Shown in pieces: positions 1 to 64,000 of a stretch of 64,000 bases of DNA. A program made the position numbers and the translations under genes. The first letter of the stretch is position 1. The number at the start of each line of letters is the position of its first letter. The stretch is from Nitrospirota bacterium (GTDB lineage: Bacteria > Nitrospirota > Nitrospiria > Nitrospirales > Nitrospiraceae), in contig NSIK01000016.1 in the NCBI GenBank assembly GCA_002737345.1, forward strand, positions 70,158 to 134,157, in the 5' to 3' direction. The notes under the pieces are model-generated. The model was given only the letters and a program-made list of their open reading frames with translations. It was not told the DNA's origin and did not search any database.

Positions 1-15
1 GGACTGGCAAATCTG

Positions 16-44
16 TTGACAAAGTGAGGGGCTTGGCATACATC
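16..44 (+). promoter_or_regulatory. sigma70-like promoter, TTGACA-N17-TACATC
   Basis: TTGACA at 16-21, 17-nt spacer, TACATC at 39-44, upstream of the lipoprotein ORF. Confidence 0.5.
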
Positions 45-153
45 AACACTATACGTATAGGTGGAAGCGATCCTCTTTTCTCACCAGGGCTTTTTGATGA
101 GGGCGATAGCCGGTGTCTCTTGCAGGTGCCACGTTTAGTGGATGGGGGGGTGC

Positions 154-858
154 ATGAAATTAGCATGGATGGCGGCGGTCGTTATGATCGGCGCAGTATC
201 AATGGCCGGATGTGTCTCGCAAAGTAAATATAATGAAGCGGTGGTCGATGTCGATTCGGTCCGGTCCGAGCTAGAGAAGCTTCGCACACAGAAGAACTCG
301 CTGGAACAACAAGTCAAAACGCTCAAGGAGCTCAACTCGAAGTTCGGGAATGAGGCTCAGGCCGCCCACGATGAGCTGGAGCGTATTGAGCATGGGCGCG
401 ACAAGGAGCGCGCAAGCGCGGAGAGCCGGATTAAGGAACTCGAAGATCGCTTCAGGCAATTTGCCCTGCAGAACCGGGCGGTGCATGAGGAATATGAGGA
501 TGTGAAGCGGCACAATCAAACCCTCAAGTCTCTGGTCGCTCGCTACCAGAAAGAGCTCAAGGACCAGTCCCGCTCTGCGGCAGGAACACTCGAGCCAACC
601 GTTCCGACTCCGAACGCCTCATCGGTTGCGGCCCCTGCGCCCCCTGTGAGGAACGTGCCTCAGGTCCTGTCGTCTTCCATGAATATCAATACGGCCTCTG
701 TTGGGGACATCGTATTGGTGCTTGGTCTCCCCAAGGACGTGGCCGATCGTATCGTGGCCAACCGTCCCTACCGGGTGAAGGGTGAGTTGGTGGCGAAGCA
801 CGTGGTAACCAAAGATATTTTCGACATGATCAAGGACCGGATCAGTCTCGGCCCTTAA
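154..858 (+). CDS. Lipoprotein with coiled coil and C-terminal helix-hairpin-helix (ComEA-like) region
   Basis: Signal peptide with lipobox (SMAGC), long E/K/R-rich coiled coil, C-terminal MNINTASVGDIVLVLGLPKDVADRIVANRPY; start at 154 preferred over 142. Confidence 0.65.
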   Translation: MKLAWMAAVVMIGAVSMAGCVSQSKYNEAVVDVDSVRSELEKLRTQKNSLEQQVKTLKELNSKFGNEAQAAHDELERIEHGRDKERASAESRIKELEDRFRQFALQNRAVHEEYEDVKRHNQTLKSLVARYQKELKDQSRSAAGTLEPTVPTPNASSVAAPAPPVRNVPQVLSSSMNINTASVGDIVLVLGLPKDVADRIVANRPYRVKGELVAKHVVTKDIFDMIKDRISLGP

Positions 859-879
859 CTGATGTCATGGGGCAACACT

Positions 880-917
880 CCAACAGGCCGTCCGCCACAG
901 GGTGGACGGCCTGTTGG
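880..917. terminator. Perfect 14-bp stem hairpin (CCAACAGGCCGTCC/GGACGGCCTGTTGG)
   Basis: Directly after the 154-858 stop codon; no strong T-tract. Confidence 0.5.
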
Positions 918-1016
918 TTGTTGGAACCGTTAAGAGGCCGTTGCGACTAGATGATTCCCGTCGGCCTTGTTGCTACAATGTCATTGGCGTAGACGAGGGA
1001 ACTGGAGAACGAATTA

Positions 1017-2294
1017 ATGCGTCGTGCGATTGTAATCGTTGGGGTGCTAGTCATCGGAGCCGCCATCGGCGGCTATGTGTTCTTCAATGGGGAGCGGAAG
1101 GTCCCGGTCCGTTATCGGAGTGCCGTGGTTGAGCGAAGCTCTGTCGTGTCGCTCGTGACGGCGACAGGCACGATCAATCCGGTCGTGTCGGTTCAGGTCG
1201 GGACTCAAGTCTCCGGCATGATCAAAAGTCTGCATGCCGACTTCAACTCGGTGGTCAAGGCCGGCGACATCGTGGCCCTGATCGACCCGGAACCCTTCAA
1301 AGCCCGCCGCGATCAAGCGGCTAGCAATCTTGAAATGTCCAAAGCAAATGTCTCTCGGGCCAAAGCCGACCTGGCGCAACGCAAGCGCGAGCTGGACCGG
1401 CTTAAATCATTGGTGGCGCAGGAGTACGTGTCGCAGAACGACGTCGATTTGGCGACGACGAATTTTCAGTTAGCTGAGGCCCAAGTGAACGTGGCAGGGG
1501 CGCAAGTGAAACAGGCAGAAGCGGCGTTGAATGCCTCAGAGCTGGACTTGAAGTACACCGTCATTCGGTCGCCGGTGAACGGGATTGTGGTGGCGCGAAC
1601 GGTGGAGGTCGGTCAAACCATTGCAGCCAGCTTCGCCACACCGAACCTGTTCCTGATCGCACTCGATTTGACGAAGATGCAGGTCGATACCAACGTGAGC
1701 GAGTCCGATATCGGGGGGATCACCGAAGGGAAAGAAGCGACCTTTACCGTTGATGCTTATCCCGGCCATCAATTTTCAGGCACGATCCGTCAGGTCCGTC
1801 TTGCCCCGATCAATGTGCAAAATGTGGTGACCTATAACGTTGTGGTCAACGTCGATAATCAGGACCTCCGGCTAAAGCCTGGCATGACGGCAAACGTGTC
1901 CATCGTGGTGGCGCAACGAGACGCCGTGCTTAAGGTGCCGAATGCTGCTTTGCGATTTACGCCTCCGACCGCGGATAAGGTCGATCGCACGGCGTCAGGT
2001 GGTAAGCCGGCCAAGGCTAAGAGCGCAGAGCCTCAGGCCGGTGCCAACAGAGGGGCCACGGCAATCAAGCGAACGATTTGGAAACAGGGACCAGCAGGAG
2101 AGCCAGAACCGATTCAGGTTCAAACAGGCATTTCTGACGGGGTGGCCACGGAGATTATGTCGGAGGAATTGTCCGAGGGGACGCCGGTGATCGTGGGAAT
2201 CGAGCGGCCCAAAGGCGAGCGGGGGGGGAAGGATCTGCCTCCGGGATTTGGGAGCGGCGGCCAGAAGGGTTCCTCGCGCAATCGGGGTCTATAG
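1017..2294 (+). CDS. Efflux periplasmic adaptor subunit (MacA/HlyD family)
   Basis: N-terminal TM, biotinyl-lipoyl-like IRSPVNGIVVARTVEVGQT, coiled-coil hairpin; followed by ABC ATPase and permease. Confidence 0.9.
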   Translation: MRRAIVIVGVLVIGAAIGGYVFFNGERKVPVRYRSAVVERSSVVSLVTATGTINPVVSVQVGTQVSGMIKSLHADFNSVVKAGDIVALIDPEPFKARRDQAASNLEMSKANVSRAKADLAQRKRELDRLKSLVAQEYVSQNDVDLATTNFQLAEAQVNVAGAQVKQAEAALNASELDLKYTVIRSPVNGIVVARTVEVGQTIAASFATPNLFLIALDLTKMQVDTNVSESDIGGITEGKEATFTVDAYPGHQFSGTIRQVRLAPINVQNVVTYNVVVNVDNQDLRLKPGMTANVSIVVAQRDAVLKVPNAALRFTPPTADKVDRTASGGKPAKAKSAEPQAGANRGATAIKRTIWKQGPAGEPEPIQVQTGISDGVATEIMSEELSEGTPVIVGIERPKGERGGKDLPPGFGSGGQKGSSRNRGL

Positions 2295-2346
2295 CCACCC
2301 GTGACATGTTTCACGTTTCACCTCTCACGTTTCATGAGATAGGCCG

Positions 2347-3072
2347 ATGAGCTCGCTGATCGAATGCGAAGATGTCTGGAAGGTCTATCGCGTCGGCGAC
2401 GTGGAGGTGCAGGCTCTGCGCGGTCTGAGTCTGACGATCGAGCGGGGCGAGTTCGTCGCGATCATGGGCTCCTCCGGCTCCGGTAAATCCACCCTCATGA
2501 ATATGCTGGGCTGTCTCGATCAACCCACCAAAGGGTGCTATCGGTTGAACGGGATCGAGGTCGGGGGGCTGCGGCCTGATGAATTGGCCGGGATCCGTAA
2601 TCAGCAAATCGGATTCGTCTTTCAGAGTTTCAACCTGATCCCTCGCACCAGCGCGCTCGAAAACGCCCAATTGCCATTGTTCTATCGAGGCCTTTCGCTC
2701 AAGGACCAACGGGCGCAGGCTGCGGCGGCGTTAGGGCGCGTGGGGTTGCATGGCAGAGAAGACCATTATCCGACGCAGCTGTCCGGCGGGCAGCAGCAGC
2801 GCGTTGCGATTGCGCGGGCGCTGGTCACGTCGCCGTCGTTGCTCCTGGCCGACGAGCCGACCGGCAACCTCGACAGCCAGTCGAGCCGAGAGATCATGGG
2901 AATCTTGGAAGCGCTGAACCGTGATGAAGGCATTACGATCATCCTGGTGACACATGAGGTGGATGTCGCAGCCTATACGGCGCGCGAGATCGTGATTCAT
3001 GACGGGCAGATCCGCAGCGATCGCTGGACCAAGGCTCGTCCACCATCCAGTCAAGTCGAGGTCGAGATCTAG
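2347..3072 (+). CDS. ABC transporter ATP-binding protein (MacB/LolD type)
   Basis: Walker [10 protein letters not shown], signature [15 protein letters not shown], Walker [13 protein letters not shown]. Confidence 0.95.
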
Positions 3073-4308
3073 ATGGCGGCGTTTGTTTGGCTCACGATCA
3101 TGACGGCCTTGCGGATTCTCGGACGGAACCGGCTGCGCGCCGGTCTCACGATGCTGGGAATCGTCATCGGCGTGGGGGCGGTCATTGCGATGGTGAGCAT
3201 TGGCGAGGGGGCCAAGCGGGCCGTGCAAGCGCAGATCGCGACAATGGGCACGAACGTCATCATCATTTTTCCCGGGGTGACGTCTGCGAGTGGGGTCCGG
3301 GGCAGTCAGGGGAGCGCCGTGACGCTCACCGTATCCGACGCCCTGGAGCTGAGAAAACGCATTCCCTTGCTGACCGACACAGGCTGGTCCCGGCGCGATG
3401 TCATGCAAATCGTCTATGGGAATAAAAATTGGAACGGACCGATTAATGGCATCTCCCCAAGCTACCTGACCATTCGAGATTGGTCCTTTACGAGCGGCGG
3501 TCCTTTTACCCAGACGGACCTGGACAGCGCAGCCCGCGTCGCGCTCCTCGGCCAGACGATCGTGGAGAACCTGTTTGAGCCGGGCGAAGAGCCGGTGGGC
3601 GCGGTGATTCGCATCAAGAGCGTGCCTTTCCGCGTTATCGGGGTCCTTGCACCGAAAGGTCAGTCTTCCCAGGGTTCGGATCAGGACGATGTGATCTTGA
3701 TTCCCTTCAGCACGGCGGAACGGAAGGTGTTCGGGACGTCGTTTATCGGGTCCGTCGGGGCCATGTTCGGCTCGACCGATCAAGTCGAGGATTTGCCTCA
3801 GGCGGCCGAGCAGATTCGGGAGGTCTTGCGGGCGCGGCACCGGCTCCAGACAGAGCAGAACGACGACTTCACGATCCGGACCCAGGTCGATATCGGGAAG
3901 GTGCAAGAGGGCACCAGTGAGACCTTGACGATGATGTTGTTTGCCATCGCCTCCGTGTCGCTGTTGGTCGGGGGGATCGGCATTATGAATATCTTGCTCG
4001 TGTCCGTGACGGAACGGACGAGAGAGATCGGTGTCCGGATGGCAGTGGGAGCCAAGCGCCACCATATCATGATGCAGTTTCTGATCGAGGCCATGACCTT
4101 GAGCCTGGTGGGAGGGGTGTTGGGGATCGCGCTGGGGATCGCCGGAGCCAACTTGACGACGGTCATCGCCGGCTGGCCGACCATCATCTCCGGCGACGTC
4201 ATCGTGATCGCGTTCTTCTTCTCGCTCGTGGTCGGCCTGTTCTTTGGATTGTATCCTGCCAACAAGGCCGCCAGGCTGAATCCTATCGAAGCGCTCCGGT
4301 ACGAATAA
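3073..4308 (+). CDS. ABC transporter permease (MacB-type, FtsX domain)
   Basis: N-terminal TM, MacB periplasmic domain, C-terminal FtsX domain (TRTREIGVRMAVGAKRHHIMMQFLIEA). Confidence 0.95.
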   Translation: MAAFVWLTIMTALRILGRNRLRAGLTMLGIVIGVGAVIAMVSIGEGAKRAVQAQIATMGTNVIIIFPGVTSASGVRGSQGSAVTLTVSDALELRKRIPLLTDTGWSRRDVMQIVYGNKNWNGPINGISPSYLTIRDWSFTSGGPFTQTDLDSAARVALLGQTIVENLFEPGEEPVGAVIRIKSVPFRVIGVLAPKGQSSQGSDQDDVILIPFSTAERKVFGTSFIGSVGAMFGSTDQVEDLPQAAEQIREVLRARHRLQTEQNDDFTIRTQVDIGKVQEGTSETLTMMLFAIASVSLLVGGIGIMNILLVSVTERTREIGVRMAVGAKRHHIMMQFLIEAMTLSLVGGVLGIALGIAGANLTTVIAGWPTIISGDVIVIAFFFSLVVGLFFGLYPANKAARLNPIEALRYE

Positions 4309-4343
4309 ACGAGAATATTTTGGGTCAGTACCCGTGCCGTCTG

Positions 4344-4895
4344 TTAGGAGGCGGACGCCGGAGCCAAATGTACTTCGATGCGAGGGTTATCCTTGTCGAT
4401 GTGTTTGTAGAGGTGGGTTTCGACGATGCGGTTGTCGTTGAGGCCGAGCCCCTCGCAGAGAGCGTCCTGCGCTATCTTGAGCCCACCATCCACGTCTCGT
4501 CTCAGGCCTGACGTAAAGTAAAACCTGATAGAGAGCGCGAGCCACTCGGACTGGAGTCCTGCCACCAAGGCAGTCCGGTGAGGGCATTGCGCCAATTTCA
4601 GCCAGACAACTTGTCCCACCTGGGCCTTATAGGCGCGGCCAGCAGCAGAGAGCAATCTCCGGCCGTTTACCGTGGCATATTGATGGTTCACACTCGGGGG
4701 GACAGGGAGGGTCAGGGCTATCGCATGGTTCTCGACTTGTGCCGGCGCTGATGGGGCTGCCGGCATGAGGGAACGGGGAGCGGTTTTTGCGACGGTTGGC
4801 AATATGGCTACTTTTTTCCCCGGGGTCCTGTAGGAGGTCACGCGCACGGCGCGGGGGGACGAGAGAAGCCGGGTCTGGCGTCGGAAAGTAGGCAT
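4344..4895 (-). CDS. rusA: RusA-family Holliday-junction resolvase
   Basis: LPVPPSVNHQY...RRDVDGGLKIAQDALCEGLGLNDNRIVE matches the RusA pattern with conserved Asp residues. Confidence 0.85.
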   Translation of the reverse strand: MPTFRRQTRLLSSPRAVRVTSYRTPGKKVAILPTVAKTAPRSLMPAAPSAPAQVENHAIALTLPVPPSVNHQYATVNGRRLLSAAGRAYKAQVGQVVWLKLAQCPHRTALVAGLQSEWLALSIRFYFTSGLRRDVDGGLKIAQDALCEGLGLNDNRIVETHLYKHIDKDNPRIEVHLAPASAS

Positions 4896-4905
4896 GAGCG
4901 GTAGC

Positions 4906-5346
4906 CTAGAGGAGATTGAGGATCTTGGACATGCTCTGTTCGTATCGCTCTTCGGATCGGGTGAGATAGCGACGCCATTCGCTCGGGTTCCAGATCTCTA
5001 TGCGATGGTATAGGCCGACGAGAATGATTTCCTGGTCCTCATCCAGGGGGATAAGTTTTCTGAGACGGCTGGGAATCAGGATGCGCCCGGCCTTGTCCAG
5101 CTCTGATGTGCCGGCTTCCGACACGATGTGGTGCATGAACAGCCGGCTCTGGTCTTCATCGAGCGTGGCTCTTGTCCGTTCGAGGACTTTCTCCCATTCT
5201 CTCATCGAGTAGATGAGGGTCGATTCTTCCGGGCCCTTGAGGAAGACGACGGCTTGTCCGTCCGACTCGACCTGCTCACGGATGGGCGAGGGGACGATAA
5301 ATCGTCCCTTTTCATCCACTTTGCAGAGGTACTCACCGGCAAACAT
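4906..5346 (-). CDS. mraZ: MraZ transcriptional regulator
   Basis: MFAGEYLCKVDEKGRFIVPSPIRE and second SpoVT/AbrB half TSELDKAGRILIPSRLRKL; start at 5346 preferred over 5442. Confidence 0.9.
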   Translation of the reverse strand: MFAGEYLCKVDEKGRFIVPSPIREQVESDGQAVVFLKGPEESTLIYSMREWEKVLERTRATLDEDQSRLFMHHIVSEAGTSELDKAGRILIPSRLRKLIPLDEDQEIILVGLYHRIEIWNPSEWRRYLTRSEERYEQSMSKILNLL

Positions 5347-5362
5347 CAATGGGTCCTGTTGG

Positions 5363-5560
5363 TTACGACGCCAGCTGGGCTTTGGTGCGATCGCGAATCC
5401 ACTGTTCCAGATCCGAACGTACGAAGCGCCATTCTTTTCCAAGCTTGAAGGCGGGAATCTGGCGACTCCGTAGATAGCGGTAGAGCGTGCGCGAGGTGAT
5501 CTTGAGGTAACGGCAGGTCTCCTCCGCCGTCATCAGCTCGCTCTTGGGCTCTTTGGCCAT
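5363..5560 (-). CDS. Helix-turn-helix excisionase-family DNA-binding protein
   Basis: LMTAEETCRYLKITSRTLYRYLRSRQIPAFKLGKEWRFVRSDLEQWI, a MerR/Xis-type HTH_17 pattern. Confidence 0.85.
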   Translation of the reverse strand: MAKEPKSELMTAEETCRYLKITSRTLYRYLRSRQIPAFKLGKEWRFVRSDLEQWIRDRTKAQLAS

Positions 5561-5576
5561 TCAAAAACCTGTTTCG

Positions 5577-5602
5577 ATATGGGTCCATATGCCTCACGAG
5601 GC
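5577..5602. promoter_or_regulatory. Two adjacent small palindromes (ATATGG-GT-CCATAT and GCCTC-AC-GAGGC)
   Basis: Perfect dyads immediately upstream of the HTH gene start at 5560. Confidence 0.4.
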
Positions 5603-5680
5603 TTCGGATACTGCTGTCAGGGTAGGAAAATATGAGCAATCTGTCAAGTGAAAATACATGACAGTACCTGCCATAGGCTG

Positions 5681-5924
5681 TCAGTGCCATCCGGCTCTAG
5701 AGGACCGCGCTACCTTTTTGGCCAAGATCCGATCCGGCACCAGGCCTGTCTCGATAGTTCGGGCCAGGGTCAGGGCGAAGACTGGCCCGCTGCCTGCTTG
5801 CCGCAGGGTCTTGGCACATTCGCGCAGCGTGGTGGCAGTGGTCAAAGACATCATCTACGAGGAGGATGCGTTTTTCCCTGAGATCTTGAGGCCGGTGGAC
5901 GGCATTGGTGCATGCATTTAACAT
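5681..5924 (-). pseudogene. comF: Truncated, frameshifted ComF-type phosphoribosyltransferase remnant
   Basis: Minus strand reads NAVHRPQDLREKRILLVDDVF, then after a one-base shift near 5843 TTATTLRECAKTLRQAGSGPVFALTLARTIETGLVPDR...; no N-terminal part upstream. Confidence 0.7.
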
Positions 5925-6046
5925 CGCGGGAGTCGCTCCCTTCCACGTTGTTTTGTGTTTCTTCTAAGAGAATAGGCCGTGCCAGTCAAGGTTGTTGCCC
6001 TGTAAATGGTTGTGATATACGAAGGCGGCAGGTTCTAAGGATAGGA

Positions 6047-6763
6047 ATGGAGAAGTTGCTCAGTATGGTGAGACTTGACCAGGTGTCGAAAGTATATGAG
6101 CGGGGCGGCGACATTATCACCGGGCTCGATCGGGTTACGGTTGAAGTGGCAGAAGGAGACTTCTGCGCATTTATCGGCCCCAGCGGCTGCGGAAAAAGCA
6201 CCCTGCTCAACTTGGTTGCTGGATTGGATGCGCCGACTTCGGGCGAGCTCTTTCTTGAAGGCCGGTCGACCAGCCGGTTTACGAACGACGACTGGACGGG
6301 GATCAGGCGGGATACGGTCGGGATTATCTTTCAGGCCTTTCATTTGATTCCCGGACTGACGGCGGCGGAGAATGTCGCGTTTCCCCTGTTGTTGCGCGGG
6401 GAGCGAGGGACATCGGTCCAATCCCGCGTCGAGGAAGTGCTGGAGTTGGTCTCGATGACGGCGCGCCGCCACCATCGGCCTAGTGAGCTTTCTGGAGGGG
6501 AACAGCAGCGGGTGGCGATGGCGCGCGCGATCGTGCATCGCCCCCAGATTATCTTGGCCGACGAGCCGACCGGCAATTTGGATTCCCAGCATGGGGCGGA
6601 GATCATTGTCCTCCTCCGATCGCTGGTGCAGCGGTTTCGCCAAACAGTACTATTAGTCACCCATAGCGTCGCGGCGGCGGACGCAGCTGATTATGTCTGG
6701 ACCATGAAGGATGGACAGCTCGTGGCGAAAACGTCGCGCGAGCCTCTTACGATAGGAGCGTAA
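6047..6763 (+). CDS. ABC transporter ATP-binding protein (LolD/FtsE-like)
   Basis: [39 protein letters not shown]; start ATG at 6047 rather than 5912. Confidence 0.93.
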
Positions 6764-7689
6764 TGGATCTTTCGATTACGATTGCCGGCGTGCGATTCCC
6801 TAGTTGCATCATGAATGCGTCGGGAGCCCTCTGTGCCACGCGTGAGGAGCTGTTGGCCCTGGGCCGGTCCCATACTGGGGGCATCGTCACTAAGTCGATG
6901 ACGGTCGAGCCGCGCGACGGCAACCCTGAGCCCCGGTACTATGGATTCCCCGGGGGCTCCATTAATTCCATGGGATTGCCGAACCTCGGATACAAGGCCT
7001 ACGCTGCGCTCATTCCTGAATTGAAGACGATGGGAAAGCCGGTCATCGCCAGTGTGGCAGGCCTTTGCGAAGATGATTTTCTGACAATCGCAGAGACGAT
7101 CAATGCGGCAAAGCCTGATTTGATCGAGGTCAATCTCTCCTGTCCCAACATCCCAGGCAAGCCCCAGATTGGCTATGACGCAGAAGCTTCTGAGCGGCTG
7201 TTGAAGAGGGTTCGCAAGGTGATCACGGTGCCGATGGGGGTTAAGCTGCCGCCCTACTTCGATCCAGCCCATCACAAAGTTATGGGAGACGTGATCGGCC
7301 GCTGCGGGGTCGATTTTCTCAACCTGATCAACTCGGTCGGTAACGGGCTCTTCGTCGATCCTGAGCGTGAAGAGGTTGTTATCAAGCCAAAGGGCGGGTT
7401 CGGCGGGTTGGGTGGCACGATTATTAAGCCGGTTGCATTGGCCAATGTTCGGGCCTTTTGGAAGATCTTCGAAGGGCGTATCCCGATTATCGGGACCGGC
7501 GGCGTGGTCAATGGGGTGGATGCCTTCGAGCATATGCTCTGTGGCGCCTCAGCCGTGCAGATCGGGACGATCCTGGTCGAAGAGGGGCTTGGTGTGTTCG
7601 GCCGGTTGGAAACGGAGCTGGCGGCCCAGCTCAGCAAGAAGGGCTATACCAAGCTGGAGGACTGCCGGGGTAAGCTGAAGCAGTTGTAA
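6763..7689 (+). CDS. pyrD: Dihydroorotate dehydrogenase, class 1A type
   Basis: IMNASGALC, GSINSMGLPNLGYKAY, VNLSCPNIPGKPQIGYD, GVKLPPYFDPAHH, GNGLFVDPE, ALANVRAFWK, GTGGV..AFEHMLCGA; catalytic Cys pattern of class 1A. Confidence 0.9.
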   Translation: MDLSITIAGVRFPSCIMNASGALCATREELLALGRSHTGGIVTKSMTVEPRDGNPEPRYYGFPGGSINSMGLPNLGYKAYAALIPELKTMGKPVIASVAGLCEDDFLTIAETINAAKPDLIEVNLSCPNIPGKPQIGYDAEASERLLKRVRKVITVPMGVKLPPYFDPAHHKVMGDVIGRCGVDFLNLINSVGNGLFVDPEREEVVIKPKGGFGGLGGTIIKPVALANVRAFWKIFEGRIPIIGTGGVVNGVDAFEHMLCGASAVQIGTILVEEGLGVFGRLETELAAQLSKKGYTKLEDCRGKLKQL

Positions 7690-7691
7690 GG

Positions 7692-7985
7692 CTACTTCGT
7701 CCTGAACGTCTTGGTCACGAGGCCCAGTTGCAGCGCCCGTCGGAGCAGTTGCACCACGTTCCTCACGTTTAATCGTCGTATTAAGTTGAACCGGTGCACT
7801 TCGACCGTGCGCACGCTGATTTCCAGGACTGCCGCAATCTCACGGTTCGTTTGCCCGCTCGCCACGAGAGGAAGGATGTCACGCTGCCAAGGCGTGAGGA
7901 GGTTGGCGTCGCTTTCCTCTTGCAGGGGCTGGATTTTGTCGATCAGGGCAGTCTTCTCGCTTATCATCAATCGCTCCTCATCCAC
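7692..7985 (-). CDS. Stand-alone LuxR/GerE-type HTH protein
   Basis: LTPWQRDILPLVASGQTNREIAAVLEISVRTVEVHRFNLIRRLNVRNVVQLLRRA. Confidence 0.85.
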   Translation of the reverse strand: MDEERLMISEKTALIDKIQPLQEESDANLLTPWQRDILPLVASGQTNREIAAVLEISVRTVEVHRFNLIRRLNVRNVVQLLRRALQLGLVTKTFRTK

Positions 7986-8127
7986 TCACGCAAGTCTAGC
8001 AACGTATGAATCGCTGTAAACGAAACGACTTATTTGTGCAGAGGCCGGTTGCCAACCTACGTATGGCTACTGGTCCCCGCTCCTCTGTTGCCATGATTCG
8101 CACGCTCCATTCCTTCTCCAGGCCCTC

Positions 8128-10740
8128 ATGACTATACCACTCGGGCTCCATATCGCTTTGATCCGTGCTCATGCCAGCCAGAAGCGGTTTCGCGTCTTGC
8201 TGAGTATTGCCGGGGTGGCTCTGGGTGTCCTGGCCTCCGTGGCCATCGGGACGGCGAATATTCACGTCCTGCGATCCTTCGAACAAGCGGTTACAACGGT
8301 CGCCGGGCCTGCCTCATTGGAAATCGCCGGCCATGATCTTGGTCTGGATGAATCGGTCATTACGGCGATCCGTGCGGTCGAGGGGGTGGTGAGCGCTGCT
8401 CCGGTGATTGAAGACTCGGTCGTGCTGACCCAGGGGAAACAGCGAGGGCAGGCGCTTCAGATCGTGGGACTGGATCTCCTCGCGGAGGCCGGGAGCCGTG
8501 GATTTCAGATTCAGGCTGACGCGGAGGAGGCGCTGGAGGCTCTGTTGGCTCCTGACTCGCTCTATCTTGGTCGCCAGGTTGCAGCCGACTGGAACCTGGG
8601 AGTCGGGAGTCTTGTCGAGGTGACGGTGGGAGGGCGTCTCGTGCAACTGCGAGTCGCTGGGCTTCTGCACAACGACGAGTCTCGTTCGTCCCTTTGGGAT
8701 CGGCTAGCCGTTATGGATATTGCGGCGGCGCAGCAGCTGCTCCATTCAGTCGGGCGGTTGGATCGGATTGAGCTGGTGACGCAGCCTGGCCGGCCGCTCG
8801 ACGAGATCGCGGCTTCGGTGCGATCGGTGCTCCCGCCTCATCTGGTCGTGCAACGGCCAGCGCAACGGACGGAGCAGGTTGAAAATATGGTGAGGGCTTT
8901 CCAACTCAATCTGACGGTTTTGAGCTGGGTCGGGCTGCTCGTCGGGATGTTCTTGATCTACAACACGATGGCTTTTGCCGTGGCGCAACGGAGGCGCGAG
9001 ATCGGCATCTATCGCGCGCTCGGCATGACGGAGCAGCGGGTTGCCGCTCTGTTCCTCCTAGAAGCAGGGCTGCTTGGTCTTCTGGGAGGGCTGATTGGTG
9101 GGCTTGCCGGGGTCTGGTTGGGCAGGGGGCTAGTGTCGCTGGTGAGCAGGACGATTTCAGATCTTTACGCGCCAGTGACGTCAGGCTGGATGATCCTGCC
9201 GTTCGACCTGTCAACGTTTCTGGCCGTCGCGAAGGGTCTGTTGCTCGGAACTCTGGTCTCGATGCTGGGGGCTTTGGGGCCTAGTCTTGATGCAGGTAGG
9301 ACCGTCACGGTCCGTGCCTTAGCGCCGGGAGACTATGAAATCAGGAATCAACTGAGGGCCGGTCTCTTCGGGTGGATCAGCCTTGCCTTGTTGCTGGTGG
9401 CAGGATTCTGTTCCTTGATGGGTCCGGTCCAAGGCCTGCCGCTCTTTGGGTATCTCGCGACAGGCTGTCTCCTGGGAGCCCTCTCCTGTCTTGCGCCTGT
9501 TTGTATTCAGTCGTTGGGCTGGCGCTCTTGCAACAAGAGTAAGACGATGGCGCTCGGGGGGAGCCTCAGGCTCATTGCGGCAGACCAGGCTTCGCGCCAT
9601 CCTGGCAGGAACGCGGTGACGGTATCGGCTTTAATGGTGGGCCTGTCGATTATGATCGGTGTGGCCGTCATGGTTCGCAGTTTTCGCGACACGGTTGAGG
9701 TCTGGGTGAACGAGACCGTGATGGCCGATCTTATCGTGGCCCCGCAATCCTGGCTCCAGGGAAAGCAGGTAGGACAATCGTCCCGCTCCCTCCCTGGGAC
9801 GTGGCTGGCGACCCTGTCGGCCATCGAGGGAGTGGCGGCAGTCGATACCTACCGGGAGGTGCATCTGGAGATCAAGGGGCAGAGGGTCTCGGTGGTCTCG
9901 CGTGATCTTCTGCTCCATGCACAGCGCAGTCGCTATCTAATGGTCCATGGAGACTCAACTGTATTGTTGAAGCGTGCCGCCAAGACGGGAGGGGTCCTCC
10001 TGTCGGAAGTGTTGGCGACTCGATTGGAGCTTCATGAGGGAAGCCAGGTTTCCATCATGACGCAGGCTGGACCAGTGACTCTGCCCGTCGAGGGGATTTT
10101 TTACGACTATGCGACCGACGGAGGAAAGATGGTGATGGATCGAGCCTGGTATCAGCGCCATTGGCAGGATGACTGGGTGACTGTGTTTCCTGTTTACCTG
10201 GCTGACGGGGCCGATGCCAAACAAGTCAGGCAATCGATCGTGACGCAGGTGGCAGGGCTGGATGGAGTGACGGTTCCGCCTTTGGTGATCAGAAACCATG
10301 AGCTACGGAAAGAGATTCTCGATATCTTCGACCGGACCTTCGTCCTGACCTATGTGCTGGAGGCCATTGCCGTGTTGGTAGCGGTGCTGGGCATTATCAA
10401 TACCTTGGTGACGGCTGTATTAGAGCGGCGACGTGAGTTTGCCACTCTGCGAGCGATCGGCGCCAGTGTGAGGCAGGTCGAGCGTTTGGTCTTATGGGAA
10501 GCGGCCTATCTCGGGCTGATCGGGGCGGTGCTGGGCGTCGTAGGGGGGCTGCTGCTGGCCCTACTGCTCATCCACGTGGTTAACAAACAGTCCTTTGGCT
10601 GGACGATTCAGATGACGGTCCCAGGCGGAGTAATCTTACAGGCCGTCGCCCTCGCATTGGCGTCAGCATTAGTGGCCGGCTACTGGCCAGCTCGCTGGGC
10701 TGCCAGGCAGCCGCTGGTGGAAGGGTTGAGGGAAGAGTAG
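8128..10740 (+). CDS. Large ABC transporter permease with two FtsX domains
   Basis: 870 aa; two FtsX-type blocks (RRREIGIYRALGMTEQRV; RRREFATLRAIGASVRQV). Confidence 0.9.
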   Translation: MTIPLGLHIALIRAHASQKRFRVLLSIAGVALGVLASVAIGTANIHVLRSFEQAVTTVAGPASLEIAGHDLGLDESVITAIRAVEGVVSAAPVIEDSVVLTQGKQRGQALQIVGLDLLAEAGSRGFQIQADAEEALEALLAPDSLYLGRQVAADWNLGVGSLVEVTVGGRLVQLRVAGLLHNDESRSSLWDRLAVMDIAAAQQLLHSVGRLDRIELVTQPGRPLDEIAASVRSVLPPHLVVQRPAQRTEQVENMVRAFQLNLTVLSWVGLLVGMFLIYNTMAFAVAQRRREIGIYRALGMTEQRVAALFLLEAGLLGLLGGLIGGLAGVWLGRGLVSLVSRTISDLYAPVTSGWMILPFDLSTFLAVAKGLLLGTLVSMLGALGPSLDAGRTVTVRALAPGDYEIRNQLRAGLFGWISLALLLVAGFCSLMGPVQGLPLFGYLATGCLLGALSCLAPVCIQSLGWRSCNKSKTMALGGSLRLIAADQASRHPGRNAVTVSALMVGLSIMIGVAVMVRSFRDTVEVWVNETVMADLIVAPQSWLQGKQVGQSSRSLPGTWLATLSAIEGVAAVDTYREVHLEIKGQRVSVVSRDLLLHAQRSRYLMVHGDSTVLLKRAAKTGGVLLSEVLATRLELHEGSQVSIMTQAGPVTLPVEGIFYDYATDGGKMVMDRAWYQRHWQDDWVTVFPVYLADGADAKQVRQSIVTQVAGLDGVTVPPLVIRNHELRKEILDIFDRTFVLTYVLEAIAVLVAVLGIINTLVTAVLERRREFATLRAIGASVRQVERLVLWEAAYLGLIGAVLGVVGGLLLALLLIHVVNKQSFGWTIQMTVPGGVILQAVALALASALVAGYWPARWAARQPLVEGLREE

Positions 10741-10747
10741 CAGGGAG

Positions 10748-10847
10748 GTTGGTCCTCTGTGCTTGCGGAACGCGCACGATAAAGCCGTGCTCGTTCAACG
10801 CGCGCAGTGGAGAGTACTGGATGCCTGCCTTTCCAGAGAAGACCAAC
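10748..10847. repeat. Palindromic intergenic element, family 2, copy A
   Basis: Outer arms GTTGGTC/GACCAAC; core TGTGCTTGCGGAACGCGCACG...GCCGTGCTCGTTCAACGCGCGCA resembles 34917-35013. Confidence 0.4.
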
Positions 10848-10897
10848 AAGTAAGCTTAGACCGATTATTGGTGCGAGTGCGCTAGGCGCAACGTTAA

Positions 10898-11908
10898 TTA
10901 GTTTGCGACTGGTTGCTGATGCTCGACGTCGATCGTGAAGCCTAAGTCCTCAATCATGCCCCAGACTTCTGGGGCGGGAGCACCAGGAGTTGTGAGGTAT
11001 CCGTTCACGAAGATGGAGTCGGCTGGATAGAGGGCCAAGGGCTGGAGGCTCCGTAGATTATGCTCACGGCCTCCGGCCACGCGGAGTTCGGTGCGTGGGT
11101 GCAGGAAGCGGAAGAGGCAGAGTACTTTCAAGCAACGTTGTGGTGTCAGATTGTCACAGTTCTCTAGCGGCGTGCCAGTGGCCGGATGGAGCGTGTTGAG
11201 CGGAATCGAATCCGGCTTCACGTCGATCAGGGCCATGGCTAGGTCGATGAGGTCTTCGTCCTTTTCTCCCATGCCCACGATCCCGCCGGAACAGATTTCC
11301 AATCCTGCAGCCCGTGCGTTCTGGATGGTGTTGAGCCGGTCTTGGAACGTGTGCGTCGTGCAGATGGAGGAGTGAAAGGCTTCGCTCGTATTCAAGTTGT
11401 GATTCACCCGGTCGACGCCCGCTGCCTTCAGTCGTTTGGCCTGGCTTTCGTTCATAAGTCCCAGCGAGCAGCAAATCTGAATGGGAATCTCCTGCTTGAT
11501 GGAGCGAACGGCTCCTGCGATTTCGTCGATTTCCCGATCCAACGGACTCCGGCCGCTGATGACGATACAATAACGTTGGGCCTTCGAGGCCGCCGCTTGT
11601 CTGGCTCCGTCGATCATCTGCTTTTGGGGCAAGAGGTTGTAGCGCTCGATGGGGGCGGTGGAGATCGCAGACTGGGAGCAATAGTGACAATCTTCCTGGC
11701 AGGCTCCGCTCTTGGCGTTTTGCAACATCTGGAGGCGCACGGTCTTGCCGAAATAGCGGGACCGGACGGTAAAGGCGGCCTGGAGGAGTTCCAATAAGCG
11801 CTCATCCGGACTGTTGAGCACAGCTTGGCATTCGCTTCTGGTCAGCGTTTCATCGCGCAAGGCTTTGGCAGCGAAATCCTGATAATCGACCATGGGAGAC
11901 TCCATCAT
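10898..11908 (-). CDS. bioB: Biotin synthase
   Basis: Radical SAM CQEDCHYCSQS, NLNTSEAFHSSICTTHTFQDRLNTI, CSGGIVGMGE. Confidence 0.96.
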   Translation of the reverse strand: MMESPMVDYQDFAAKALRDETLTRSECQAVLNSPDERLLELLQAAFTVRSRYFGKTVRLQMLQNAKSGACQEDCHYCSQSAISTAPIERYNLLPQKQMIDGARQAAASKAQRYCIVISGRSPLDREIDEIAGAVRSIKQEIPIQICCSLGLMNESQAKRLKAAGVDRVNHNLNTSEAFHSSICTTHTFQDRLNTIQNARAAGLEICSGGIVGMGEKDEDLIDLAMALIDVKPDSIPLNTLHPATGTPLENCDNLTPQRCLKVLCLFRFLHPRTELRVAGGREHNLRSLQPLALYPADSIFVNGYLTTPGAPAPEVWGMIEDLGFTIDVEHQQPVAN

Positions 11909-11976
11909 TTGTAGAAGTTGAATTGATTGCGATGCCCTGGCTGTGCCTCTCTCAGGCCGCCGGACTGGCTAAAAAC

Positions 11977-13377
11977 CTACACGGTTTCGAAGGGAGAAGC
12001 AATGCCCTGGTAGGGAACCTCAGAGATCTGGAGGGGGCCGCTGTCTTGCGGGGCGACCGTGTGGCCGGCATTCGGCGAGGGTAATGCCACGAAGGTATTC
12101 CAGGCTCCGCAACGGTGGCAGCGCCCGGACCATTCGATGGATTCCTGTTGGCAGGAGGTGCAGGCGTAGGGGCCGACGACGCGCTTCTTGAGGTGGAGGG
12201 CTTTCTTGAGCGCCACGACGGCCTGCTCCATGTGCTGCTTGCGCAGAAAGAGGTCGGCCATCATCTTGTGGTAATCGACCAGCTGATCCTGGATTCCTTC
12301 GACGGTCGAGAGAATGTCGAAGGCTTCGTCGACCATTTCGAGCCGATAGTAGAGCTTCCCCAAATAAAACTGCAGAGCCGGATTGTTCGGGTCCTGATGA
12401 AGGGCGCCCTGATAGACCCGGATAATCTCATCTGGTTCGCCCTGCTCGAGAAAAAGTTCTTCAAGCCGGTGCAGGATGATGATGCTGCGGGTCTTGGCAT
12501 AGACCTTTTTGAGGATTTCGATGGCCTGTTTGATCTTGCCTTCCCGGATGAGGATTTCGCCGATGCCGATGTAGGCGGGCAGGAAGGTCCGGTCTTTCTT
12601 GATGGCGCCTCGGAAGTAGCGCCGCGCCTTGTCCGGGTGGCCTCGTTCCAGCAGCTGCCGCCCCACTTCGTAGGTGCAGCCGGTGAGGAGGTGGGCTTCG
12701 GCCTTGCGTTCCGATTCAGGCAGGTTGGCCTTGAGGAGCCGGTGCTGGATTTCAAGCGCCTCGCTCCATTTTTCAAGCCGGATCAAGAGGTCGCGCTTGC
12801 GAATGAGCGCGGTCAGATTATTCGGCTCGATTCCGAGCATCTTGTGCAGGGTCTGTAACGCGTCCTCGTACCGCTTGGCGCCTTCCAAGTCCTTCGTCAG
12901 CTCCAGGAGGATTTCGATATTGCAATCATCCACGCGATTGGCTCGCTGATGGAGACGGATCGCCTCCGCGAAGTTGCCCTCCGCGCGGTAAATGTTTCCC
13001 AGCCAGAGCAGCGAGTCGGCGCGATTCGGGTCCATGACCAGGGCTTTTTCGAAGAGGCCGATGGCTTCGATGGTGCGCTTGGACATGAAGGCATGGGTGC
13101 CTTCACGATGGAAGGCGTCGATCTTTTCCTTGCGCCTCGAAAGCCGCGCGCTGCGCCAGTTGCCGATGGCATGGGCGGTTTGTCTGATGCCCACGGCCAG
13201 GGTGACGAGTACGGCGCCGAGGGCCATAGCGAAGACCACAAGGGTGACGGGGCTCAATTGAAACTGGATGGAAGGGCTGGTCTTGATGTCGACCGTCCCA
13301 GGGTTCAATTCTCGGAAATAGCTGTAGAGGAAGATGCCGAGGCAGATCAGGAAGATGGTGGTCAGCAGTCGGAGCAT
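11977..13377 (-). CDS. lapB: LapB-like protein: membrane anchor, TPR repeats, C-terminal rubredoxin-type zinc ribbon
   Basis: N-terminal TM segments, TPR blocks, C-terminal CTSCQQESIEWSGRCHRCGAWNTF. Confidence 0.7.
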   Translation of the reverse strand: MLRLLTTIFLICLGIFLYSYFRELNPGTVDIKTSPSIQFQLSPVTLVVFAMALGAVLVTLAVGIRQTAHAIGNWRSARLSRRKEKIDAFHREGTHAFMSKRTIEAIGLFEKALVMDPNRADSLLWLGNIYRAEGNFAEAIRLHQRANRVDDCNIEILLELTKDLEGAKRYEDALQTLHKMLGIEPNNLTALIRKRDLLIRLEKWSEALEIQHRLLKANLPESERKAEAHLLTGCTYEVGRQLLERGHPDKARRYFRGAIKKDRTFLPAYIGIGEILIREGKIKQAIEILKKVYAKTRSIIILHRLEELFLEQGEPDEIIRVYQGALHQDPNNPALQFYLGKLYYRLEMVDEAFDILSTVEGIQDQLVDYHKMMADLFLRKQHMEQAVVALKKALHLKKRVVGPYACTSCQQESIEWSGRCHRCGAWNTFVALPSPNAGHTVAPQDSGPLQISEVPYQGIASPFETV

Positions 13378-13381
13378 CGGG

Positions 13382-13825
13382 CTAGGCCTTTTTCTTTGTC
13401 GTCGCCTTCTTGGTCGGTGCTTTTTTAGCTGGGGCCTTTTTGGTCGGCGATTTTTTCATCGGTGCTTTTTTCGGCTTCTTTGCTGGGACTGGGGCGGCGG
13501 CCTGTTCTATGACTGGCGGTTCGTCTGACACGCGGATGCGTTTTGCGTCGGCCCAGAGCCGTTCAAGGGCGTAATGGCCCCGGACGTCTTGCCGGAAAAT
13601 ATGCGCAATGACGTCGCCGAAGTCCATCAGGACCCATTGCGAATTCCTGGCGCCTTCGATGCTGCGGGCTTTGGAGCCGGTGAGCGCGAGGACGCCGTTG
13701 ATGTGATCAGCGATCGCGCTGGCCTGGCGATCCGAATCTGCAGAGCCGATGACCAGGTAATCGGCAACGGAGGTAAGAGGCGCAACCTGGAGGACGATGA
13801 CGTCGGTGGCCTTCTTATCAAGCAT
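13382..13825 (-). CDS. rsfS: Ribosome silencing factor RsfS with Lys/Ala/Pro-rich C-terminal tail
   Basis: VIGSADSDRQASAIADHI, WVLMDFGDVIAHIFRQDVRGHYALERLWADAKRI; tail KKPKKAPMKKSPTKKAPAKKAPTKKATTKKKA. Confidence 0.9.
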   Translation of the reverse strand: MLDKKATDVIVLQVAPLTSVADYLVIGSADSDRQASAIADHINGVLALTGSKARSIEGARNSQWVLMDFGDVIAHIFRQDVRGHYALERLWADAKRIRVSDEPPVIEQAAAPVPAKKPKKAPMKKSPTKKAPAKKAPTKKATTKKKA

Positions 13826-13853
13826 GCCCTGTCCAATGGCGAGCGCCGTGGAT

Positions 13854-14600
13854 CTAGCGGTTCGTGTGATCGCGGTCCTCTTGGTAGAGATGATGGTGCA
13901 GTATATAAGATTCCACCGGTGGCGGCAATAGATTTACGACGGGGAGTCCTTGTCTGATGCGCGAGCGAATATCCGATGCGGAGATCGAGCAGGGTGGCAG
14001 TTTGAGGCAGATTAGGCCCTGCGCGCCGAGCGGCGCTGTGATTTGAGAAATCCGCTCTGTATCCAGGTCCGCCAGGGAGGGGTAGGGAATCGGCGGAAGC
14101 AGTCGGACGGTGGAAAGAGAGCGAAAGGACTGGCCTGGCCTGGAGAGGATGACGAACTGGCAGAGCTCCAGCAAGGCTTGCGGGTCACGCCAGGAGGGAA
14201 AATCCAGAAAGGCATCGAGCCCGACCAGGAAGAAGAGCTGGGTCTGTGCGCCATATTCTTGCTGCAGCAGGCGAACCGTGTCGATGGAGTAGGACTTGCC
14301 TGGCCGGCGGAGTTCGACATCCGAGATGGCCAGCGTTGGATCTGAGGCGATGGCTAGGCGGACCATTTCGTACCGGTCTTGAGCTGGGGCCAGGCTGGCA
14401 TTGCGTTTGTGGGGAGGCTGACCTGTGGGGGTGAAGAGAATCCGGTCCAGTCCCAGGGCCTCGCGCGTCTGGCGCGCAATGGCCAGGTGGCCGTTGTGTA
14501 TGGGGTTGAAGCTGCCGCCGAGGAGCCCTAACCGAAGAATGCCGGAGTGCTGCATGTTGGGCACTGATGGCTGAGAATCAGCGTTGGGCGACTTTATCAT
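13854..14600 (-). CDS. nadD: Nicotinate-nucleotide adenylyltransferase
   Basis: GLLGGSFNPIHNGHLAIARQ, GQPPHKR, SASDIRSRIRQG; adjacent to rsfS. Confidence 0.93.
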   Translation of the reverse strand: MIKSPNADSQPSVPNMQHSGILRLGLLGGSFNPIHNGHLAIARQTREALGLDRILFTPTGQPPHKRNASLAPAQDRYEMVRLAIASDPTLAISDVELRRPGKSYSIDTVRLLQQEYGAQTQLFFLVGLDAFLDFPSWRDPQALLELCQFVILSRPGQSFRSLSTVRLLPPIPYPSLADLDTERISQITAPLGAQGLICLKLPPCSISASDIRSRIRQGLPVVNLLPPPVESYILHHHLYQEDRDHTNR

Positions 14601-14615
14601 CTCAGCACGCAGTAC

Positions 14616-15743
14616 TCATGTCTGGAGGATGACGAGGTTGTCTCGATGAATAACTTCTTCATACTCCTGAGGCCCGAGTTGCTGCTGGATTTCGGTTGTC
14701 TTGAGCCCTTTGATCTTTGCGAGCAGGTCGGACGAGAAGTTCACGAGTCCTTTCGCGAACTCTTTGCCATTTTGGTCGAGGCAACTGACCGCATCGCCCG
14801 CTTCGAATGAACCGCTGGCTTCCAGGATGCCGGAGGCCAGGAGGCTCTTGCCCCGTTTGGCCAAGGCTTCGACCGCCCCTGCGTCGAGCGTCAGGGTGCC
14901 TCGCGACCTGAGGGTGAAGGCGATCCAATGTTTGCGGTCGGTGAAGCGGCGTTCCTTCGCGAGGAAGAGGCTACCGCCTGGGCCGCCGGCCAGGACGGTG
15001 GTGAGGAGGCCGGATTTTTGCCCGTTCATGATCAGGGTGGCCACGCCATACTCGCTGATTTTCTTGGCAGCCAGGACTTTCGTCGCCATGCCTCCGGTCC
15101 CCTCGAAAGTGCTGGAGACGCCAGCTCGCTGTTCAATGTCTTCGGTAATGTCCTGGATCAACGGAATCAGCGTAGCAGCGGGATTTTTGCGCGGGTCTTC
15201 CGTGAATAGCCCGTCGATATCGGAGAGGATGACCAGCAGCTCCGCATCGACCAGATGGGCCACTTCGGCTGCCAGGGTGTCGTTGTCCCCCACGCGGATT
15301 TCATCCACGGCCACCGTATCGTTTTCATTGATGACGGGGATGACGCCGAATTCGATCAGGGCGTTCAGGGTATGGCGGGCATTGAGGAAGCGCCGTCGAT
15401 CGGCCAGATCCTGGTGCGTCAGGAGAATCTGTGCCACCTTGATATCGAGCCGCTCGAAGGATTTCTCATAGGCCCACATGAGCCGGCTCTGGCCGACTGC
15501 GGCGGCAGCCTGCTTCACGGGGAGACTTTTGGGATATTCTGTCAGGCCCAACTTCTTGATGCCGGAGACGATTGCGCCGGAGGAGACGATCAGGACTTCC
15601 CGTCCGCTGGACCGGAGGGCCGCGATTTCATCCGCGAGTCGGTCGATCCGTTCAGGACGTAGCCCAGTTTCTCGGGACGCAACGAGACTGCTCCCGATTT
15701 TGATGACGATGCGGGTGGCTTGTTTTAAGAGCTGATCTCGCAT
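14616..15743 (-). CDS. proB: Glutamate 5-kinase with PUA domain
   Basis: IKIGSSLVA, VSSGAIVSGIKKL, INENDTVAVDEIRVGDNDTLAA; C-terminal PUA region. Confidence 0.95.
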   Translation of the reverse strand: MRDQLLKQATRIVIKIGSSLVASRETGLRPERIDRLADEIAALRSSGREVLIVSSGAIVSGIKKLGLTEYPKSLPVKQAAAAVGQSRLMWAYEKSFERLDIKVAQILLTHQDLADRRRFLNARHTLNALIEFGVIPVINENDTVAVDEIRVGDNDTLAAEVAHLVDAELLVILSDIDGLFTEDPRKNPAATLIPLIQDITEDIEQRAGVSSTFEGTGGMATKVLAAKKISEYGVATLIMNGQKSGLLTTVLAGGPGGSLFLAKERRFTDRKHWIAFTLRSRGTLTLDAGAVEALAKRGKSLLASGILEASGSFEAGDAVSCLDQNGKEFAKGLVNFSSDLLAKIKGLKTTEIQQQLGPQEYEEVIHRDNLVILQT

Positions 15744-16750
15744 GGTGTAGCTCGCAGCTGTGCAACCTGTTGCCCCACGTAGTTGACGAGTTCCGCCAGC
15801 CCTTCTCTCGTGGCGGCAGAGATCGCGAGACAGAGATAGCGATGACGCTTGCAGTATTTCTGCAACTCGCGCAGGCGCGCACCGTCTCCCGCCGCATCGA
15901 TCTTCGTCGCCACCACCGCAAAGGGGCGCGCGGTGATCGGTTCATCGTAAGCGGCAAGTTCCTGGCGCATGACCTCGAAGCTCTTGACCGGTTCTTCGGG
16001 CGCCCATTCCGAGACGTCGACCATGTACAGCAAGAATGACGTCCGCTCGATATGCCGGAGAAACCGGAGTCCCAGTCCCTTGCCTTCATGGGCGCCTTCG
16101 ATGATTCCGGGAATGTCTGCGACGGCGAAACTGCCTTTTTCTGCCCAGCGCACGATCCCAAGGTTTGGCACCAGCGTCGTGAAGGGATAGTCGGCGATCT
16201 TTGGTCTGGCCGCGGAGATGACGGAGATGAGCGTTGATTTTCCGGCATTGGGAAAGCCCACCAGTCCGACGTCGGCCAGCAATTTCAGCTCAAGCCGGAG
16301 GGATTTGGCTTCCCCTTCTGTGCCGAGCTCAAACTCTGTGGGCGTGCGGTTAGTCGGAGTCGCGAAGTGGTTGTTTCCTCGCCCTCCATGGCCTCCGTGA
16401 GCGGCCACGAAGCGCTGTCCCGCCGTGACCAGGTCGGCCAATACGTCGCCGGTCTCATCGTCGTAGATGACGGTGCCGACAGGCAGAACCACCACCACAT
16501 CTTCTCCGGTTCGTCCTGAGCAGTTCGCGGCGCCTCCCTGGCGACCGACTTCGGCTTCGTAATGTTTTTGGTACCGGAGGTCGAGGAGCGTCGTCATGCG
16601 AGGCGACGCTTCGAATATGACATTTCCGCCATCGCCACCATCCCCGCCGTCAGGTCCGCCGCGGGGCACGAACTTTTCACGCCGAAAACTGCATGAACCG
16701 TCGCCGCCCCGACCGGCAGTAATGCGGATACGGACTTCATCAACAAACAT
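15725..16750 (-). CDS. obgE: Obg-family GTPase
   Basis: Gly-rich Obg domain, GFPNAGKSTLIS, ADIPGIIEGAHEGKGLG. Confidence 0.95.
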   Translation of the reverse strand: MFVDEVRIRITAGRGGDGSCSFRREKFVPRGGPDGGDGGDGGNVIFEASPRMTTLLDLRYQKHYEAEVGRQGGAANCSGRTGEDVVVVLPVGTVIYDDETGDVLADLVTAGQRFVAAHGGHGGRGNNHFATPTNRTPTEFELGTEGEAKSLRLELKLLADVGLVGFPNAGKSTLISVISAARPKIADYPFTTLVPNLGIVRWAEKGSFAVADIPGIIEGAHEGKGLGLRFLRHIERTSFLLYMVDVSEWAPEEPVKSFEVMRQELAAYDEPITARPFAVVATKIDAAGDGARLRELQKYCKRHRYLCLAISAATREGLAELVNYVGQQVAQLRATPCEISS

Positions 16751-16879
16751 CGGCGCACCGTTTCTTCAGTGTGAAGGCTGAGAGCTCGCTGCCTGCGAGG
16801 AATATCCCGTTGCACGTACAGTCATGCTGGGAGTCCTCGCGGGTAACGAATCTGTGACGAGAAAAGAGGAAAGACTGCG

Positions 16880-17149
16880 CTAGGAAACTGCCGGTACGGA
16901 GTCAGCGTAGACGCTGATCTTCTTCCGTCCCCGGCCGCGTTCGAACTTCACGATCCCCGTGATGAGGGCGAAGAGGGTATGGTCTTTACCGAGGCCCACG
17001 TTGAACCCGGGGAAGAATCTCGTTCCGCGCTGACGGATCAGGATGGATCCAGCCGTGACGGCCTCCCCAGCATAGGCCTTGACGCCAAGGTACTGGGGAT
17101 TACTGTCGCGCCCGTTTCGTGTTGATCCGCCGCCTTTATTTGTTGCCAT
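16880..17149 (-). CDS. rpmA: 50S ribosomal protein L27
   Basis: [43 protein letters not shown]. Confidence 0.96.
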
Positions 17150-17161
17150 GACTGATCCTCG

Positions 17162-17476
17162 TTAAGCTGTTTCGATACCGGTGATGCGCAGTTTGGTGAA
17201 GCCCTGGCGATGGCCACGGGTCCGCCGATAGTTTTTGCGCCGTTGTTTCTTGAAGATGGTGATGGAGCGAGTCCGGTCCTGGTCGATAATCTCGGCCTTG
17301 ACGATAGCCCCTTTGACCAGCGGCTGCCCGACGACCACGCCTTTTTCGCCGTGCACCAGCCTGACTTCGCCGATTTCGATCGTCCCCCCGATTTCGCCGG
17401 GAAGAGACTCCACCTGGACCAAAGATCCAGTTTCCACCCGATACTGCTTGCCGCCTGTTTCAATGATTGCGTACAT
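17162..17476 (-). CDS. rplU: 50S ribosomal protein L21
   Basis: MYAIIETGGKQYRVETG, KKQRRKNYRRTRGHRQGFTKLRI. Confidence 0.97.
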   Translation of the reverse strand: MYAIIETGGKQYRVETGSLVQVESLPGEIGGTIEIGEVRLVHGEKGVVVGQPLVKGAIVKAEIIDQDRTRSITIFKKQRRKNYRRTRGHRQGFTKLRITGIETA

Positions 17477-17505
17477 AGACCCCTGCCTCCGTTACAGAAG
17501 ATGAT

Positions 17506-17535
17506 GGTGTAACATAGGGGCGTGAGGCCTGTCAA
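17506..17535 (-). promoter_or_regulatory. Candidate sigma70 promoter for rplU-rpmA (TTGACA-N18-TACACC)
   Basis: Reverse-strand TTGACA at 17530-17535; weak -10. Confidence 0.35.
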
Positions 17536-17826
17536 GGCAAAGGCTCGTCTCTCACGGGATATTTCCCTGCCAGATTGTTTCTTTTCTACCTGCTCCCCCT
17601 CCTTCGGGTCAACCTGTTCGTTGGCTATCTTGGGCTGATTTCTGGGCGCATGCTGTTGTTTCATTGAGCCAGCAGCTTCGTACCTCTCAGAGGCCTGCTT
17701 AGGCGTCTTTCCTTCGTTCGTCCTTGCCGGGGGTAGCGCCACGCTCGTTTGCTTGACGCTTCTTCCAGCCCGCTGCTATATTCCGCTTTCAGCGCTCACA
17801 TCATTCACCGGTTCGTCTTCGTTGCT

Positions 17827-18741
17827 ATGGTTGACCCACAAGGAAAAATTTGGATGGACGGGGTGTTCGTCAATTGGGCGGACGCACAGGTCCATGTGAT
17901 GACCCATTCGCTCCATTATGGATTGGCGGCGTTCGAGGGGATTCGTTGCTACAAAGGGAAGTCCGGCTCGGGGATTTTCCGGCTGCAGGAACATGTCGAT
18001 CGGCTGTTTGACTCCTCCCATATCGGCATGATGCAGCTCCCTTTCGACAGGAAGCAGGTCGCCGAGGCCATCGTGGAAACCGTCAAGATCAATAAGCTGG
18101 AAGCCTGCTATATCCGTCCGCTTGTTTATATCGGGCATGGAGCGATGGGGGTCTATCCGGGGGACAATCCGATCAAGCTGGCCATTGCGGCCTGGACCTG
18201 GGGCTCCTACCTCGGGGACGACGCCTTGGCGAACGGAATGAGGGCCCGCGTGTCGTCCTTTACCCGTCATCACGTCAATGTGTCGATGACGAGGGGGAAG
18301 ATTTCCGGCTACTACGTGAATTCGATTCTTGCGAAGCGGGAAGCGAAAATCGACGGCTACGATGAAGCCATCCTGCTCGACACCGAGGGCTATGTGTCCG
18401 AAGGGACTGGGGAGAACATCTTCATCGTGCGGAAGGGGCGGATCAAGACCACGCCGCTCACTTCGATCCTCGATGGCATCACCAGAAGCTCCGTCATTGA
18501 CCTGGCGCGGGAGGAGGGGATTACCGTGGCCGAGGAGCGATTCACGCGCGATGACATGTATATTGCCGATGAAGTGTTCGTGACGGGGACGGCGGCCGAG
18601 CTCACTCCGGTGCGGGAGATTGACAATCGCCGCATTGGAACTGGAAAGCCCGGTCCCATCACTCAAGCTCTGCAAAAGAAGTTCTTTGCCATCGTGCGCG
18701 GGGAGGATCCTTCCCACGCAGCCTGGCTCACCCGCATTTAG
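17827..18741 (+). CDS. ilvE: Branched-chain amino acid aminotransferase
   Basis: MDGVFVNWADAQVHVMTHSLHYGLAAFEGIRCYK, EGTGENIFIV, GTAAELTPVREIDNR; start at 17827. Confidence 0.93.
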   Translation: MVDPQGKIWMDGVFVNWADAQVHVMTHSLHYGLAAFEGIRCYKGKSGSGIFRLQEHVDRLFDSSHIGMMQLPFDRKQVAEAIVETVKINKLEACYIRPLVYIGHGAMGVYPGDNPIKLAIAAWTWGSYLGDDALANGMRARVSSFTRHHVNVSMTRGKISGYYVNSILAKREAKIDGYDEAILLDTEGYVSEGTGENIFIVRKGRIKTTPLTSILDGITRSSVIDLAREEGITVAEERFTRDDMYIADEVFVTGTAAELTPVREIDNRRIGTGKPGPITQALQKKFFAIVRGEDPSHAAWLTRI

Positions 18742-18778
18742 CGTCTTACGATTTCAACGATCAGGTGTGATGGGTAGC

Positions 18779-18806
18779 GGGTGCAGGAGCGAAGGCTCCT
18801 GCACCC
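18779..18806. terminator. Perfect 12-bp stem hairpin, GAAG loop, between convergent ilvE and secG
   Basis: GGGTGCAGGAGC-GAAG-GCTCCTGCACCC. Confidence 0.7.
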
Positions 18807-18824
18807 GTGCGACTGATTGTTCGG

Positions 18825-19175
18825 TCAATGTCCGCTAGCGGGAGCCGCGTCGGCAGCAGCAGGAGTAGCTGGAGCCGTGGCTGGGGTTGCTGGAACGGTC
18901 TGAGAGGTCTCTTTTTTCTTAAGATCGATGACCGTGGAGGCGAAGGTCCGCTCTTTGGCCATGATGGCGAGGCTGAAGGAGGTCAGCATGAAGATGGCAG
19001 CGACGGCGACCGTGAACTTGCTCAAGAAGTTGGCCGGGCCACGGCTTCCGAAGACGGTCTGGCTGGAGCCGCCGAACGAGGCGCCGATCTCGGCGCCCTT
19101 GCCGGACTGCAAGAGAATCGCGCCGATCATGAGAAAACAGATGAACACATGGATGACGATGAGCAACGTATACAT
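18825..19175 (-). CDS. secG: Preprotein translocase subunit SecG
   Basis: Two TMs, LLQSGKGAEIGASFGGSSQTVFGSRGPANFLSK; downstream of tpiA. Confidence 0.93.
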   Translation of the reverse strand: MYTLLIVIHVFICFLMIGAILLQSGKGAEIGASFGGSSQTVFGSRGPANFLSKFTVAVAAIFMLTSFSLAIMAKERTFASTVIDLKKKETSQTVPATPATAPATPAAADAAPASGH

Positions 19176-19189
19176 GGCACTCCGATCAG

Positions 19190-19960
19190 TTAAGCACGTC
19201 GTGTCTGAGCAATGCGCACGATTCTAGCAAAGGAATCGGGATTGAGACAAGCCCCGCCCACTAATGCCCCATCGATCGCCTCCGAGGCGAGCAGCGATTC
19301 AGCGTTCTGAGGCGTGACGCTCCCTCCGTAGAGAATTCTCATGGCTGCGGCAGTTGTGCTGTTCCAGCCTGTTTCCATGAATGAGCGGATGGATCGATGG
19401 ACTGCCACGGCCTGCTCCGTGGTGGCGGCCCGTCCTGTGCCGATGGCCCAGACCGGCTCGTAGGCGATGGTGACGGTGACCAGGTCCTGTTGGGTCAGTC
19501 CTGCCAAACCGCCGTTTAACTGAGTTGTGACGGCCGATTTCGTTTTGTCCGCTTCCCGTTCAGCCAGGGATTCTCCCACGCAGATGATTGGAGCCAATCC
19601 CTGCGCCAGGGCCGCCCTGACTTTTTTCTGAATCGTCTCGTCCCGTTCGCCGAAGAGTAGGCGGCGCTCAGAATGGCCGACGATTACATAGCGGCAGCCC
19701 AGTTCGCGCAACATCGACGCAGACACTTCCCCGGTGAAGGAGCCCTGCGGATCCCAATGGAGGTTTTGGGCACCGAGGCTGATCCAGGAGGAGGGACCGA
19801 GGGCCTTACCGGCCGATTCGAGGGAGGTAAAGGGCGGCGCCAGGACGACATCGGCCTTGGGAGATGGGGTCAGCCGTTCCAGGAGGTCGCGAATGAAGGC
19901 TGCGGCCTCCGAGGCCGTCTTGTTCATCTTCCAGTTGCCGACGATGAGGGGTGTGCGCAC
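19190..19960 (-). CDS. tpiA: Triosephosphate isomerase
   Basis: VGNWKMNKT, YVIVGHSERR, AYEPVWAIGTG, ILYGGSV. Confidence 0.97.
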   Translation of the reverse strand: MRTPLIVGNWKMNKTASEAAAFIRDLLERLTPSPKADVVLAPPFTSLESAGKALGPSSWISLGAQNLHWDPQGSFTGEVSASMLRELGCRYVIVGHSERRLLFGERDETIQKKVRAALAQGLAPIICVGESLAEREADKTKSAVTTQLNGGLAGLTQQDLVTVTIAYEPVWAIGTGRAATTEQAVAVHRSIRSFMETGWNSTTAAAMRILYGGSVTPQNAESLLASEAIDGALVGGACLNPDSFARIVRIAQTRRA

Positions 19961-20010
19961 AGATTTCTCGATATGGATGGTGTCGCGGGCGTGAACTGAC
20001 GACGAGGCGA

Positions 20011-21210
20011 TTACTCGACTCGATCCGGGAGGGCGGCCAAGCCCGGAAGTTGTTTGCCTTCGAGCAATTCCAACGCGGCGCCGCCGCCGGTCGAGATGAA
20101 CGACATATTTTCCGATTCACCGGCTCGATGGACGGCTAAGGCGGTTTCGCCTCCGCCGATGATCGTGAGGGCATAGGCATTGGCCACTGCGTGGGCCATG
20201 GCCAGGGTCCCTCTGGCATAGGCATCGATTTCAAAGACGCCCATCGGTCCGTTCCAGAGGATCGTCTTCGCGTTCTGGACCGCTTCATTGAACAGTTTGA
20301 CTGAAGCAGGGCCGATGTCGAGAGCATACCAGCCTTTGGGAATTTCCTGGACCGGGACGATCTTTGACTCCGCGCCAGGCTCGCGGCTGGCCGCGACGAC
20401 GCAATCGACCGGGAGATAGAATTTTACTCCGCGGGAGAGGGCATGCTCCTCGATGCCTTTGGCGAAGTCCAACATGTCGTTTTCGACCAGGGAGTTGCCG
20501 ATTTCTATGCCCTTCGCCTTGAGGAAAGTGAAGGCCATGCCGCCGCCGATAATGACTTTGTCGACGCGTTTGCCCAGATTTTCGATGACGCCGATCTTTC
20601 CTGATACCTTTGCTCCGCCGAGAATGGCGACAAAGGGCCGGACGGGGTTTTCGACAGCGCCTTCCAGATATTCGATTTCCTTTTTGAGGAGGAATCCGGC
20701 AGCTGAAACGGGAATGAACTTGGTGATGCCGACGGTGGAGGCATGGGCCCGGTGCGCGGCGCCGAAGGCATCGTTGATGTAGACGTCGCCGAGGGAGGCC
20801 AGCGCTTTGGAAAAGGCGTCGTCGTTCTTCTCTTCACCCTGATGGAACCGGAGATTCCCCAAGAGCATGACGTCGCCTGGTTTCATTTTGCTGACGAGCC
20901 CGTCCACCACTGGGCCGACGCAATCAGGCGCAAAGAGAATCTCTTTGCCTAGGAGCCGACCCAGGCGTTTGGCCACCGGGGCCAGGCTGTACTTGGGGTT
21001 GAACTTCCCGTTCGGGCGGCCCAGGTGCGAACAGAGGATCACCCTGGCTCCGTCGTCCACGGCGCGATTGATGGTCAGGAGGGTCGAGCGAATGCGGGTA
21101 TCGTCCGTGATTTGGAGGGAGTCATCCAAGGGGACGTTGAAGTCAGCCCGGATAATGACTCGTTTGCCCTTTAGCGAGATATCGTCGATCGTTTGTTTAC
21201 GTAGGTGCAT
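20011..21210 (-). CDS. pgk: Phosphoglycerate kinase
   Basis: [56 protein letters not shown]. Confidence 0.97.
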
Positions 21211-21232
21211 CCGTTGATCTGTCCGCTAATGT

Positions 21233-22468
<1,236 letters not shown>

Positions 22469-22499
22469 TCAGTCCGAGACATTTTTTCATGAGGTATTA

Positions 22500-24911
22500 G
22501 TGAATCTGTTCGAGAAGACCACGCAGGTGTTGGAATGGCCAAGACTGTTGGAGGCCCTGGCCTGCCATGCTAGATCTATGATGGGAGGGGCGCTCTGTCG
22601 AGCTCTCGATTTAGCCACAAATCTGGCGGAGGCGCAACGGCGCCAACAGGAAACCACAGAGATGGGGCGGCTGCAGGACGCAGGCGAAGGTTTGCCGGCC
22701 TTGGCCTTCCCGGACATTCGGGATCCGCTTGCCCGGGCGAGCAAAGGGGCTTCCTTAGAGATATTGGAACTCCGCGATTGCGCGATCGTGCTGGAGCTGC
22801 TGGAGGAGAGTGGCCATTTTGTGGAGCGGCATCAGTTGGTCGCCCCCGCGCTGGCATCCGTTGCGAAGTCTTTACGATCGGTCGAGAAGTTACGTCCGGT
22901 GAAGGCCTCGCTGGATGAGGCGATTCACCAGGATGGTTCGATTAAGGAGTCGGCAACGCCTGAGTTACGGCGCTTGACCCATCAGGCCCATTCGCTCAAA
23001 CAGCAGATCCGGCATCAAGTCGATCAGATGCTCCACTCGCGCCGCTTCGAGGAGATTCTCCAAGAGCAGTATTTTGCCCAGCGGGAAGGCCGCTATGTCA
23101 TTCCGGTGAAAACCGACATGAGGGGCCGGGTGCCGGGGATCGTGCATGATGTTTCGGCCAGCGGGGCCACGGTGTTTATCGAGCCGCGCGAACTGGTCGA
23201 ACTGAACAATTCCATCAAGGTGGCAGATCTGGAGATCGAGCGGGAAGTGCGTCGCATCCTTCGGGAGCTGTCTTCAGTGGTCGCAGCACAGGCAGAGCTC
23301 ATGTTGGCAGGGCTTGATGCTCTGGCTGTGCTGGACGGGATTGCCGCGCGGGCTTCGTTCAGCCGCCAACTGAAGGCCCGTCCAGTCGGGCTCAACGATG
23401 CAGGGCGCGTGACATTGTTGCAGGCCAGACATCCTCTGCTCGTGCTGTCGAAAGGGCAGGTGGTGGCCAACGATATTCTCCTGGATGAATCGATCCAGGT
23501 GCTGGTCATCTCCGGTCCCAATACGGGCGGCAAGACCGTCACCCTCAAGATCGTCGGGCTCTTCGCCCTGATGGTCCGGGCGGGGCTGCACCTGCCCTGC
23601 GAGGCAGGATCGGAGATGGCGTTTTTCTCAGACGTCTATGCCGATATCGGCGATGCGCAGGATCTCGCCCGCGACCTCTCCAGCTTTTCGGCTCATATGA
23701 CCCAGATGATTCAGTTGCTCGATGAAACAGAGCAGCAGCGGAATGACGATGAAGACGCTGAGTCGCGACAATGGCTGGTCCTCCTCGATGAGCCAGTGAC
23801 CTCGACCGATCCGTCGGAGGGAGCGGCTCTGGCCGAAGCCTTGCTCTGTCGGCTGGCCACGCTGGAGATGAAAGTCGTCGCGACCACCCACTACGGATCA
23901 TTGAAGGCCTTGGCCCATACGATGTCCGGCTTTGCGAACGCCAGCGTCGAGTTCGACGTAGCAACCCTCTCGCCGACCTATCGGCTCTTCATGGGGGTGC
24001 CGGGCGGGTCATCTGCGTTGGAGATTGCAGGCCGGTTGGGGATGGACCGAGCCTTGCTGGATGAGGCGAGACGGAAGCTCCATAAAGACGAGCGGGCCAT
24101 GGAGACGGTGTTGCACGACTTGCAAGCGACGCAGCGGCAGTTGGCTGACGATTTGGCCCGAGCCGTTGAGGCAAGACGTGAAGCGGAGCAGGCGGAGCAG
24201 CGGGCGAAAGCTCAGCTGGCCCACCTGGAAGAGACAGAAAAGGAAGCGCAAAGGGGCCTGAAGCGAAAATTGAGTGAGCAGTTCAGTCGCGCGCGAGCCG
24301 AAGTGCAGGCCACGGTAGATACAGTCAAGGGCGAGCAGAAGTTGATCAAGGCCAAGGCAGCGAAACAGCGGTTGTTCGAACTGGAGGCGCAGACGAGAGC
24401 TGAAGTGGCACCAGTCGGCACACCGATTCCCCTTGAGCAGCTGGGGGCGGGGGATCAGGTAGAGATCGGTGGACTCGGCATGACCGGCACGCTTCTCGAA
24501 ACGCCGCAGGGGAAGAAGCGAGTGAGGTTGAAGGTGGGGGCGGGGGAACTACTGGCCACCGTGGCGAACCTCGTCGGCCTCGCAAGGGGACAGGCGGCGC
24601 AGTTGAAGCAGTCATCAGCTCCATCGACTCCCAGCCGGTTCCAGTCAGGCGGAGGGATGGGGCTTGATGAACAGACGGTCGTGGATGTGCGAGGGAGGGC
24701 GGCGGACGAGGCGCTGGATCAAGTGGTAGCGGCACTGGATCGCGCGACGATGACTGCCGTGCCGTTTCTCCGCGTCATTCATGGCCATGGTACGGGGAAG
24801 CTCCGATCCTCATTGCGGGACTATTTGAAAGATTCCCCCTATGTCGCAGGCTCTAGACCTGGTGATCGTGGGGAGGGCGGGGATGGGGTGACGATCGTAA
24901 CCTTGCGCTAG
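22500..24911 (+). CDS. mutS2: MutS2-type ATPase with C-terminal Smr domain
   Basis: ISGPNTGGKTVTLKIVGL, C-terminal Smr VDVRGRAADEAL...RVIHGHGTGKLRSSLRDYL; GTG start at 22500. Confidence 0.92.
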   Translation: MNLFEKTTQVLEWPRLLEALACHARSMMGGALCRALDLATNLAEAQRRQQETTEMGRLQDAGEGLPALAFPDIRDPLARASKGASLEILELRDCAIVLELLEESGHFVERHQLVAPALASVAKSLRSVEKLRPVKASLDEAIHQDGSIKESATPELRRLTHQAHSLKQQIRHQVDQMLHSRRFEEILQEQYFAQREGRYVIPVKTDMRGRVPGIVHDVSASGATVFIEPRELVELNNSIKVADLEIEREVRRILRELSSVVAAQAELMLAGLDALAVLDGIAARASFSRQLKARPVGLNDAGRVTLLQARHPLLVLSKGQVVANDILLDESIQVLVISGPNTGGKTVTLKIVGLFALMVRAGLHLPCEAGSEMAFFSDVYADIGDAQDLARDLSSFSAHMTQMIQLLDETEQQRNDDEDAESRQWLVLLDEPVTSTDPSEGAALAEALLCRLATLEMKVVATTHYGSLKALAHTMSGFANASVEFDVATLSPTYRLFMGVPGGSSALEIAGRLGMDRALLDEARRKLHKDERAMETVLHDLQATQRQLADDLARAVEARREAEQAEQRAKAQLAHLEETEKEAQRGLKRKLSEQFSRARAEVQATVDTVKGEQKLIKAKAAKQRLFELEAQTRAEVAPVGTPIPLEQLGAGDQVEIGGLGMTGTLLETPQGKKRVRLKVGAGELLATVANLVGLARGQAAQLKQSSAPSTPSRFQSGGGMGLDEQTVVDVRGRAADEALDQVVAALDRATMTAVPFLRVIHGHGTGKLRSSLRDYLKDSPYVAGSRPGDRGEGGDGVTIVTLR

Positions 24912-24912
24912 T

Positions 24913-24990
24913 CAGGATGCTGAAAAAGACCGCCAGCTTCGTTCTCAGCTCATCGAAATCCTCAATGTACCCCTGGGGGTACGCCTGCAC
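24913..24990 (+). repeat. Dispersed palindromic repeat family 1, left-half copy (R1)
   Basis: CAGGATGCTGAAAAAGACCGCCAGCTTCGTTCTCAGCTCATCGAAATCCTCAATGTACCCCTGGGGGTACGCCT. Confidence 0.85.
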
Positions 24991-25074
24991 TTTAAACTCT
25001 CGCGTAAACGTGCGTCGCGCCATGCCCCACCTCCGGTTTCATTCATACACCTAACTCGGTGTCTTTGAAACCGG
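24988..25074 (-). mobile_element. Truncated 5' remnant of an IS3-family orfA with upstream hairpin
   Basis: Reverse strand: ggagg RBS, ATG at 25023, reading MARRTFTREFKVQA (typical IS3 OrfA N-terminus) then running into repeat R1; hairpin CCGGTTTCA/TGAAACCGG at 25033-25074. Confidence 0.55.
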
Positions 25075-25122
25075 CAGCAGGCCACTTGTCATTTTACTTC
25101 TCTTGAAGAGGAAATGGGATAG

Positions 25123-26151
25123 TTAGGAGAGCAGATTTCCTGTCTGTTTGGTGAGGTTCTCCCGTGCAATTGAGACGTTGCGGAGAAGACCGCTCCGCTT
25201 GGCTCGTTTGAGGGGGCTCTCTTTGAAGGTGGCAGCAAAACTTTCCTCGCTGATCTGAGCCAGAGTTTTGAGGCTGGGGGCGAGGGTCAAGAGGCTGGGG
25301 GCAAAGGCCGGTTCGCTCGTTGCGTCCGATCGAAGATTGAAGGGACAGACGTCCAGACAATCGTCGCAGCCGAAGATGCGATTGCCCATGTGAGCAGCGA
25401 GTTCGTCGGAAATAACCTCCCGGCCTCCGCGCAGTTCGATGGTCAGGTAAGAGATGCAGCGCCTGGCATCGACGACATAGGGCTCGACGATGGCGCCGGT
25501 TGGACAAGCCTGAATGCAGAGGGTGCAGCTTCCGCAGAGATCCGTGGCCGGTTCATCTGGTTCCAGATCCAGAGTCGTGAGAATTTCTCCAAGCAGTAGC
25601 CAGGAGCCGGATTCGGCCGAGACGAGGTTGGAATGTTTGCCGATCCAGCCGAGGCCTGCCTGCTGGGCCCAGGCCTTTTCCATGATCGGGCCTGTATCGA
25701 CGTACGTCCTTGTGCCCACGCCTGGGGCCAAGGCCGCGATCTTGGCTTCGAGTTGCGAGAGCCGCTGGCTCATGACCGTATGGTAATCCTTTCCCCAGGC
25801 ATAACGGGCAATGCGGCCCATGCCAGGCTGCTCGTTCGCGCGGTTGTCCGTGTAGTAGTTCATCCCGACCGAGATCATCGAGCGACAGCCTGACAACACC
25901 AGCTGCGGATCGCTTCGTCGTGAAGGATCGCGAGTCATCCAGGCCATCGTGCCGTAGTAGCCTAGGCTCAGCCATTCCGTGAGACGGCTGAAGAGAAGCC
26001 TGGGCAAGGGGGTAGCGGGGTAAGGGGGCAAAGAAGACTTAGGCTGAGGGCTGAGGGTTGAAGGCTGATTACTGCCAGCCACTCGACTGATACCGACTGC
26101 GTCGAAGCCCAGCGAGAGGGCTTCGCGTTTGATGGCGTTAGCCAAAGACAT
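25123..26151 (-). CDS. queG: Epoxyqueuosine reductase
   Basis: GWIGKHSNLVS, LCGSCTLCIQACPTGAI, CDDCLDVCPFN (two 4Fe-4S motifs); start at 26151 preferred. Confidence 0.92.
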   Translation of the reverse strand: MSLANAIKREALSLGFDAVGISRVAGSNQPSTLSPQPKSSLPPYPATPLPRLLFSRLTEWLSLGYYGTMAWMTRDPSRRSDPQLVLSGCRSMISVGMNYYTDNRANEQPGMGRIARYAWGKDYHTVMSQRLSQLEAKIAALAPGVGTRTYVDTGPIMEKAWAQQAGLGWIGKHSNLVSAESGSWLLLGEILTTLDLEPDEPATDLCGSCTLCIQACPTGAIVEPYVVDARRCISYLTIELRGGREVISDELAAHMGNRIFGCDDCLDVCPFNLRSDATSEPAFAPSLLTLAPSLKTLAQISEESFAATFKESPLKRAKRSGLLRNVSIARENLTKQTGNLLS

Positions 26152-26153
26152 GG

Positions 26154-26519
26154 TTAGTGAGCTTGTTGGGAACAATCAAAACGGACAATAAACTGGACCG
26201 AGCAATGGTCGGATTTGCAGCGGCTGCAGGAGCCGGTGACTTTGGTTTTCCAGTCCGTGGCTCTGTCGTCGAATCGGCAGAAGGTTTTGCCGCCCTTGGA
26301 GATGGTTGTCCAGGGTTTGTCTGTGCCAGGGACATTGGCCACGAGGCAGCCACTGGGGAAGGGGACGTGACAGTTCTGCGAAGCCTCTCCCTTCGCCATC
26401 CCGAAACTGCAAGATTGCTCGGTGGTGGCGGTCGACTCGGAGAGGGATTGTGCCTGAGCCTCTGAGAACAAGCTCCAGAGGCTGATGAGCATGAACAATA
26501 TGAGGGGCCAGCGTTTCAT
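26154..26519 (-). CDS. Small secreted Cys-rich hypothetical protein
   Basis: Signal peptide MKRWPLILFMLISLWSLFSEAQAQ, multiple Cys in the mature part. Confidence 0.6.
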   Translation of the reverse strand: MKRWPLILFMLISLWSLFSEAQAQSLSESTATTEQSCSFGMAKGEASQNCHVPFPSGCLVANVPGTDKPWTTISKGGKTFCRFDDRATDWKTKVTGSCSRCKSDHCSVQFIVRFDCSQQAH

Positions 26520-26578
26520 CCTTGGCATCCTAGCACAGAGGGATTTAGATGCGTCAATCACGTTTCGGCCGTAGGAAG

Positions 26579-26606
26579 CTGACGGGCTTTTCAGCAGTCT
26601 GCTACT
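26579..26606 (-). repeat. Terminal fragment of repeat family 1 (R7)
   Basis: Reverse complement GTAGCAGACTGCTGAAAAGCCCGTCAG resembles AGCAGGATGCTGAAAAAG-CCGCC. Confidence 0.5.
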
Positions 26607-27780
26607 GAGGGAAGGTGAATTGGGACAGCTCAGCCTTGTCGAGGCCTTGCTTCACTAGCGCGTCGATATCGAATATTTGTTCGATTCTCAGGATGTCCTC
26701 GAGTCTGGTTTTCGTGCTGGGGTGGGGCGGGGTGAAGAGCGAGCAGCAATCTTGATCCGGCTCGATCGAGATGGCGAAGCTGCCGATCTGCTCAGCCTGG
26801 TCGGTGATCTCCAGCTTATCCATGCCGATGAGCGGACGTAGGAGCGGCAATTCTGCTGCCGCCTGGATAGCCGTCAGGTTCTCCGGTGTCTGTGACGCCA
26901 CCTGCCCCAAACTATCGCCCGTGACCAGTCCCCAACAATGTTCTTGTTTGGCTAACTCCTGCGCAATGCGGATCATGACGCGGCGGTAGAGCACTACGCG
27001 ATAGGGCGCTGGGGCGCTTGCCACAATGTCCCGTTGAATTTCCCCGAACGGGATGACATAGAGTTTCGACGTGTATTGATAGGCCGTGAGGAGCTGCACC
27101 AGTTCCCGGACCTTTTCCTCCGAGGCACGGCTTACGAACGGGCGGCCAGAGAAATGGACGAAGAGCGCCCGGCAGCCTCGCTTCATCATGCGATAGGCTG
27201 CGACCGGCGAATCGATTCCTCCGGAGATCAAACAGGCGACCTTCCCGCTGACCCCCACCGGCATTCCGCCAGGCCCCTGAATCTTTTTGATCGAGTAGTA
27301 GGCTTGTTTGGAGAGCAGTTCGAGATAGACCGTGAGGTCCGGATCCTTCAGGCTAACTTTCTTGCCGGTGGCCTCACAGACCGCGGTGCCGACGTCTCGC
27401 GCGACTTCCATCGAGGTCAGGATCAAACGTTTGTCGGCTCGTTTCGCCGAGATGCGAAAGGTGGAAAAAGATTCTGATCGGAGCGATTCGATGACCACCT
27501 GGGTGAGCGCTCCCAGGTCCGGGTGGGCCAGGTCGAGCGGCAACCCATGGGCGAGCGAAAAGTTGGCGATCCCGAAGACTCTGGTGAGCCGGTCGATGAT
27601 GGTCTGGTCCGGAATCCCGTCTGGCAGGACCACGCGAATCCGGCTGCGGAGATTCTCGACGCGTCTAACGCCGAGGTCTTTCAGCATCCATTGGATATTG
27701 CAGACGAGCCGTTCCTCGAAGTATTCGCGGTTGCGGCCCTTGAGGGCGATTTCGTGGTAGTGGACGATGGCGCAGCGCAC
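26602..27780 (-). CDS. thiI: tRNA 4-thiouridine sulfurtransferase (no rhodanese domain)
   Basis: THUMP region, LISGGIDSPVAAYRMMKRGC PP-loop, GDSLGQVASQTPENL. Confidence 0.94.
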   Translation of the reverse strand: MRCAIVHYHEIALKGRNREYFEERLVCNIQWMLKDLGVRRVENLRSRIRVVLPDGIPDQTIIDRLTRVFGIANFSLAHGLPLDLAHPDLGALTQVVIESLRSESFSTFRISAKRADKRLILTSMEVARDVGTAVCEATGKKVSLKDPDLTVYLELLSKQAYYSIKKIQGPGGMPVGVSGKVACLISGGIDSPVAAYRMMKRGCRALFVHFSGRPFVSRASEEKVRELVQLLTAYQYTSKLYVIPFGEIQRDIVASAPAPYRVVLYRRVMIRIAQELAKQEHCWGLVTGDSLGQVASQTPENLTAIQAAAELPLLRPLIGMDKLEITDQAEQIGSFAISIEPDQDCCSLFTPPHPSTKTRLEDILRIEQIFDIDALVKQGLDKAELSQFTFPQ

Positions 27781-27792
27781 AATTATCTACCG

Positions 27793-27914
27793 GGATGCTG
27801 AAAATGGCGACCAACAGTGTTCTCGGCTCGACATAATCCTCAACGTACCCCGAGGGTACGCCTCCGGTATGTGTCTCGCCTGCGGCCTTGTTGGGCGACC
27901 ACTTTGAGCATCCC
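27793..27914. repeat. Dispersed palindromic repeat family 1, full copy (R2)
   Basis: Ends GGATGCTGAAAATGGCGACCAAC / GTTGGGCGACCACTTTGAGCATCC; centre GTACCCCGAGGGTAC. Confidence 0.9.
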
Positions 27915-27922
27915 TGATGCCT

Positions 27923-28849
27923 TCATAAGCTGTGAGTAGGTGATTCGAGAAAACGCTCTACATCGATGGCGGCCATGCAGCCTGAGCCTGCTGCGGTGAC
28001 GGCTTGCCGGTACGTCGAGTCTTGGACGTCGCCAGCGGCAAACACACCGGGAATACTGGTCGTGGTTCCCTTCTCCGTCCGAATGTAGCCTTTCTCATCC
28101 ATGGAGATCTGTCCGGCAAAGAGCGCGGTGTTGGGGCGGTGCCCGATCGCGACAAAGACACCGGCGCAGGGCACTTCTGAGACTTTGCCGGTCACAAGGT
28201 TCTTTACGCTCACGCCTGTCACCAGGTCGGTGCCCAGAATATCTTCGATGGCGGAGTTCCAGAGGAAAGCAATTTTTTCGTTTTTCATCGCGCGATCCTG
28301 GAGGATCTTCGACGCGCGGAGTTTGTCGCGGCGGTGGACCACGGTGACCTTGCTGGCGAACTTGGTGAGGAAGGTGGCTTCCTCCATCGCACTGTCGCCG
28401 CCGCCGCCGACGATTAGCTCCTTGCCCTTGAAGAAAAATCCGTCGCAGGTGGCGCAGGTTGAGACTCCGTGCCCCGTGAGCCGCGCTTCGTTCTTCAAGC
28501 CGATTTGAATGGCCGATGCGCCGGTCGCAATGATGAGGGTCTTGGCCTGGAGAGTCTGTTTTGCGTCGATCGTGAGGGTGAAGGGCCTTCGTGCGAGCGT
28601 GACCTCTGTCACTTCGCCGGTCAGGAACTCCGTGCCGAATCGTTCCGCCTGCTTCCGCATCTCTTTCATCAGATCCGGGCCCATGATGCCCTTGGTAAAG
28701 CCGGGGTAGTTCTCGACCTCGGTCGTGGTGGTCAGTTGTCCACCCGATTGCCAGCCTTCGATGAGCAGGGGAGAGAGATTCGCCCGCGCTGCATAGATTG
28801 CGGCAGTGAGCCCGGCAGGCCCGGAGCCGATGATGACGACGTCGCGCAT
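27923..28849 (-). CDS. trxB: Thioredoxin-disulfide reductase
   Basis: IIGSGPAGLTAAIYAARANL, CATCDGFFFKGKE, GVFAAGDVQD. Confidence 0.96.
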   Translation of the reverse strand: MRDVVIIGSGPAGLTAAIYAARANLSPLLIEGWQSGGQLTTTTEVENYPGFTKGIMGPDLMKEMRKQAERFGTEFLTGEVTEVTLARRPFTLTIDAKQTLQAKTLIIATGASAIQIGLKNEARLTGHGVSTCATCDGFFFKGKELIVGGGGDSAMEEATFLTKFASKVTVVHRRDKLRASKILQDRAMKNEKIAFLWNSAIEDILGTDLVTGVSVKNLVTGKVSEVPCAGVFVAIGHRPNTALFAGQISMDEKGYIRTEKGTTTSIPGVFAAGDVQDSTYRQAVTAAGSGCMAAIDVERFLESPTHSL

Positions 28850-28900
28850 GGCGGAAACTTAACACAGCAGGCAGAGGGAATGCACGGAGCAGGAGAGGCG

Positions 28901-29503
28901 TTACGCGAGCAGGCGCAGGCGCGTGAATAACTGATTGACGTGTTTGCGGAGCGTCGGGCGGGGGAGGGTTCCATCCAGCACGTAGTCCGCTCGCCGGATT
29001 TTTTCAGCCAAGGGCATTTGGCTCTTGATGCGGTGCAGGGCGTCAGCACGGGGGAGACCGTTTCGTTTTTTGAGACGGGAAACCTGGGTCGTTTGGTCTG
29101 CTGTCACGACGATGGTTTCGTCGACGCGCTTGTCGATGCCGGCTTCGAAGAGCAAAGGCACATCGTACAGCACCACGGCATGAGGGTCTTGTTGTGCTGC
29201 CTGCTTCATCAGCCTGGCTTGCTCGCGGGCCACGCGGGGGTGAATGATGGCTTCCAGCACCAGGCGTTTTGCTGGATGGCGAAAGACGATGGCTCCGAGC
29301 ATGTGGCGATTGAGGCTGCGGTTAGGATTGAGGATGGCCTTGTCGAATGTTTTGACGATGGCTCGCCAAGCCGGTTTGCCCGGCTCGACGACCTGCCGCG
29401 CCAGCAGATCGGCATCGATCACGACCGCGCCGCATTGCTGGAACATCTTGGCAACGGTGCTTTTGCCGGTCGCGACGCCGCCTGTGAGGCCGATCACAAT
29501 CAT
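28901..29503 (-). CDS. coaE: Dephospho-CoA kinase
   Basis: VIGLTGGVATGKSTVAKMF, VVIDADLLARQVVEPG, VVLYDVPLLFEAG. Confidence 0.94.
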   Translation of the reverse strand: MIVIGLTGGVATGKSTVAKMFQQCGAVVIDADLLARQVVEPGKPAWRAIVKTFDKAILNPNRSLNRHMLGAIVFRHPAKRLVLEAIIHPRVAREQARLMKQAAQQDPHAVVLYDVPLLFEAGIDKRVDETIVVTADQTTQVSRLKKRNGLPRADALHRIKSQMPLAEKIRRADYVLDGTLPRPTLRKHVNQLFTRLRLLA

Positions 29504-29565
29504 AAGGCCGAGCATAGCACGCGAATGTGCGCCTCACAACAAACCACGTTTGACTTCCGGCGGGG

Positions 29566-30615
29566 ATGGGCTGTATGAATGGCTCCATGAAACAGCGGGT
29601 GGTGTTCGCTCTCATTGCGGCAATTGGAGTTTGGGGCTTCGGCTTCGTATGGGCCGACGAGGGGCCGCCGATGGGTCCCAGGACCATTGTCGTGGCGCTC
29701 GACGGGACAGGAGATTTCCAGTCCCTTCAAGAAGCGGTGGATGCCGCCAGGAAAGGCGACACCGTTTTCGTCAAGGCAGGCCGATATGCGCAGGATGTGA
29801 CCATTCACAGTAAAGAGAAGATCAAGTTCGTTGGGGCCGGCGTCGATCAGGTGACGATCCTGGGGCGCGACATCGTGGTGGGCGCGCTCCATGTGGGGAA
29901 GTGGCCCTATGGGGCGATGGACATTGAAATCAGCGATATGACCATCAACGATCATGGCGGCCATGCGGTCGGCCTGTTCAATGGGCAAGGGCTGGCCCTT
30001 CGCCGGCTCACCATCAACGGGATGCTGTTCAGCCAGCAGGTCCATGATGTGCGGATTGAAGACTGCCTCATCGGCGGGAGCGAAACGACCGGCGTGCAGC
30101 TTGTCGATTCAGAGGCGGTTATGGTTGGGAATGTCATCCATGATAATGACCATGGGGTTTCAATTGCCGGCAAGTCCAACGTGCGGTTGGAACGGAATAT
30201 CATTACACGGAGTCTGTTTGAAGCGGTGGTGGTCAGCGGCCATGCCCGTGCCGCGATCGTGAGCAATACCCTGGTCAAGAACGGCGGAGGAGCGGCATTT
30301 CTCGGGCAATCCCAGAGTGACGTCACCGGCAACGTGGTCGGGTTGAATGGAGTGGGTTTTCTGATCGCGCCCTCCAGTCAGACCAGTACGTCGTTTAATG
30401 CGTTCTACAACAGGGATGGGGATTATCTGCGGCCTGGCAGCCCGAACCAGCTGGCTCCGGAGCTCAAGGCCCTGTCAGATATTACCGGGGACCCCTCCTT
30501 TATTGACCCGGTGCATGACGATTTCCGCCTGCGTCTCGACACGCCGCTTCTCAAGATCGGTCGGTTTCCCTACCTTGGTGCCCTAGCCCCAGCTTCCAGC
30601 CCTGCTACGCGATAG
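29566..30615 (+). CDS. Secreted right-handed parallel beta-helix protein
   Basis: Signal peptide; ALDGTGDFQSLQEAVDAARKGDTVFVKAGRY and recurrent beta-helix rungs. Confidence 0.8.
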   Translation: MGCMNGSMKQRVVFALIAAIGVWGFGFVWADEGPPMGPRTIVVALDGTGDFQSLQEAVDAARKGDTVFVKAGRYAQDVTIHSKEKIKFVGAGVDQVTILGRDIVVGALHVGKWPYGAMDIEISDMTINDHGGHAVGLFNGQGLALRRLTINGMLFSQQVHDVRIEDCLIGGSETTGVQLVDSEAVMVGNVIHDNDHGVSIAGKSNVRLERNIITRSLFEAVVVSGHARAAIVSNTLVKNGGGAAFLGQSQSDVTGNVVGLNGVGFLIAPSSQTSTSFNAFYNRDGDYLRPGSPNQLAPELKALSDITGDPSFIDPVHDDFRLRLDTPLLKIGRFPYLGALAPASSPATR

Positions 30616-30771
30616 GTCAATAAACAGCATTGAATCAACGAGATACAGGCTTTCCGTCAGGCTAACTTTCTATGTGCTATGCTTGAAATCTAGCGTAAGC
30701 CGATGGATCATAATTTTCTAGCGTGGGAATTGCTCTATTCCTTCTGCAGCCAAACAAACAGGAGCGCGACC

Positions 30772-30957
30772 GTGGCAAGTTATCGACAAGAGCATGAAAA
30801 AACGGCAGGGGACGGAATCCCGTCTCTCGACGATATTGAATCAGGCAAGCTGGTGGGTGCCGTGCTGCCCATGTCAGAAAAGGCACAGATCCAAATGCGC
30901 AACAGTATCGAAGTCATCGATTATCTCCTCAATCAAGAACGCGTCATCTGGAGCTAG
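30772..30957 (+). CDS. Small hypothetical protein
   Basis: GTG start at 30772 with AGGAG upstream; MASYRQEHEKTAGDGIPSLDDIESGKLVGAVLPMSEKAQIQMRNSIEVIDYLLNQERVIWS. Confidence 0.5.
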   Translation: MASYRQEHEKTAGDGIPSLDDIESGKLVGAVLPMSEKAQIQMRNSIEVIDYLLNQERVIWS

Positions 30958-31075
30958 CAAGCTCTCGCGCTGTCCCTTCAATCAATCCCCGGATCCAGTG
31001 TGTCCCCTTGACAGGCCCGACGGGCCTTCGTACGCTCTCGCCAGACTGATTCATTTGCAACCACGAGATAGCCCC

Positions 31076-31588
31076 ATGGTATATGGCCACGCGCAGCATC
31101 GGCTTTCTGTTACTGTGGCCTGCCGTCAAGCGAGCTGGGGCTCTTTTGTGAGGGGGCTGGCGGGCCTCCTCCTGGTGGTGCTGACCGCCTGCAATAGCGA
31201 TGTGCCGGTGCCGGCTTCTGTCGAGTTTTCGGCAGATCAGGTGCGTTTGACGATCACCAGACTGGCCACCAATCCGTTTTTGTCCCGGCACGATCTTCAT
31301 CTCGCATTCGTCGGGCCAGGAGGCTGCTCTCTCGAGGAGGACCTGTTCCCCAATACCGGATATGCGAGCCGGCGGAACCTCTATTCGACGCGAACAGGGT
31401 TGCTCTATGTGGTGGGCCAGTTTGATGCCCGTGTCATCGATGCGCAGCATTGCACGATCACGCTGGCCGAGTTTCGCACCCTCGATCGCTACGTGACGTT
31501 TCTTGGTAGTTTCGATGAAAATGAGGAAAAGCGGTGGGGCTACTTTCCTGCCAGTCAGAGGTCTGAGCTCCCCTTTGAGAAACGGTGA
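31076..31588 (+). CDS. Small lipoprotein, unknown function
   Basis: GLLLVVLTAC lipobox; in-frame ATG at 31076 rather than 30794. Confidence 0.6.
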   Translation: MVYGHAQHRLSVTVACRQASWGSFVRGLAGLLLVVLTACNSDVPVPASVEFSADQVRLTITRLATNPFLSRHDLHLAFVGPGGCSLEEDLFPNTGYASRRNLYSTRTGLLYVVGQFDARVIDAQHCTITLAEFRTLDRYVTFLGSFDENEEKRWGYFPASQRSELPFEKR

Positions 31589-31809
31589 CCCGGTTGCATC
31601 AGCCCATTGTTGGATTTCATTTAGATGAATATGGCGATTGGGTGGCGGCTCTGCTCTGCGGCCATGGGCAGCATGTGCGTCATCAGCCGCCAATGACGAA
31701 TCGGCCCTGGGTCCTGACAGCGGTAGGTAGGACTCAGCATCTCGGAGAGACCTTGAACTGCAAGAAGTGCGACAAAGCGGAAGCCCTGAGCGTTACGCCC
31801 CTCGCGTAG
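31585..31809 (+). CDS. DUF3565-like small protein
   Basis: IVGFHLDEYGDWVAALLCGHGQHVRHQPP.RPWV...G..L.CKKCDK; 4-bp overlap with the previous gene. Confidence 0.75.
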   Translation: MTRLHQPIVGFHLDEYGDWVAALLCGHGQHVRHQPPMTNRPWVLTAVGRTQHLGETLNCKKCDKAEALSVTPLA

Positions 31810-31827
31810 GGGCGCTGACCAACCGTT

Positions 31828-32472
31828 TCATCCGTGCCGATCGTTTTTCCAGGGGAAGGCCGTATTCGAGTAGCCCCGCACCTCCCAGAAGCCCTTCTCA
31901 TCCTGCTCCGAAAAGGTAATCTCCTTTACCCATTTGGCGCCTTTCCAGGCATAGCGTTTTGGGACAATCATACGAACTGGGCCGCCGTGCTCCTTCGTGA
32001 GGGGTCTGCCGTTCCATTTGTAGGTCAGGAGCACGTCCTGGTCGTCGCAGGCTTCGATCGGTAAATTGGTCGTGTAGTCGTCGAACGATTTGAAGAAGAC
32101 GAACTTGGCCGAGGGCAGAGGCGTCACCATGGCGATGATGTGTTTGAAGCTGACCCCTTCCCACTCGTTGTCGAACCGGCTCCAGCTCGTGACGCAGTGG
32201 AAGTCGGAGACATCTTTGAATGGGGGTTGAGCGAGGAACTCTTCCCAGGTCCAGGTAACAGGATTGGTGACGGCTCCACCGATCGTCAGTTGCCATTCCG
32301 CGAGGGGGATCTCCGGCTTGAATCCCAGGTCCAGGACCGGCCAGGTTTCGACGAGATGTTGCCCCGGCGGCAGGCGATCATCTCCTTCGTAGAACACTTC
32401 CCGTTCTTCGCCACCTCGGCGGGCCTTGGCCCATTGTTCTTTGGTTTTGATGAGTCGGTCGTTCTGGTCCAT
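31828..32472 (-). CDS. Sulfite oxidase-like molybdopterin oxidoreductase
   Basis: DFHCVTSWSRFDNEWEGVSFKHI, LLTYKWNGRPLTKEHGGPVRMIVPKRYAWKGAKWV. Confidence 0.88.
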   Translation of the reverse strand: MDQNDRLIKTKEQWAKARRGGEEREVFYEGDDRLPPGQHLVETWPVLDLGFKPEIPLAEWQLTIGGAVTNPVTWTWEEFLAQPPFKDVSDFHCVTSWSRFDNEWEGVSFKHIIAMVTPLPSAKFVFFKSFDDYTTNLPIEACDDQDVLLTYKWNGRPLTKEHGGPVRMIVPKRYAWKGAKWVKEITFSEQDEKGFWEVRGYSNTAFPWKNDRHG

Positions 32473-32597
32473 GTCGGCCTCCTCGCATTAGGGTACGCGA
32501 GCCGCAGCAGTCCTGACAAGCGGTCCATTAGACCTATTGGTGCATTGCCCCGATTGACACCCATGAGAGGAGTCCCCATGATATCCGGCATAGAACT

Positions 32598-33314
32598 ATG
32601 AGGAATTCCATCTCAACGACTCTTTCTGGCAATGGCTCGAGCTTGGGCAGGATCCTGATTGTGGGGGCCTTCGCGCTGGCAGTTGGCCTGTTCTTCTATT
32701 TCGACCTTGGGCGGTTACTCTCCCTGGGCTCCCTGCAAGAGCATCGTGATGAGTTGCTGGCCTTCACGGACGCACATTATGCGGTGGCGGCCGGATTGTT
32801 CATCGTGACTTATATTGCGGTTGTCGGCCTGTCGCTTCCTGGCTCGGCGATCATGACTCTTGCCGGCGGGTTTCTCTTCGGCAGTCTGTGGGGGACCCTC
32901 TTTGCGAATCTGGGGGCCACGACCGGCGCGACTCTGGCCTTTCTGTCTGCCCGTTATCTCCTGCACGATTGGGTGGAACGGAAATTCGGAGGACTGCTCG
33001 GGCCGATCCAAGCGGGATTCGCGAAGAACGCCTTCAGTTATTTGATGACCTTGCGGCTCATCCCGCTCTTCCCATTCTTTTTCGTCAATATGGTCTCGGG
33101 GCTGACGAGGGTGAGCCTCGGTATCTACGTGGCTGCCACTGCCATTGGCATCGTCCCGGGGAGTTTCGTGTTTGCCTATGCGGGGCGGCAGCTCGGATCG
33201 ATCAATTCGTTGCAGGAAATTGCTTCGCCGAACATGTTGCTGGCCGTCACCTTGCTCGGGCTCCTGGCGCTGGCGCCCGTCTTCTACAAGAATTTTGCGG
33301 CCAAGCCGCTATGA
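32598..33314 (+). CDS. TVP38/TMEM64 (DedA-like) membrane protein
   Basis: GSAIMTLAGGFLFGSLWGTLFANLGATTGATLAFLSARYL, LRLIPLFPFFFVNMVSGLT. Confidence 0.88.
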   Translation: MRNSISTTLSGNGSSLGRILIVGAFALAVGLFFYFDLGRLLSLGSLQEHRDELLAFTDAHYAVAAGLFIVTYIAVVGLSLPGSAIMTLAGGFLFGSLWGTLFANLGATTGATLAFLSARYLLHDWVERKFGGLLGPIQAGFAKNAFSYLMTLRLIPLFPFFFVNMVSGLTRVSLGIYVAATAIGIVPGSFVFAYAGRQLGSINSLQEIASPNMLLAVTLLGLLALAPVFYKNFAAKPL

Positions 33315-33348
33315 CCATAACTTCGCGAGACGTGAAATCTAACAGAAC

Positions 33349-34920
33349 ATGGGGATCGTTACGATGAGCCGCCAGGAAGAACTGTTGATGCTCCCAGACG
33401 ATGAACACAATCGGGCACTCCTCGAGAATGTTCATCCGTCGACCTGGGTGAATCCCGATTCAGCCGGGCGCTACAACCTCGTGGTGATCGGGGCCGGGAC
33501 TGCTGGGCTGATTACGGCGGTTGTGGCAGCGGGCCTTGGGGCGAAGGTGGCCTTGATCGAGCGGCGGTTGATGGGTGGCGATTGCCTAAACGTCGGCTGC
33601 GTGCCCTCCAAGGGCCTGATCCGGGCGGCGAAGGCCTGGTCTGATCTTAAGCGGGCGGAAGAATTCGGAATCCATATTCCTCCCGGCGTGACCTGCGATT
33701 TTGGGGCCGTCATGGCCAGGATGCGGAAGTTGCGCGCGAGGATCAGCCTCAATGATTCAGTCCACCGGTACAAGGCGCTTGGCGTGGATGTCTATATCGG
33801 CGATGCTACGTTTGTCGATCGAGAGACCGTCTCAATCATAGGGCCGGCCGGCAACAGGACTGTGAGATTCGCTAAGGCTGCAATCTGCACCGGGGCAAGG
33901 GCCTCCACTCCGTCCGTTCCGGGTCTCTCAGAAGCAGGCTATCTTACGAACGAAACGGTCTTTTCGCTGACGGAGTTGCCTTCGCGCCTGGCTGTCATTG
34001 GAGCCGGGCCGATCGGATGCGAACTGGCGCAAGCCTTTGCCCGGTTCGGCAGCCAGGTCTATCTGATCGAGACGTTGCATGGAATGATGCCGAATGAAGA
34101 TCGGGACGCAGCCCAGATCCTTCAGCAATCCCTCCTGCGAGAGGGTGTTCAGCTGCTCTGCTGCAGCAGCGATCTTCGCGTGGCCAGCAGCGAGAGCGGT
34201 AAGCGGTTGACGGTCGAGTCTCATGGCCAACGCTACGATGTGATGGTAGATGAAATTCTCGTCGGGGCCGGGCGCAGGCCCAATGTGGAGGGGCTTGGGC
34301 TGGAGCTTGCCGGGGTCGAATACGACAAAAACGGTGTGATGGTGAATGCCCGGCTACAGACGACGAATCCTCGTATCTTCGCCGCTGGGGACATCTGCTC
34401 CAAGTATAAATTTACCCATGCGGCCGATGCCATGGCGCAGATCGTCATTCAGAATACCCTCTTCCCCCACCCCTTCGGTTTGGCCTATGCGAACGTGGAT
34501 TCCTTGATCATGCCCTGGTGCACCTTCACTGCGCCGGAGATCGCGCATGTGGGCCTGTACGAGGCGGATGCGAAGGCTCAAGGGCTGGAGGTGGAGACTT
34601 ATACGGTTAAGCTGAAGGAAGTGGATCGCGCGATCCTCGATGGAGAAGAGGAGGGGTTCGCGCGGGTGCATATCCAGAAAGGCTCCGACAAGATTCTTGG
34701 TGCGACGATCGTGGCAGCCCATGCGGGAGAGATGATCAACGAGTTCTCTGTGCTGATGAAGGCGGGAGCCGGAGCCAAGGTGATTGCCGGGACGATCCAC
34801 GCCTACCCGACGCACTCGGAAGTGAATAAGAAGGTCGTGAACCTCTGGAGGAAGGCGCATTTTACTCCACGCACAAAGGCCCTGTTGGTGCAGTTGTTTG
34901 CCTGGCAGAGGAAGAGATGA
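33349..34920 (+). CDS. Mercuric reductase-like pyridine nucleotide-disulfide oxidoreductase
   Basis: VIGAGTAGLITAVVAAGLG, GGDCLNVGCVPSKGLIRAAK; no C-terminal vicinal Cys pair, so function uncertain. Confidence 0.85.
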   Translation: MGIVTMSRQEELLMLPDDEHNRALLENVHPSTWVNPDSAGRYNLVVIGAGTAGLITAVVAAGLGAKVALIERRLMGGDCLNVGCVPSKGLIRAAKAWSDLKRAEEFGIHIPPGVTCDFGAVMARMRKLRARISLNDSVHRYKALGVDVYIGDATFVDRETVSIIGPAGNRTVRFAKAAICTGARASTPSVPGLSEAGYLTNETVFSLTELPSRLAVIGAGPIGCELAQAFARFGSQVYLIETLHGMMPNEDRDAAQILQQSLLREGVQLLCCSSDLRVASSESGKRLTVESHGQRYDVMVDEILVGAGRRPNVEGLGLELAGVEYDKNGVMVNARLQTTNPRIFAAGDICSKYKFTHAADAMAQIVIQNTLFPHPFGLAYANVDSLIMPWCTFTAPEIAHVGLYEADAKAQGLEVETYTVKLKEVDRAILDGEEEGFARVHIQKGSDKILGATIVAAHAGEMINEFSVLMKAGAGAKVIAGTIHAYPTHSEVNKKVVNLWRKAHFTPRTKALLVQLFAWQRKR

Positions 34921-35013
34921 GAGAGGGGCGGCTGTTCCGGTGCTCACGCAACGCACGGCCTCAGAAGGCCCTCGTTGGAGGCGCGCACGTCAGGACAGTC
35001 GCCCCTCTCTCAT
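34917..35013. repeat. Palindromic intergenic element, family 2, copy B
   Basis: Perfect 14-bp outer arms ATGAGAGAGGGGCG/CGCCCCTCTCTCAT with further imperfect pairing; core GGTGCTCACGCAACGCACGGCC...CTCGTTGGAGGCGCGCA. Confidence 0.6.
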
Positions 35014-35024
35014 TGGGGAAATGG

Positions 35025-35783
35025 ATGGGGAGAAGTGATTGGCAATTTTTGCTGATTGCGATGGGGCTGTTCCTTGCGCCTGTGGCGGCGAGGGCGGAAT
35101 TTCCGTCCGTGATCGAGGTGGGGAAGTTTTCGCGCGGGACGGTGGGGCCGACGCTGCCGGAGGGCTGGCACCCTCTCACGTTTAAGAAGGTCCCCAAACA
35201 GACCAGCTACGAATTGGTGAAGGATGGCGAGATCGTTGTGGTCAAGGCTATGAGCGCTGCCTCTGCCTCCGGCCTGACGAAAGAGATCAGGATCGATCCC
35301 AGGGACTATCCGATTCTTCGCTGGCGGTGGAGGGTGGAGAAGGTCTTGACGCGGAGCGATGTGACCAGAAAGGACGGAGACGATTATCCTGCCAGGCTCT
35401 ATGTCACCTTTGCCTATGATCCAGAGAAGACCAGTTTCCCTAGGAAGTTGGCCTACAAGGCGGGACGCCTGCTCTTTGGAGAGATCCCCATTGGGGCGCT
35501 CAACTATATCTGGGACCGGAAGGCGCCAGTCGGCACGATCGTCGAGAATGCCTATACGAGCTTTGCTCAGATGGTTGTGGTCGAAAGCGGACCGCAGAAA
35601 GTCGGCACCTGGGTCGAGGAGGAGCGGAATATCTACGAGGACTATATCCGCGCGTTCGGGGAGGAGCCCCCGATGATCAACGGTGTGGCGATTATGACGG
35701 ATACGGACAATACCGGGGAGCAGGCCACGGCCTATTACGGCGACATTGTTTTTCTGCAATCGATGAAGGAGTCGTCCCGGTGA
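35025..35783 (+). CDS. DUF3047-like periplasmic protein
   Basis: Signal peptide MGRSDWQFLLIAMGLFLAPVAARA, YPILRWRWRVEKVL...DYPARLYVTFAYD; upstream ORF extension is repeat DNA. Confidence 0.75.
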   Translation: MGRSDWQFLLIAMGLFLAPVAARAEFPSVIEVGKFSRGTVGPTLPEGWHPLTFKKVPKQTSYELVKDGEIVVVKAMSAASASGLTKEIRIDPRDYPILRWRWRVEKVLTRSDVTRKDGDDYPARLYVTFAYDPEKTSFPRKLAYKAGRLLFGEIPIGALNYIWDRKAPVGTIVENAYTSFAQMVVVESGPQKVGTWVEEERNIYEDYIRAFGEEPPMINGVAIMTDTDNTGEQATAYYGDIVFLQSMKESSR

Positions 35784-35904
35784 GCCTGCCTCCCTCTGTC
35801 CTGTTGTTCTCCCTCCTTCCCATGAACTCCTGTGGTTTCGAATATAAAGCAGGGTTGCTACAAGGCGGCCATGCGAGTGAACCATTGTGAGAGCTTCTAG
35901 GTCC

Positions 35905-37227
35905 ATGGCACAGCAGACACTTCGCCCGGCGCTACTCGAACGGCTTCCTTCTATGGCCGTAGGGGTGTTGCGAGAGATTGGGGCGCTGGGGGATGAACGA
36001 GGCTGTCACGTCTATGTCGTAGGCGGCGTGGTTCGGGACCTGTTGCTCGGGCAGGTGACGTTGGATCTCGATCTGGCAGTGGAAGGGGATGGAATCGCCT
36101 TTGCGAAAGCGGTGGCCGATCGATACAGAACGGGGCTGGCGGTGTTTGAGCGGTTTGTGACGGCGCGGCTGGTCTTTCCGGACGGACTCAAAATGGATAT
36201 CGCGACGACCAGGCGGGAGTTCTACGCGGAGGCCGCGCTCCTGCCGACCGTCCAGCCTGCAGCAATTGAGGAGGATCTCCATCGACGGGACTTCACCATC
36301 AATGCCATCGCGATGCAGCTCAACCCCGGGCAGTTCGGACGGCTGCTCGATGTCTACGGGGGGCAGCGCGATCTTCGTGCGCGCAGGATCCGCGTGCTGC
36401 ATGCCGGCAGTTTTCAGGACGATCCCACTCGCATCTTCAGGGCGATCCGGTTCGAACAACGGTTCAAGTTCCGCCTTGAGCCTGGCACCTTACGGCTGTT
36501 GAGGCAAGCCGCCTCCACGAATCTGATCCAGCAACTCTCCGGCCCACGATTGCAGAACGAAATTCTGGTGCTATTCGCCGAACGGGACCCGGTACGTGCG
36601 ATTACGCGGCTGGCGAAGTTGAAGTTGCTTCGATTTCTCCACCGTCGTCTCTGTGCCTCGGGGACGGTGATGCGAGTGGTCAGAGCTGTTCCTCAGGCGC
36701 TGGCCTGGTGGGGCAGTCGCTCCCCTGATGCGGTGATCGATCGGTCGCTCGTTTATCTTATGGCCTTGTTGAGTGAGTCGAGCCCGGTCGTGATCGCTGG
36801 GATCAGTAAGCGGTTGGCCTGTTCGCGCGAGCAGGCGACGAAGCTGAGCGCCGGAGGAAAGCGGCTTGATCGCATATTGAAGAAACTCACAGACCGAGAA
36901 ACCCTAAGGCCCTCGCAGGTCTATCGCCTCTTGGTAGATCTCCCGGACGAGGTCCTCGTATTGCTTGTTGCGAAGCAGGTCAGCCGTCACCAGGCAGCGC
37001 AATTGCGCCAGTTCAAGCGATATCTGATGGCCTATGAGGAGACCCGGACGATCGCGACCGTATTGAAGGGGAGAGACCTCCAGACCATGGGGCTGAAGCC
37101 TGGACCTCAGTACGGAGCTATTTTGGGGAAATTACTGGATGCGCGGATCGATGGAGTGGTCACCAGCGAGGAGGGAGAACGAGTCTTCGTTCAGAAGCGG
37201 CTCAGCGTTCTCGGTCATTATTTATAA
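35905..37227 (+). CDS. cca: tRNA nucleotidyltransferase/poly(A) polymerase family (CCA-adding)
   Basis: VYVVGGVVRDLLLGQVTLDLDLAVEGDG, IEEDLHRRDFTINAIAMQL, DDPTRIFRAIRFEQRF. Confidence 0.9.
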   Translation: MAQQTLRPALLERLPSMAVGVLREIGALGDERGCHVYVVGGVVRDLLLGQVTLDLDLAVEGDGIAFAKAVADRYRTGLAVFERFVTARLVFPDGLKMDIATTRREFYAEAALLPTVQPAAIEEDLHRRDFTINAIAMQLNPGQFGRLLDVYGGQRDLRARRIRVLHAGSFQDDPTRIFRAIRFEQRFKFRLEPGTLRLLRQAASTNLIQQLSGPRLQNEILVLFAERDPVRAITRLAKLKLLRFLHRRLCASGTVMRVVRAVPQALAWWGSRSPDAVIDRSLVYLMALLSESSPVVIAGISKRLACSREQATKLSAGGKRLDRILKKLTDRETLRPSQVYRLLVDLPDEVLVLLVAKQVSRHQAAQLRQFKRYLMAYEETRTIATVLKGRDLQTMGLKPGPQYGAILGKLLDARIDGVVTSEEGERVFVQKRLSVLGHYL

Positions 37228-37229
37228 GC

Positions 37230-37410
37230 TAGCAGGCCGCTAGGTTAGGGAGGTAAAAGTATTGGGACAATTGCAAAATGGATTTGGTGCTCGTGACGGA
37301 AAACACAATGCCGAGTTGCAAAGCGGTCGGTGTCACGTCGATCAAGGTCCCGGCCTGAATCGCCCATCCCGATCGCGCAGGTTGAAGGGTAGGACAGTTC
37401 CTTCCACCAA
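37230..37410 (-). pseudogene. Possible degenerate remnant of a mobile-element-type ORF (DUF6573-like tail)
   Basis: Reverse strand reads ...RSGWAIQAGTLIDVTPTALQLGIVFSVTST without a start codon; recalled motif similarity only. Confidence 0.25.
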
Positions 37411-37467
37411 TTCATGCCCACTAGCGGGTTCTTGTTCGATAGATTCTTGAAGCTGGAGCGCCTCTTT

Positions 37468-37674
37468 CTACCCGGTCAGAGCCTCGGCGAATGTTTCGGC
37501 CTGGGCCGGAGCGGGAACGTCGGTTTCTGCCCGCGGCAAAGCCTTTACGATCCCGTCATACACCATGCGCGCCGACGCAGACCATGCATCATTGAAGGGC
37601 CGGCCTGCGAAGGCGGCGTCAGCGGCTTTGTTCTCGTCGTAGGTCAGGGATTTTGGTGTTGGTGTGTTGGTCAT
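37468..37674 (-). CDS. Small hypothetical protein, predicted leaderless
   Basis: MTNTPTPKSLTYDENKAADAAFAGRPFNDAWSASARMVYDGIVKALPRAETDVPAPAQAETFAEALTG; strong promoter placed about 7 nt from the ATG. Confidence 0.55.
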   Translation of the reverse strand: MTNTPTPKSLTYDENKAADAAFAGRPFNDAWSASARMVYDGIVKALPRAETDVPAPAQAETFAEALTG

Positions 37675-37680
37675 GATGTA

Positions 37681-37708
37681 AGTGTAAGCCGCTTTGGCAG
37701 GATGTCAA
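37681..37708 (-). promoter_or_regulatory. sigma70-like promoter TTGACA-N16-TACACT
   Basis: Reverse complement TTGACA 37703-37708, TACACT 37681-37686, ATG at 37674. Confidence 0.6.
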
Positions 37709-37811
37709 GGGCTGGTGTGTTTGAGGTTGACTCGGCAGCGATTATTCCGGCAGCGGCATACCGTTGGCGGTCCGGGTGCGCCGCTGCAAGGTGCATGGTA
37801 TAGTCACGGCC

Positions 37812-38453
37812 ATGGCACGAATCGACTTGTATCAGGTGTTGGGGGTCTCGCGCGACGCGTCTGACGAGGCGATCAAGAAAGCCTATCGGAAGCTGGTTTT
37901 TCAGCATCATCCCGATCGCCATCCCGACAGTGCGCAGGCTGAATCCAAGATCCGTGAAATCAATGCCGCCTATGAAATCATTGGTGATTCGGAGAAGCGC
38001 CGGAATTATGACCGGCTCAATTGGGGGGATGAAGCGACGAGGGATGAAGCGGCAGATCCGGCTGTCATCCTCGAGGAGATGGAGCAGAAGCTCTTCGATG
38101 AAGGGCGCAAGGAAGTGTTTGCGGTCCTGATGAAAGACGTGATGCGGATTCGGTTCGAGCTTGCCGTAATTCGTGAGCGGACCGTGGTGGACCAAGGCTA
38201 TGACACCTTCAAAGACGCTATGTTACAGGCAAGGGCGTCGGAGATTATGGATGAGTTGGTGACTCCGGAGATGGAGGGGCGAAAACAGCGGCTTATCGAA
38301 GTAGCGCTGGAGATGTTGCTGTCTCAGGGGGTGGCCAAGCGAGGCGATGTGGGAGGAGTTCGCGCGTTACGCGGGCAGCTAGAAGAGGTGTTCCGCAAGG
38401 GACGGAAGAAGGGCTATGCCGCAGCATTGGAGCTCTTTTACGAAAGACGGTAG
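37812..38453 (+). CDS. J-domain protein without Cys-rich or C-terminal DnaJ domains
   Basis: [38 protein letters not shown] motif. Confidence 0.85.
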
Positions 38454-38495
38454 ACGTGAAGCGACGGAGGCTTTTTTCGTTTCACTTTTCAGGTC

Positions 38496-39707
38496 TTACA
38501 TCCCCGATAGAGGTCCCGCCACGAATCGCCCCGCTTGCATGACCCCGATAATCCTGTCCCGGTTGCGGAGTTGTTCGATGTGGCGAAGCGGATTTCCGTC
38601 GAATAGCAGGAGATCCGCCAGTTTCCCTTTCGCGATGGTTCCCACCTGGTCTTGAATCCCGATCAACCGTGCGGCAGAGGAAGTCGAAGCGAGGATCGCC
38701 TGCATCGGGCTCATCCCGAAAGCGACCATCCGTTCGAGTTCCTGGGCGTTCTCGCCATGGAAATTAAAGGGCGTCCCCGCGTCCGTGCCCATCGCAATCT
38801 GGATTCCGTCCCGCAAGGCGTTCTTGAAGCTGACGGCATGACGTTTCGTCATGGCTTTGGCCTTGTCGCGCGCGCTGGCCGGCACGCCACATCCGAGCCG
38901 GCAGGAGGCGGTGGTGGCGAGCGCAGAGAGAGTCGGGACCATGAAGACATCATGCCCCTTCATGAGGGTGGCCGCTTCTTCGTCCATGAGGGTGGCATGC
39001 TCGATCGAATGGACTCCGGCGCGGATCGCATTCTTCATCCCCGACGATCCATGGGCATGGGCGGCGACCTTCCGTCCGGCCAGCTGCGCTTCCTCTACGG
39101 CGGCCCGGAGTTCTTCAATCGTCATTTGCGCCTGGTTCGGCGAGGTGCCCGGCGTGAGGACGCCGCCTGAGGCGATGACTTTAATGACTCCGGCCCCTGC
39201 GGCGATTTGTCTGCGCACGACGGAACGGACCTGCCGGACCCCCTGCACTTCCTGGCCGATAAATCTGGCATGGCCGCCGACCATGCAAATGGCCAGGCCT
39301 GCCGCGACAATGCGAGGCCCCTGCACGAGGCCTGTTTCGATGGCCTGTTGCAGTGTGAAGATGGAATGGTCCCGCGAGCCCACGTCGCGCACGGTGGTGA
39401 AGCCTGCCTCTAGGGTCTCGCGTGCAGCCCGGCTGGCCTTGAGCAGGTTCAGGGCGGGCGTTTCTTTGGCGATGGCGTCGACGACATCTGGTTCGGCTCC
39501 GAGGCAGAAGTGCACGTGACAGTCGATCAAGCCAGGCAACAGGGTCAGGCCCCGGCCATCGATTTTGGCCGCGCCACGTGGAATCGAAATATCCCGGTCC
39601 GATCCGACTGCGGCAATCGTGGCCCCGCGAATGATCACGGTGGCCCGTTCGATGGTTTGACCGATCCCGTCGATGACGCGCACGGAGCGAATAGCGAGGG
39701 TCTTCAT
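38496..39707 (-). CDS. Metal-dependent amidohydrolase
   Basis: LLPGLIDCHVHF, FTTVRDVGS, AHAHGSSGMKNAIRAGVHSIEHA, GTDAGTPF. Confidence 0.88.
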   Translation of the reverse strand: MKTLAIRSVRVIDGIGQTIERATVIIRGATIAAVGSDRDISIPRGAAKIDGRGLTLLPGLIDCHVHFCLGAEPDVVDAIAKETPALNLLKASRAARETLEAGFTTVRDVGSRDHSIFTLQQAIETGLVQGPRIVAAGLAICMVGGHARFIGQEVQGVRQVRSVVRRQIAAGAGVIKVIASGGVLTPGTSPNQAQMTIEELRAAVEEAQLAGRKVAAHAHGSSGMKNAIRAGVHSIEHATLMDEEAATLMKGHDVFMVPTLSALATTASCRLGCGVPASARDKAKAMTKRHAVSFKNALRDGIQIAMGTDAGTPFNFHGENAQELERMVAFGMSPMQAILASTSSAARLIGIQDQVGTIAKGKLADLLLFDGNPLRHIEQLRNRDRIIGVMQAGRFVAGPLSGM

Positions 39708-40315
39708 GGTAGATCGATAGGAATGGTGATGATGATGCCGCCCATCACATCGCCAATTTTGTAGTCGCGGCGCAGGCTGTTGGGATGTTGGTTATGGCAG
39801 GTAACGCAGGATTGGGTCACCGCACGGTCCGGGTAGATGGCTTGGTAGTAGCGGCCTCCGTCGATCCTGACGAACCCTCCGACCGGCTTCGAGGGGTCTT
39901 TGCCCACGGCGTCGAGCCCCTTCCGCTCGAAATCGGTCGTGGGCCCATTCCAGGCATAGGTCGGCAGCAGGCTGGCCAGCCGGAAGCTGAGCTTGAGATT
40001 TTTTTGCGAGACCAGCCGCCCCGATTCCAGGAGGAACTGTGCGGGAAGCGGGACGCCATTTTCATCGCGCCAATGTTCGATGGCTTCGGCGAGGCCTGCC
40101 TGATGGAGTTTGCCGACGACGTGTTCCGTATAGACGGTCCGGCTGGCCTCGATGACCGCATGAATATAGGCGGCGGCCTTGTCCGGGGGAAGGAGGTCCG
40201 ATTTCATCTGATTGGCCAGTGTCAGGGCGAAGATCCAGTAGGAGACTACTGCGACAAAAGCAAAGGCCCCGCCCCCGAGCACCCAGAGTAATGGCTTGTT
40301 GTTCATGCGATTCAT
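39704..40315 (-). CDS. DUF3365/Tll0287-like heme-c sensor-type protein
   Basis: One N-terminal TM; CVTCH heme motif in SCVTCHNQHPNSLRRDYKIGDVMGG. Confidence 0.75.
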   Translation of the reverse strand: MNRMNNKPLLWVLGGGAFAFVAVVSYWIFALTLANQMKSDLLPPDKAAAYIHAVIEASRTVYTEHVVGKLHQAGLAEAIEHWRDENGVPLPAQFLLESGRLVSQKNLKLSFRLASLLPTYAWNGPTTDFERKGLDAVGKDPSKPVGGFVRIDGGRYYQAIYPDRAVTQSCVTCHNQHPNSLRRDYKIGDVMGGIIITIPIDLP

Positions 40316-40326
40316 ATCCTTTGTTG

Positions 40327-41514
40327 TTAGGATGCCATGCGGCTATAGATCCGTGCCGCAGCTTGGAGCGCGACTCCGGGAGTGGATAGCCAGCCTTGTC
40401 GGATAAACAGTTCTTCCAGGGCGTTGAGCAGGGTCAAGACATGCGCTTCAGTCGATGATTCACCCATCAAGCCGATGCGCCAGACTTTCCCTTTGAGCGG
40501 GCCGAGCCCCCCGCCGATTTCAATTCCATAGGTCGAGAGGAGGTTCATCCGTATCTCGGCTTCAGGAATATGAGAGGGGACAGTGACACAGGTTAACATC
40601 GGGAGTCGATGGCCCGCTTGGGGGAGGGGCAAGAGCCCGAGTTGGGCCAAGCCGGCGAGTAGAGCTTCGCTATTGAGTTGATGGCGGGCGAAGCGGGCCG
40701 GCAGCCCTTCTTCCTCGACAAGGCGCAAGGCTTCTCGCAGGGCATAGAGCATGGAAATCGGCGCCGTATGGTGGTAGGCCCTGGTGCCTTCGGCCCAGTA
40801 GTCCTCAATTAAGGTCATATCAAAGTACCAACTCTGGCAGGGGCTGCGCCTGGCCTTGATGGCGGTCAAGGCCCGGTCGCTGAGCGTAAAGGGCGAGAGG
40901 CCTGGCGGACAGCTGAGACATTTCTGGGTGCCACTATAGCAGACATCGATGCCCCACCGGTCGACCTCGACCGGTATGCCGCCCAACGAGGTTACGGCAT
41001 CCACGAGGAAGAGCGCGTCATGTTTGCGACAGAGGGTGGCGATCGGTTCAAGCGGTTGCCAGGCGCCGGTCGAGGTTTCGGCCTGCACGATGGCTACGGC
41101 TTTTACCGGGCCGGATCGGATTAAGGCCTGCTCAATGGCTGCTGGGTCGATGACCTGGCCCCAGGGAGCTTCGACGCGAATGGCTTTGCCGCCGCAGCGC
41201 TCAACGGCGCTGGCCCATCTCGTGCCAAATACGCCATTGACTCCGACGATGACTGCATCGCTCGGCTCAACGATATTGACGATCGAGGCCTCCATGCCGG
41301 CCGAGCCTGTGCCGGAGACGGCGATGGTGAAGCGATTGTTGGTCTCAAAGACACCCCTCAGCAGGGTTTGGATATCGTTCATGACACCCAGAAAAGCCTG
41401 GTCTAAGTGGCCGATGAGCGGCATCGAGAGCGCGCGAAGGACTCGGGGATGCACCATGCTTGGCCCTGGGCCAAGCAGCAGACGGCGAAGGGGTGTAAAG
41501 CTCTGAACTGGCAT
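40327..41514 (-). CDS. Alanine-glyoxylate/serine-pyruvate class V aminotransferase
   Basis: LLLGPGPSMVHPRVLRAL, GSAGMEASIVNI, VDAVTSLGG, SGTQKCLSCPPGLSP; start at 41514. Confidence 0.9.
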   Translation of the reverse strand: MPVQSFTPLRRLLLGPGPSMVHPRVLRALSMPLIGHLDQAFLGVMNDIQTLLRGVFETNNRFTIAVSGTGSAGMEASIVNIVEPSDAVIVGVNGVFGTRWASAVERCGGKAIRVEAPWGQVIDPAAIEQALIRSGPVKAVAIVQAETSTGAWQPLEPIATLCRKHDALFLVDAVTSLGGIPVEVDRWGIDVCYSGTQKCLSCPPGLSPFTLSDRALTAIKARRSPCQSWYFDMTLIEDYWAEGTRAYHHTAPISMLYALREALRLVEEEGLPARFARHQLNSEALLAGLAQLGLLPLPQAGHRLPMLTCVTVPSHIPEAEIRMNLLSTYGIEIGGGLGPLKGKVWRIGLMGESSTEAHVLTLLNALEELFIRQGWLSTPGVALQAAARIYSRMAS

Positions 41515-41646
41515 AACGCTCCGATATAGAGGGCCAGTATAGCGGAGTGCAGTTGCTCTCGGCCACAGGCATTCTAAGCTGGGTTGCTCGTCTTTTCGCG
41601 CGGAAGGGGTTTCGAGCCTGAAAAACCGCATGTTATAGTCGCAAGA

Positions 41647-43149
41647 ATGATGGAACCAGTTTCTGCTCTCAAAGAACCGAAAGAGTACCGTTCGTGGTGG
41701 CGTGAGACCTACGTGTCGCCGTTGCCCGGGGGCCAGCCAGGCCGATTTTCGCCCCTGGTGACGTGGCTGGCGGCCTTCGTACTCGTGGCGGCGTTGCTAT
41801 CGGTAGTTCTGCTCTCGGCTTCCTCCTCCAAGTTGGAGCGGGTCGAGGCGCCAGAGCAAGCCTTGAGTCTGATGGTCAGTCGGACCATGGATGCGCAAGA
41901 AGGACTGAAACGAGCGCCTCAATGGGAACGGCAGCTTTTTGCTTGGACCTCTGGCGGGAACGAGACGGAACAGGCCCATGCCATCGAATGGTATCGAGAG
42001 CTTGCGCGGGTCTCGACCGATCCGCTAGTGCCGCTGCAGTTGGCGATTCTTCAAGCCGAGGCAGGGCATGAGTCGCAGGCGCTCCTCTCCGCGCATGAGT
42101 GGGCTGATGCAGAGAATCCGTTGCCGCAGTTTGCCGATCTGGTACGGGCGGCCTATGGCGAAGGCGCGGGCCCTGACGCAGACCAGTATCTGGTGTGGCA
42201 AGCCGAGCTGGCCGCACTGTTGCCTTCCGGCTGGTTTTACGATCGTCTGGCTGAACGGCTGGCGCGGCGCGCCAACGATGCTGCGTTGCTATCCAGGATC
42301 CAGGAACAGGCGGTGGTGCGCGTCGATCGCCAATTTGTCTGGTTGCATCGCATCAGGCTTGTTGAACTTGGCGGGATGGTCGTCGGGACGGTGGTCTGTC
42401 TGCTGCTGTGGCTCACACGGAGCGAGTCGGCTCGTTTCGTCCGGCTCCATGAGCCGGGCGTGCCGCCTCCGTGGCCTGGCGCGCTGGGGGTGGCCGTGTT
42501 GCTGCGCGGGGGTGCGCTGGGGGCGATAGGCACGGCGCTGTTTTTGATCTACGCGTCGCCGGATAATGCTTCGCTTCGAGCTTTGGCCATTCCCCTGACC
42601 AATGTGCCCTTGCTTTTCTTGGCTTACCGGCACCTCTTCCGTCCGTCTGGCATGACGTTTGAAGAAGGGTTCGGCTTGGAAATCGGATGGGCGAATGTCG
42701 GACGTTTGATGGTTGTGGTCGTGGCGGTGGTGGCAGCAGGGCTCTGGGGCGAATGGGTGATGGAGCGGCTGTCAGAGCCGTTTCATTTGACGAGTCATTG
42801 GACTGAATGGTTCGATGCCGATCTAGTCTGGGGCTCGCCGGCCTTGACGGTCATTAGTGGCATCGAGTACGTGATTTTCGCGCCGCTGTTTGAGGAACTT
42901 GCCTTTCGCGGGATCTTGTTCGCGATCTTGCGCAGGAAGTTTTCTTTTCTGCCTGCTGCGCTGATCAGCGCCGGCATCTTCGCGATTGCCCATGGCTATG
43001 GATTGATCGGCTTCGTTAGCGTGCTCTGGAGCGGGCTGCTCTGGGCTTGGCTCTATGAAAAAACGGGGAGTCTGTGGCCGGGGATTTTGGCTCATGCCAT
43101 CAATAATTTGCTGGTGTGTCTCTCTGTGATGGCGCTGCTTCGCCTTTAG
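41647..43149 (+). CDS. CPBP-family intramembrane protease with large N-terminal helical ectodomain
   Basis: PLFEELAFRGILFAILRR (EExxxR), FAIAHGYG, HAINN; N-terminal TM then about 200 aa soluble region. Confidence 0.85.
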   Translation: MMEPVSALKEPKEYRSWWRETYVSPLPGGQPGRFSPLVTWLAAFVLVAALLSVVLLSASSSKLERVEAPEQALSLMVSRTMDAQEGLKRAPQWERQLFAWTSGGNETEQAHAIEWYRELARVSTDPLVPLQLAILQAEAGHESQALLSAHEWADAENPLPQFADLVRAAYGEGAGPDADQYLVWQAELAALLPSGWFYDRLAERLARRANDAALLSRIQEQAVVRVDRQFVWLHRIRLVELGGMVVGTVVCLLLWLTRSESARFVRLHEPGVPPPWPGALGVAVLLRGGALGAIGTALFLIYASPDNASLRALAIPLTNVPLLFLAYRHLFRPSGMTFEEGFGLEIGWANVGRLMVVVVAVVAAGLWGEWVMERLSEPFHLTSHWTEWFDADLVWGSPALTVISGIEYVIFAPLFEELAFRGILFAILRRKFSFLPAALISAGIFAIAHGYGLIGFVSVLWSGLLWAWLYEKTGSLWPGILAHAINNLLVCLSVMALLRL

Positions 43150-43274
43150 CAGGCTGGTGAAACGGTCCCCAAGGTCGGTCTCGGCTCATCGCAATCCTCA
43201 ACGCACCCTACGGGTACGCCTCCGGCTGCGACGACCCTGCGGCCTTGTTGGACGACCATTTTAACAAGCGTGCT
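43148..43274. repeat. Dispersed palindromic repeat family 1, full copy (R3)
   Basis: AGCAGGCTGGTGAAACGGTCC...CTCAACGCACCCTACGGGTACGCCTCCGGCTGC...GCGGCCTTGTTGGACGACCATTTTAACAAGCGTGCT; abuts the stop codons of both convergent genes. Confidence 0.85.
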
Positions 43275-44125
43275 TACAATTGTGGTTTTGCTAATTCAAT
43301 GAGGTCAAGAGCTTGGTAGAGGTCCTGGTGCTTCAGTTCATAGCCAAGTTCTGTTCGAAGCTTGGTATTGCTGATTCGTTTTCCCGGTGAGGGGTCTCCT
43401 TGTGCTGCTGTCGGGATTACGCCCCAGCGCTGCTGGGCCGCTTCGCAGATTTCCTTCCAGGTATAAGGCATCCCGTCGCTGACATTGTAGACTCCGCTTG
43501 GTGTCCCTTTTTCGATTGCCGCCAGGCAGATCCCTGCCAGGTCTTCTCCATAAATCAGGTTCACGTATTTCCTCGAGGGGCCGACGCGGCCTTGTGTGAT
43601 CCAATCCAACGGGTTTCTCCCTGGTCCATAGATGCCTGCCACACGTAGCAGGATGGCGCCGAATTCATTGCATAAATATTCTTCTCCCTGCACCCGTGGT
43701 TTGGTTCGGTCGATGGGGGCAGTTTCATCGGTCCAGGGTGGGGGATAGGTGGTGGAATCATCGGCAGTCTCGTAGGCAGAGGTGCTACCGAGTACGACGA
43801 GACGGTTAAATCGTGAACGTTGCGTCCCGGCCCATTGTTGCACGGCAGAGAGGGGGCTGGCGGGAAAGCACCAGATGAGATCGGCTCCAGCTGGCAGATG
43901 CCCCCAGGTTGCAGGCCGAGCCAGATCGAATTCCAGCCGCTGTGGAAGTGGCACCGTCGCAAGTTGCTGCGTTGGGTTTCGGCTGGTAGCCCAGGTTGCG
44001 GTTCCTCGTTGGGTGGTCAATGGCAAGATCAACCTGCCTGTATAGCCGCAGCCAAGGATGATCAGGGGCCGATCCGTCTGGCCAGTCTCTGCTTGGCGGT
44101 TGTGCTGTGGATTCATAGCAGGCAT
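43274..44125 (-). CDS. NAD-dependent epimerase/SDR-type protein
   Basis: ILGCGYTGRLI, VVLGSTSAYE, RVAGIYGPGR, GVYNVSDGMPYTW. Confidence 0.85.
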   Translation of the reverse strand: MPAMNPQHNRQAETGQTDRPLIILGCGYTGRLILPLTTQRGTATWATSRNPTQQLATVPLPQRLEFDLARPATWGHLPAGADLIWCFPASPLSAVQQWAGTQRSRFNRLVVLGSTSAYETADDSTTYPPPWTDETAPIDRTKPRVQGEEYLCNEFGAILLRVAGIYGPGRNPLDWITQGRVGPSRKYVNLIYGEDLAGICLAAIEKGTPSGVYNVSDGMPYTWKEICEAAQQRWGVIPTAAQGDPSPGKRISNTKLRTELGYELKHQDLYQALDLIELAKPQL

Positions 44126-44133
44126 CTTCCCAT

Positions 44134-44157
44134 AGGGTTGTGGGATGCCACAACCCT
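44134..44157. promoter_or_regulatory. 10-bp perfect hairpin upstream of the SDR gene
   Basis: AGGGTTGTGG-GATG-CCACAACCCT ending 9 nt before the start codon on the minus strand. Confidence 0.4.
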
Positions 44158-44242
44158 GGCTCTGGTTGCGCTAACATTTGCAGTCAGGCATTTTCCCAGG
44201 CCAACAAAGAATGAAGGCGTCAATCAAGAGACGAACGACGCG

Positions 44243-47200
44243 TCACGTTTCACGAACTCCCAGCCGCTCCATCGCGATTCGTTTCAGGCCTCGCAGATCC
44301 ATTTTCCCTGTTCCCAATATCGGTAGCGCCTCGACTTTGATGAAGTTTGTGCGCGCGGGGATAAAGAGATTCGGCAGGCCGGTTGCCGTGAGCTTAGCGA
44401 TGAGGCTGGGGATTTGCGACTCGTCCAGGGTGTGGAGGACTGCGAGCTGTTCGCCTTTTTGTTCGTCAGGAATCCCGGTGACGGAGAAAATCTGAGTCTC
44501 CAGGCCGAGCGCCTGATGCAGTGCCTCTTCTACCTGCCCATGTTGAACCATTTCTCCGCCGATTTTCGAAAAGCGCGCGAGCCGATCCCTGATGGTCAGA
44601 AATCCGTCGTCATCCAGCGTGACGATATCGCCGGTGATGTACCAGCCATCGCGCAGGGCCTGGGTCGTCAGGTCCTCACGTCCCAAGTATCCCTGCATGA
44701 CGTTGGGGCCTTTGACTAGCAACATGCCGGGGGCGCCTGGAGGCAATGGCGCGAAGCTGTCCGGATCGACGATTTGCACAGAGACCCCCGGCAGCAGTTG
44801 CCCGACGGTTCCCCGTCTGGAAGCAGGCTGATAGTAGCCGGCAGCACGGAAGTCCGGACAATTGACGGAGATGACGGGGGCACATTCGGTCACGCCGTAG
44901 CCCTCAATGGGGGCGATGCCGAACCGATCTTCGAAGGCCTGCGCGAGCCGGGCCGGTAGTTTCTCTGCGCCGGTCAGGACCACACGTAGCGAACTGAATT
45001 GCTCCGGGGTGCAGCGGCGTTGGTAGAGCTGGAGAAAGGTCGGCGTAGTCACGAGGAACGTGAGGCGGTAGCGGCGCACCAGTTCGCCGACGGCTGTGAC
45101 GTCGAGCGGGGAGGGATGAAAGACCATGCCCGCGTTGTTGTACATGACCAACCAGAAGATGAGATAGCCGAAGGAGTGGAAGAAGGGAAGAACTCCCAGG
45201 ACTCGTTCCTGTTGGTAGAGGTGGAGCACCTGGCTGGCCCCCTCCGCATTGGCGTCGATGTTGAAGTGAGAGAGCATCACCCCTTTGGGTTCGCCGGTGC
45301 TGCCGCTGCTGAAGATGATGGTCGCCAGATCATCCATCGTCAGTGGGGTCCTTTGTCCACAGGCCAGTTCTATGAGCCGCGCCGGGGCGCAGAGGGCGAG
45401 GATACTCGCGGAAAGTTTCTGTCTTGAGCCGATCGTGCGTGCCACGTCTTCCAGCCACACAATCGACGGTCCGTCCGGCAGATCCAGCTTGGCCTTCTCG
45501 ACAAAGGTCCGGCTGGTGACGATCGTGCGGAGGTTGGCGAGCCGCACGGCTGCTTCGAGGCCTGCTTTGCCGACCGTGTAGTTAAGGTTCACGCTGGTCT
45601 TCCCGCAGAGAGGTGCGGCCACATTGATGAGCGCGGCTGCGACGGTCGGAGGGAGGAGGATGCCGACATGGCGCTGGCCCTCCCATAGAGGCCGCAGCGT
45701 TCTGGCAAGGACGATGGAGCCGATCAGGGCCTGGAGTGACGAGACAGATGGGTAGGTTTGATCCGCCATGGCGAAGCGGAAGGGATGTTGCCTCATGGCA
45801 TGGATGAAGGCCCGGTGCAGCGGGCGGCGGCCCTGTTTGCGGAGGGTCCAGGTTGTTTCGCCGAGAGAGCGAATGGCGCGGCGGATGTCATGGGCCGAGG
45901 TTTCTGGCGGAAGCGGAGCCCCGAAGGAGACTGTCACGGGATAGGGAATGCGCTCCGGAATTTTGGAGAGAAATTTTCCTCGATTGAAGCTGAAGATACT
46001 GCCCCAGATGCGATCCAGGTGAACGGGAACGATGGGGGCGCTTCGGCCCTTCATGATCCGTTCGAATCCCCGGCGAAAGGGGAGGAGGGTGCCGGTTCTG
46101 GTGATCTGGCCTTCCGGAAAGATGCAGACGATCTCGCCTTTGTCGAGCGCCGCTCCTGCTTCGCGTAGCACGCGTAAGACGACGCGGAGTCCGCCCTGCG
46201 AGGGAATCGGAATCACGTTAAGCAGCTTCATGAAGGGTTTGAGGATCGGCAGTTCCGCATAATGTGTATCGACGACGAAGCGGATCGGCCGGTCGAGGCT
46301 GGCGATCAGCAGAAACGCGTCGATGAACGATATATGGTTGGGGACCAGTAACGCGCCACCCTGGAGGGGGACTTGTTCATGGCCGACAATCCTTAGGCGG
46401 TAGAGGCTATTGGTCAGGAGGACCAAGACCGCTCGGAGGAGCGCGTCCGGGAGAAGCCAGAGGGCCCAGCCGGTGCCGATGGCGGTGAACGAGGCCGTCA
46501 CGAGGAAGATTCCGGTGGTGGAGACGCCGCTCTGAGCCAGGGCTCCAGCCCCGAGCGATCCGAGCAGAATGCCGGTGAAGACGCAGCTGTTTTCGAAGGC
46601 GATGACCGAACCCCGGCGCTCGTTCGGCGCGCGCCATTGGATGAGGGCGTTGAGCGGGACAAAGATCAATGCGCTGGCGAGGCCTAGGAGGCCCATGAGC
46701 ACGAGCGTTGCTGGCAGGTTTGGCGTGAAAAATCCCACGACAGATAGAAGGATGGCGACTCCGGTCGCGCCTAGCGGGATCAGGCCATATTCCACGCGGG
46801 CCTGAGATAATTGTCCCACCAGTTTGGCGCCGAGGCCGATTCCGATGGAGAGCATCATGAGCGGCAGGCCCGATTGCCAGTCCGACAGGCCCAGGACTGC
46901 CTTTGCATAGATCAGAATGTTTTGGGCGAAGAGACTGGCGATGGTCCAGAAGAAAACCGCGCCGACAATTGCAAGGCGGAGCATTCGATCTGCCGCCAGC
47001 GCCGACCAGGCTCCCTGAAGGGTATTGCAGAGGCCTCCTGTCGATCGCGCCGCTGGAACAGGGGGAATGGTTAAGGCTGCAGCCAATCCGGCGAGTGAGA
47101 GGAGCGCGAGGAACAGCGGTGCCAACCAGAGGGAGGAGCCGGAGAGGGACAACAAGATCCCTGGCGCAGCGGTTCCGGTGAGGATGGCCAGGAAGGTCCA

Positions 47201-47686
47201 CATTTCGAGCTGTCCGTTGCCTGCCGCCAGTTTTTCGTGTGGGAGGAGTTCGGCCAGAATGCCGTACTTCGCCGGGCTGAACAGCGCGCTGTGGATCCCC
47301 ATACCGCCCAGCACGATGAACGGCAGGATGCCCCCAGCTGGATTGCTCCAGAGGGCTGCGGCGGCCGCGGCCATCAAGAGCACCTCCACCAATTTCATCA
47401 GGATGATGACTGTGCGTTTGCTAACGCGATCGGCCAGGATGCCGGCGACGATCGAAACTAAGGCCAGCGGTAGCGTGAAGATAATAAAAGCCAGGGCTGT
47501 CTGGGTTTGTGCGGCGGTTTCAAATTCCGGTCCCGGCGCGATGCTGCTGGCGAGTTGCCGGATGGCGAGCAGGGCTACCATTAGCTTCCAGGCATTGTCG
47601 TTGAAGGCGCCGATGAACTGGGCGATGAGAAGGCCACGGAGCGGATGGGATGCCGCGGAAGGTCCTGTGCTGATCGGTGTCGTCAC
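44243..47686 (-). CDS. Fused MFS (LplT-like)/PlsC acyltransferase/AMP-dependent acyl ligase (Aas-like)
   Basis: N-terminal MFS; NHISFIDAFLL PlsC motif and FPEGQITRTG; IIFSSGSTGEPKGVMLSH and GYGVTECAPVIS; 1147 aa. Confidence 0.92.
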   Translation of the reverse strand: MTTPISTGPSAASHPLRGLLIAQFIGAFNDNAWKLMVALLAIRQLASSIAPGPEFETAAQTQTALAFIIFTLPLALVSIVAGILADRVSKRTVIILMKLVEVLLMAAAAAALWSNPAGGILPFIVLGGMGIHSALFSPAKYGILAELLPHEKLAAGNGQLEMWTFLAILTGTAAPGILLSLSGSSLWLAPLFLALLSLAGLAAALTIPPVPAARSTGGLCNTLQGAWSALAADRMLRLAIVGAVFFWTIASLFAQNILIYAKAVLGLSDWQSGLPLMMLSIGIGLGAKLVGQLSQARVEYGLIPLGATGVAILLSVVGFFTPNLPATLVLMGLLGLASALIFVPLNALIQWRAPNERRGSVIAFENSCVFTGILLGSLGAGALAQSGVSTTGIFLVTASFTAIGTGWALWLLPDALLRAVLVLLTNSLYRLRIVGHEQVPLQGGALLVPNHISFIDAFLLIASLDRPIRFVVDTHYAELPILKPFMKLLNVIPIPSQGGLRVVLRVLREAGAALDKGEIVCIFPEGQITRTGTLLPFRRGFERIMKGRSAPIVPVHLDRIWGSIFSFNRGKFLSKIPERIPYPVTVSFGAPLPPETSAHDIRRAIRSLGETTWTLRKQGRRPLHRAFIHAMRQHPFRFAMADQTYPSVSSLQALIGSIVLARTLRPLWEGQRHVGILLPPTVAAALINVAAPLCGKTSVNLNYTVGKAGLEAAVRLANLRTIVTSRTFVEKAKLDLPDGPSIVWLEDVARTIGSRQKLSASILALCAPARLIELACGQRTPLTMDDLATIIFSSGSTGEPKGVMLSHFNIDANAEGASQVLHLYQQERVLGVLPFFHSFGYLIFWLVMYNNAGMVFHPSPLDVTAVGELVRRYRLTFLVTTPTFLQLYQRRCTPEQFSSLRVVLTGAEKLPARLAQAFEDRFGIAPIEGYGVTECAPVISVNCPDFRAAGYYQPASRRGTVGQLLPGVSVQIVDPDSFAPLPPGAPGMLLVKGPNVMQGYLGREDLTTQALRDGWYITGDIVTLDDDGFLTIRDRLARFSKIGGEMVQHGQVEEALHQALGLETQIFSVTGIPDEQKGEQLAVLHTLDESQIPSLIAKLTATGLPNLFIPARTNFIKVEALPILGTGKMDLRGLKRIAMERLGVRET

Positions 47687-47694
47687 ACTATGCC

Positions 47695-49569
47695 TTAGGC
47701 GGTATGGCCCTGTGAGTTTTCCGGGACTGGCAACCCCTCCAGCTGCATGATCCGTAGCGCGTTGGTCGTGGGGCAGGGGCCTGGCCTGAGCTGGTAGCCG
47801 AAGAGTAGTTCGCCTGCTGTCACCGTTTCCTTGAAATGGGCATTGGTCACGGTCGGTACACTGTGCTCCAATTCCGTTAATTCTAAATCGTGAGTGGTGA
47901 CGAGGCCAAATCCGTGGCTCTGGGCCAGGGCGGAGATGAAGGCACGGCTCCCGATCAACCGTTCACGATTATTGGTCCCCTTGAAAATTTCGTCGATCAA
48001 GAAGAGGACTGGCGGCTGGCTCCGGTCCGTCGCCGCGTCGAGCAGCGACTTCAGCCGTTTCACTTCCGCATAGAAAAACGAGAGGCCTGCGTCGAGCGAA
48101 TCGTCCACGCGGATGCAGCAGGCGATTCGCAGCCAGGTCCATTCGAATTGAGTGGCGCAGACCGGCGCGCCTGCTTGCGCGAGGCACAGATTCATTCCGA
48201 TGGTACGGAGGAAGGTGCTCTTGCCGGACATGTTGGAGCCAGTCACGAGCAGAATTTGTCCGAGACCACGGAGCGAGAAGTCGTTAGGCACGCGCTTTCC
48301 CGATGGGATCAGCGGGTGTGCGAGGTTGCGGGCGGAACAGAGAGCTGTGGACACGCTTCCCTGGCTATCGGCTGGGAGTGATGACGGCCATATATAGGTG
48401 GGGTGCAGGTGGGCGAAGGTGGCCAAGGCTGCCGCTGCTTCGACCTCCGCCAGTCGATCCAACCAGAGGGGTAGGTGATCATGGATCTGATCCTGAATCT
48501 GCCCCATTTTCCTGACGTACCAGAGGTCCCAGGGACAGAGGGCATTCACGACCAGGTGCACGAGCGGATGGGCCTTGATGCTCACGGCATGGAGTATCCT
48601 CGCTGCCTGCCGGATCTGCTGAGCCGGAGCTCTGTCGCTGTTGGTGAGGGGAGCCCAGGTGCGAGCGAGGGCAGAGGGAGATCGTCTGGCGTGGTGGTCG
48701 ATGTATCCGAGGACCTTGCCGAGCTTTTCCACTTCATGGTGCAGGCCCACCGCATGCTCGAGCAGTTCTTCGCCCTGGTCCGTGAAGAAATAGAGCAGGG
48801 AGTAGAGCCCAAATGACCACATCCAGTAGCCCGGGAGCCAATTCATGAGTGCGGCGAGCCCGAGCCCAAGAGTCGTCGCTGCGAGGAGGGTTTGCAGAAG
48901 CAGGATGATGTGTAGGTGGGGTATTTCCAGGCGATGTTGCAGCACCTTAGCCAAGCGATGGCCGTCGATCTCCTGTTCGCCGAGTAAGCGGGCTTCGAGC
49001 GTCAGACGATCGCGAAAGAGTGAGCGCGTTGTCAGTTCGCGGGCCAATGTTTGGCGCGCTGCCCATTCTTCAGGGGCCGGAGGTTGCGTGAGAAGCCAAG
49101 AGGCCAAGCGCTCGCGACCGTGCGAAGAGACGGTGGTGTCGAGCAGTTGGAACAATGAATGGGAGCCGACAAGATCCAGATCCTTGGCATAGAGATGGTT
49201 GTCCGGCTCTGGACAAGCCCGTTCCGGGAGCCGGTCCCAGTCGAGGCGGAGGCGAGCCAGATGCGTCTGCTTGATATGTTGCCATTGGCGGAGCCGATGA
49301 ATCCGTTGTTCCAGCCTGGTATGATAACTCGCGACGAGTAGGAAGAAGGCGAGGAAGCTGCCGAGCGACAGATTGCCTGCCTGGTACCAGCCAAGTCGGT
49401 AGAGGGTGATCGTGCAGAGTAGCGCGGTCACGAAGAGGATCAATCGCCAGCGCGTGAGAGTGGCGCTGGCTCGATGGCCCTTCACGAGCAATCGCGCCGT
49501 TCGACTCAGCAGCCGCTGCAACGTCTGTTCGCGCGAAGAAGTGTCTGCGGGGGAGTGGTTGTCCTGCAT
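47695..49569 (-). CDS. Membrane-associated MutS-like ATPase
   Basis: Hydrophobic segments near the N-terminus and mid-protein; LLVTGSNMSGKSTFLRTIGMN, VLFLIDEIFKGTNNRERLIGS, GLVTTHDLELT; start at 49569. Confidence 0.88.
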   Translation of the reverse strand: MQDNHSPADTSSREQTLQRLLSRTARLLVKGHRASATLTRWRLILFVTALLCTITLYRLGWYQAGNLSLGSFLAFFLLVASYHTRLEQRIHRLRQWQHIKQTHLARLRLDWDRLPERACPEPDNHLYAKDLDLVGSHSLFQLLDTTVSSHGRERLASWLLTQPPAPEEWAARQTLARELTTRSLFRDRLTLEARLLGEQEIDGHRLAKVLQHRLEIPHLHIILLLQTLLAATTLGLGLAALMNWLPGYWMWSFGLYSLLYFFTDQGEELLEHAVGLHHEVEKLGKVLGYIDHHARRSPSALARTWAPLTNSDRAPAQQIRQAARILHAVSIKAHPLVHLVVNALCPWDLWYVRKMGQIQDQIHDHLPLWLDRLAEVEAAAALATFAHLHPTYIWPSSLPADSQGSVSTALCSARNLAHPLIPSGKRVPNDFSLRGLGQILLVTGSNMSGKSTFLRTIGMNLCLAQAGAPVCATQFEWTWLRIACCIRVDDSLDAGLSFFYAEVKRLKSLLDAATDRSQPPVLFLIDEIFKGTNNRERLIGSRAFISALAQSHGFGLVTTHDLELTELEHSVPTVTNAHFKETVTAGELLFGYQLRPGPCPTTNALRIMQLEGLPVPENSQGHTA

Positions 49570-49629
49570 GGTCGATTCGACCTTACTGGATGGGTCTGGC
49601 TCCGTCAATAATGAAGAGGGCATGGTTGC

Positions 49630-50502
49630 ATGGCACAGGATTGGATTGAGGTGACGATTCATACCGATATCGATGCGGGCGAACTGCTGGGGGCTCTGGC
49701 GGACCCCTTCGCACAGGGGGCCTGGCAGGACGGTCAGACGATTCATCTTTATTGGCCGAGCGAGCGGTGGAGTGCCGATCATGTGGTGGGGCTTCGGGCT
49801 CTATTGGAACAATTCGGTGATGCCACGGCCGAGCTGTCGGTGCAGCCGGTGCCGGATCGGGATTGGAACAGGCAATGGGCTCAGTCGGTCAAGCCCATCA
49901 GGATCGGCCGGAGGATCGTGATCAGGCCGAGCTGGGAGGAGGCGACATTGCAGGCGGGGGACATTGAGATTGTGCTCGATCCGAAACAGGCCTTCGGGAC
50001 CGGGCACCATGCGACGACCAGCATGTTGCTCGAATGGCTTGAAGGATTCATTCACGGCGGCGAGTCCGTGCTGGATGTGGGATCTGGGAGCGGCATTCTG
50101 GCGATGGTGGCCCTGCGGCTTGGGGCTGCCTCGGCTGTGGGGGTGGAATGCGATCCTGTCGCGGTGGACTGCGCGAAGAACTATGCAAGCGAGAATGGGT
50201 TTGGACAGGAGCTGAGATTGGCCTGCGGAACGTTGAGCGATGTGGCGGGGTGGATCAAGCCGAATCTAGTGCTGGCGAATCTTGATCGGCAGACGTTGCT
50301 CTTATTGTGCGATGAACTCGCGTCTTATGTGAATCATGGCGCGCGGCTCTTGCTGTCCGGGGTGTTACTCGATCAAGAAGCAGAAGTACTTGCGGCATTC
50401 GCCAAGGCCGGCGCCTGCTTCTCGCGGCGGCGGGAGCAAGATGGATGGGTGGCGGTGGAGTTGCTGAAAGCGGAATCCTGTGAAGGGCTCTCGCGTGGCT
50501 GA
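49630..50502 (+). CDS. prmA: Ribosomal protein L11 methyltransferase
   Basis: DPKQAFGTGHHATTSMLLEWL, VLDVGSGSGILAMVAL, NLVLANLDRQTLL. Confidence 0.92.
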   Translation: MAQDWIEVTIHTDIDAGELLGALADPFAQGAWQDGQTIHLYWPSERWSADHVVGLRALLEQFGDATAELSVQPVPDRDWNRQWAQSVKPIRIGRRIVIRPSWEEATLQAGDIEIVLDPKQAFGTGHHATTSMLLEWLEGFIHGGESVLDVGSGSGILAMVALRLGAASAVGVECDPVAVDCAKNYASENGFGQELRLACGTLSDVAGWIKPNLVLANLDRQTLLLLCDELASYVNHGARLLLSGVLLDQEAEVLAAFAKAGACFSRRREQDGWVAVELLKAESCEGLSRG

Positions 50503-50980
50503 AACGGAACAATTATCCCATCCCCGCCTGCACCAGATTAATGTGTCGGACGGGGGTGTGCCGAAACGTCGAGTTCTGGAAGCTATGATCGCTAAAGCCG
50601 GTGTTGAGGGCGATCGGCAACGAAACCTCAAAGTGCATGGAGGGCAGGATCGGGCCGTTTGCCTCTTCTCGCGTGAACTGCTCGAGCGGCTGCAAAAGGA
50701 AGGTCATCCGATCGAGGCAGGCTCATCGGGGGAGAATCTGACCCTCGCTGGATTGGAGTGGAGGCTCATAAAGCCTGGCGTGAAATTGTCGATCGGGCCG
50801 GACGTGCAGCTGGAAGTGACGAGCTATACGGTTCCTTGCCGCTACAATGCGCAGTGGTTTCAGGACGGGGACTATCACAGGATCTCTCAGGAAAAGAATC
50901 CTGGCTGGAGCCGGGTCTATGCAAAGGTGCTGCGCGCAGGACTGGTGAGGCCTGGCGACGTAGTAGAGATACAGAGCTGA
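50480..50980 (+). CDS. MOSC domain protein
   Basis: GVEGDRQRNLKVHGGQDRAVCLFSRELLE, GSSGENLTLAGLEW, Cys in SYTVPCRYNAQ. Confidence 0.88.
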   Translation: MKGSRVAETEQLSHPRLHQINVSDGGVPKRRVLEAMIAKAGVEGDRQRNLKVHGGQDRAVCLFSRELLERLQKEGHPIEAGSSGENLTLAGLEWRLIKPGVKLSIGPDVQLEVTSYTVPCRYNAQWFQDGDYHRISQEKNPGWSRVYAKVLRAGLVRPGDVVEIQS

Positions 50981-51025
50981 GAGCGGATGGCGAGGGTTCG
51001 GATGGTAGGGTTGGCTGGATAAGTA

Positions 51026-51075
51026 GTTGGGGCCCCTGTATCTGAATGCCCGGTGGTTCAGGGAGGGGCCCCAAC
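51026..51075. terminator. Strong 12-bp GC-rich hairpin with inner CTGAA/TTCAG pairing, between convergent genes
   Basis: GTTGGGGCCCCT ... AGGGGCCCCAAC. Confidence 0.65.
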
Positions 51076-51108
51076 GCAGATGCTTCTGAAACGGAACCTA
51101 GGAATGGT

Positions 51109-51381
51109 TTAGTTCACTGCAGCCTTCAGGGCCTTGCCTGCCTTGAATTTTGGAACTTTGGCTGCTTTGATTTTGAGGGCCTTGCCCGTGCGAGGGTTGC
51201 GGCCGACGCGAGCGGCCCGGTGGCTCACTCGGAACGTGCCAAATCCAACCAGGGCAACCGTCTGCTTTTTCTTGAGTGCGGCTTTGATTGCACTCAATGC
51301 CCCGTCTAATGCTCTGCCTGCCGAGGCTTTTGAGAGGTCGGCATGTTTGGCGATCGCTTCGATGAGTTCAGATTTATTCAC
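51109..51381 (-). CDS. HU/IHF-family DNA-binding protein
   Basis: [59 protein letters not shown]. Confidence 0.95.
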
Positions 51382-51435
51382 GTAAGTTCCCTTTCAGTAA
51401 TGGGAGCACAGTGACAGGGAAACCCTGTTCGTGTT

Positions 51436-51464
51436 TTTATAGCAAGCCGTTCTGGATTGGTCAA
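51436..51464 (-). promoter_or_regulatory. sigma70-like promoter of the HU gene, TTGACC-N17-TATAAA
   Basis: Reverse complement TTGACC 51459-51464, TATAAA 51436-51441. Confidence 0.7.
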
Positions 51465-51481
51465 GCAACGGAGCCGCCTCT

Positions 51482-51605
51482 AGCAGGATGCTGAAAAATA
51501 CCGCCAGCGGCGGTCTCGCTTCACGAAGAGGCTCAACGCACCACAAGGGTACGCCTCGACTCTTCGCTTGCTGCCGTCTTGCAGAGGGTATTTTTGAGCA
51601 TCTGA
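51482..51605. repeat. Dispersed palindromic repeat family 1, full copy (R4)
   Basis: AGCAGGATGCTGAAAAATACCGCCAGC...GGGTACGCCTCGACTC...GAGGGTATTTTTGAGCATCTGA. Confidence 0.9.
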
Positions 51606-51688
51606 TATGATTGAGGGCTCCATGCCATATGGCGTATGTCACTCAGGCTGTTCCTATACATCGAGTTTGTTAGATTGATGGGGGATCT

Positions 51689-52345
51689 GTGAACCGAATA
51701 CTTGAGCCGGAACTGATGGAGGACGATGCACAGGCCCAGGCTTATGCGGAGGCGGATTTTTCGCAAGAGAACCAGGGTTTCGTCGATCGCTTCCGCACAT
51801 CCTTTCCTGATTTCTTCGAGGGTCATGTCCTCGACCTTGGCTGTGGTCCTGGCGATATTCCTATTCGTTTTGCGCGCGCAATGCCTGGTTGTTTGGTGAT
51901 CGGTGTCGATGCGTCGGCCCCGATGGTGCAGTTGGCGGAGGAGGCGGTGCGGCAGGCGGGTCTGTCCGGTCGTATCACCTTTCTTTGTGAGCGTTTTCAA
52001 GCCGTTGCACTGAGTGAGCCGGCCGATGCCGCGATTTCCAATAGCCTGTTGCACCATGTGCCGAACCCCCTTCAGTTTTGGCATAAGCTGAGATTGGCGG
52101 TAAAGCCCGGCTCGCCGGTGCTGGTGATGGATCTCTTGAGGCCTGAGTCGCCGGAAGAGGCGCAGGCCATCGTTGATTTGCATGCTTCCAAGGCGCCGGA
52201 CATCCTGAGGAGAGATTTTTACAACTCGCTGCTTGCAGCCTTTACGGAAGATGAGGTGGCGGCGCAGTTGGCGGAAATGAATTTGAGCCGGTTGATGATT
52301 GATGTGCCGGATGGCCGGCATTGGGTGGTCGGAGGGCTTGTCTAG
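51689..52345 (+). CDS. Class I SAM-dependent methyltransferase
   Basis: VLDLGCGPGDIPIRFARAMPGCLVIGVDAS, ISNSLLHHVPNP. Confidence 0.9.
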   Translation: MNRILEPELMEDDAQAQAYAEADFSQENQGFVDRFRTSFPDFFEGHVLDLGCGPGDIPIRFARAMPGCLVIGVDASAPMVQLAEEAVRQAGLSGRITFLCERFQAVALSEPADAAISNSLLHHVPNPLQFWHKLRLAVKPGSPVLVMDLLRPESPEEAQAIVDLHASKAPDILRRDFYNSLLAAFTEDEVAAQLAEMNLSRLMIDVPDGRHWVVGGLV

Positions 52346-52390
52346 ACGTCAGGATGGTGGAAGCTACCACCAACTTCTTTCTCCTCTCGG
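52346..52390 (+). repeat. Degenerate end fragment of repeat family 1 (R8)
   Basis: CAGGATGGTGGAAGCTACCACCAACTTCTTTCTCCTCTCGG. Confidence 0.35.
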
Positions 52391-52433
52391 TCTTGTCAAA
52401 TTAAATCTGTCAACGTCCCCCCGCTGAACCCTC

Positions 52434-52459
52434 GCCCTCTGCCCTGCGGAGCAGAGGGC
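52434..52459. terminator. 9-bp hairpin GCCCTCTGC/GCAGAGGGC between convergent genes
   Basis: Perfect inverted repeat, 8-nt loop. Confidence 0.45.
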
Positions 52460-52648
52460 TCCAGGCTATAGACGCTTACGCGGTTTAATTTCGCCCCAAT
52501 AAACCCTACGAATCAAAAAATTAAAGAATACAAAATGATTGCTAAGACAGTATTTGCGATCCTTCAGGGAGGGTCCTCGCGTGTGATCCATTAAAGACTA
52601 AACTATTAACTGCAGCCAGCATTAAGCCCGCCGCAGTGAGTTTCTGAA

Positions 52649-53422
52649 TCAATAATGCCTTGAGAGATGACTTACAAGCCACTCGCCAATCGCTGTGGTC
52701 ATCTGGCGGAAATCCTCTCCGCGAGTGAACTGGTGATCGGCGTTAGGCAGGAGATCTAGCCGTTTCTGGCCTCTCAGTACGTCGTGCAATCGTCGGCTTT
52801 GATGGAGGGGGACACATTCGTCCTGTTCGCCCTGCACGATCAATGTGGGGATGGTGATCCGTTCGGCTGGTCCATAGGCAATGTGGTTCAGACAGTCTTC
52901 GTAGAAACCGTACCGCAATCTGATCCGCTCAGTGCCTCCCATGATATTCGGGATCGTGTCTGTATCTTGCCAGCGAGCCAACTCTTCAGGGCCCAACGTG
53001 AGGAGCAGTTCTTCCGCGAAATCCACCACAGGACATTTGAGGGCCAGACAGGCGATCTCGCGACGCTGGGCTGCTGTGAGGATGGCGACGAGTCCTCCAA
53101 AGCTTGAGCCGACGAGCCCGATCTTGTCATAGCCTCTGGCTGTTACCAGATTCAGGGCTGCCAAGGTTTGCTGTATCGCCAGCGTGGTCGTGATGGCTTC
53201 GAACGGTCCCTCGCTCTCTCCTTGGCCGAAAAAGTCGAATCGAAATGTTGCGAGGCCCTGTTCGTTCAGGAGGCGGGTCAAGGTTTTGTTCGTCGTGCTG
53301 TTTTTCCCGGAGAGAAAGCCATGACACAGGAGAGCGAGACTGGTCGTCGGCTTCTCGGGCTTGCTGAGGATCGCAGCAACGCTGTGACCTTGCAGATCGC
53401 GAAAGGTTAGGGCTTCTTCCAT
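52649..53422 (-). CDS. Alpha/beta hydrolase
   Basis: LALLCHGFLSGK, IGLVGSSFGGLVAIL (GxSxGG), QGEQDECVPL, DHQFTRGED. Confidence 0.9.
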   Translation of the reverse strand: MEEALTFRDLQGHSVAAILSKPEKPTTSLALLCHGFLSGKNSTTNKTLTRLLNEQGLATFRFDFFGQGESEGPFEAITTTLAIQQTLAALNLVTARGYDKIGLVGSSFGGLVAILTAAQRREIACLALKCPVVDFAEELLLTLGPEELARWQDTDTIPNIMGGTERIRLRYGFYEDCLNHIAYGPAERITIPTLIVQGEQDECVPLHQSRRLHDVLRGQKRLDLLPNADHQFTRGEDFRQMTTAIGEWLVSHLSRHY

Positions 53423-53431
53423 GGGCGGCGA

Positions 53432-54712
53432 TTAGTTGGAAGGCCTGGCTCTAACCACCCAGGCGAGTTTGGCCGTAAAGAGGGTCAAGCTGCCCAGGAG
53501 CAGACCAACTGTGATCCACGTCGCGATCTGAATGGAGAGCGAAGTGAGAGAGAAGTTCCAGGTCATTGCAGCCAGCAGGCCGAAGCTCATCGTGCCTAAA
53601 CTCAATCCCGTCAGCTGAACGGTTCGCCACCGGTTCATGATGGCGGTGAGTTGCTCTCGATAAAGCCCCTGCTTTTTCTTGCTGGGGACACGACTGGTTG
53701 CCAGCATTTCAGGAATGCCATAGGACAGGGCCCCTACGACGGTCTGGAGGATGAACCCGATCAAGGCCATGTGGGTATAAGCCGCGAGGTGCAAGGACCC
53801 GAACGGGAGTATCGGCAACTGGGGGAATGCGTTGGCTCCGATGAGGACCCCCATGATCATGGTGAGGACTAGGAAAAATGTCGCGACCAGGAGGTGGTCG
53901 GAGGCGGCATTCCCCCGCTGGCCTGAGCCGATCCAGGTGCGCAGGAGGTTATAGGCATAGAGGCCGATGCTGATGACGAGCAGTCCCCCCACTGCAAGTT
54001 CAAGCTGGAGGGACGAGGTGATAAACCCGCCGATCAAGACGGCAAAGCCGACTGGTAGCAGTCTCATGACGAGTGTGGCGAGTCGCGGACTGTAGAGCTC
54101 GGCATGCAGGATGATCGGCAGGAGGCGATGCGTGAGGCCGATGATGGCCAGCGTGACAAATCCCAGCAGAATGATATGGAGATGCAGAAGCCGCGCATGG
54201 GCATAGAATTCCGGCATGAAGCGGAAGGCCATCGCGTCGCCCAGCCCCAATCCTGCGAGCAGGGCGAGGAGTGAGAATCGATAGAGCCAGGAGGAACTGG
54301 CTGGCTCAGCGCGGTGTTGCCGCGTGTATTGCCAGGCGGTCGAGGCAAGGGAGAGGGCTACCCCAATCACCACGATTCCTGCCAGGCCGACGATCCTCAT
54401 GTTTCCGAGTCCGAATCCCATGAGCAACGCTGCCGTTGCAGCGTTCAGGGTGACGAAGAGCAGCAGATGCGAGTCGGACGGGGTTCGGTCGCCTTGGGCA
54501 CTATGGGACTGGGAGGCGAGCAATCCGCCGACCATTAGTTGGAGGATGCCACCAATGAGGGCGGCATGCACATGGACCAGTTTGAGCCAGGAGGGCAGTG
54601 GCGTGCCATGGATCCATCCAATCAGGATGGTGAATCCCGCCAGAGCGGCCAGCAGGAGCCAGCTAAATCCTGTGACCAGAAAGCCTAGTGGGCGACAACT
54701 GAAACGGCTCAT
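53432..54712 (-). CDS. About 12-TM membrane protein resembling heme-copper oxidase subunit I
   Basis: Polytopic; conserved-looking His groups VHVHAALIGG, HARLLHLHIILLGF...THRLLPII, HLAAYTHMALIGFILQTVVGALSYGIPEM. Confidence 0.55.
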   Translation of the reverse strand: MSRFSCRPLGFLVTGFSWLLLAALAGFTILIGWIHGTPLPSWLKLVHVHAALIGGILQLMVGGLLASQSHSAQGDRTPSDSHLLLFVTLNAATAALLMGFGLGNMRIVGLAGIVVIGVALSLASTAWQYTRQHRAEPASSSWLYRFSLLALLAGLGLGDAMAFRFMPEFYAHARLLHLHIILLGFVTLAIIGLTHRLLPIILHAELYSPRLATLVMRLLPVGFAVLIGGFITSSLQLELAVGGLLVISIGLYAYNLLRTWIGSGQRGNAASDHLLVATFFLVLTMIMGVLIGANAFPQLPILPFGSLHLAAYTHMALIGFILQTVVGALSYGIPEMLATSRVPSKKKQGLYREQLTAIMNRWRTVQLTGLSLGTMSFGLLAAMTWNFSLTSLSIQIATWITVGLLLGSLTLFTAKLAWVVRARPSN

Positions 54713-54723
54713 GGAGTCTTCCT

Positions 54724-54790
54724 AGCAGACGGCTGCAAGCTATGGTGGTATGCGAGAACAAAGCTGGCGGACTTTTTCCGCATCCTGCTA
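54724..54790 (-). repeat. Dispersed palindromic repeat family 1, short copy (R5)
   Basis: Reverse complement TAGCAGGATGCGGAAAAAGTCCGCCAGCTTTGTTCTCGCATACC. Confidence 0.8.
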
Positions 54791-55591
54791 TGTCGGGAGA
54801 AAGTAGAAATGATTTGTTGGTCCCGTTCCGTGGCCGATCGCCAAACTATGGCGAATAGCTTCAGTGAGATAGGTTTTAGCCGATTGAACCGCATCGTTCA
54901 CCGATTTGCCGCGGGCGAGATGGGCGGCGATGGCCGAGGCCAGCGTGCAGCCAGTGCCGTGCGTGTGGGGAGTGTCGATGAACTCTCCCTTGAACACATT
55001 GAAGAACCGGCCGTCATAGAGCAGGTCGGTAGCCCGTTCCGCCAGCAAATGGCCGCCCTTGATCAGCACATATTTGCAGCCGAATCCGTGGATGATTTTG
55101 GCGGCGCGGCGCGCGTCGGCGAGCGTTTTGATTTCAAGGCCGGACAGTTGCTGCGCCTCATGGATGTTCGGCGTGACGAGCAGCGCCAAAGGGAAAAGCT
55201 GCTTTTTCATGGCGTCAATCGCTTCCGGCTTGAGCAGGGCCTGGCCGGTCTTCGAGATCATCACCGGGTCTACGACGAGATTCGTGACATTCTGGGGCCT
55301 CAGGAGTTTCGCGACGGTCTCAACAATCGCCATCGAGGAAAGCATGCCAGTCTTTACTGCGGCGACGTCGAAATCCTGGAAGACCGCATCAATTTGCGCC
55401 GCGACGATCGAGGTCGGCAACTCAAAGACGTCGGTGACCTTTTCCGTATTCTGCGCGGTGACGGCGGTAATCACCGACATGGCAAAGACGCCGTTGGCCG
55501 ACATGGATTTGATATCGGCCTGGATGCCCGCGCCTCCACCGGAATCGGAGCCGGCAATGGCCAAGACTTGTTTGATCGATGTTGTGTTCAT
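54788..55591 (-). CDS. thiD: Hydroxymethylpyrimidine/phosphomethylpyrimidine kinase
   Basis: AIAGSDSGGGAGIQADIKSMSANGVFAMSVITAVTAQNT, VDPVMISKTG, IDTPHTHGTGCTLASAIAAHLA. Confidence 0.95.
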   Translation of the reverse strand: MNTTSIKQVLAIAGSDSGGGAGIQADIKSMSANGVFAMSVITAVTAQNTEKVTDVFELPTSIVAAQIDAVFQDFDVAAVKTGMLSSMAIVETVAKLLRPQNVTNLVVDPVMISKTGQALLKPEAIDAMKKQLFPLALLVTPNIHEAQQLSGLEIKTLADARRAAKIIHGFGCKYVLIKGGHLLAERATDLLYDGRFFNVFKGEFIDTPHTHGTGCTLASAIAAHLARGKSVNDAVQSAKTYLTEAIRHSLAIGHGTGPTNHFYFLPT

Positions 55592-56106
55592 GGGCCTATC
55601 AATTGCACGGTCACGGGATGGTTTCGTTGGGGGGTAACTTTGGTCTGAGCCTTTGACCGTCGTAGATATTTTTTTGACAACTATTGTCTTGGTCGTTTTC
55701 CATTTTTTACCTTAAATCTTAGCTTATGATGCAATTATAGTTAATTTATTCTTCAAAATCATAGACTTTTCTAACTTTCCATAAAGATCGTCTCAAGGCG
55801 AACTTTACTGTTGTTTGGCTCGCTACAGCGAGGTTTACGAGCCTGATAGCCTCCTCGGGTCAGGAGCTAAAAACTGAAAGCAAGAAATCAAAAGAAAACA
55901 GTTAAGTAGCGACTAGAAACAACCACTAATACGTGAAGGGATATGTCAAAGACTGAGCGGACTGACTGGAGCCAATCGCATCGATGATTACAGCGGCGTG
56001 TGCGAAGGTGGGCGGGGTGCCCCATCGTGCGCGTTCTGCGAGAATTAGGGGATCCCATTCACGACTTCACGCTTTTACTATTTTCCCAATCTGGCCCGCC
56101 CTCCCT

Positions 56107-56775
56107 TCACACCGGCCACTCTTCTTCCTTCCAGGCCATCTCCCAGAACATCCACTCATACCGCGAACTGAGTACAAACGATTTTTCCATCCGTTTCTTT
56201 TCTTCCTTGCCCGCCGTTTTGGCCCATTGGTCCACTTTTTTTCTCATCCATTCCTGCACCTCGGCGAACTCCGGCGACCCATAGAGCATGAGCCAGTCGC
56301 GATAGGGATGTTTCGTGGAGGGAGGTCCATTCTTGAGCAAATGTTGCCCTACGACGCAATAGATCCAGGCGCAGGGGAGTGCGACGACCGTGATCTCTGC
56401 CGCCGAGCCAGTATGGGCGATGGTAAGCATATGCCTAGTGTAGGCATAGTTCGTTGGCGCCATCGGCACGGAGGACATTTCCTTCGCTGTCATCTTCCAT
56501 CGCTTCCCATAGTTCTCGTGGAGGCTCCGTTCGACGGTGATGGTTTCCTCCGCGAGCCTGGCGAAGCGCAGCGCGCTCTCGGATTCCGGCGCTCTAACGG
56601 CTCCGGCCGCGAAGACACGGGACAGGTCGCCGAGGAATCTCGCATCTTGAAGTATGTAATATTTAAATTTTCGCTCGGGCAAGGTGCCGTTGCCGAGCGC
56701 AACGACGAAGGGATGGGTGAGCTGACTATCCCAGGTGGATTGCGCCAGCTTGCGGAGATGGTCAGAGAACGACAT
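56107..56775 (-). CDS. tenA: TenA/thiaminase II family protein
   Basis: MSFSDHLRKLAQSTWDSQLTHPFVVALGNGTLPERKFKYYILQDARFL; start at 56775. Confidence 0.9.
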   Translation of the reverse strand: MSFSDHLRKLAQSTWDSQLTHPFVVALGNGTLPERKFKYYILQDARFLGDLSRVFAAGAVRAPESESALRFARLAEETITVERSLHENYGKRWKMTAKEMSSVPMAPTNYAYTRHMLTIAHTGSAAEITVVALPCAWIYCVVGQHLLKNGPPSTKHPYRDWLMLYGSPEFAEVQEWMRKKVDQWAKTAGKEEKKRMEKSFVLSSRYEWMFWEMAWKEEEWPV

Positions 56776-56848
56776 GCGGATATTCCTTTCGCGTTCGATT
56801 GGGCGACGGCAACCATTTTCGCAAGCGAGGGGGCTGGCGCTTGTGCCG

Positions 56849-57841
56849 CTAGGGTCGTAGAAAATCAATGAGTGTTTGATTGACTAACTCCGGTTGCTCC
56901 CATTGTGGGATATGTCCTGCCTTGGGGATCCGGACGAAGGTCGAGCCGGCAATCGTTCGATGGAGCTGGTCGCCTGCCGGGATGGGGAATACCCGGTCTT
57001 CCTCGCCCCAGATAATCATCGTGGGGTGTGTGATCGTTCCAATGCGCGGCGCGAATTGTTCTTCCCAGAGGGGGAGGTTGGTACCGATGGTCAGTAGAGC
57101 CCGGAAGAGTCCCGGCTGTTGGCGGTTGCGGTTGGCCCGGTCCAATACCGCCGAGGTCAAGAGGGCCGGGTCGTAGACGAACTCACGCATGGTGGACTCC
57201 AGCATGCATCTCCCGAAGAGCCAATTGCCGAAAGAGACCAGCCCGGAGGAGGCGCTGGTTGTTAAGGCGCGGCGAATCGAGGGGCTGGCCAGATGCTCCA
57301 TCACGTGAGCCGGGAGTCCGTCGATGAGGATGAGCTGTGAGACCCTGGCCGGATGGTCGAGGGCGAGCCCAATGGCGAGTCCCCCTCCCATGCTGTTGCC
57401 CACGATGCTGGCCTGGGGAATCTGGAGTGCGTCCATGAAGCCCACAAGATATTTGAGCAGCTGATCCGGACGGTATTCGATATCCGGTTTGTCCGAGAGC
57501 CCTGCCCCGACCAGGTCTGGCGTGATCACGCGGAAATGGGCAGCGAGGGCCGCTTGTTGATGTTCCCATTGCCACATCGAGCCTCCAAACCCATGGAGGA
57601 GGATGACAGGCGCTCCCTGTCCCTGATCGAGGTAGGCGATGCGTTGATCGAGGACCGTGACAGTCTTGATCGGGAGTCGTCCGAGGGCGTCGAACCACAG
57701 AGGCAGGGGAGGAGTCGGCGTGCAAGCAGTCAGCATGAGCGACAGGCCTATGAGCGAAGCGAGAAGCCAGGCGCGGGAGCAACGAGGTGACAGGGCCTGG
57801 CTGTCGGAGCGAGAACTAGTCCAGTTGGATGACTGTTTCAT
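56849..57841 (-). CDS. Lipoprotein-type alpha/beta hydrolase
   Basis: Signal/lipobox LSLMLTAC; VILLHGFGGSMWQWEHQ, SIVGNSMGGGLAIGLALDHP, KAGHIPQWEQPE. Confidence 0.9.
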   Translation of the reverse strand: MKQSSNWTSSRSDSQALSPRCSRAWLLASLIGLSLMLTACTPTPPLPLWFDALGRLPIKTVTVLDQRIAYLDQGQGAPVILLHGFGGSMWQWEHQQAALAAHFRVITPDLVGAGLSDKPDIEYRPDQLLKYLVGFMDALQIPQASIVGNSMGGGLAIGLALDHPARVSQLILIDGLPAHVMEHLASPSIRRALTTSASSGLVSFGNWLFGRCMLESTMREFVYDPALLTSAVLDRANRNRQQPGLFRALLTIGTNLPLWEEQFAPRIGTITHPTMIIWGEEDRVFPIPAGDQLHRTIAGSTFVRIPKAGHIPQWEQPELVNQTLIDFLRP

Positions 57842-59768
57842 CCGTCTTTACGTTGTCCCCTTCGGCGACCAGGATGGCGGTGACTTTTCCGTCAATCGGT
57901 GCCGGGACCTGGCTTTCCATCTTCATGGCTTCGATGATCAGGAGAGGGGTCCCAGTTGTTACCAGGGCACCGACTGCGACCAGCACCTTGACGACTCGCC
58001 CCGGCATCGGGGGGGCCACGTCGCCAGGCTTGGAGGGCCTGGGCCGTTTGCGTTTGGCATTGGTGCCAGCCTTGGGGGCTGTAGGCAGGCCGGCTAGAAC
58101 CTCCTGAATTGGTTCGAGCGAGACCTCTTCAAGTTTATCGTTGACCCGGATGTAGTAGGGTTTGCGTCCGTCGACTTTCCGCCCGGACCCTGAGACCTTT
58201 ACATGGTAGGTCTCGCCGTGGACCGTGACATTGAATTCTGCTGGGGCCAAATGGAGTTCGGTGGCCGTGGCAGGCCCGTGGGGCGAGAAGCTCTCGAGCG
58301 GCGCCAGCGCCAGATCTCCCTTTTCACGCGCTTCGAAAAAGTCTCGCGCGATGGCAGGGAAGAGGGTGAAGGAGAGCTGATCTTCCACTGTGGTCGCCGA
58401 GGCTGGCAGATCTTTTTTGATGGCTTCGAGTTCCGGCTCCAGCCGATCGGCTGGCCTGGTCTTGATCGGCTGTTCGTTTCCGATCGCGCGGGCCATGATA
58501 TCGAGATTGACCTGTCCCGGCGCCCGCCCGTAGAGTCCGAGGAAGTAGTTTTTCGTTTCCGTGGTAATGACTTTGTATCGCTCGCCCGTCAGGACGTTGA
58601 GCGTGGCTTGGGTGCCTACGATCTGGCTGGTCGGGGTGACGAGCGGGGGATAGCCCATGTCCTTGCGGACGCGCGGCACTTCATCCAGGACTTCTTTGAT
58701 CCGATCGAGCGCATTCTGCTCGGTCAGTTGCGCCGCGAGGTTCGAGAGCATCCCGCCGGGAATCTGCGAGGTGAGGATCTCGGCATCGACGCCGGTGAAC
58801 TCGCTTTCGAACTGCCGGTACTTTCGCCGCACGGTCCGGAAATGCTCGGTAATCGGAAGGAACGAGGCCAGGTCTAGGCCCGTATCGTACGGCGTGTTGC
58901 GCAGCGAGGCCACCACGGTTTCCGTTGCGGGATGCGAGGTGCCGCCGGCCAAGGGGGAGATGGAGGTATCCAACATGTCCAGGCCGCCGAGGATCGCCAT
59001 GAGGGAGGTCATCGAGGCCATGCCGGAGGTGTAGTGCGAGTGTAAATGGACTGGGACCTTCACGGCGGCTTTGATGCGGCGGACGAGGTGATAGGCGTCG
59101 AGCGGCGCCAGAAGACCGGCCATGTCTTTGATGCAGAGAGTGTTGGTCCCCAGGTCTTCCAATTTTTTCGCCATGTCGACGAACCGGTCGATGCTGTGGA
59201 CGGGACTGATGGTATAGCTGATGGCGGCTTCAACATGTTTGCCGCAGGCCTTCACTTCCCTCATGGCCCGTTCGAGATTGCGGATATCGTTCAGCGCGTC
59301 GAAGATGCGGAAGACGTCGATGCCATTAGTGGCGGACCGTTCGATGAACCGTTCCAGCACATCGTCAGCATAATGCCGGTAGCCGACCAGGTTCTGCCCG
59401 CGGAGCAGCATTTGGAGCTTGGTATTGGGCATGGCGGCGCGTAGCGCGCGGAGCCGCTCCCAGGGATCTTCTTTGAGGAAACGCAGGCAAGTATCAAAGG
59501 TGGCGCCGCCCCAGACCTCCAGCGACCAATAGCCGACGGCGTCGAGTTTCTTGGCGATCGGCAGCATGTCTTCCGTCCGCATGCGCGTAGCCAGAAGCGA
59601 CTGATGGCCGTCGCGCAAGGCGACCTCGGTAATCAGGAGGGGCTTGCCTGGCGCCGGTTGGATGGTCAGCTCAGGGCTGACCTTGGCGCGGGCCTTCGAT
59701 GTCCGGACGGCTGGGCTGGCGGTCCGTTTTTTGGAAGCCTGCTTTTTCGAGGGTCGTCGTGTCGCCAT
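57816..59768 (-). CDS. 2-oxoacid carboxylase/decarboxylase carboxyltransferase subunit with biotinyl domain
   Basis: ITEVALRDGHQSLLATRMRTEDM, KDMAGLLAPLDAYHLV, C-terminal LLIIEAMKMESQVPAPIDG. Confidence 0.92.
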   Translation of the reverse strand: MATRRPSKKQASKKRTASPAVRTSKARAKVSPELTIQPAPGKPLLITEVALRDGHQSLLATRMRTEDMLPIAKKLDAVGYWSLEVWGGATFDTCLRFLKEDPWERLRALRAAMPNTKLQMLLRGQNLVGYRHYADDVLERFIERSATNGIDVFRIFDALNDIRNLERAMREVKACGKHVEAAISYTISPVHSIDRFVDMAKKLEDLGTNTLCIKDMAGLLAPLDAYHLVRRIKAAVKVPVHLHSHYTSGMASMTSLMAILGGLDMLDTSISPLAGGTSHPATETVVASLRNTPYDTGLDLASFLPITEHFRTVRRKYRQFESEFTGVDAEILTSQIPGGMLSNLAAQLTEQNALDRIKEVLDEVPRVRKDMGYPPLVTPTSQIVGTQATLNVLTGERYKVITTETKNYFLGLYGRAPGQVNLDIMARAIGNEQPIKTRPADRLEPELEAIKKDLPASATTVEDQLSFTLFPAIARDFFEAREKGDLALAPLESFSPHGPATATELHLAPAEFNVTVHGETYHVKVSGSGRKVDGRKPYYIRVNDKLEEVSLEPIQEVLAGLPTAPKAGTNAKRKRPRPSKPGDVAPPMPGRVVKVLVAVGALVTTGTPLLIIEAMKMESQVPAPIDGKVTAILVAEGDNVKTDETVIQLD

Positions 59769-59821
59769 GATGTCCTGGTCTTCTCGTTATCCTGTCAGCG
59801 GGTGGATAGACGGCTGTATGG

Positions 59822-61240
59822 CTACAGCCCTTCGTAGGCGGCGATGGCGGCGGAGAGCGCCAGCACCAGATCCTCTGGTTGCTCGAATTCATGGTAGTTG
59901 AAGAGCGCTGGATGCGTGTCTAAGTAAGAGGTGTCGAACCGTCCTGCCATGAAGTCCTCTTCCTGCATGATTTCCTTCATGAAGGGGATCGTCGTCTTGA
60001 CCCCGCGCAAGACATATTCTTCGAGCGAGCGTCTCATGCGGCTGACGGTTTCTTCCCAGGTGCGGCCGCGCACGGTGAGTTTGGCCAGGAGGGCGTCGTA
60101 GTAGGGCGGCACCACATAGTCTTTGTAGACCGCCCCGTCGATGCGCACGCCGATCCCGCCTGGCGAGAGATAGGCGGTAATCGTGCCGGCGCAAGGGCGG
60201 AAGTTATTCTTGGGGTCTTCGGCGTTGATGCGGCATTGGATGGAATGGCCTTGGAGCGTGACTTGCTGTTGGGTAATGTCGAGCGGCTTGCCCGCGGCAA
60301 TAGCGATTTGATTGCGCACGATGTCGATCGCCGTGATTTGTTCCGTCACGGTGTGTTCGACCTGGAGGCGCGGGTTCATCTCGATAAAGTAATAGCGTCC
60401 GTCCTGATCGAGGAGGAACTCGACGGTGCCGGCATTGTCGTAATCGACCGCTTTGGCGATGGTGATAGCCGCGTCACCCATTTCGGCGCGCAGTTGCGGC
60501 GTCAGAATCAGTGAGGGGGCGATTTCGATGAGCTTTTGGTGCCGGCGCTGGATCGAGCAATCCCGCTCACCTAGGTGGATGATATTGCCATGCCGGTCGG
60601 CCAGAATCTGGAATTCGATGTGATGAGGCCGCTCGATATATTTTTCAAGAAAGATGCTGCCATCGCCGAAGGAGGCGTGAGCCTCCCGTGAGGCGACCGC
60701 CATATTCTCGAGAAGTTCAGCATCGGACCGCACGACCCGAAGGCCGCGGCCTCCCCCGCCTGCGCTGGCTTTGATCATGACGGGGTAGCCGGTTTTTTTC
60801 GCAAAGGCCAAGGCTTCGTTGGCGTCGGTGACGTCGCCCTCTGTGCCTGGGACGATTGGGACTCCGACCCGCTTGGCTAGCTCGCGCGCTTTAACTTTGC
60901 TGCCCATCAAATCGATAGCATGGGGCGAGGGGCCGATGAAGGTTACGCCGGAGGTCTCGCAGAGTTGTGCGAATTGGGTATTTTCCGAGAGAAATCCATA
61001 GCCTGGATGGATGGCATCGGCGCCGATCCGTAGGGCCAGGTCGACGATCTGTTTGCTGTCCAGGAAGCCTTTGACCGGTCCGGGCCCGACCATATAGGCT
61101 TCGTCCGCTTTTTTGACGTAGATGCCGGTCGAATCGGCTTCGGAGTAGATGGCAGCGGTGGCGATATTCAATTCACGGCAGGCGCGGATAATCCGCATGG
61201 CGATTTCGCCGCGATTAGCCACCAGAATTTTCTTGAACAT
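59822..61240 (-). CDS. Biotin carboxylase subunit
   Basis: MFKKILVANRGEIAMRIIRACRELNIATAAIYSEAD, GGGGRGLRVV, FIEMNPRLQVEHTVTE. Confidence 0.95.
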   Translation of the reverse strand: MFKKILVANRGEIAMRIIRACRELNIATAAIYSEADSTGIYVKKADEAYMVGPGPVKGFLDSKQIVDLALRIGADAIHPGYGFLSENTQFAQLCETSGVTFIGPSPHAIDLMGSKVKARELAKRVGVPIVPGTEGDVTDANEALAFAKKTGYPVMIKASAGGGGRGLRVVRSDAELLENMAVASREAHASFGDGSIFLEKYIERPHHIEFQILADRHGNIIHLGERDCSIQRRHQKLIEIAPSLILTPQLRAEMGDAAITIAKAVDYDNAGTVEFLLDQDGRYYFIEMNPRLQVEHTVTEQITAIDIVRNQIAIAAGKPLDITQQQVTLQGHSIQCRINAEDPKNNFRPCAGTITAYLSPGGIGVRIDGAVYKDYVVPPYYDALLAKLTVRGRTWEETVSRMRRSLEEYVLRGVKTTIPFMKEIMQEEDFMAGRFDTSYLDTHPALFNYHEFEQPEDLVLALSAAIAAYEGL

Positions 61241-61369
61241 GCCGGTCCTTATTCCTCGGATCGCTGCTAATTTTTGCGAGTGTTCTCAGCTGAAAATGAG
61301 GACGTAAACTAGCATAGAATCAAGAGTCTTGTCGAGGGAGTGAGGATGGGAATGGGGCTGATTGGGGAG

Positions 61370-61402
61370 GCCAGAGGCGCGGCACTGTGCCGCGCCTCTG
61401 GC
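61370..61402. terminator. Perfect 15-bp stem hairpin downstream of the IPT/TIG gene
   Basis: GCCAGAGGCGCGGCA-CTG-TGCCGCGCCTCTGGC; no T-tract. Confidence 0.6.
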
Positions 61403-61420
61403 GGAGATTATCCGATTCCG

Positions 61421-61879
61421 TTACTTGGCTTGGACGAGGAATCCTTTTGAACGGGCATTGCCGCCGCCGGCGACCACATCGATGAACGACATGCCTGCCC
61501 GGACGTCAGGAACCGTGGCTTCGATGGTGCTATCGTTGACGAAGGTGTAGTCGATTTTGGCTGGCCCAGCCGCGCTAAAGGCCACCCCGTGGAAACATTC
61601 CTTAGCCCCGAAATTTTCGCCTTTGATGGTCACCTTCTGTCCAGGCTTGGCTTCGTCCGGCTCGACCCTGAAGATCTTGGGCCGTTTACTCCGATCGCAG
61701 ACCGGGTCCCGCTCGACTTTCGCCGTATCGGACCCCTTGATGGATTCAGTTCCGTAGAGGGTGAAGCCTGCGCCATCCACCATCGCGCCTGGTTCCTCCG
61801 CAGAGACGAGGGGGAGGGCTAACGTGATGGATCCGATGAGGCCTAGGAGCATGAACCACAATGATTGCCGTATCTGCAT
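61421..61879 (-). CDS. Secreted IPT/TIG-domain protein
   Basis: Signal peptide MQIRQSLWFMLLGLIGSITLALPLVSA; PKIFRVEPDEAKPGQKVTIKGENFGAKE...VNDSTIEATVPD; start at 61879. Confidence 0.75.
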   Translation of the reverse strand: MQIRQSLWFMLLGLIGSITLALPLVSAEEPGAMVDGAGFTLYGTESIKGSDTAKVERDPVCDRSKRPKIFRVEPDEAKPGQKVTIKGENFGAKECFHGVAFSAAGPAKIDYTFVNDSTIEATVPDVRAGMSFIDVVAGGGNARSKGFLVQAK

Positions 61880-61910
61880 AGGTACCTCCTTGAAGAGCAA
61901 CGACATCTGA

Positions 61911-62732
61911 CTATTTCTCGTTGATGGGGATGTAGGTGTCGGCCATGAGTTGTTGCCCTGCCTGGGACAGGGCAAACTGAATGAAGGCCTCAGCCAGGGG
62001 ATGGGGCTCCTTCTTGGACAGGAGGAGGACCGGGCGCTTGAGCGGATAGCGACCGTCCTTGACGGTGGGGCCTTCCGGCTCGACCTTGTCGATGGATAGG
62101 AGTTTGACCGCGACGCCGCTCGCGACAACGGACAAGCCCTGACTGAGAGACAGGTAGGCGACCGCAGCCAGGGGAGGCAGGGTTCCCACGACAGTCTTGA
62201 TGACCTGTTCATCTGGGCCGATCACCTTCGCGCTGTTGGTTATCTTGCCGGTAATGCCCAGCTGCGATTCAAAGGCCTCGCGGACGTTTTGGTTGCGAGG
62301 CCGGTCGATGACTAATATTTTCGTATCAAGCCCGCCGAGTTCTGACCATAGCGTGATTTTGCCGGAGAAAATGTCGGCAGCCTGTTGTTTCGTCAGCTCT
62401 TTCGTGAGATTGGAGAGATGCACGAGAATGCCGATGCCATCCCACGCGATGGGCGTTGCCGCGAGATCCTGGGCTGCCGTTCCCGTGACGGCAATGTGGG
62501 CCTGGCCAGACTTGACCATCTCAACCGGACGCGAATTGCCGTCCCAGACCACATCGAGATAGGCGCGAGGGTTGGCTTTTTCAAAGGCGCGGGCGAGGGG
62601 TTCGATGGTCGTCAGTTCCGGTCCGTTGCCGGCGATGATCAGGTTCCCGGCGAATTCTGCCAGGACGAAAGGGGCCATGCCCCAGCTAAAGAGAAGGCTG
62701 AGGCCTAGCGCGAGGGCGAGTCTCGCGATCAT
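61911..62732 (-). CDS. PstS-like periplasmic phosphate-binding-type protein
   Basis: Signal peptide; LIIAGNGPELTTIEPLARAFEKANPRAYLDVVWDGNSRPVEMVKSGQAHIAVTG; start at 62732. Confidence 0.8.
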   Translation of the reverse strand: MIARLALALGLSLLFSWGMAPFVLAEFAGNLIIAGNGPELTTIEPLARAFEKANPRAYLDVVWDGNSRPVEMVKSGQAHIAVTGTAAQDLAATPIAWDGIGILVHLSNLTKELTKQQAADIFSGKITLWSELGGLDTKILVIDRPRNQNVREAFESQLGITGKITNSAKVIGPDEQVIKTVVGTLPPLAAVAYLSLSQGLSVVASGVAVKLLSIDKVEPEGPTVKDGRYPLKRPVLLLSKKEPHPLAEAFIQFALSQAGQQLMADTYIPINEK

Positions 62733-62805
62733 GGGTGCTCCATAGGGTTGGGGTGGATATTGGGAAGGGGTGGCTGTGCGAGGGCCTGCCATTCCACGGT
62801 CTAGC

Positions 62806-63114
62806 TCAGTGCTCCGTGACGCCGCCGGTGGAAGCGTCTGGCGGTGCGGCAGTCTCGGGGGCGGCACGTTTGCCGGTCAACGGCGGAAGTTTGGCAAATT
62901 TGTCCATCCGCTCGTCCAGCATGTTGTAGGCTTTTTGTTCAGCAAAGCCGGTTTTGTGGGTGCCTTTGACCAAGGTCGTGCTGGCGGACATGAGCCGCGT
63001 GGCCTCCTGGGCGCTGCAATGAGGGCAGACGGTGTCTTCAACTCTGGCATGGACTGATTGGGTAGCGTCGAACTGCTTCTCGCATTTTCCACAACGATAT
63101 TCGTAGATCGGCAT
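62806..63114 (-). CDS. FmdB-family zinc ribbon protein
   Basis: MPIYEYRCGKCEKQFDATQS...CPHCSAQEATRLMS. Confidence 0.92.
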   Translation of the reverse strand: MPIYEYRCGKCEKQFDATQSVHARVEDTVCPHCSAQEATRLMSASTTLVKGTHKTGFAEQKAYNMLDERMDKFAKLPPLTGKRAAPETAAPPDASTGGVTEH

Positions 63115-63192
63115 GATTGATATCCTTCACGCGGGATAAAAGCCGGACAAAGAGAGGCAGTGCTCTTGACCAGCCGTTGAGCTTTGCCTTAT

Positions 63193-63211
63193 TGTACACA
63201 TCTTGTAGACA
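63193..63211. promoter_or_regulatory. Direct repeat TGTACACA-TCT-TGTAGACA (11-bp period)
   Basis: Between divergent FmdB-type and small ORF genes. Confidence 0.3.
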
Positions 63212-63242
63212 TGACTTCTAGTGGCTGAAGAGGAGGGTTTCG

Positions 63243-63419
63243 ATGCCCCTGTTGATTCGGAAGTACAAAAGTGTCAGTGGAATGATGCAGGAAGAGCGGA
63301 TTGACGATGAGGATCGGATCGCGCGCTATATGAAGCTCTTCGACAAGGACGATATCAAGAAGCTCGAGACCGGTGTGAAGGTCTTCATTGAGAAGGACGA
63401 GTGGCAACTCCTGCCGTAA
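63243..63419 (+). CDS. Small ORF, 58 aa, not in the supplied ORF track
   Basis: MPLLIRKYKSVSGMMQEERIDDEDRIARYMKLFDKDDIKKLETGVKVFIEKDEWQLLP; upstream GAGGAGGG. Confidence 0.6.
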   Translation: MPLLIRKYKSVSGMMQEERIDDEDRIARYMKLFDKDDIKKLETGVKVFIEKDEWQLLP

Positions 63420-63505
63420 GCTGTCTCAAGCATTGACGAGACATCCTCGTAGATTGCATCGGAATCTGATCGTGGCCGCGAATGCGGTCAAGCCCTGAAC
63501 GGTAA

Positions 63506-63526
63506 AAATGGGGCTCGGCCCCATTT
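63506..63526. terminator. 9-bp hairpin AAATGGGGC-TCG-GCCCCATTT
   Basis: Perfect inverted repeat between small ORFs. Confidence 0.5.
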
Positions 63527-63547
63527 GGTCTGAAAGGCGTGGTTGCT

Positions 63548-63757
63548 ATGACCTATTGGATTCACATCGCGCGGTCGATCGATCGAGTCACGCTCCATAA
63601 GGATCGTTGCGGGGAGGTGCCGTCGTCGACGATCGGATCTTCCAGCGATTTCTGGGAGGGCGGATGGTTCGACTATCCGGATAAGGAGCGAGCCGTAGCC
63701 GCGATGGAGAAGGCAGGGACGTCGGATCAGCGGCGCTGCGTTCTGTGCAAGGCGTAA
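63548..63757 (+). CDS. Small hypothetical protein
   Basis: MTYWIHIARSIDRVTLHKDRCGEVPSSTIGSSSDFWEGGWFDYPDKERAVAAMEKAGTSDQRRCVLCKA; start at 63548 preferred. Confidence 0.55.
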   Translation: MTYWIHIARSIDRVTLHKDRCGEVPSSTIGSSSDFWEGGWFDYPDKERAVAAMEKAGTSDQRRCVLCKA

Positions 63758-63850
63758 CAGGATGCTGGAACAGTCCTCCAGCATCGTTCTCGTCTCGAAT
63801 GTATCCTCAAGGTTTGCGGCTACCCCCCGGTGCGTGTATCGGCTGCGGCC
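63758..63850 (+). repeat. Degenerate copy of repeat family 1 (R6)
   Basis: CAGGATGCTGGAACAGTCCTCCAGCATCGTTCTCGTCTCG...TCCTCAAGG...CGGCTGCGGCC. Confidence 0.6.
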
Positions 63851-63911
63851 TAGCGCATGATCGATTCGCAGCAATCCATCAGTCATCACTGTTGACCCAT
63901 CGCACAATCTG

Positions 63912-64000
63912 ATGCCACGATTCGCCCTCCTCCTGACAACGCTCATCTGGGGCGCGACGTTTCCTGCGACGAAAGTCGCGTTAGAACAAATCCCCCCGCT
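63912..64000 (+). CDS. EamA/DMT-type transporter, N-terminal part, runs off the window
   Basis: MPRFALLLTTLIWGATFPATKVALEQIPP. Confidence 0.75.
   Translation, partial: MPRFALLLTTLIWGATFPATKVALEQIPP

Follow-up and report, generated by a model that had tools for sequence, protein, structure and literature searches.

A small folded mobile DNA element, dispersed in a Nitrospirota genome, has IS5-type insertion-sequence ends in its genus

Repeat copies in the window and in the host genome

In the window, i.e., the whole stretch of 64,000 nucleotides that was analysed, copies of a palindromic repeat lie at or near genes such as mutS2, thiI, trxB, a CPBP-protease gene and a phosphomethylpyrimidine-kinase gene (Table 1). 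The sequence-only reading had described here a dispersed repeat family, and this family is real, as all six copies it named (R1 to R6) are in the sequence near where it had placed them. With a covariance model based on 112 copies, which include R3 and R4 of the window and R2 by way of L001, the five copies R1, R2, R3, R4 and R6 score well above chance. R2, R3 and R4 had been regarded as complete, in agreement with their core matches, while R1 and R6, which had been called partial or degenerate, are indeed degenerate but of full length. Two further stretches had rightly been taken for fragments, the first being the start of a minus-strand copy and the second being weak. All copies had also been placed between genes; however, R4 overlaps an unassigned ORF (51533-52321), which is probably not a gene.

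Table 1. Copies, fragments and relics of the repeat in the window.
Feature	Coordinates	Strand	Description
R1	24908..25036	+	CTAG 24908-24911, degenerate 125-bp core 24913-25036; covariance model 44 bits, E 2.8e-8; TAG is the mutS2 stop codon, and the element-free L098 orthologue ends at the same codon
Fragment	26574..26604	-	thiI stop TAG 26602-26604, then the first ~28 nt (about 30) of a copy, CAGACTGCTGAAAAGCCCGTCAGC
R2	27791..27915	+	complete core, 113 bits; located between trxB and thiI and in antisense orientation to either gene
R3	43146..43272	+	TTAG, then core; covariance-model match 43150-43272, 92 bits; TAG 43147-43149 is the stop codon of the CPBP-protease gene 41584-43149
R4	51480..51604	+	CTAG 51480-51483, then core of the GAAGAGGC/GCCTCTTC subfamily; match 51484-51604, 85 bits
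Relic of variable right module after R4	51605..51681	+	has TACATCGAGTTT, cf. TACACCGAGTTTTTCCGCAGCCTG in intact copies; by eye, weak
Weak fragment	52342..52390	+	CTAG ending the possible ORF 51689-52345, then ACGT, CAGGATGGTGGAAG
R5	54722..54791	-	internally deleted mini-element with both terminal repeats, 62 bp between CTAG and CTAT; TAG 54788-54790 (minus strand) is the stop codon of the phosphomethylpyrimidine-kinase gene
R6	63754..63878	+	GTAA, then degenerate core 63758-63878; covariance model 43 bits

Further copies abound in the host genome and in its relatives, and the family is larger than first reported: BLASTN finds 28 copies in the host genome (E<=1e-3) and the covariance model 61 matches at E<=0.01, a few of which are the same place on both strands. 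The site of R2 also holds a copy in L090 (20431-20557) and none in L098 and L101, and that of R3 holds a second copy in L251.

The core of about 125 bp is an imperfect palindrome. It is built of the outer arms, then an internal loop that is asymmetric (CGTTCTCG facing CTGCGGCCTTG), then the inner stem, with a hairpin (CAACGTACCC..GGGTACGCC) at the tip. The length of about 125 bp first given for the unit holds for this core hairpin but not for the whole element, of which it is in this genus often only the left part. The best-preserved copies of the genus are MITEs of about 205 bp that read YTAR, CAGG, the hairpin, a variable tail, TTTTTCCGCAGCCTG and again YTAR, where the tail extends about 76 bp past the core up to the right terminal repeat. 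Alignments of this form contain no conserved ORF, and its lack of coding capacity together with a size of less than ~300 bp is that of a MITE. A recognisable right end is kept by a minority of copies only, as 22 of the 122 have a right terminal repeat at most ~120 bp from the core with at most four mismatches, compared to one in the reversed control.

The IS5-family partner and mobility

By way of PF01609 and PF13751 loci, IS5-family transposase genes were found in congeners that carry the same flanking ends as the ~205-bp MITEs. The partner transposase of 366 aa matches NF033581 with 280.6 bits (cut-off 140) as well as PF05598 and PF01609, and is flanked by CTAG and CAGGCTGCGGAAAAAC on one side and by GTTTTTCCGCAGCCTG and CTAG on the other. 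Relatives of it are present in 10 of 32 congeners, and most of these relatives are flanked on either side by matching ends; a second type of IS end, CAGGCTGTTGACAAAC, is found on variants of the repeat, too. For the 205-bp form, to which this comparison is confined, the right ends of MITE and IS are identical over ~17 nt, and the left end is CAGGATGCTGAAAAA as against CAGGCTGCGGAAAAAC or CAGGCTGTTGACAAAC.

The 4-mers to the left and right of the element are identical in 14 of 22 cases versus 8.9 after shuffling (P=0.002); among the identical pairs are two of CTAA/CTAA and also TTAG/TTAG. A comparison of orthologous empty sites, which had been proposed as a check for target-site duplications, shows CTAG on both sides of the element in L094 and a single CTAG in L093; at the same site, L106 has an insertion of the core plus ~80 bp. 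In contrast, L038 differs from the empty L041 by an insertion of ~130 bp that comprises the core only and lacks a YTAR duplication. The proposed transposition by palindromic ends is thus borne out as far as mobility is concerned, but in this genus the ends of the unit are IS5-type repeats, the right one of which lies ~76 bp beyond the 125-bp palindrome. In sum, the repeats are genuine copies of a DNA element that is small, folded and mobile and that in this genus has IS5-type insertion-sequence ends.

IS5 transposition cannot explain everything, though, because of the core-only insertion in L038 and of cores in other families that are devoid of the IS right end. Since the host genome has neither an IS5 relative nor any of the transposase families tested, its copies look like fossils. 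Likewise, G001, a copy-rich genome that is 99% complete, has no IS5 homologue and none of the four transposase families searched; a search for an autonomous element by end-pair spacing in 1.2 Mb of relatives found none, and a plasmid search found nothing. An IS630 DDE_3 partner was rejected, such genes having no matching ends or being absent from copy-rich genomes. It is also very improbable that the repeats are REPs mobilised by a Y1 transposase (RAYT): they share with REPs the palindromic structure, extragenic location, high copy number and proximity to stop codons, but PF01797 occurs in 19 of 41 genomes and is missing from the host, G001 and other copy-rich genomes, and the unit with its IS5-type ends is unlike the GTAG/CGTC-tagged REPs of 20-40 nt.

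Placement behind stop codons and range in the phylum

In 58 of 122 copies the left end coincides exactly with the stop codon of a gene that runs into the copy, where about 12% would be expected, and 84 of the 122 are in sense orientation 0-13 nt from a stop codon. Presence or absence of the element varies between species, and element-free orthologues end at the same codon, so that a donation of the stop codon by the element was rejected. Scarcity of CTAG within genes alone was rejected as well, as stop-overlapping sites make up ~9-17% of the allowed YTAR sites. Copies may rather collect exactly at stop codons because TAG and TAA stops are themselves YTAR sites and because an insertion just behind a gene would be harmless; as the enrichment exceeds the null expectation, a further preference for gene ends and sense orientation is likely. 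In part, the enrichment is survivorship, TAR being kept as a stop codon and decaying elsewhere.

The family was found in every congener searched; at the level of the class it occurs in 35 of the 42 genera sampled, and at that of the phylum in 17 of 50. This range, the IS5 partner and the placement at stop codons are new beyond the first reading. Nitrospira species have a major role in the oxidation of nitrite and ammonia, and the genes whose 3' ends the repeat alters number from dozens to hundreds in each genome. In the other families, terminal arms of the 125-bp core can differ wholly between copies yet match within a copy (GCGGGCG/CGCCCGC, AAGACTGCT/AGCAGTCTT), and in 20 of ~29 such cores a stop codon lies -10 to +1 nt from the left end, in most cases no more than 2 nt away.

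These distant cores, together with the insertion without duplication in L038 and the copy-rich G001 without tested transposases, would fit a core that is itself the ancestral mobile unit, placed behind stops by a non-IS5 mechanism such as a folded single strand, with the IS5-ended 205-bp form as a secondary hitch-hiker. Such a scenario is unlikely, as no mobiliser for it was found and the distant copies might be ancient MITEs of the IS5 type with decayed tails, their outer arms often still resembling IS5-type ends (CAGGCTGTTGAAAAAG). Slightly more doubtful still is an ancient Nitrospirota-wide hairpin that would be recognised by its fold and loops instead of its terminal sequence, be placed in sense orientation behind stops and regenerate one arm from the other, hence the matched arms, and that would have captured IS5 ends in some lineages only.

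Literature searches found no description of the repeat family. RUP of pneumococcus and other IS-derived MITEs are similarly small and non-autonomous and have terminal repeats in common with a resident IS; however, the partner of RUP is of the IS630 type, whereas the repeat has an IS5-family partner, a CTAG target and an interior fold that covaries. We know of no sequence relation between the repeat and ERIC. By description, the enterobacterial ERIC/IRU of 127 bp resembles it in being a dispersed, intergenic, MITE-like imperfect palindrome of nearly equal length with TA-containing termini (PMC2229807), the repeat differing in its 4-bp YTAR duplications, IS5-type ends, ~76-bp tail, stop-codon placement and phylum-wide range. 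Correia/NEMIS elements of Neisseria are also structured MITEs (100-160 bp) with short and long forms, located near genes and with filled and empty sites (PMC2229807). They have, however, other ends and another transposase, and RNase III cleavage of their RNA has been proposed. REP/REPIN sequences with RAYT are likewise palindromes in high copy number, and some of them closely follow a stop codon (PMC12306157), but the repeat measures 125-205 bp, has IS5 ends and lacks a RAYT in many copy-rich genomes.

Complementarity of the arms and the nature of the fold

The claim that arms match in a copy-specific manner is confirmed by arm-duplex energies and paired-cell counts. For the outer arms, the energy is -17.7 within a copy, compared to -13.2 for shuffled arms and -14.1 for those of the nearest relatives (p 3e-15); the inner arms also pair better with their own partner than with the controls, while the tip pairs no better within a copy than with nearest relatives. 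Explicit pair counting gave 221 double-changed paired cells versus 55.5 (sd 7.8) when shuffled and 47-72 when slid, so that arm covariation is far above all controls. With this and the abundance of further copies, neither outcome named beforehand as refuting the sequence-only reading came about. Pair counting and arm-duplex energies replaced RNAalifold, whose consensus of only 9 pairs for 112 copies was uninformative, as the register of the inner stem differs from one subfamily to another.

The stems thus show the compensatory changes of a structured non-coding RNA but not its preference for G-U over A-C, with 55 G-U and 132 A-C cells (44 versus 73 without the dominant inherited variant of helix 2) and hence no G-U excess on the sense strand. 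The suggested maintenance of a fold therefore holds with regard to covariation, but the fold does not behave as that of a sense-strand RNA would, which speaks for a hairpin of DNA or for copying by template switch and not for selection on sense-strand RNA.

This bears on a function as an mRNA 3'-end structure similar to REP or ERIC, selected behind stops and modulating translation termination or mRNA decay. The sense orientation close to stop codons would suit such a role, as would the stalling of ribosomes by E. coli REPs at most 15 nt from a stop codon (PMC12306157) and the effect of ERIC on the stability of upstream transcripts (PMC2229807). Also, where different genomes have a copy at one and the same site, 36 double changes preserve the pairing, compared to an expectation of about 7, and breaks are rarer than expected. 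Nevertheless, we consider the role rather unlikely given the missing G-U preference, the loss of the fold in several orthologous copies (L257, L249), the variable presence between species and the absence of a matching family in Rfam searches.

We favour, with a probability of roughly 0.6, that the copies are old and non-autonomous hairpins, fossils in the host, with arms matched at the DNA level. The transposing unit in this genus would be the ~205-bp MITE, i.e., the core and the variable ~76-bp tail between IS5-family terminal repeats, which would insert at YTAR sites (CTAG in most cases) and duplicate 4 bp there. The IS5-family transposase would have moved it in trans, as the matching ends, the duplications and the empty site suggest. 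In each copy, Watson-Crick double changes would keep the two arms complementary, most likely as a result of hairpin-templated copying of one arm onto the other during replication and/or of the need for an extruded hairpin in mobility.

That arm matching might be wholly a by-product of quasi-palindrome template switching, without any selection on structure, is possible if somewhat improbable. Template switching is known to homogenise the arms of inverted repeats (PMC8604942), and double transversions that show no wobble intermediates are frequent in the stems, as at columns 6/131 (83 A-U, 20 C-G and no one-side change) and 65/75 (97 C-G, 11 G-C). On the other hand, the tip shows no such within-copy advantage. 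The phylum-wide hairpins lend themselves to a natural experiment that asks whether selection or template switching keeps the arms complementary, and how a mobile element comes to be located at stop codons. A G-G mismatch at columns 12/126 is kept in 106 of 112 copies and the asymmetric loops are conserved more than the arms, both of which template copying alone leaves unexplained.

Copies in the window and across the phylum

All six copies (R1 to R6) reported by the sequence-only reading are there in the window, as is the first of its two fragments, while the second is detectable but weak. The host genome as a whole, a 1.67 Mb assembly of 38 contigs that is 92% complete, yielded 28 copies by BLASTN and 61 matches by covariance model, a few of the latter being the same place on both strands. 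The source organism is a Nitrospira, and relatives retrieved by a MutS2 search include MAGs labelled N. lenta and Nitrospira CG24A/CG24C. Copies occur in all 24 same-genus relatives searched, with 46-334 first-look candidates per genome; at E <= 1e-6, covariance-model E-values being rough, matches extend to 125 of 147 genomes in the class, representing 35 of 42 genera, and, in a phylum-level sample, to 46 of 118 genomes representing 17 of 50 genera. Searches of open-licence papers revealed no description of this repeat family. G075, a complete genome from the host's taxonomic family, holds several copies with identical model scores, which suggests recent amplification there.

Features located in the window and in relatives (L, sequence stretches; G, genomes)
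Source	Position	Feature
Window	26579-26606	first fragment
Window	27791-27915	R2, between trxB and thiI
Window	52346-52390	second fragment
Window	13392-13471	tandem array of four 15-bp units, TTCTTGGTCGGTGCTTTTTT-like, inside an ORF; probably codes for a protein repeat rich in lysine and alanine
L089	5960-6100	head TAR-N-CAGGATGCTGAAAAA behind stop codon, differing body
L103		as L089
L090	12479-12660	as L089
L143	5475-5670	core with altered or extra hairpin
L140	15155-15334	as L143
G012:C8	341690-341861	as L143
G075:C1 (L295)	2715578-2715833	tandem cores, 5-8 bp apart
G075:C1	423837-424086	as L295

Architecture and relation to an IS5-family element

When the copies are aligned together with their flanks, conservation runs past the 125-bp unit, and the full unit in the genus (~205 bp) consists of YTAR, CAGGATGCTGAAAAA, the core (~125 bp), a variable tail, GTTTTTCCGCAGCCTG and again YTAR. 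The right end is at its expected place in a minority (22 of 122 copies with <=4 mismatches; control 1), the remaining copies having unrelated sequence there even where the core hardly departs from the consensus. In L219 a complete insertion sequence of ~1.33 kb is bounded by the same ends, and its 366-aa product passes the NCBIfam cut-off for IS5-family transposase. Homologues are present in 10 of 32 congeners, most with recognisable ends (YTAG, then CAGG...) on both sides, and a second IS end type, CAGGCTGTTGACAAAC, is present on repeat variants as well. Left and right 4-mers are identical in 14 of 22 copies as against 8.9 by shuffling (P = 0.002), matching pairs including CTAA and TTAG. At one site L094 has CTAG-element-CTAG where L093 has one CTAG, which makes them a filled and an empty version of that site, L106 also carrying the element; R2 is common to the host and RSF8 (L090) at the thiI-trxB junction and absent there in L098 and L101. 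The element works like an IS5-derived MITE, a definition shown to apply to the 205-bp form. The copies in the host look old, because that genome has no IS5 homologue and the similarity between its copies does not exceed 86%. In length and palindromic make-up the element is similar to ERIC (PMC2229807), and in placement to REPs (PMC12306157); a test for membership of the REP/RAYT system was negative.

In five more distant genomes from four families, one being the host's own, the cores keep CGTTCTCG, the ..ACGTAC../..GTACGC.. tip and CTGCGGCC, their terminal arms are wholly different between copies and matching within each, and for 20 of ~29 a stop codon is at most 10 nt away. Since nothing beside these cores passed convincingly for an IS5 right end, and since a ~130-bp insertion in L038 versus L041 comprises the core alone without YTAR duplication, it is conceivable, if unlikely, that the mobile core is recognised by its fold and predates its IS5 ends.

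The shared heads with different bodies (table) suggest several MITE families using the same IS5-type ends, and the element looks modular, given cores in which the central hairpin is lengthened or exchanged or the right arm bears an additional GGCGCGTCTCGGCGCGCC hairpin. Another intergenic repeat, unrelated to this one (e.g. GCTCGCGCAACGCGCGGTCGCGGACTCCCCTCGTTGGACGCGCGCA; L030, L039, L090 and a G001 stretch) often adjoins hairpin elements or sits inside their tails.

Maintenance of the fold

As had been proposed, arms match within copies: the left and right outer arms of one copy pair far better than shuffled arms do, and also better than with arms of the nearest relatives, relatedness being judged on the remaining part of the element (p = 3e-15; 96 better and 15 worse). 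The inner arms share this advantage, the middle segment hardly does, and the tip has none in the same test. On a 34-pair structure, 221 cells hold double changes with pairing kept, compared with 55.5 (sd 7.8) when shuffled and 47-72 when slid. Same-site copies in different genomes, some pairs of which may be independent re-insertions, show 36 such changes (~7 expected) and 97 breaks (~160 expected); some pairs (L163/L257) lose the fold outright.

Selection on a sense-strand RNA would favour G-U pairs over A-C; the opposite was counted (55 vs 132, or 44 vs 73 when helix 2, where a single inherited variant predominates, is left out). Template switching as the only cause of arm matching should erase a G-G mismatch that is nevertheless kept in 106 of 112 copies. 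We therefore favour, with moderate confidence, a DNA-level process maintaining the arm matching.

Placement behind stop codons

Of the 54 copies in the window and 1.2 Mb of three relatives, 40 have upstream of them a gene that reads into their left end. With orthologous copies each counted and simple ORFs as gene calls, a stop codon (TAG, TAA and TGA all occur) coincides with the left end, or precedes it by a single base, in 58 of 122 evaluable copies, against 9-17% expected from allowed YTAR sites outside coding sequence, and lies within 13 nt in 84. The enrichment is to be read with the caveat that TAR is preserved where it is a stop codon and decays elsewhere. At right ends stop codons are rarer (3 of 23 vs 10 of 23 at left ends; small numbers). 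The stop codon predates the element, since element-free orthologues terminate at the same codon. In the window the rule is kept by R1 (mutS2), R3 (CPBP protease), R5 (pyrimidine kinase) and the thiI fragment. CTAG is ~5 times rarer in the window and L108-L167 than base composition predicts (988 vs ~4700).
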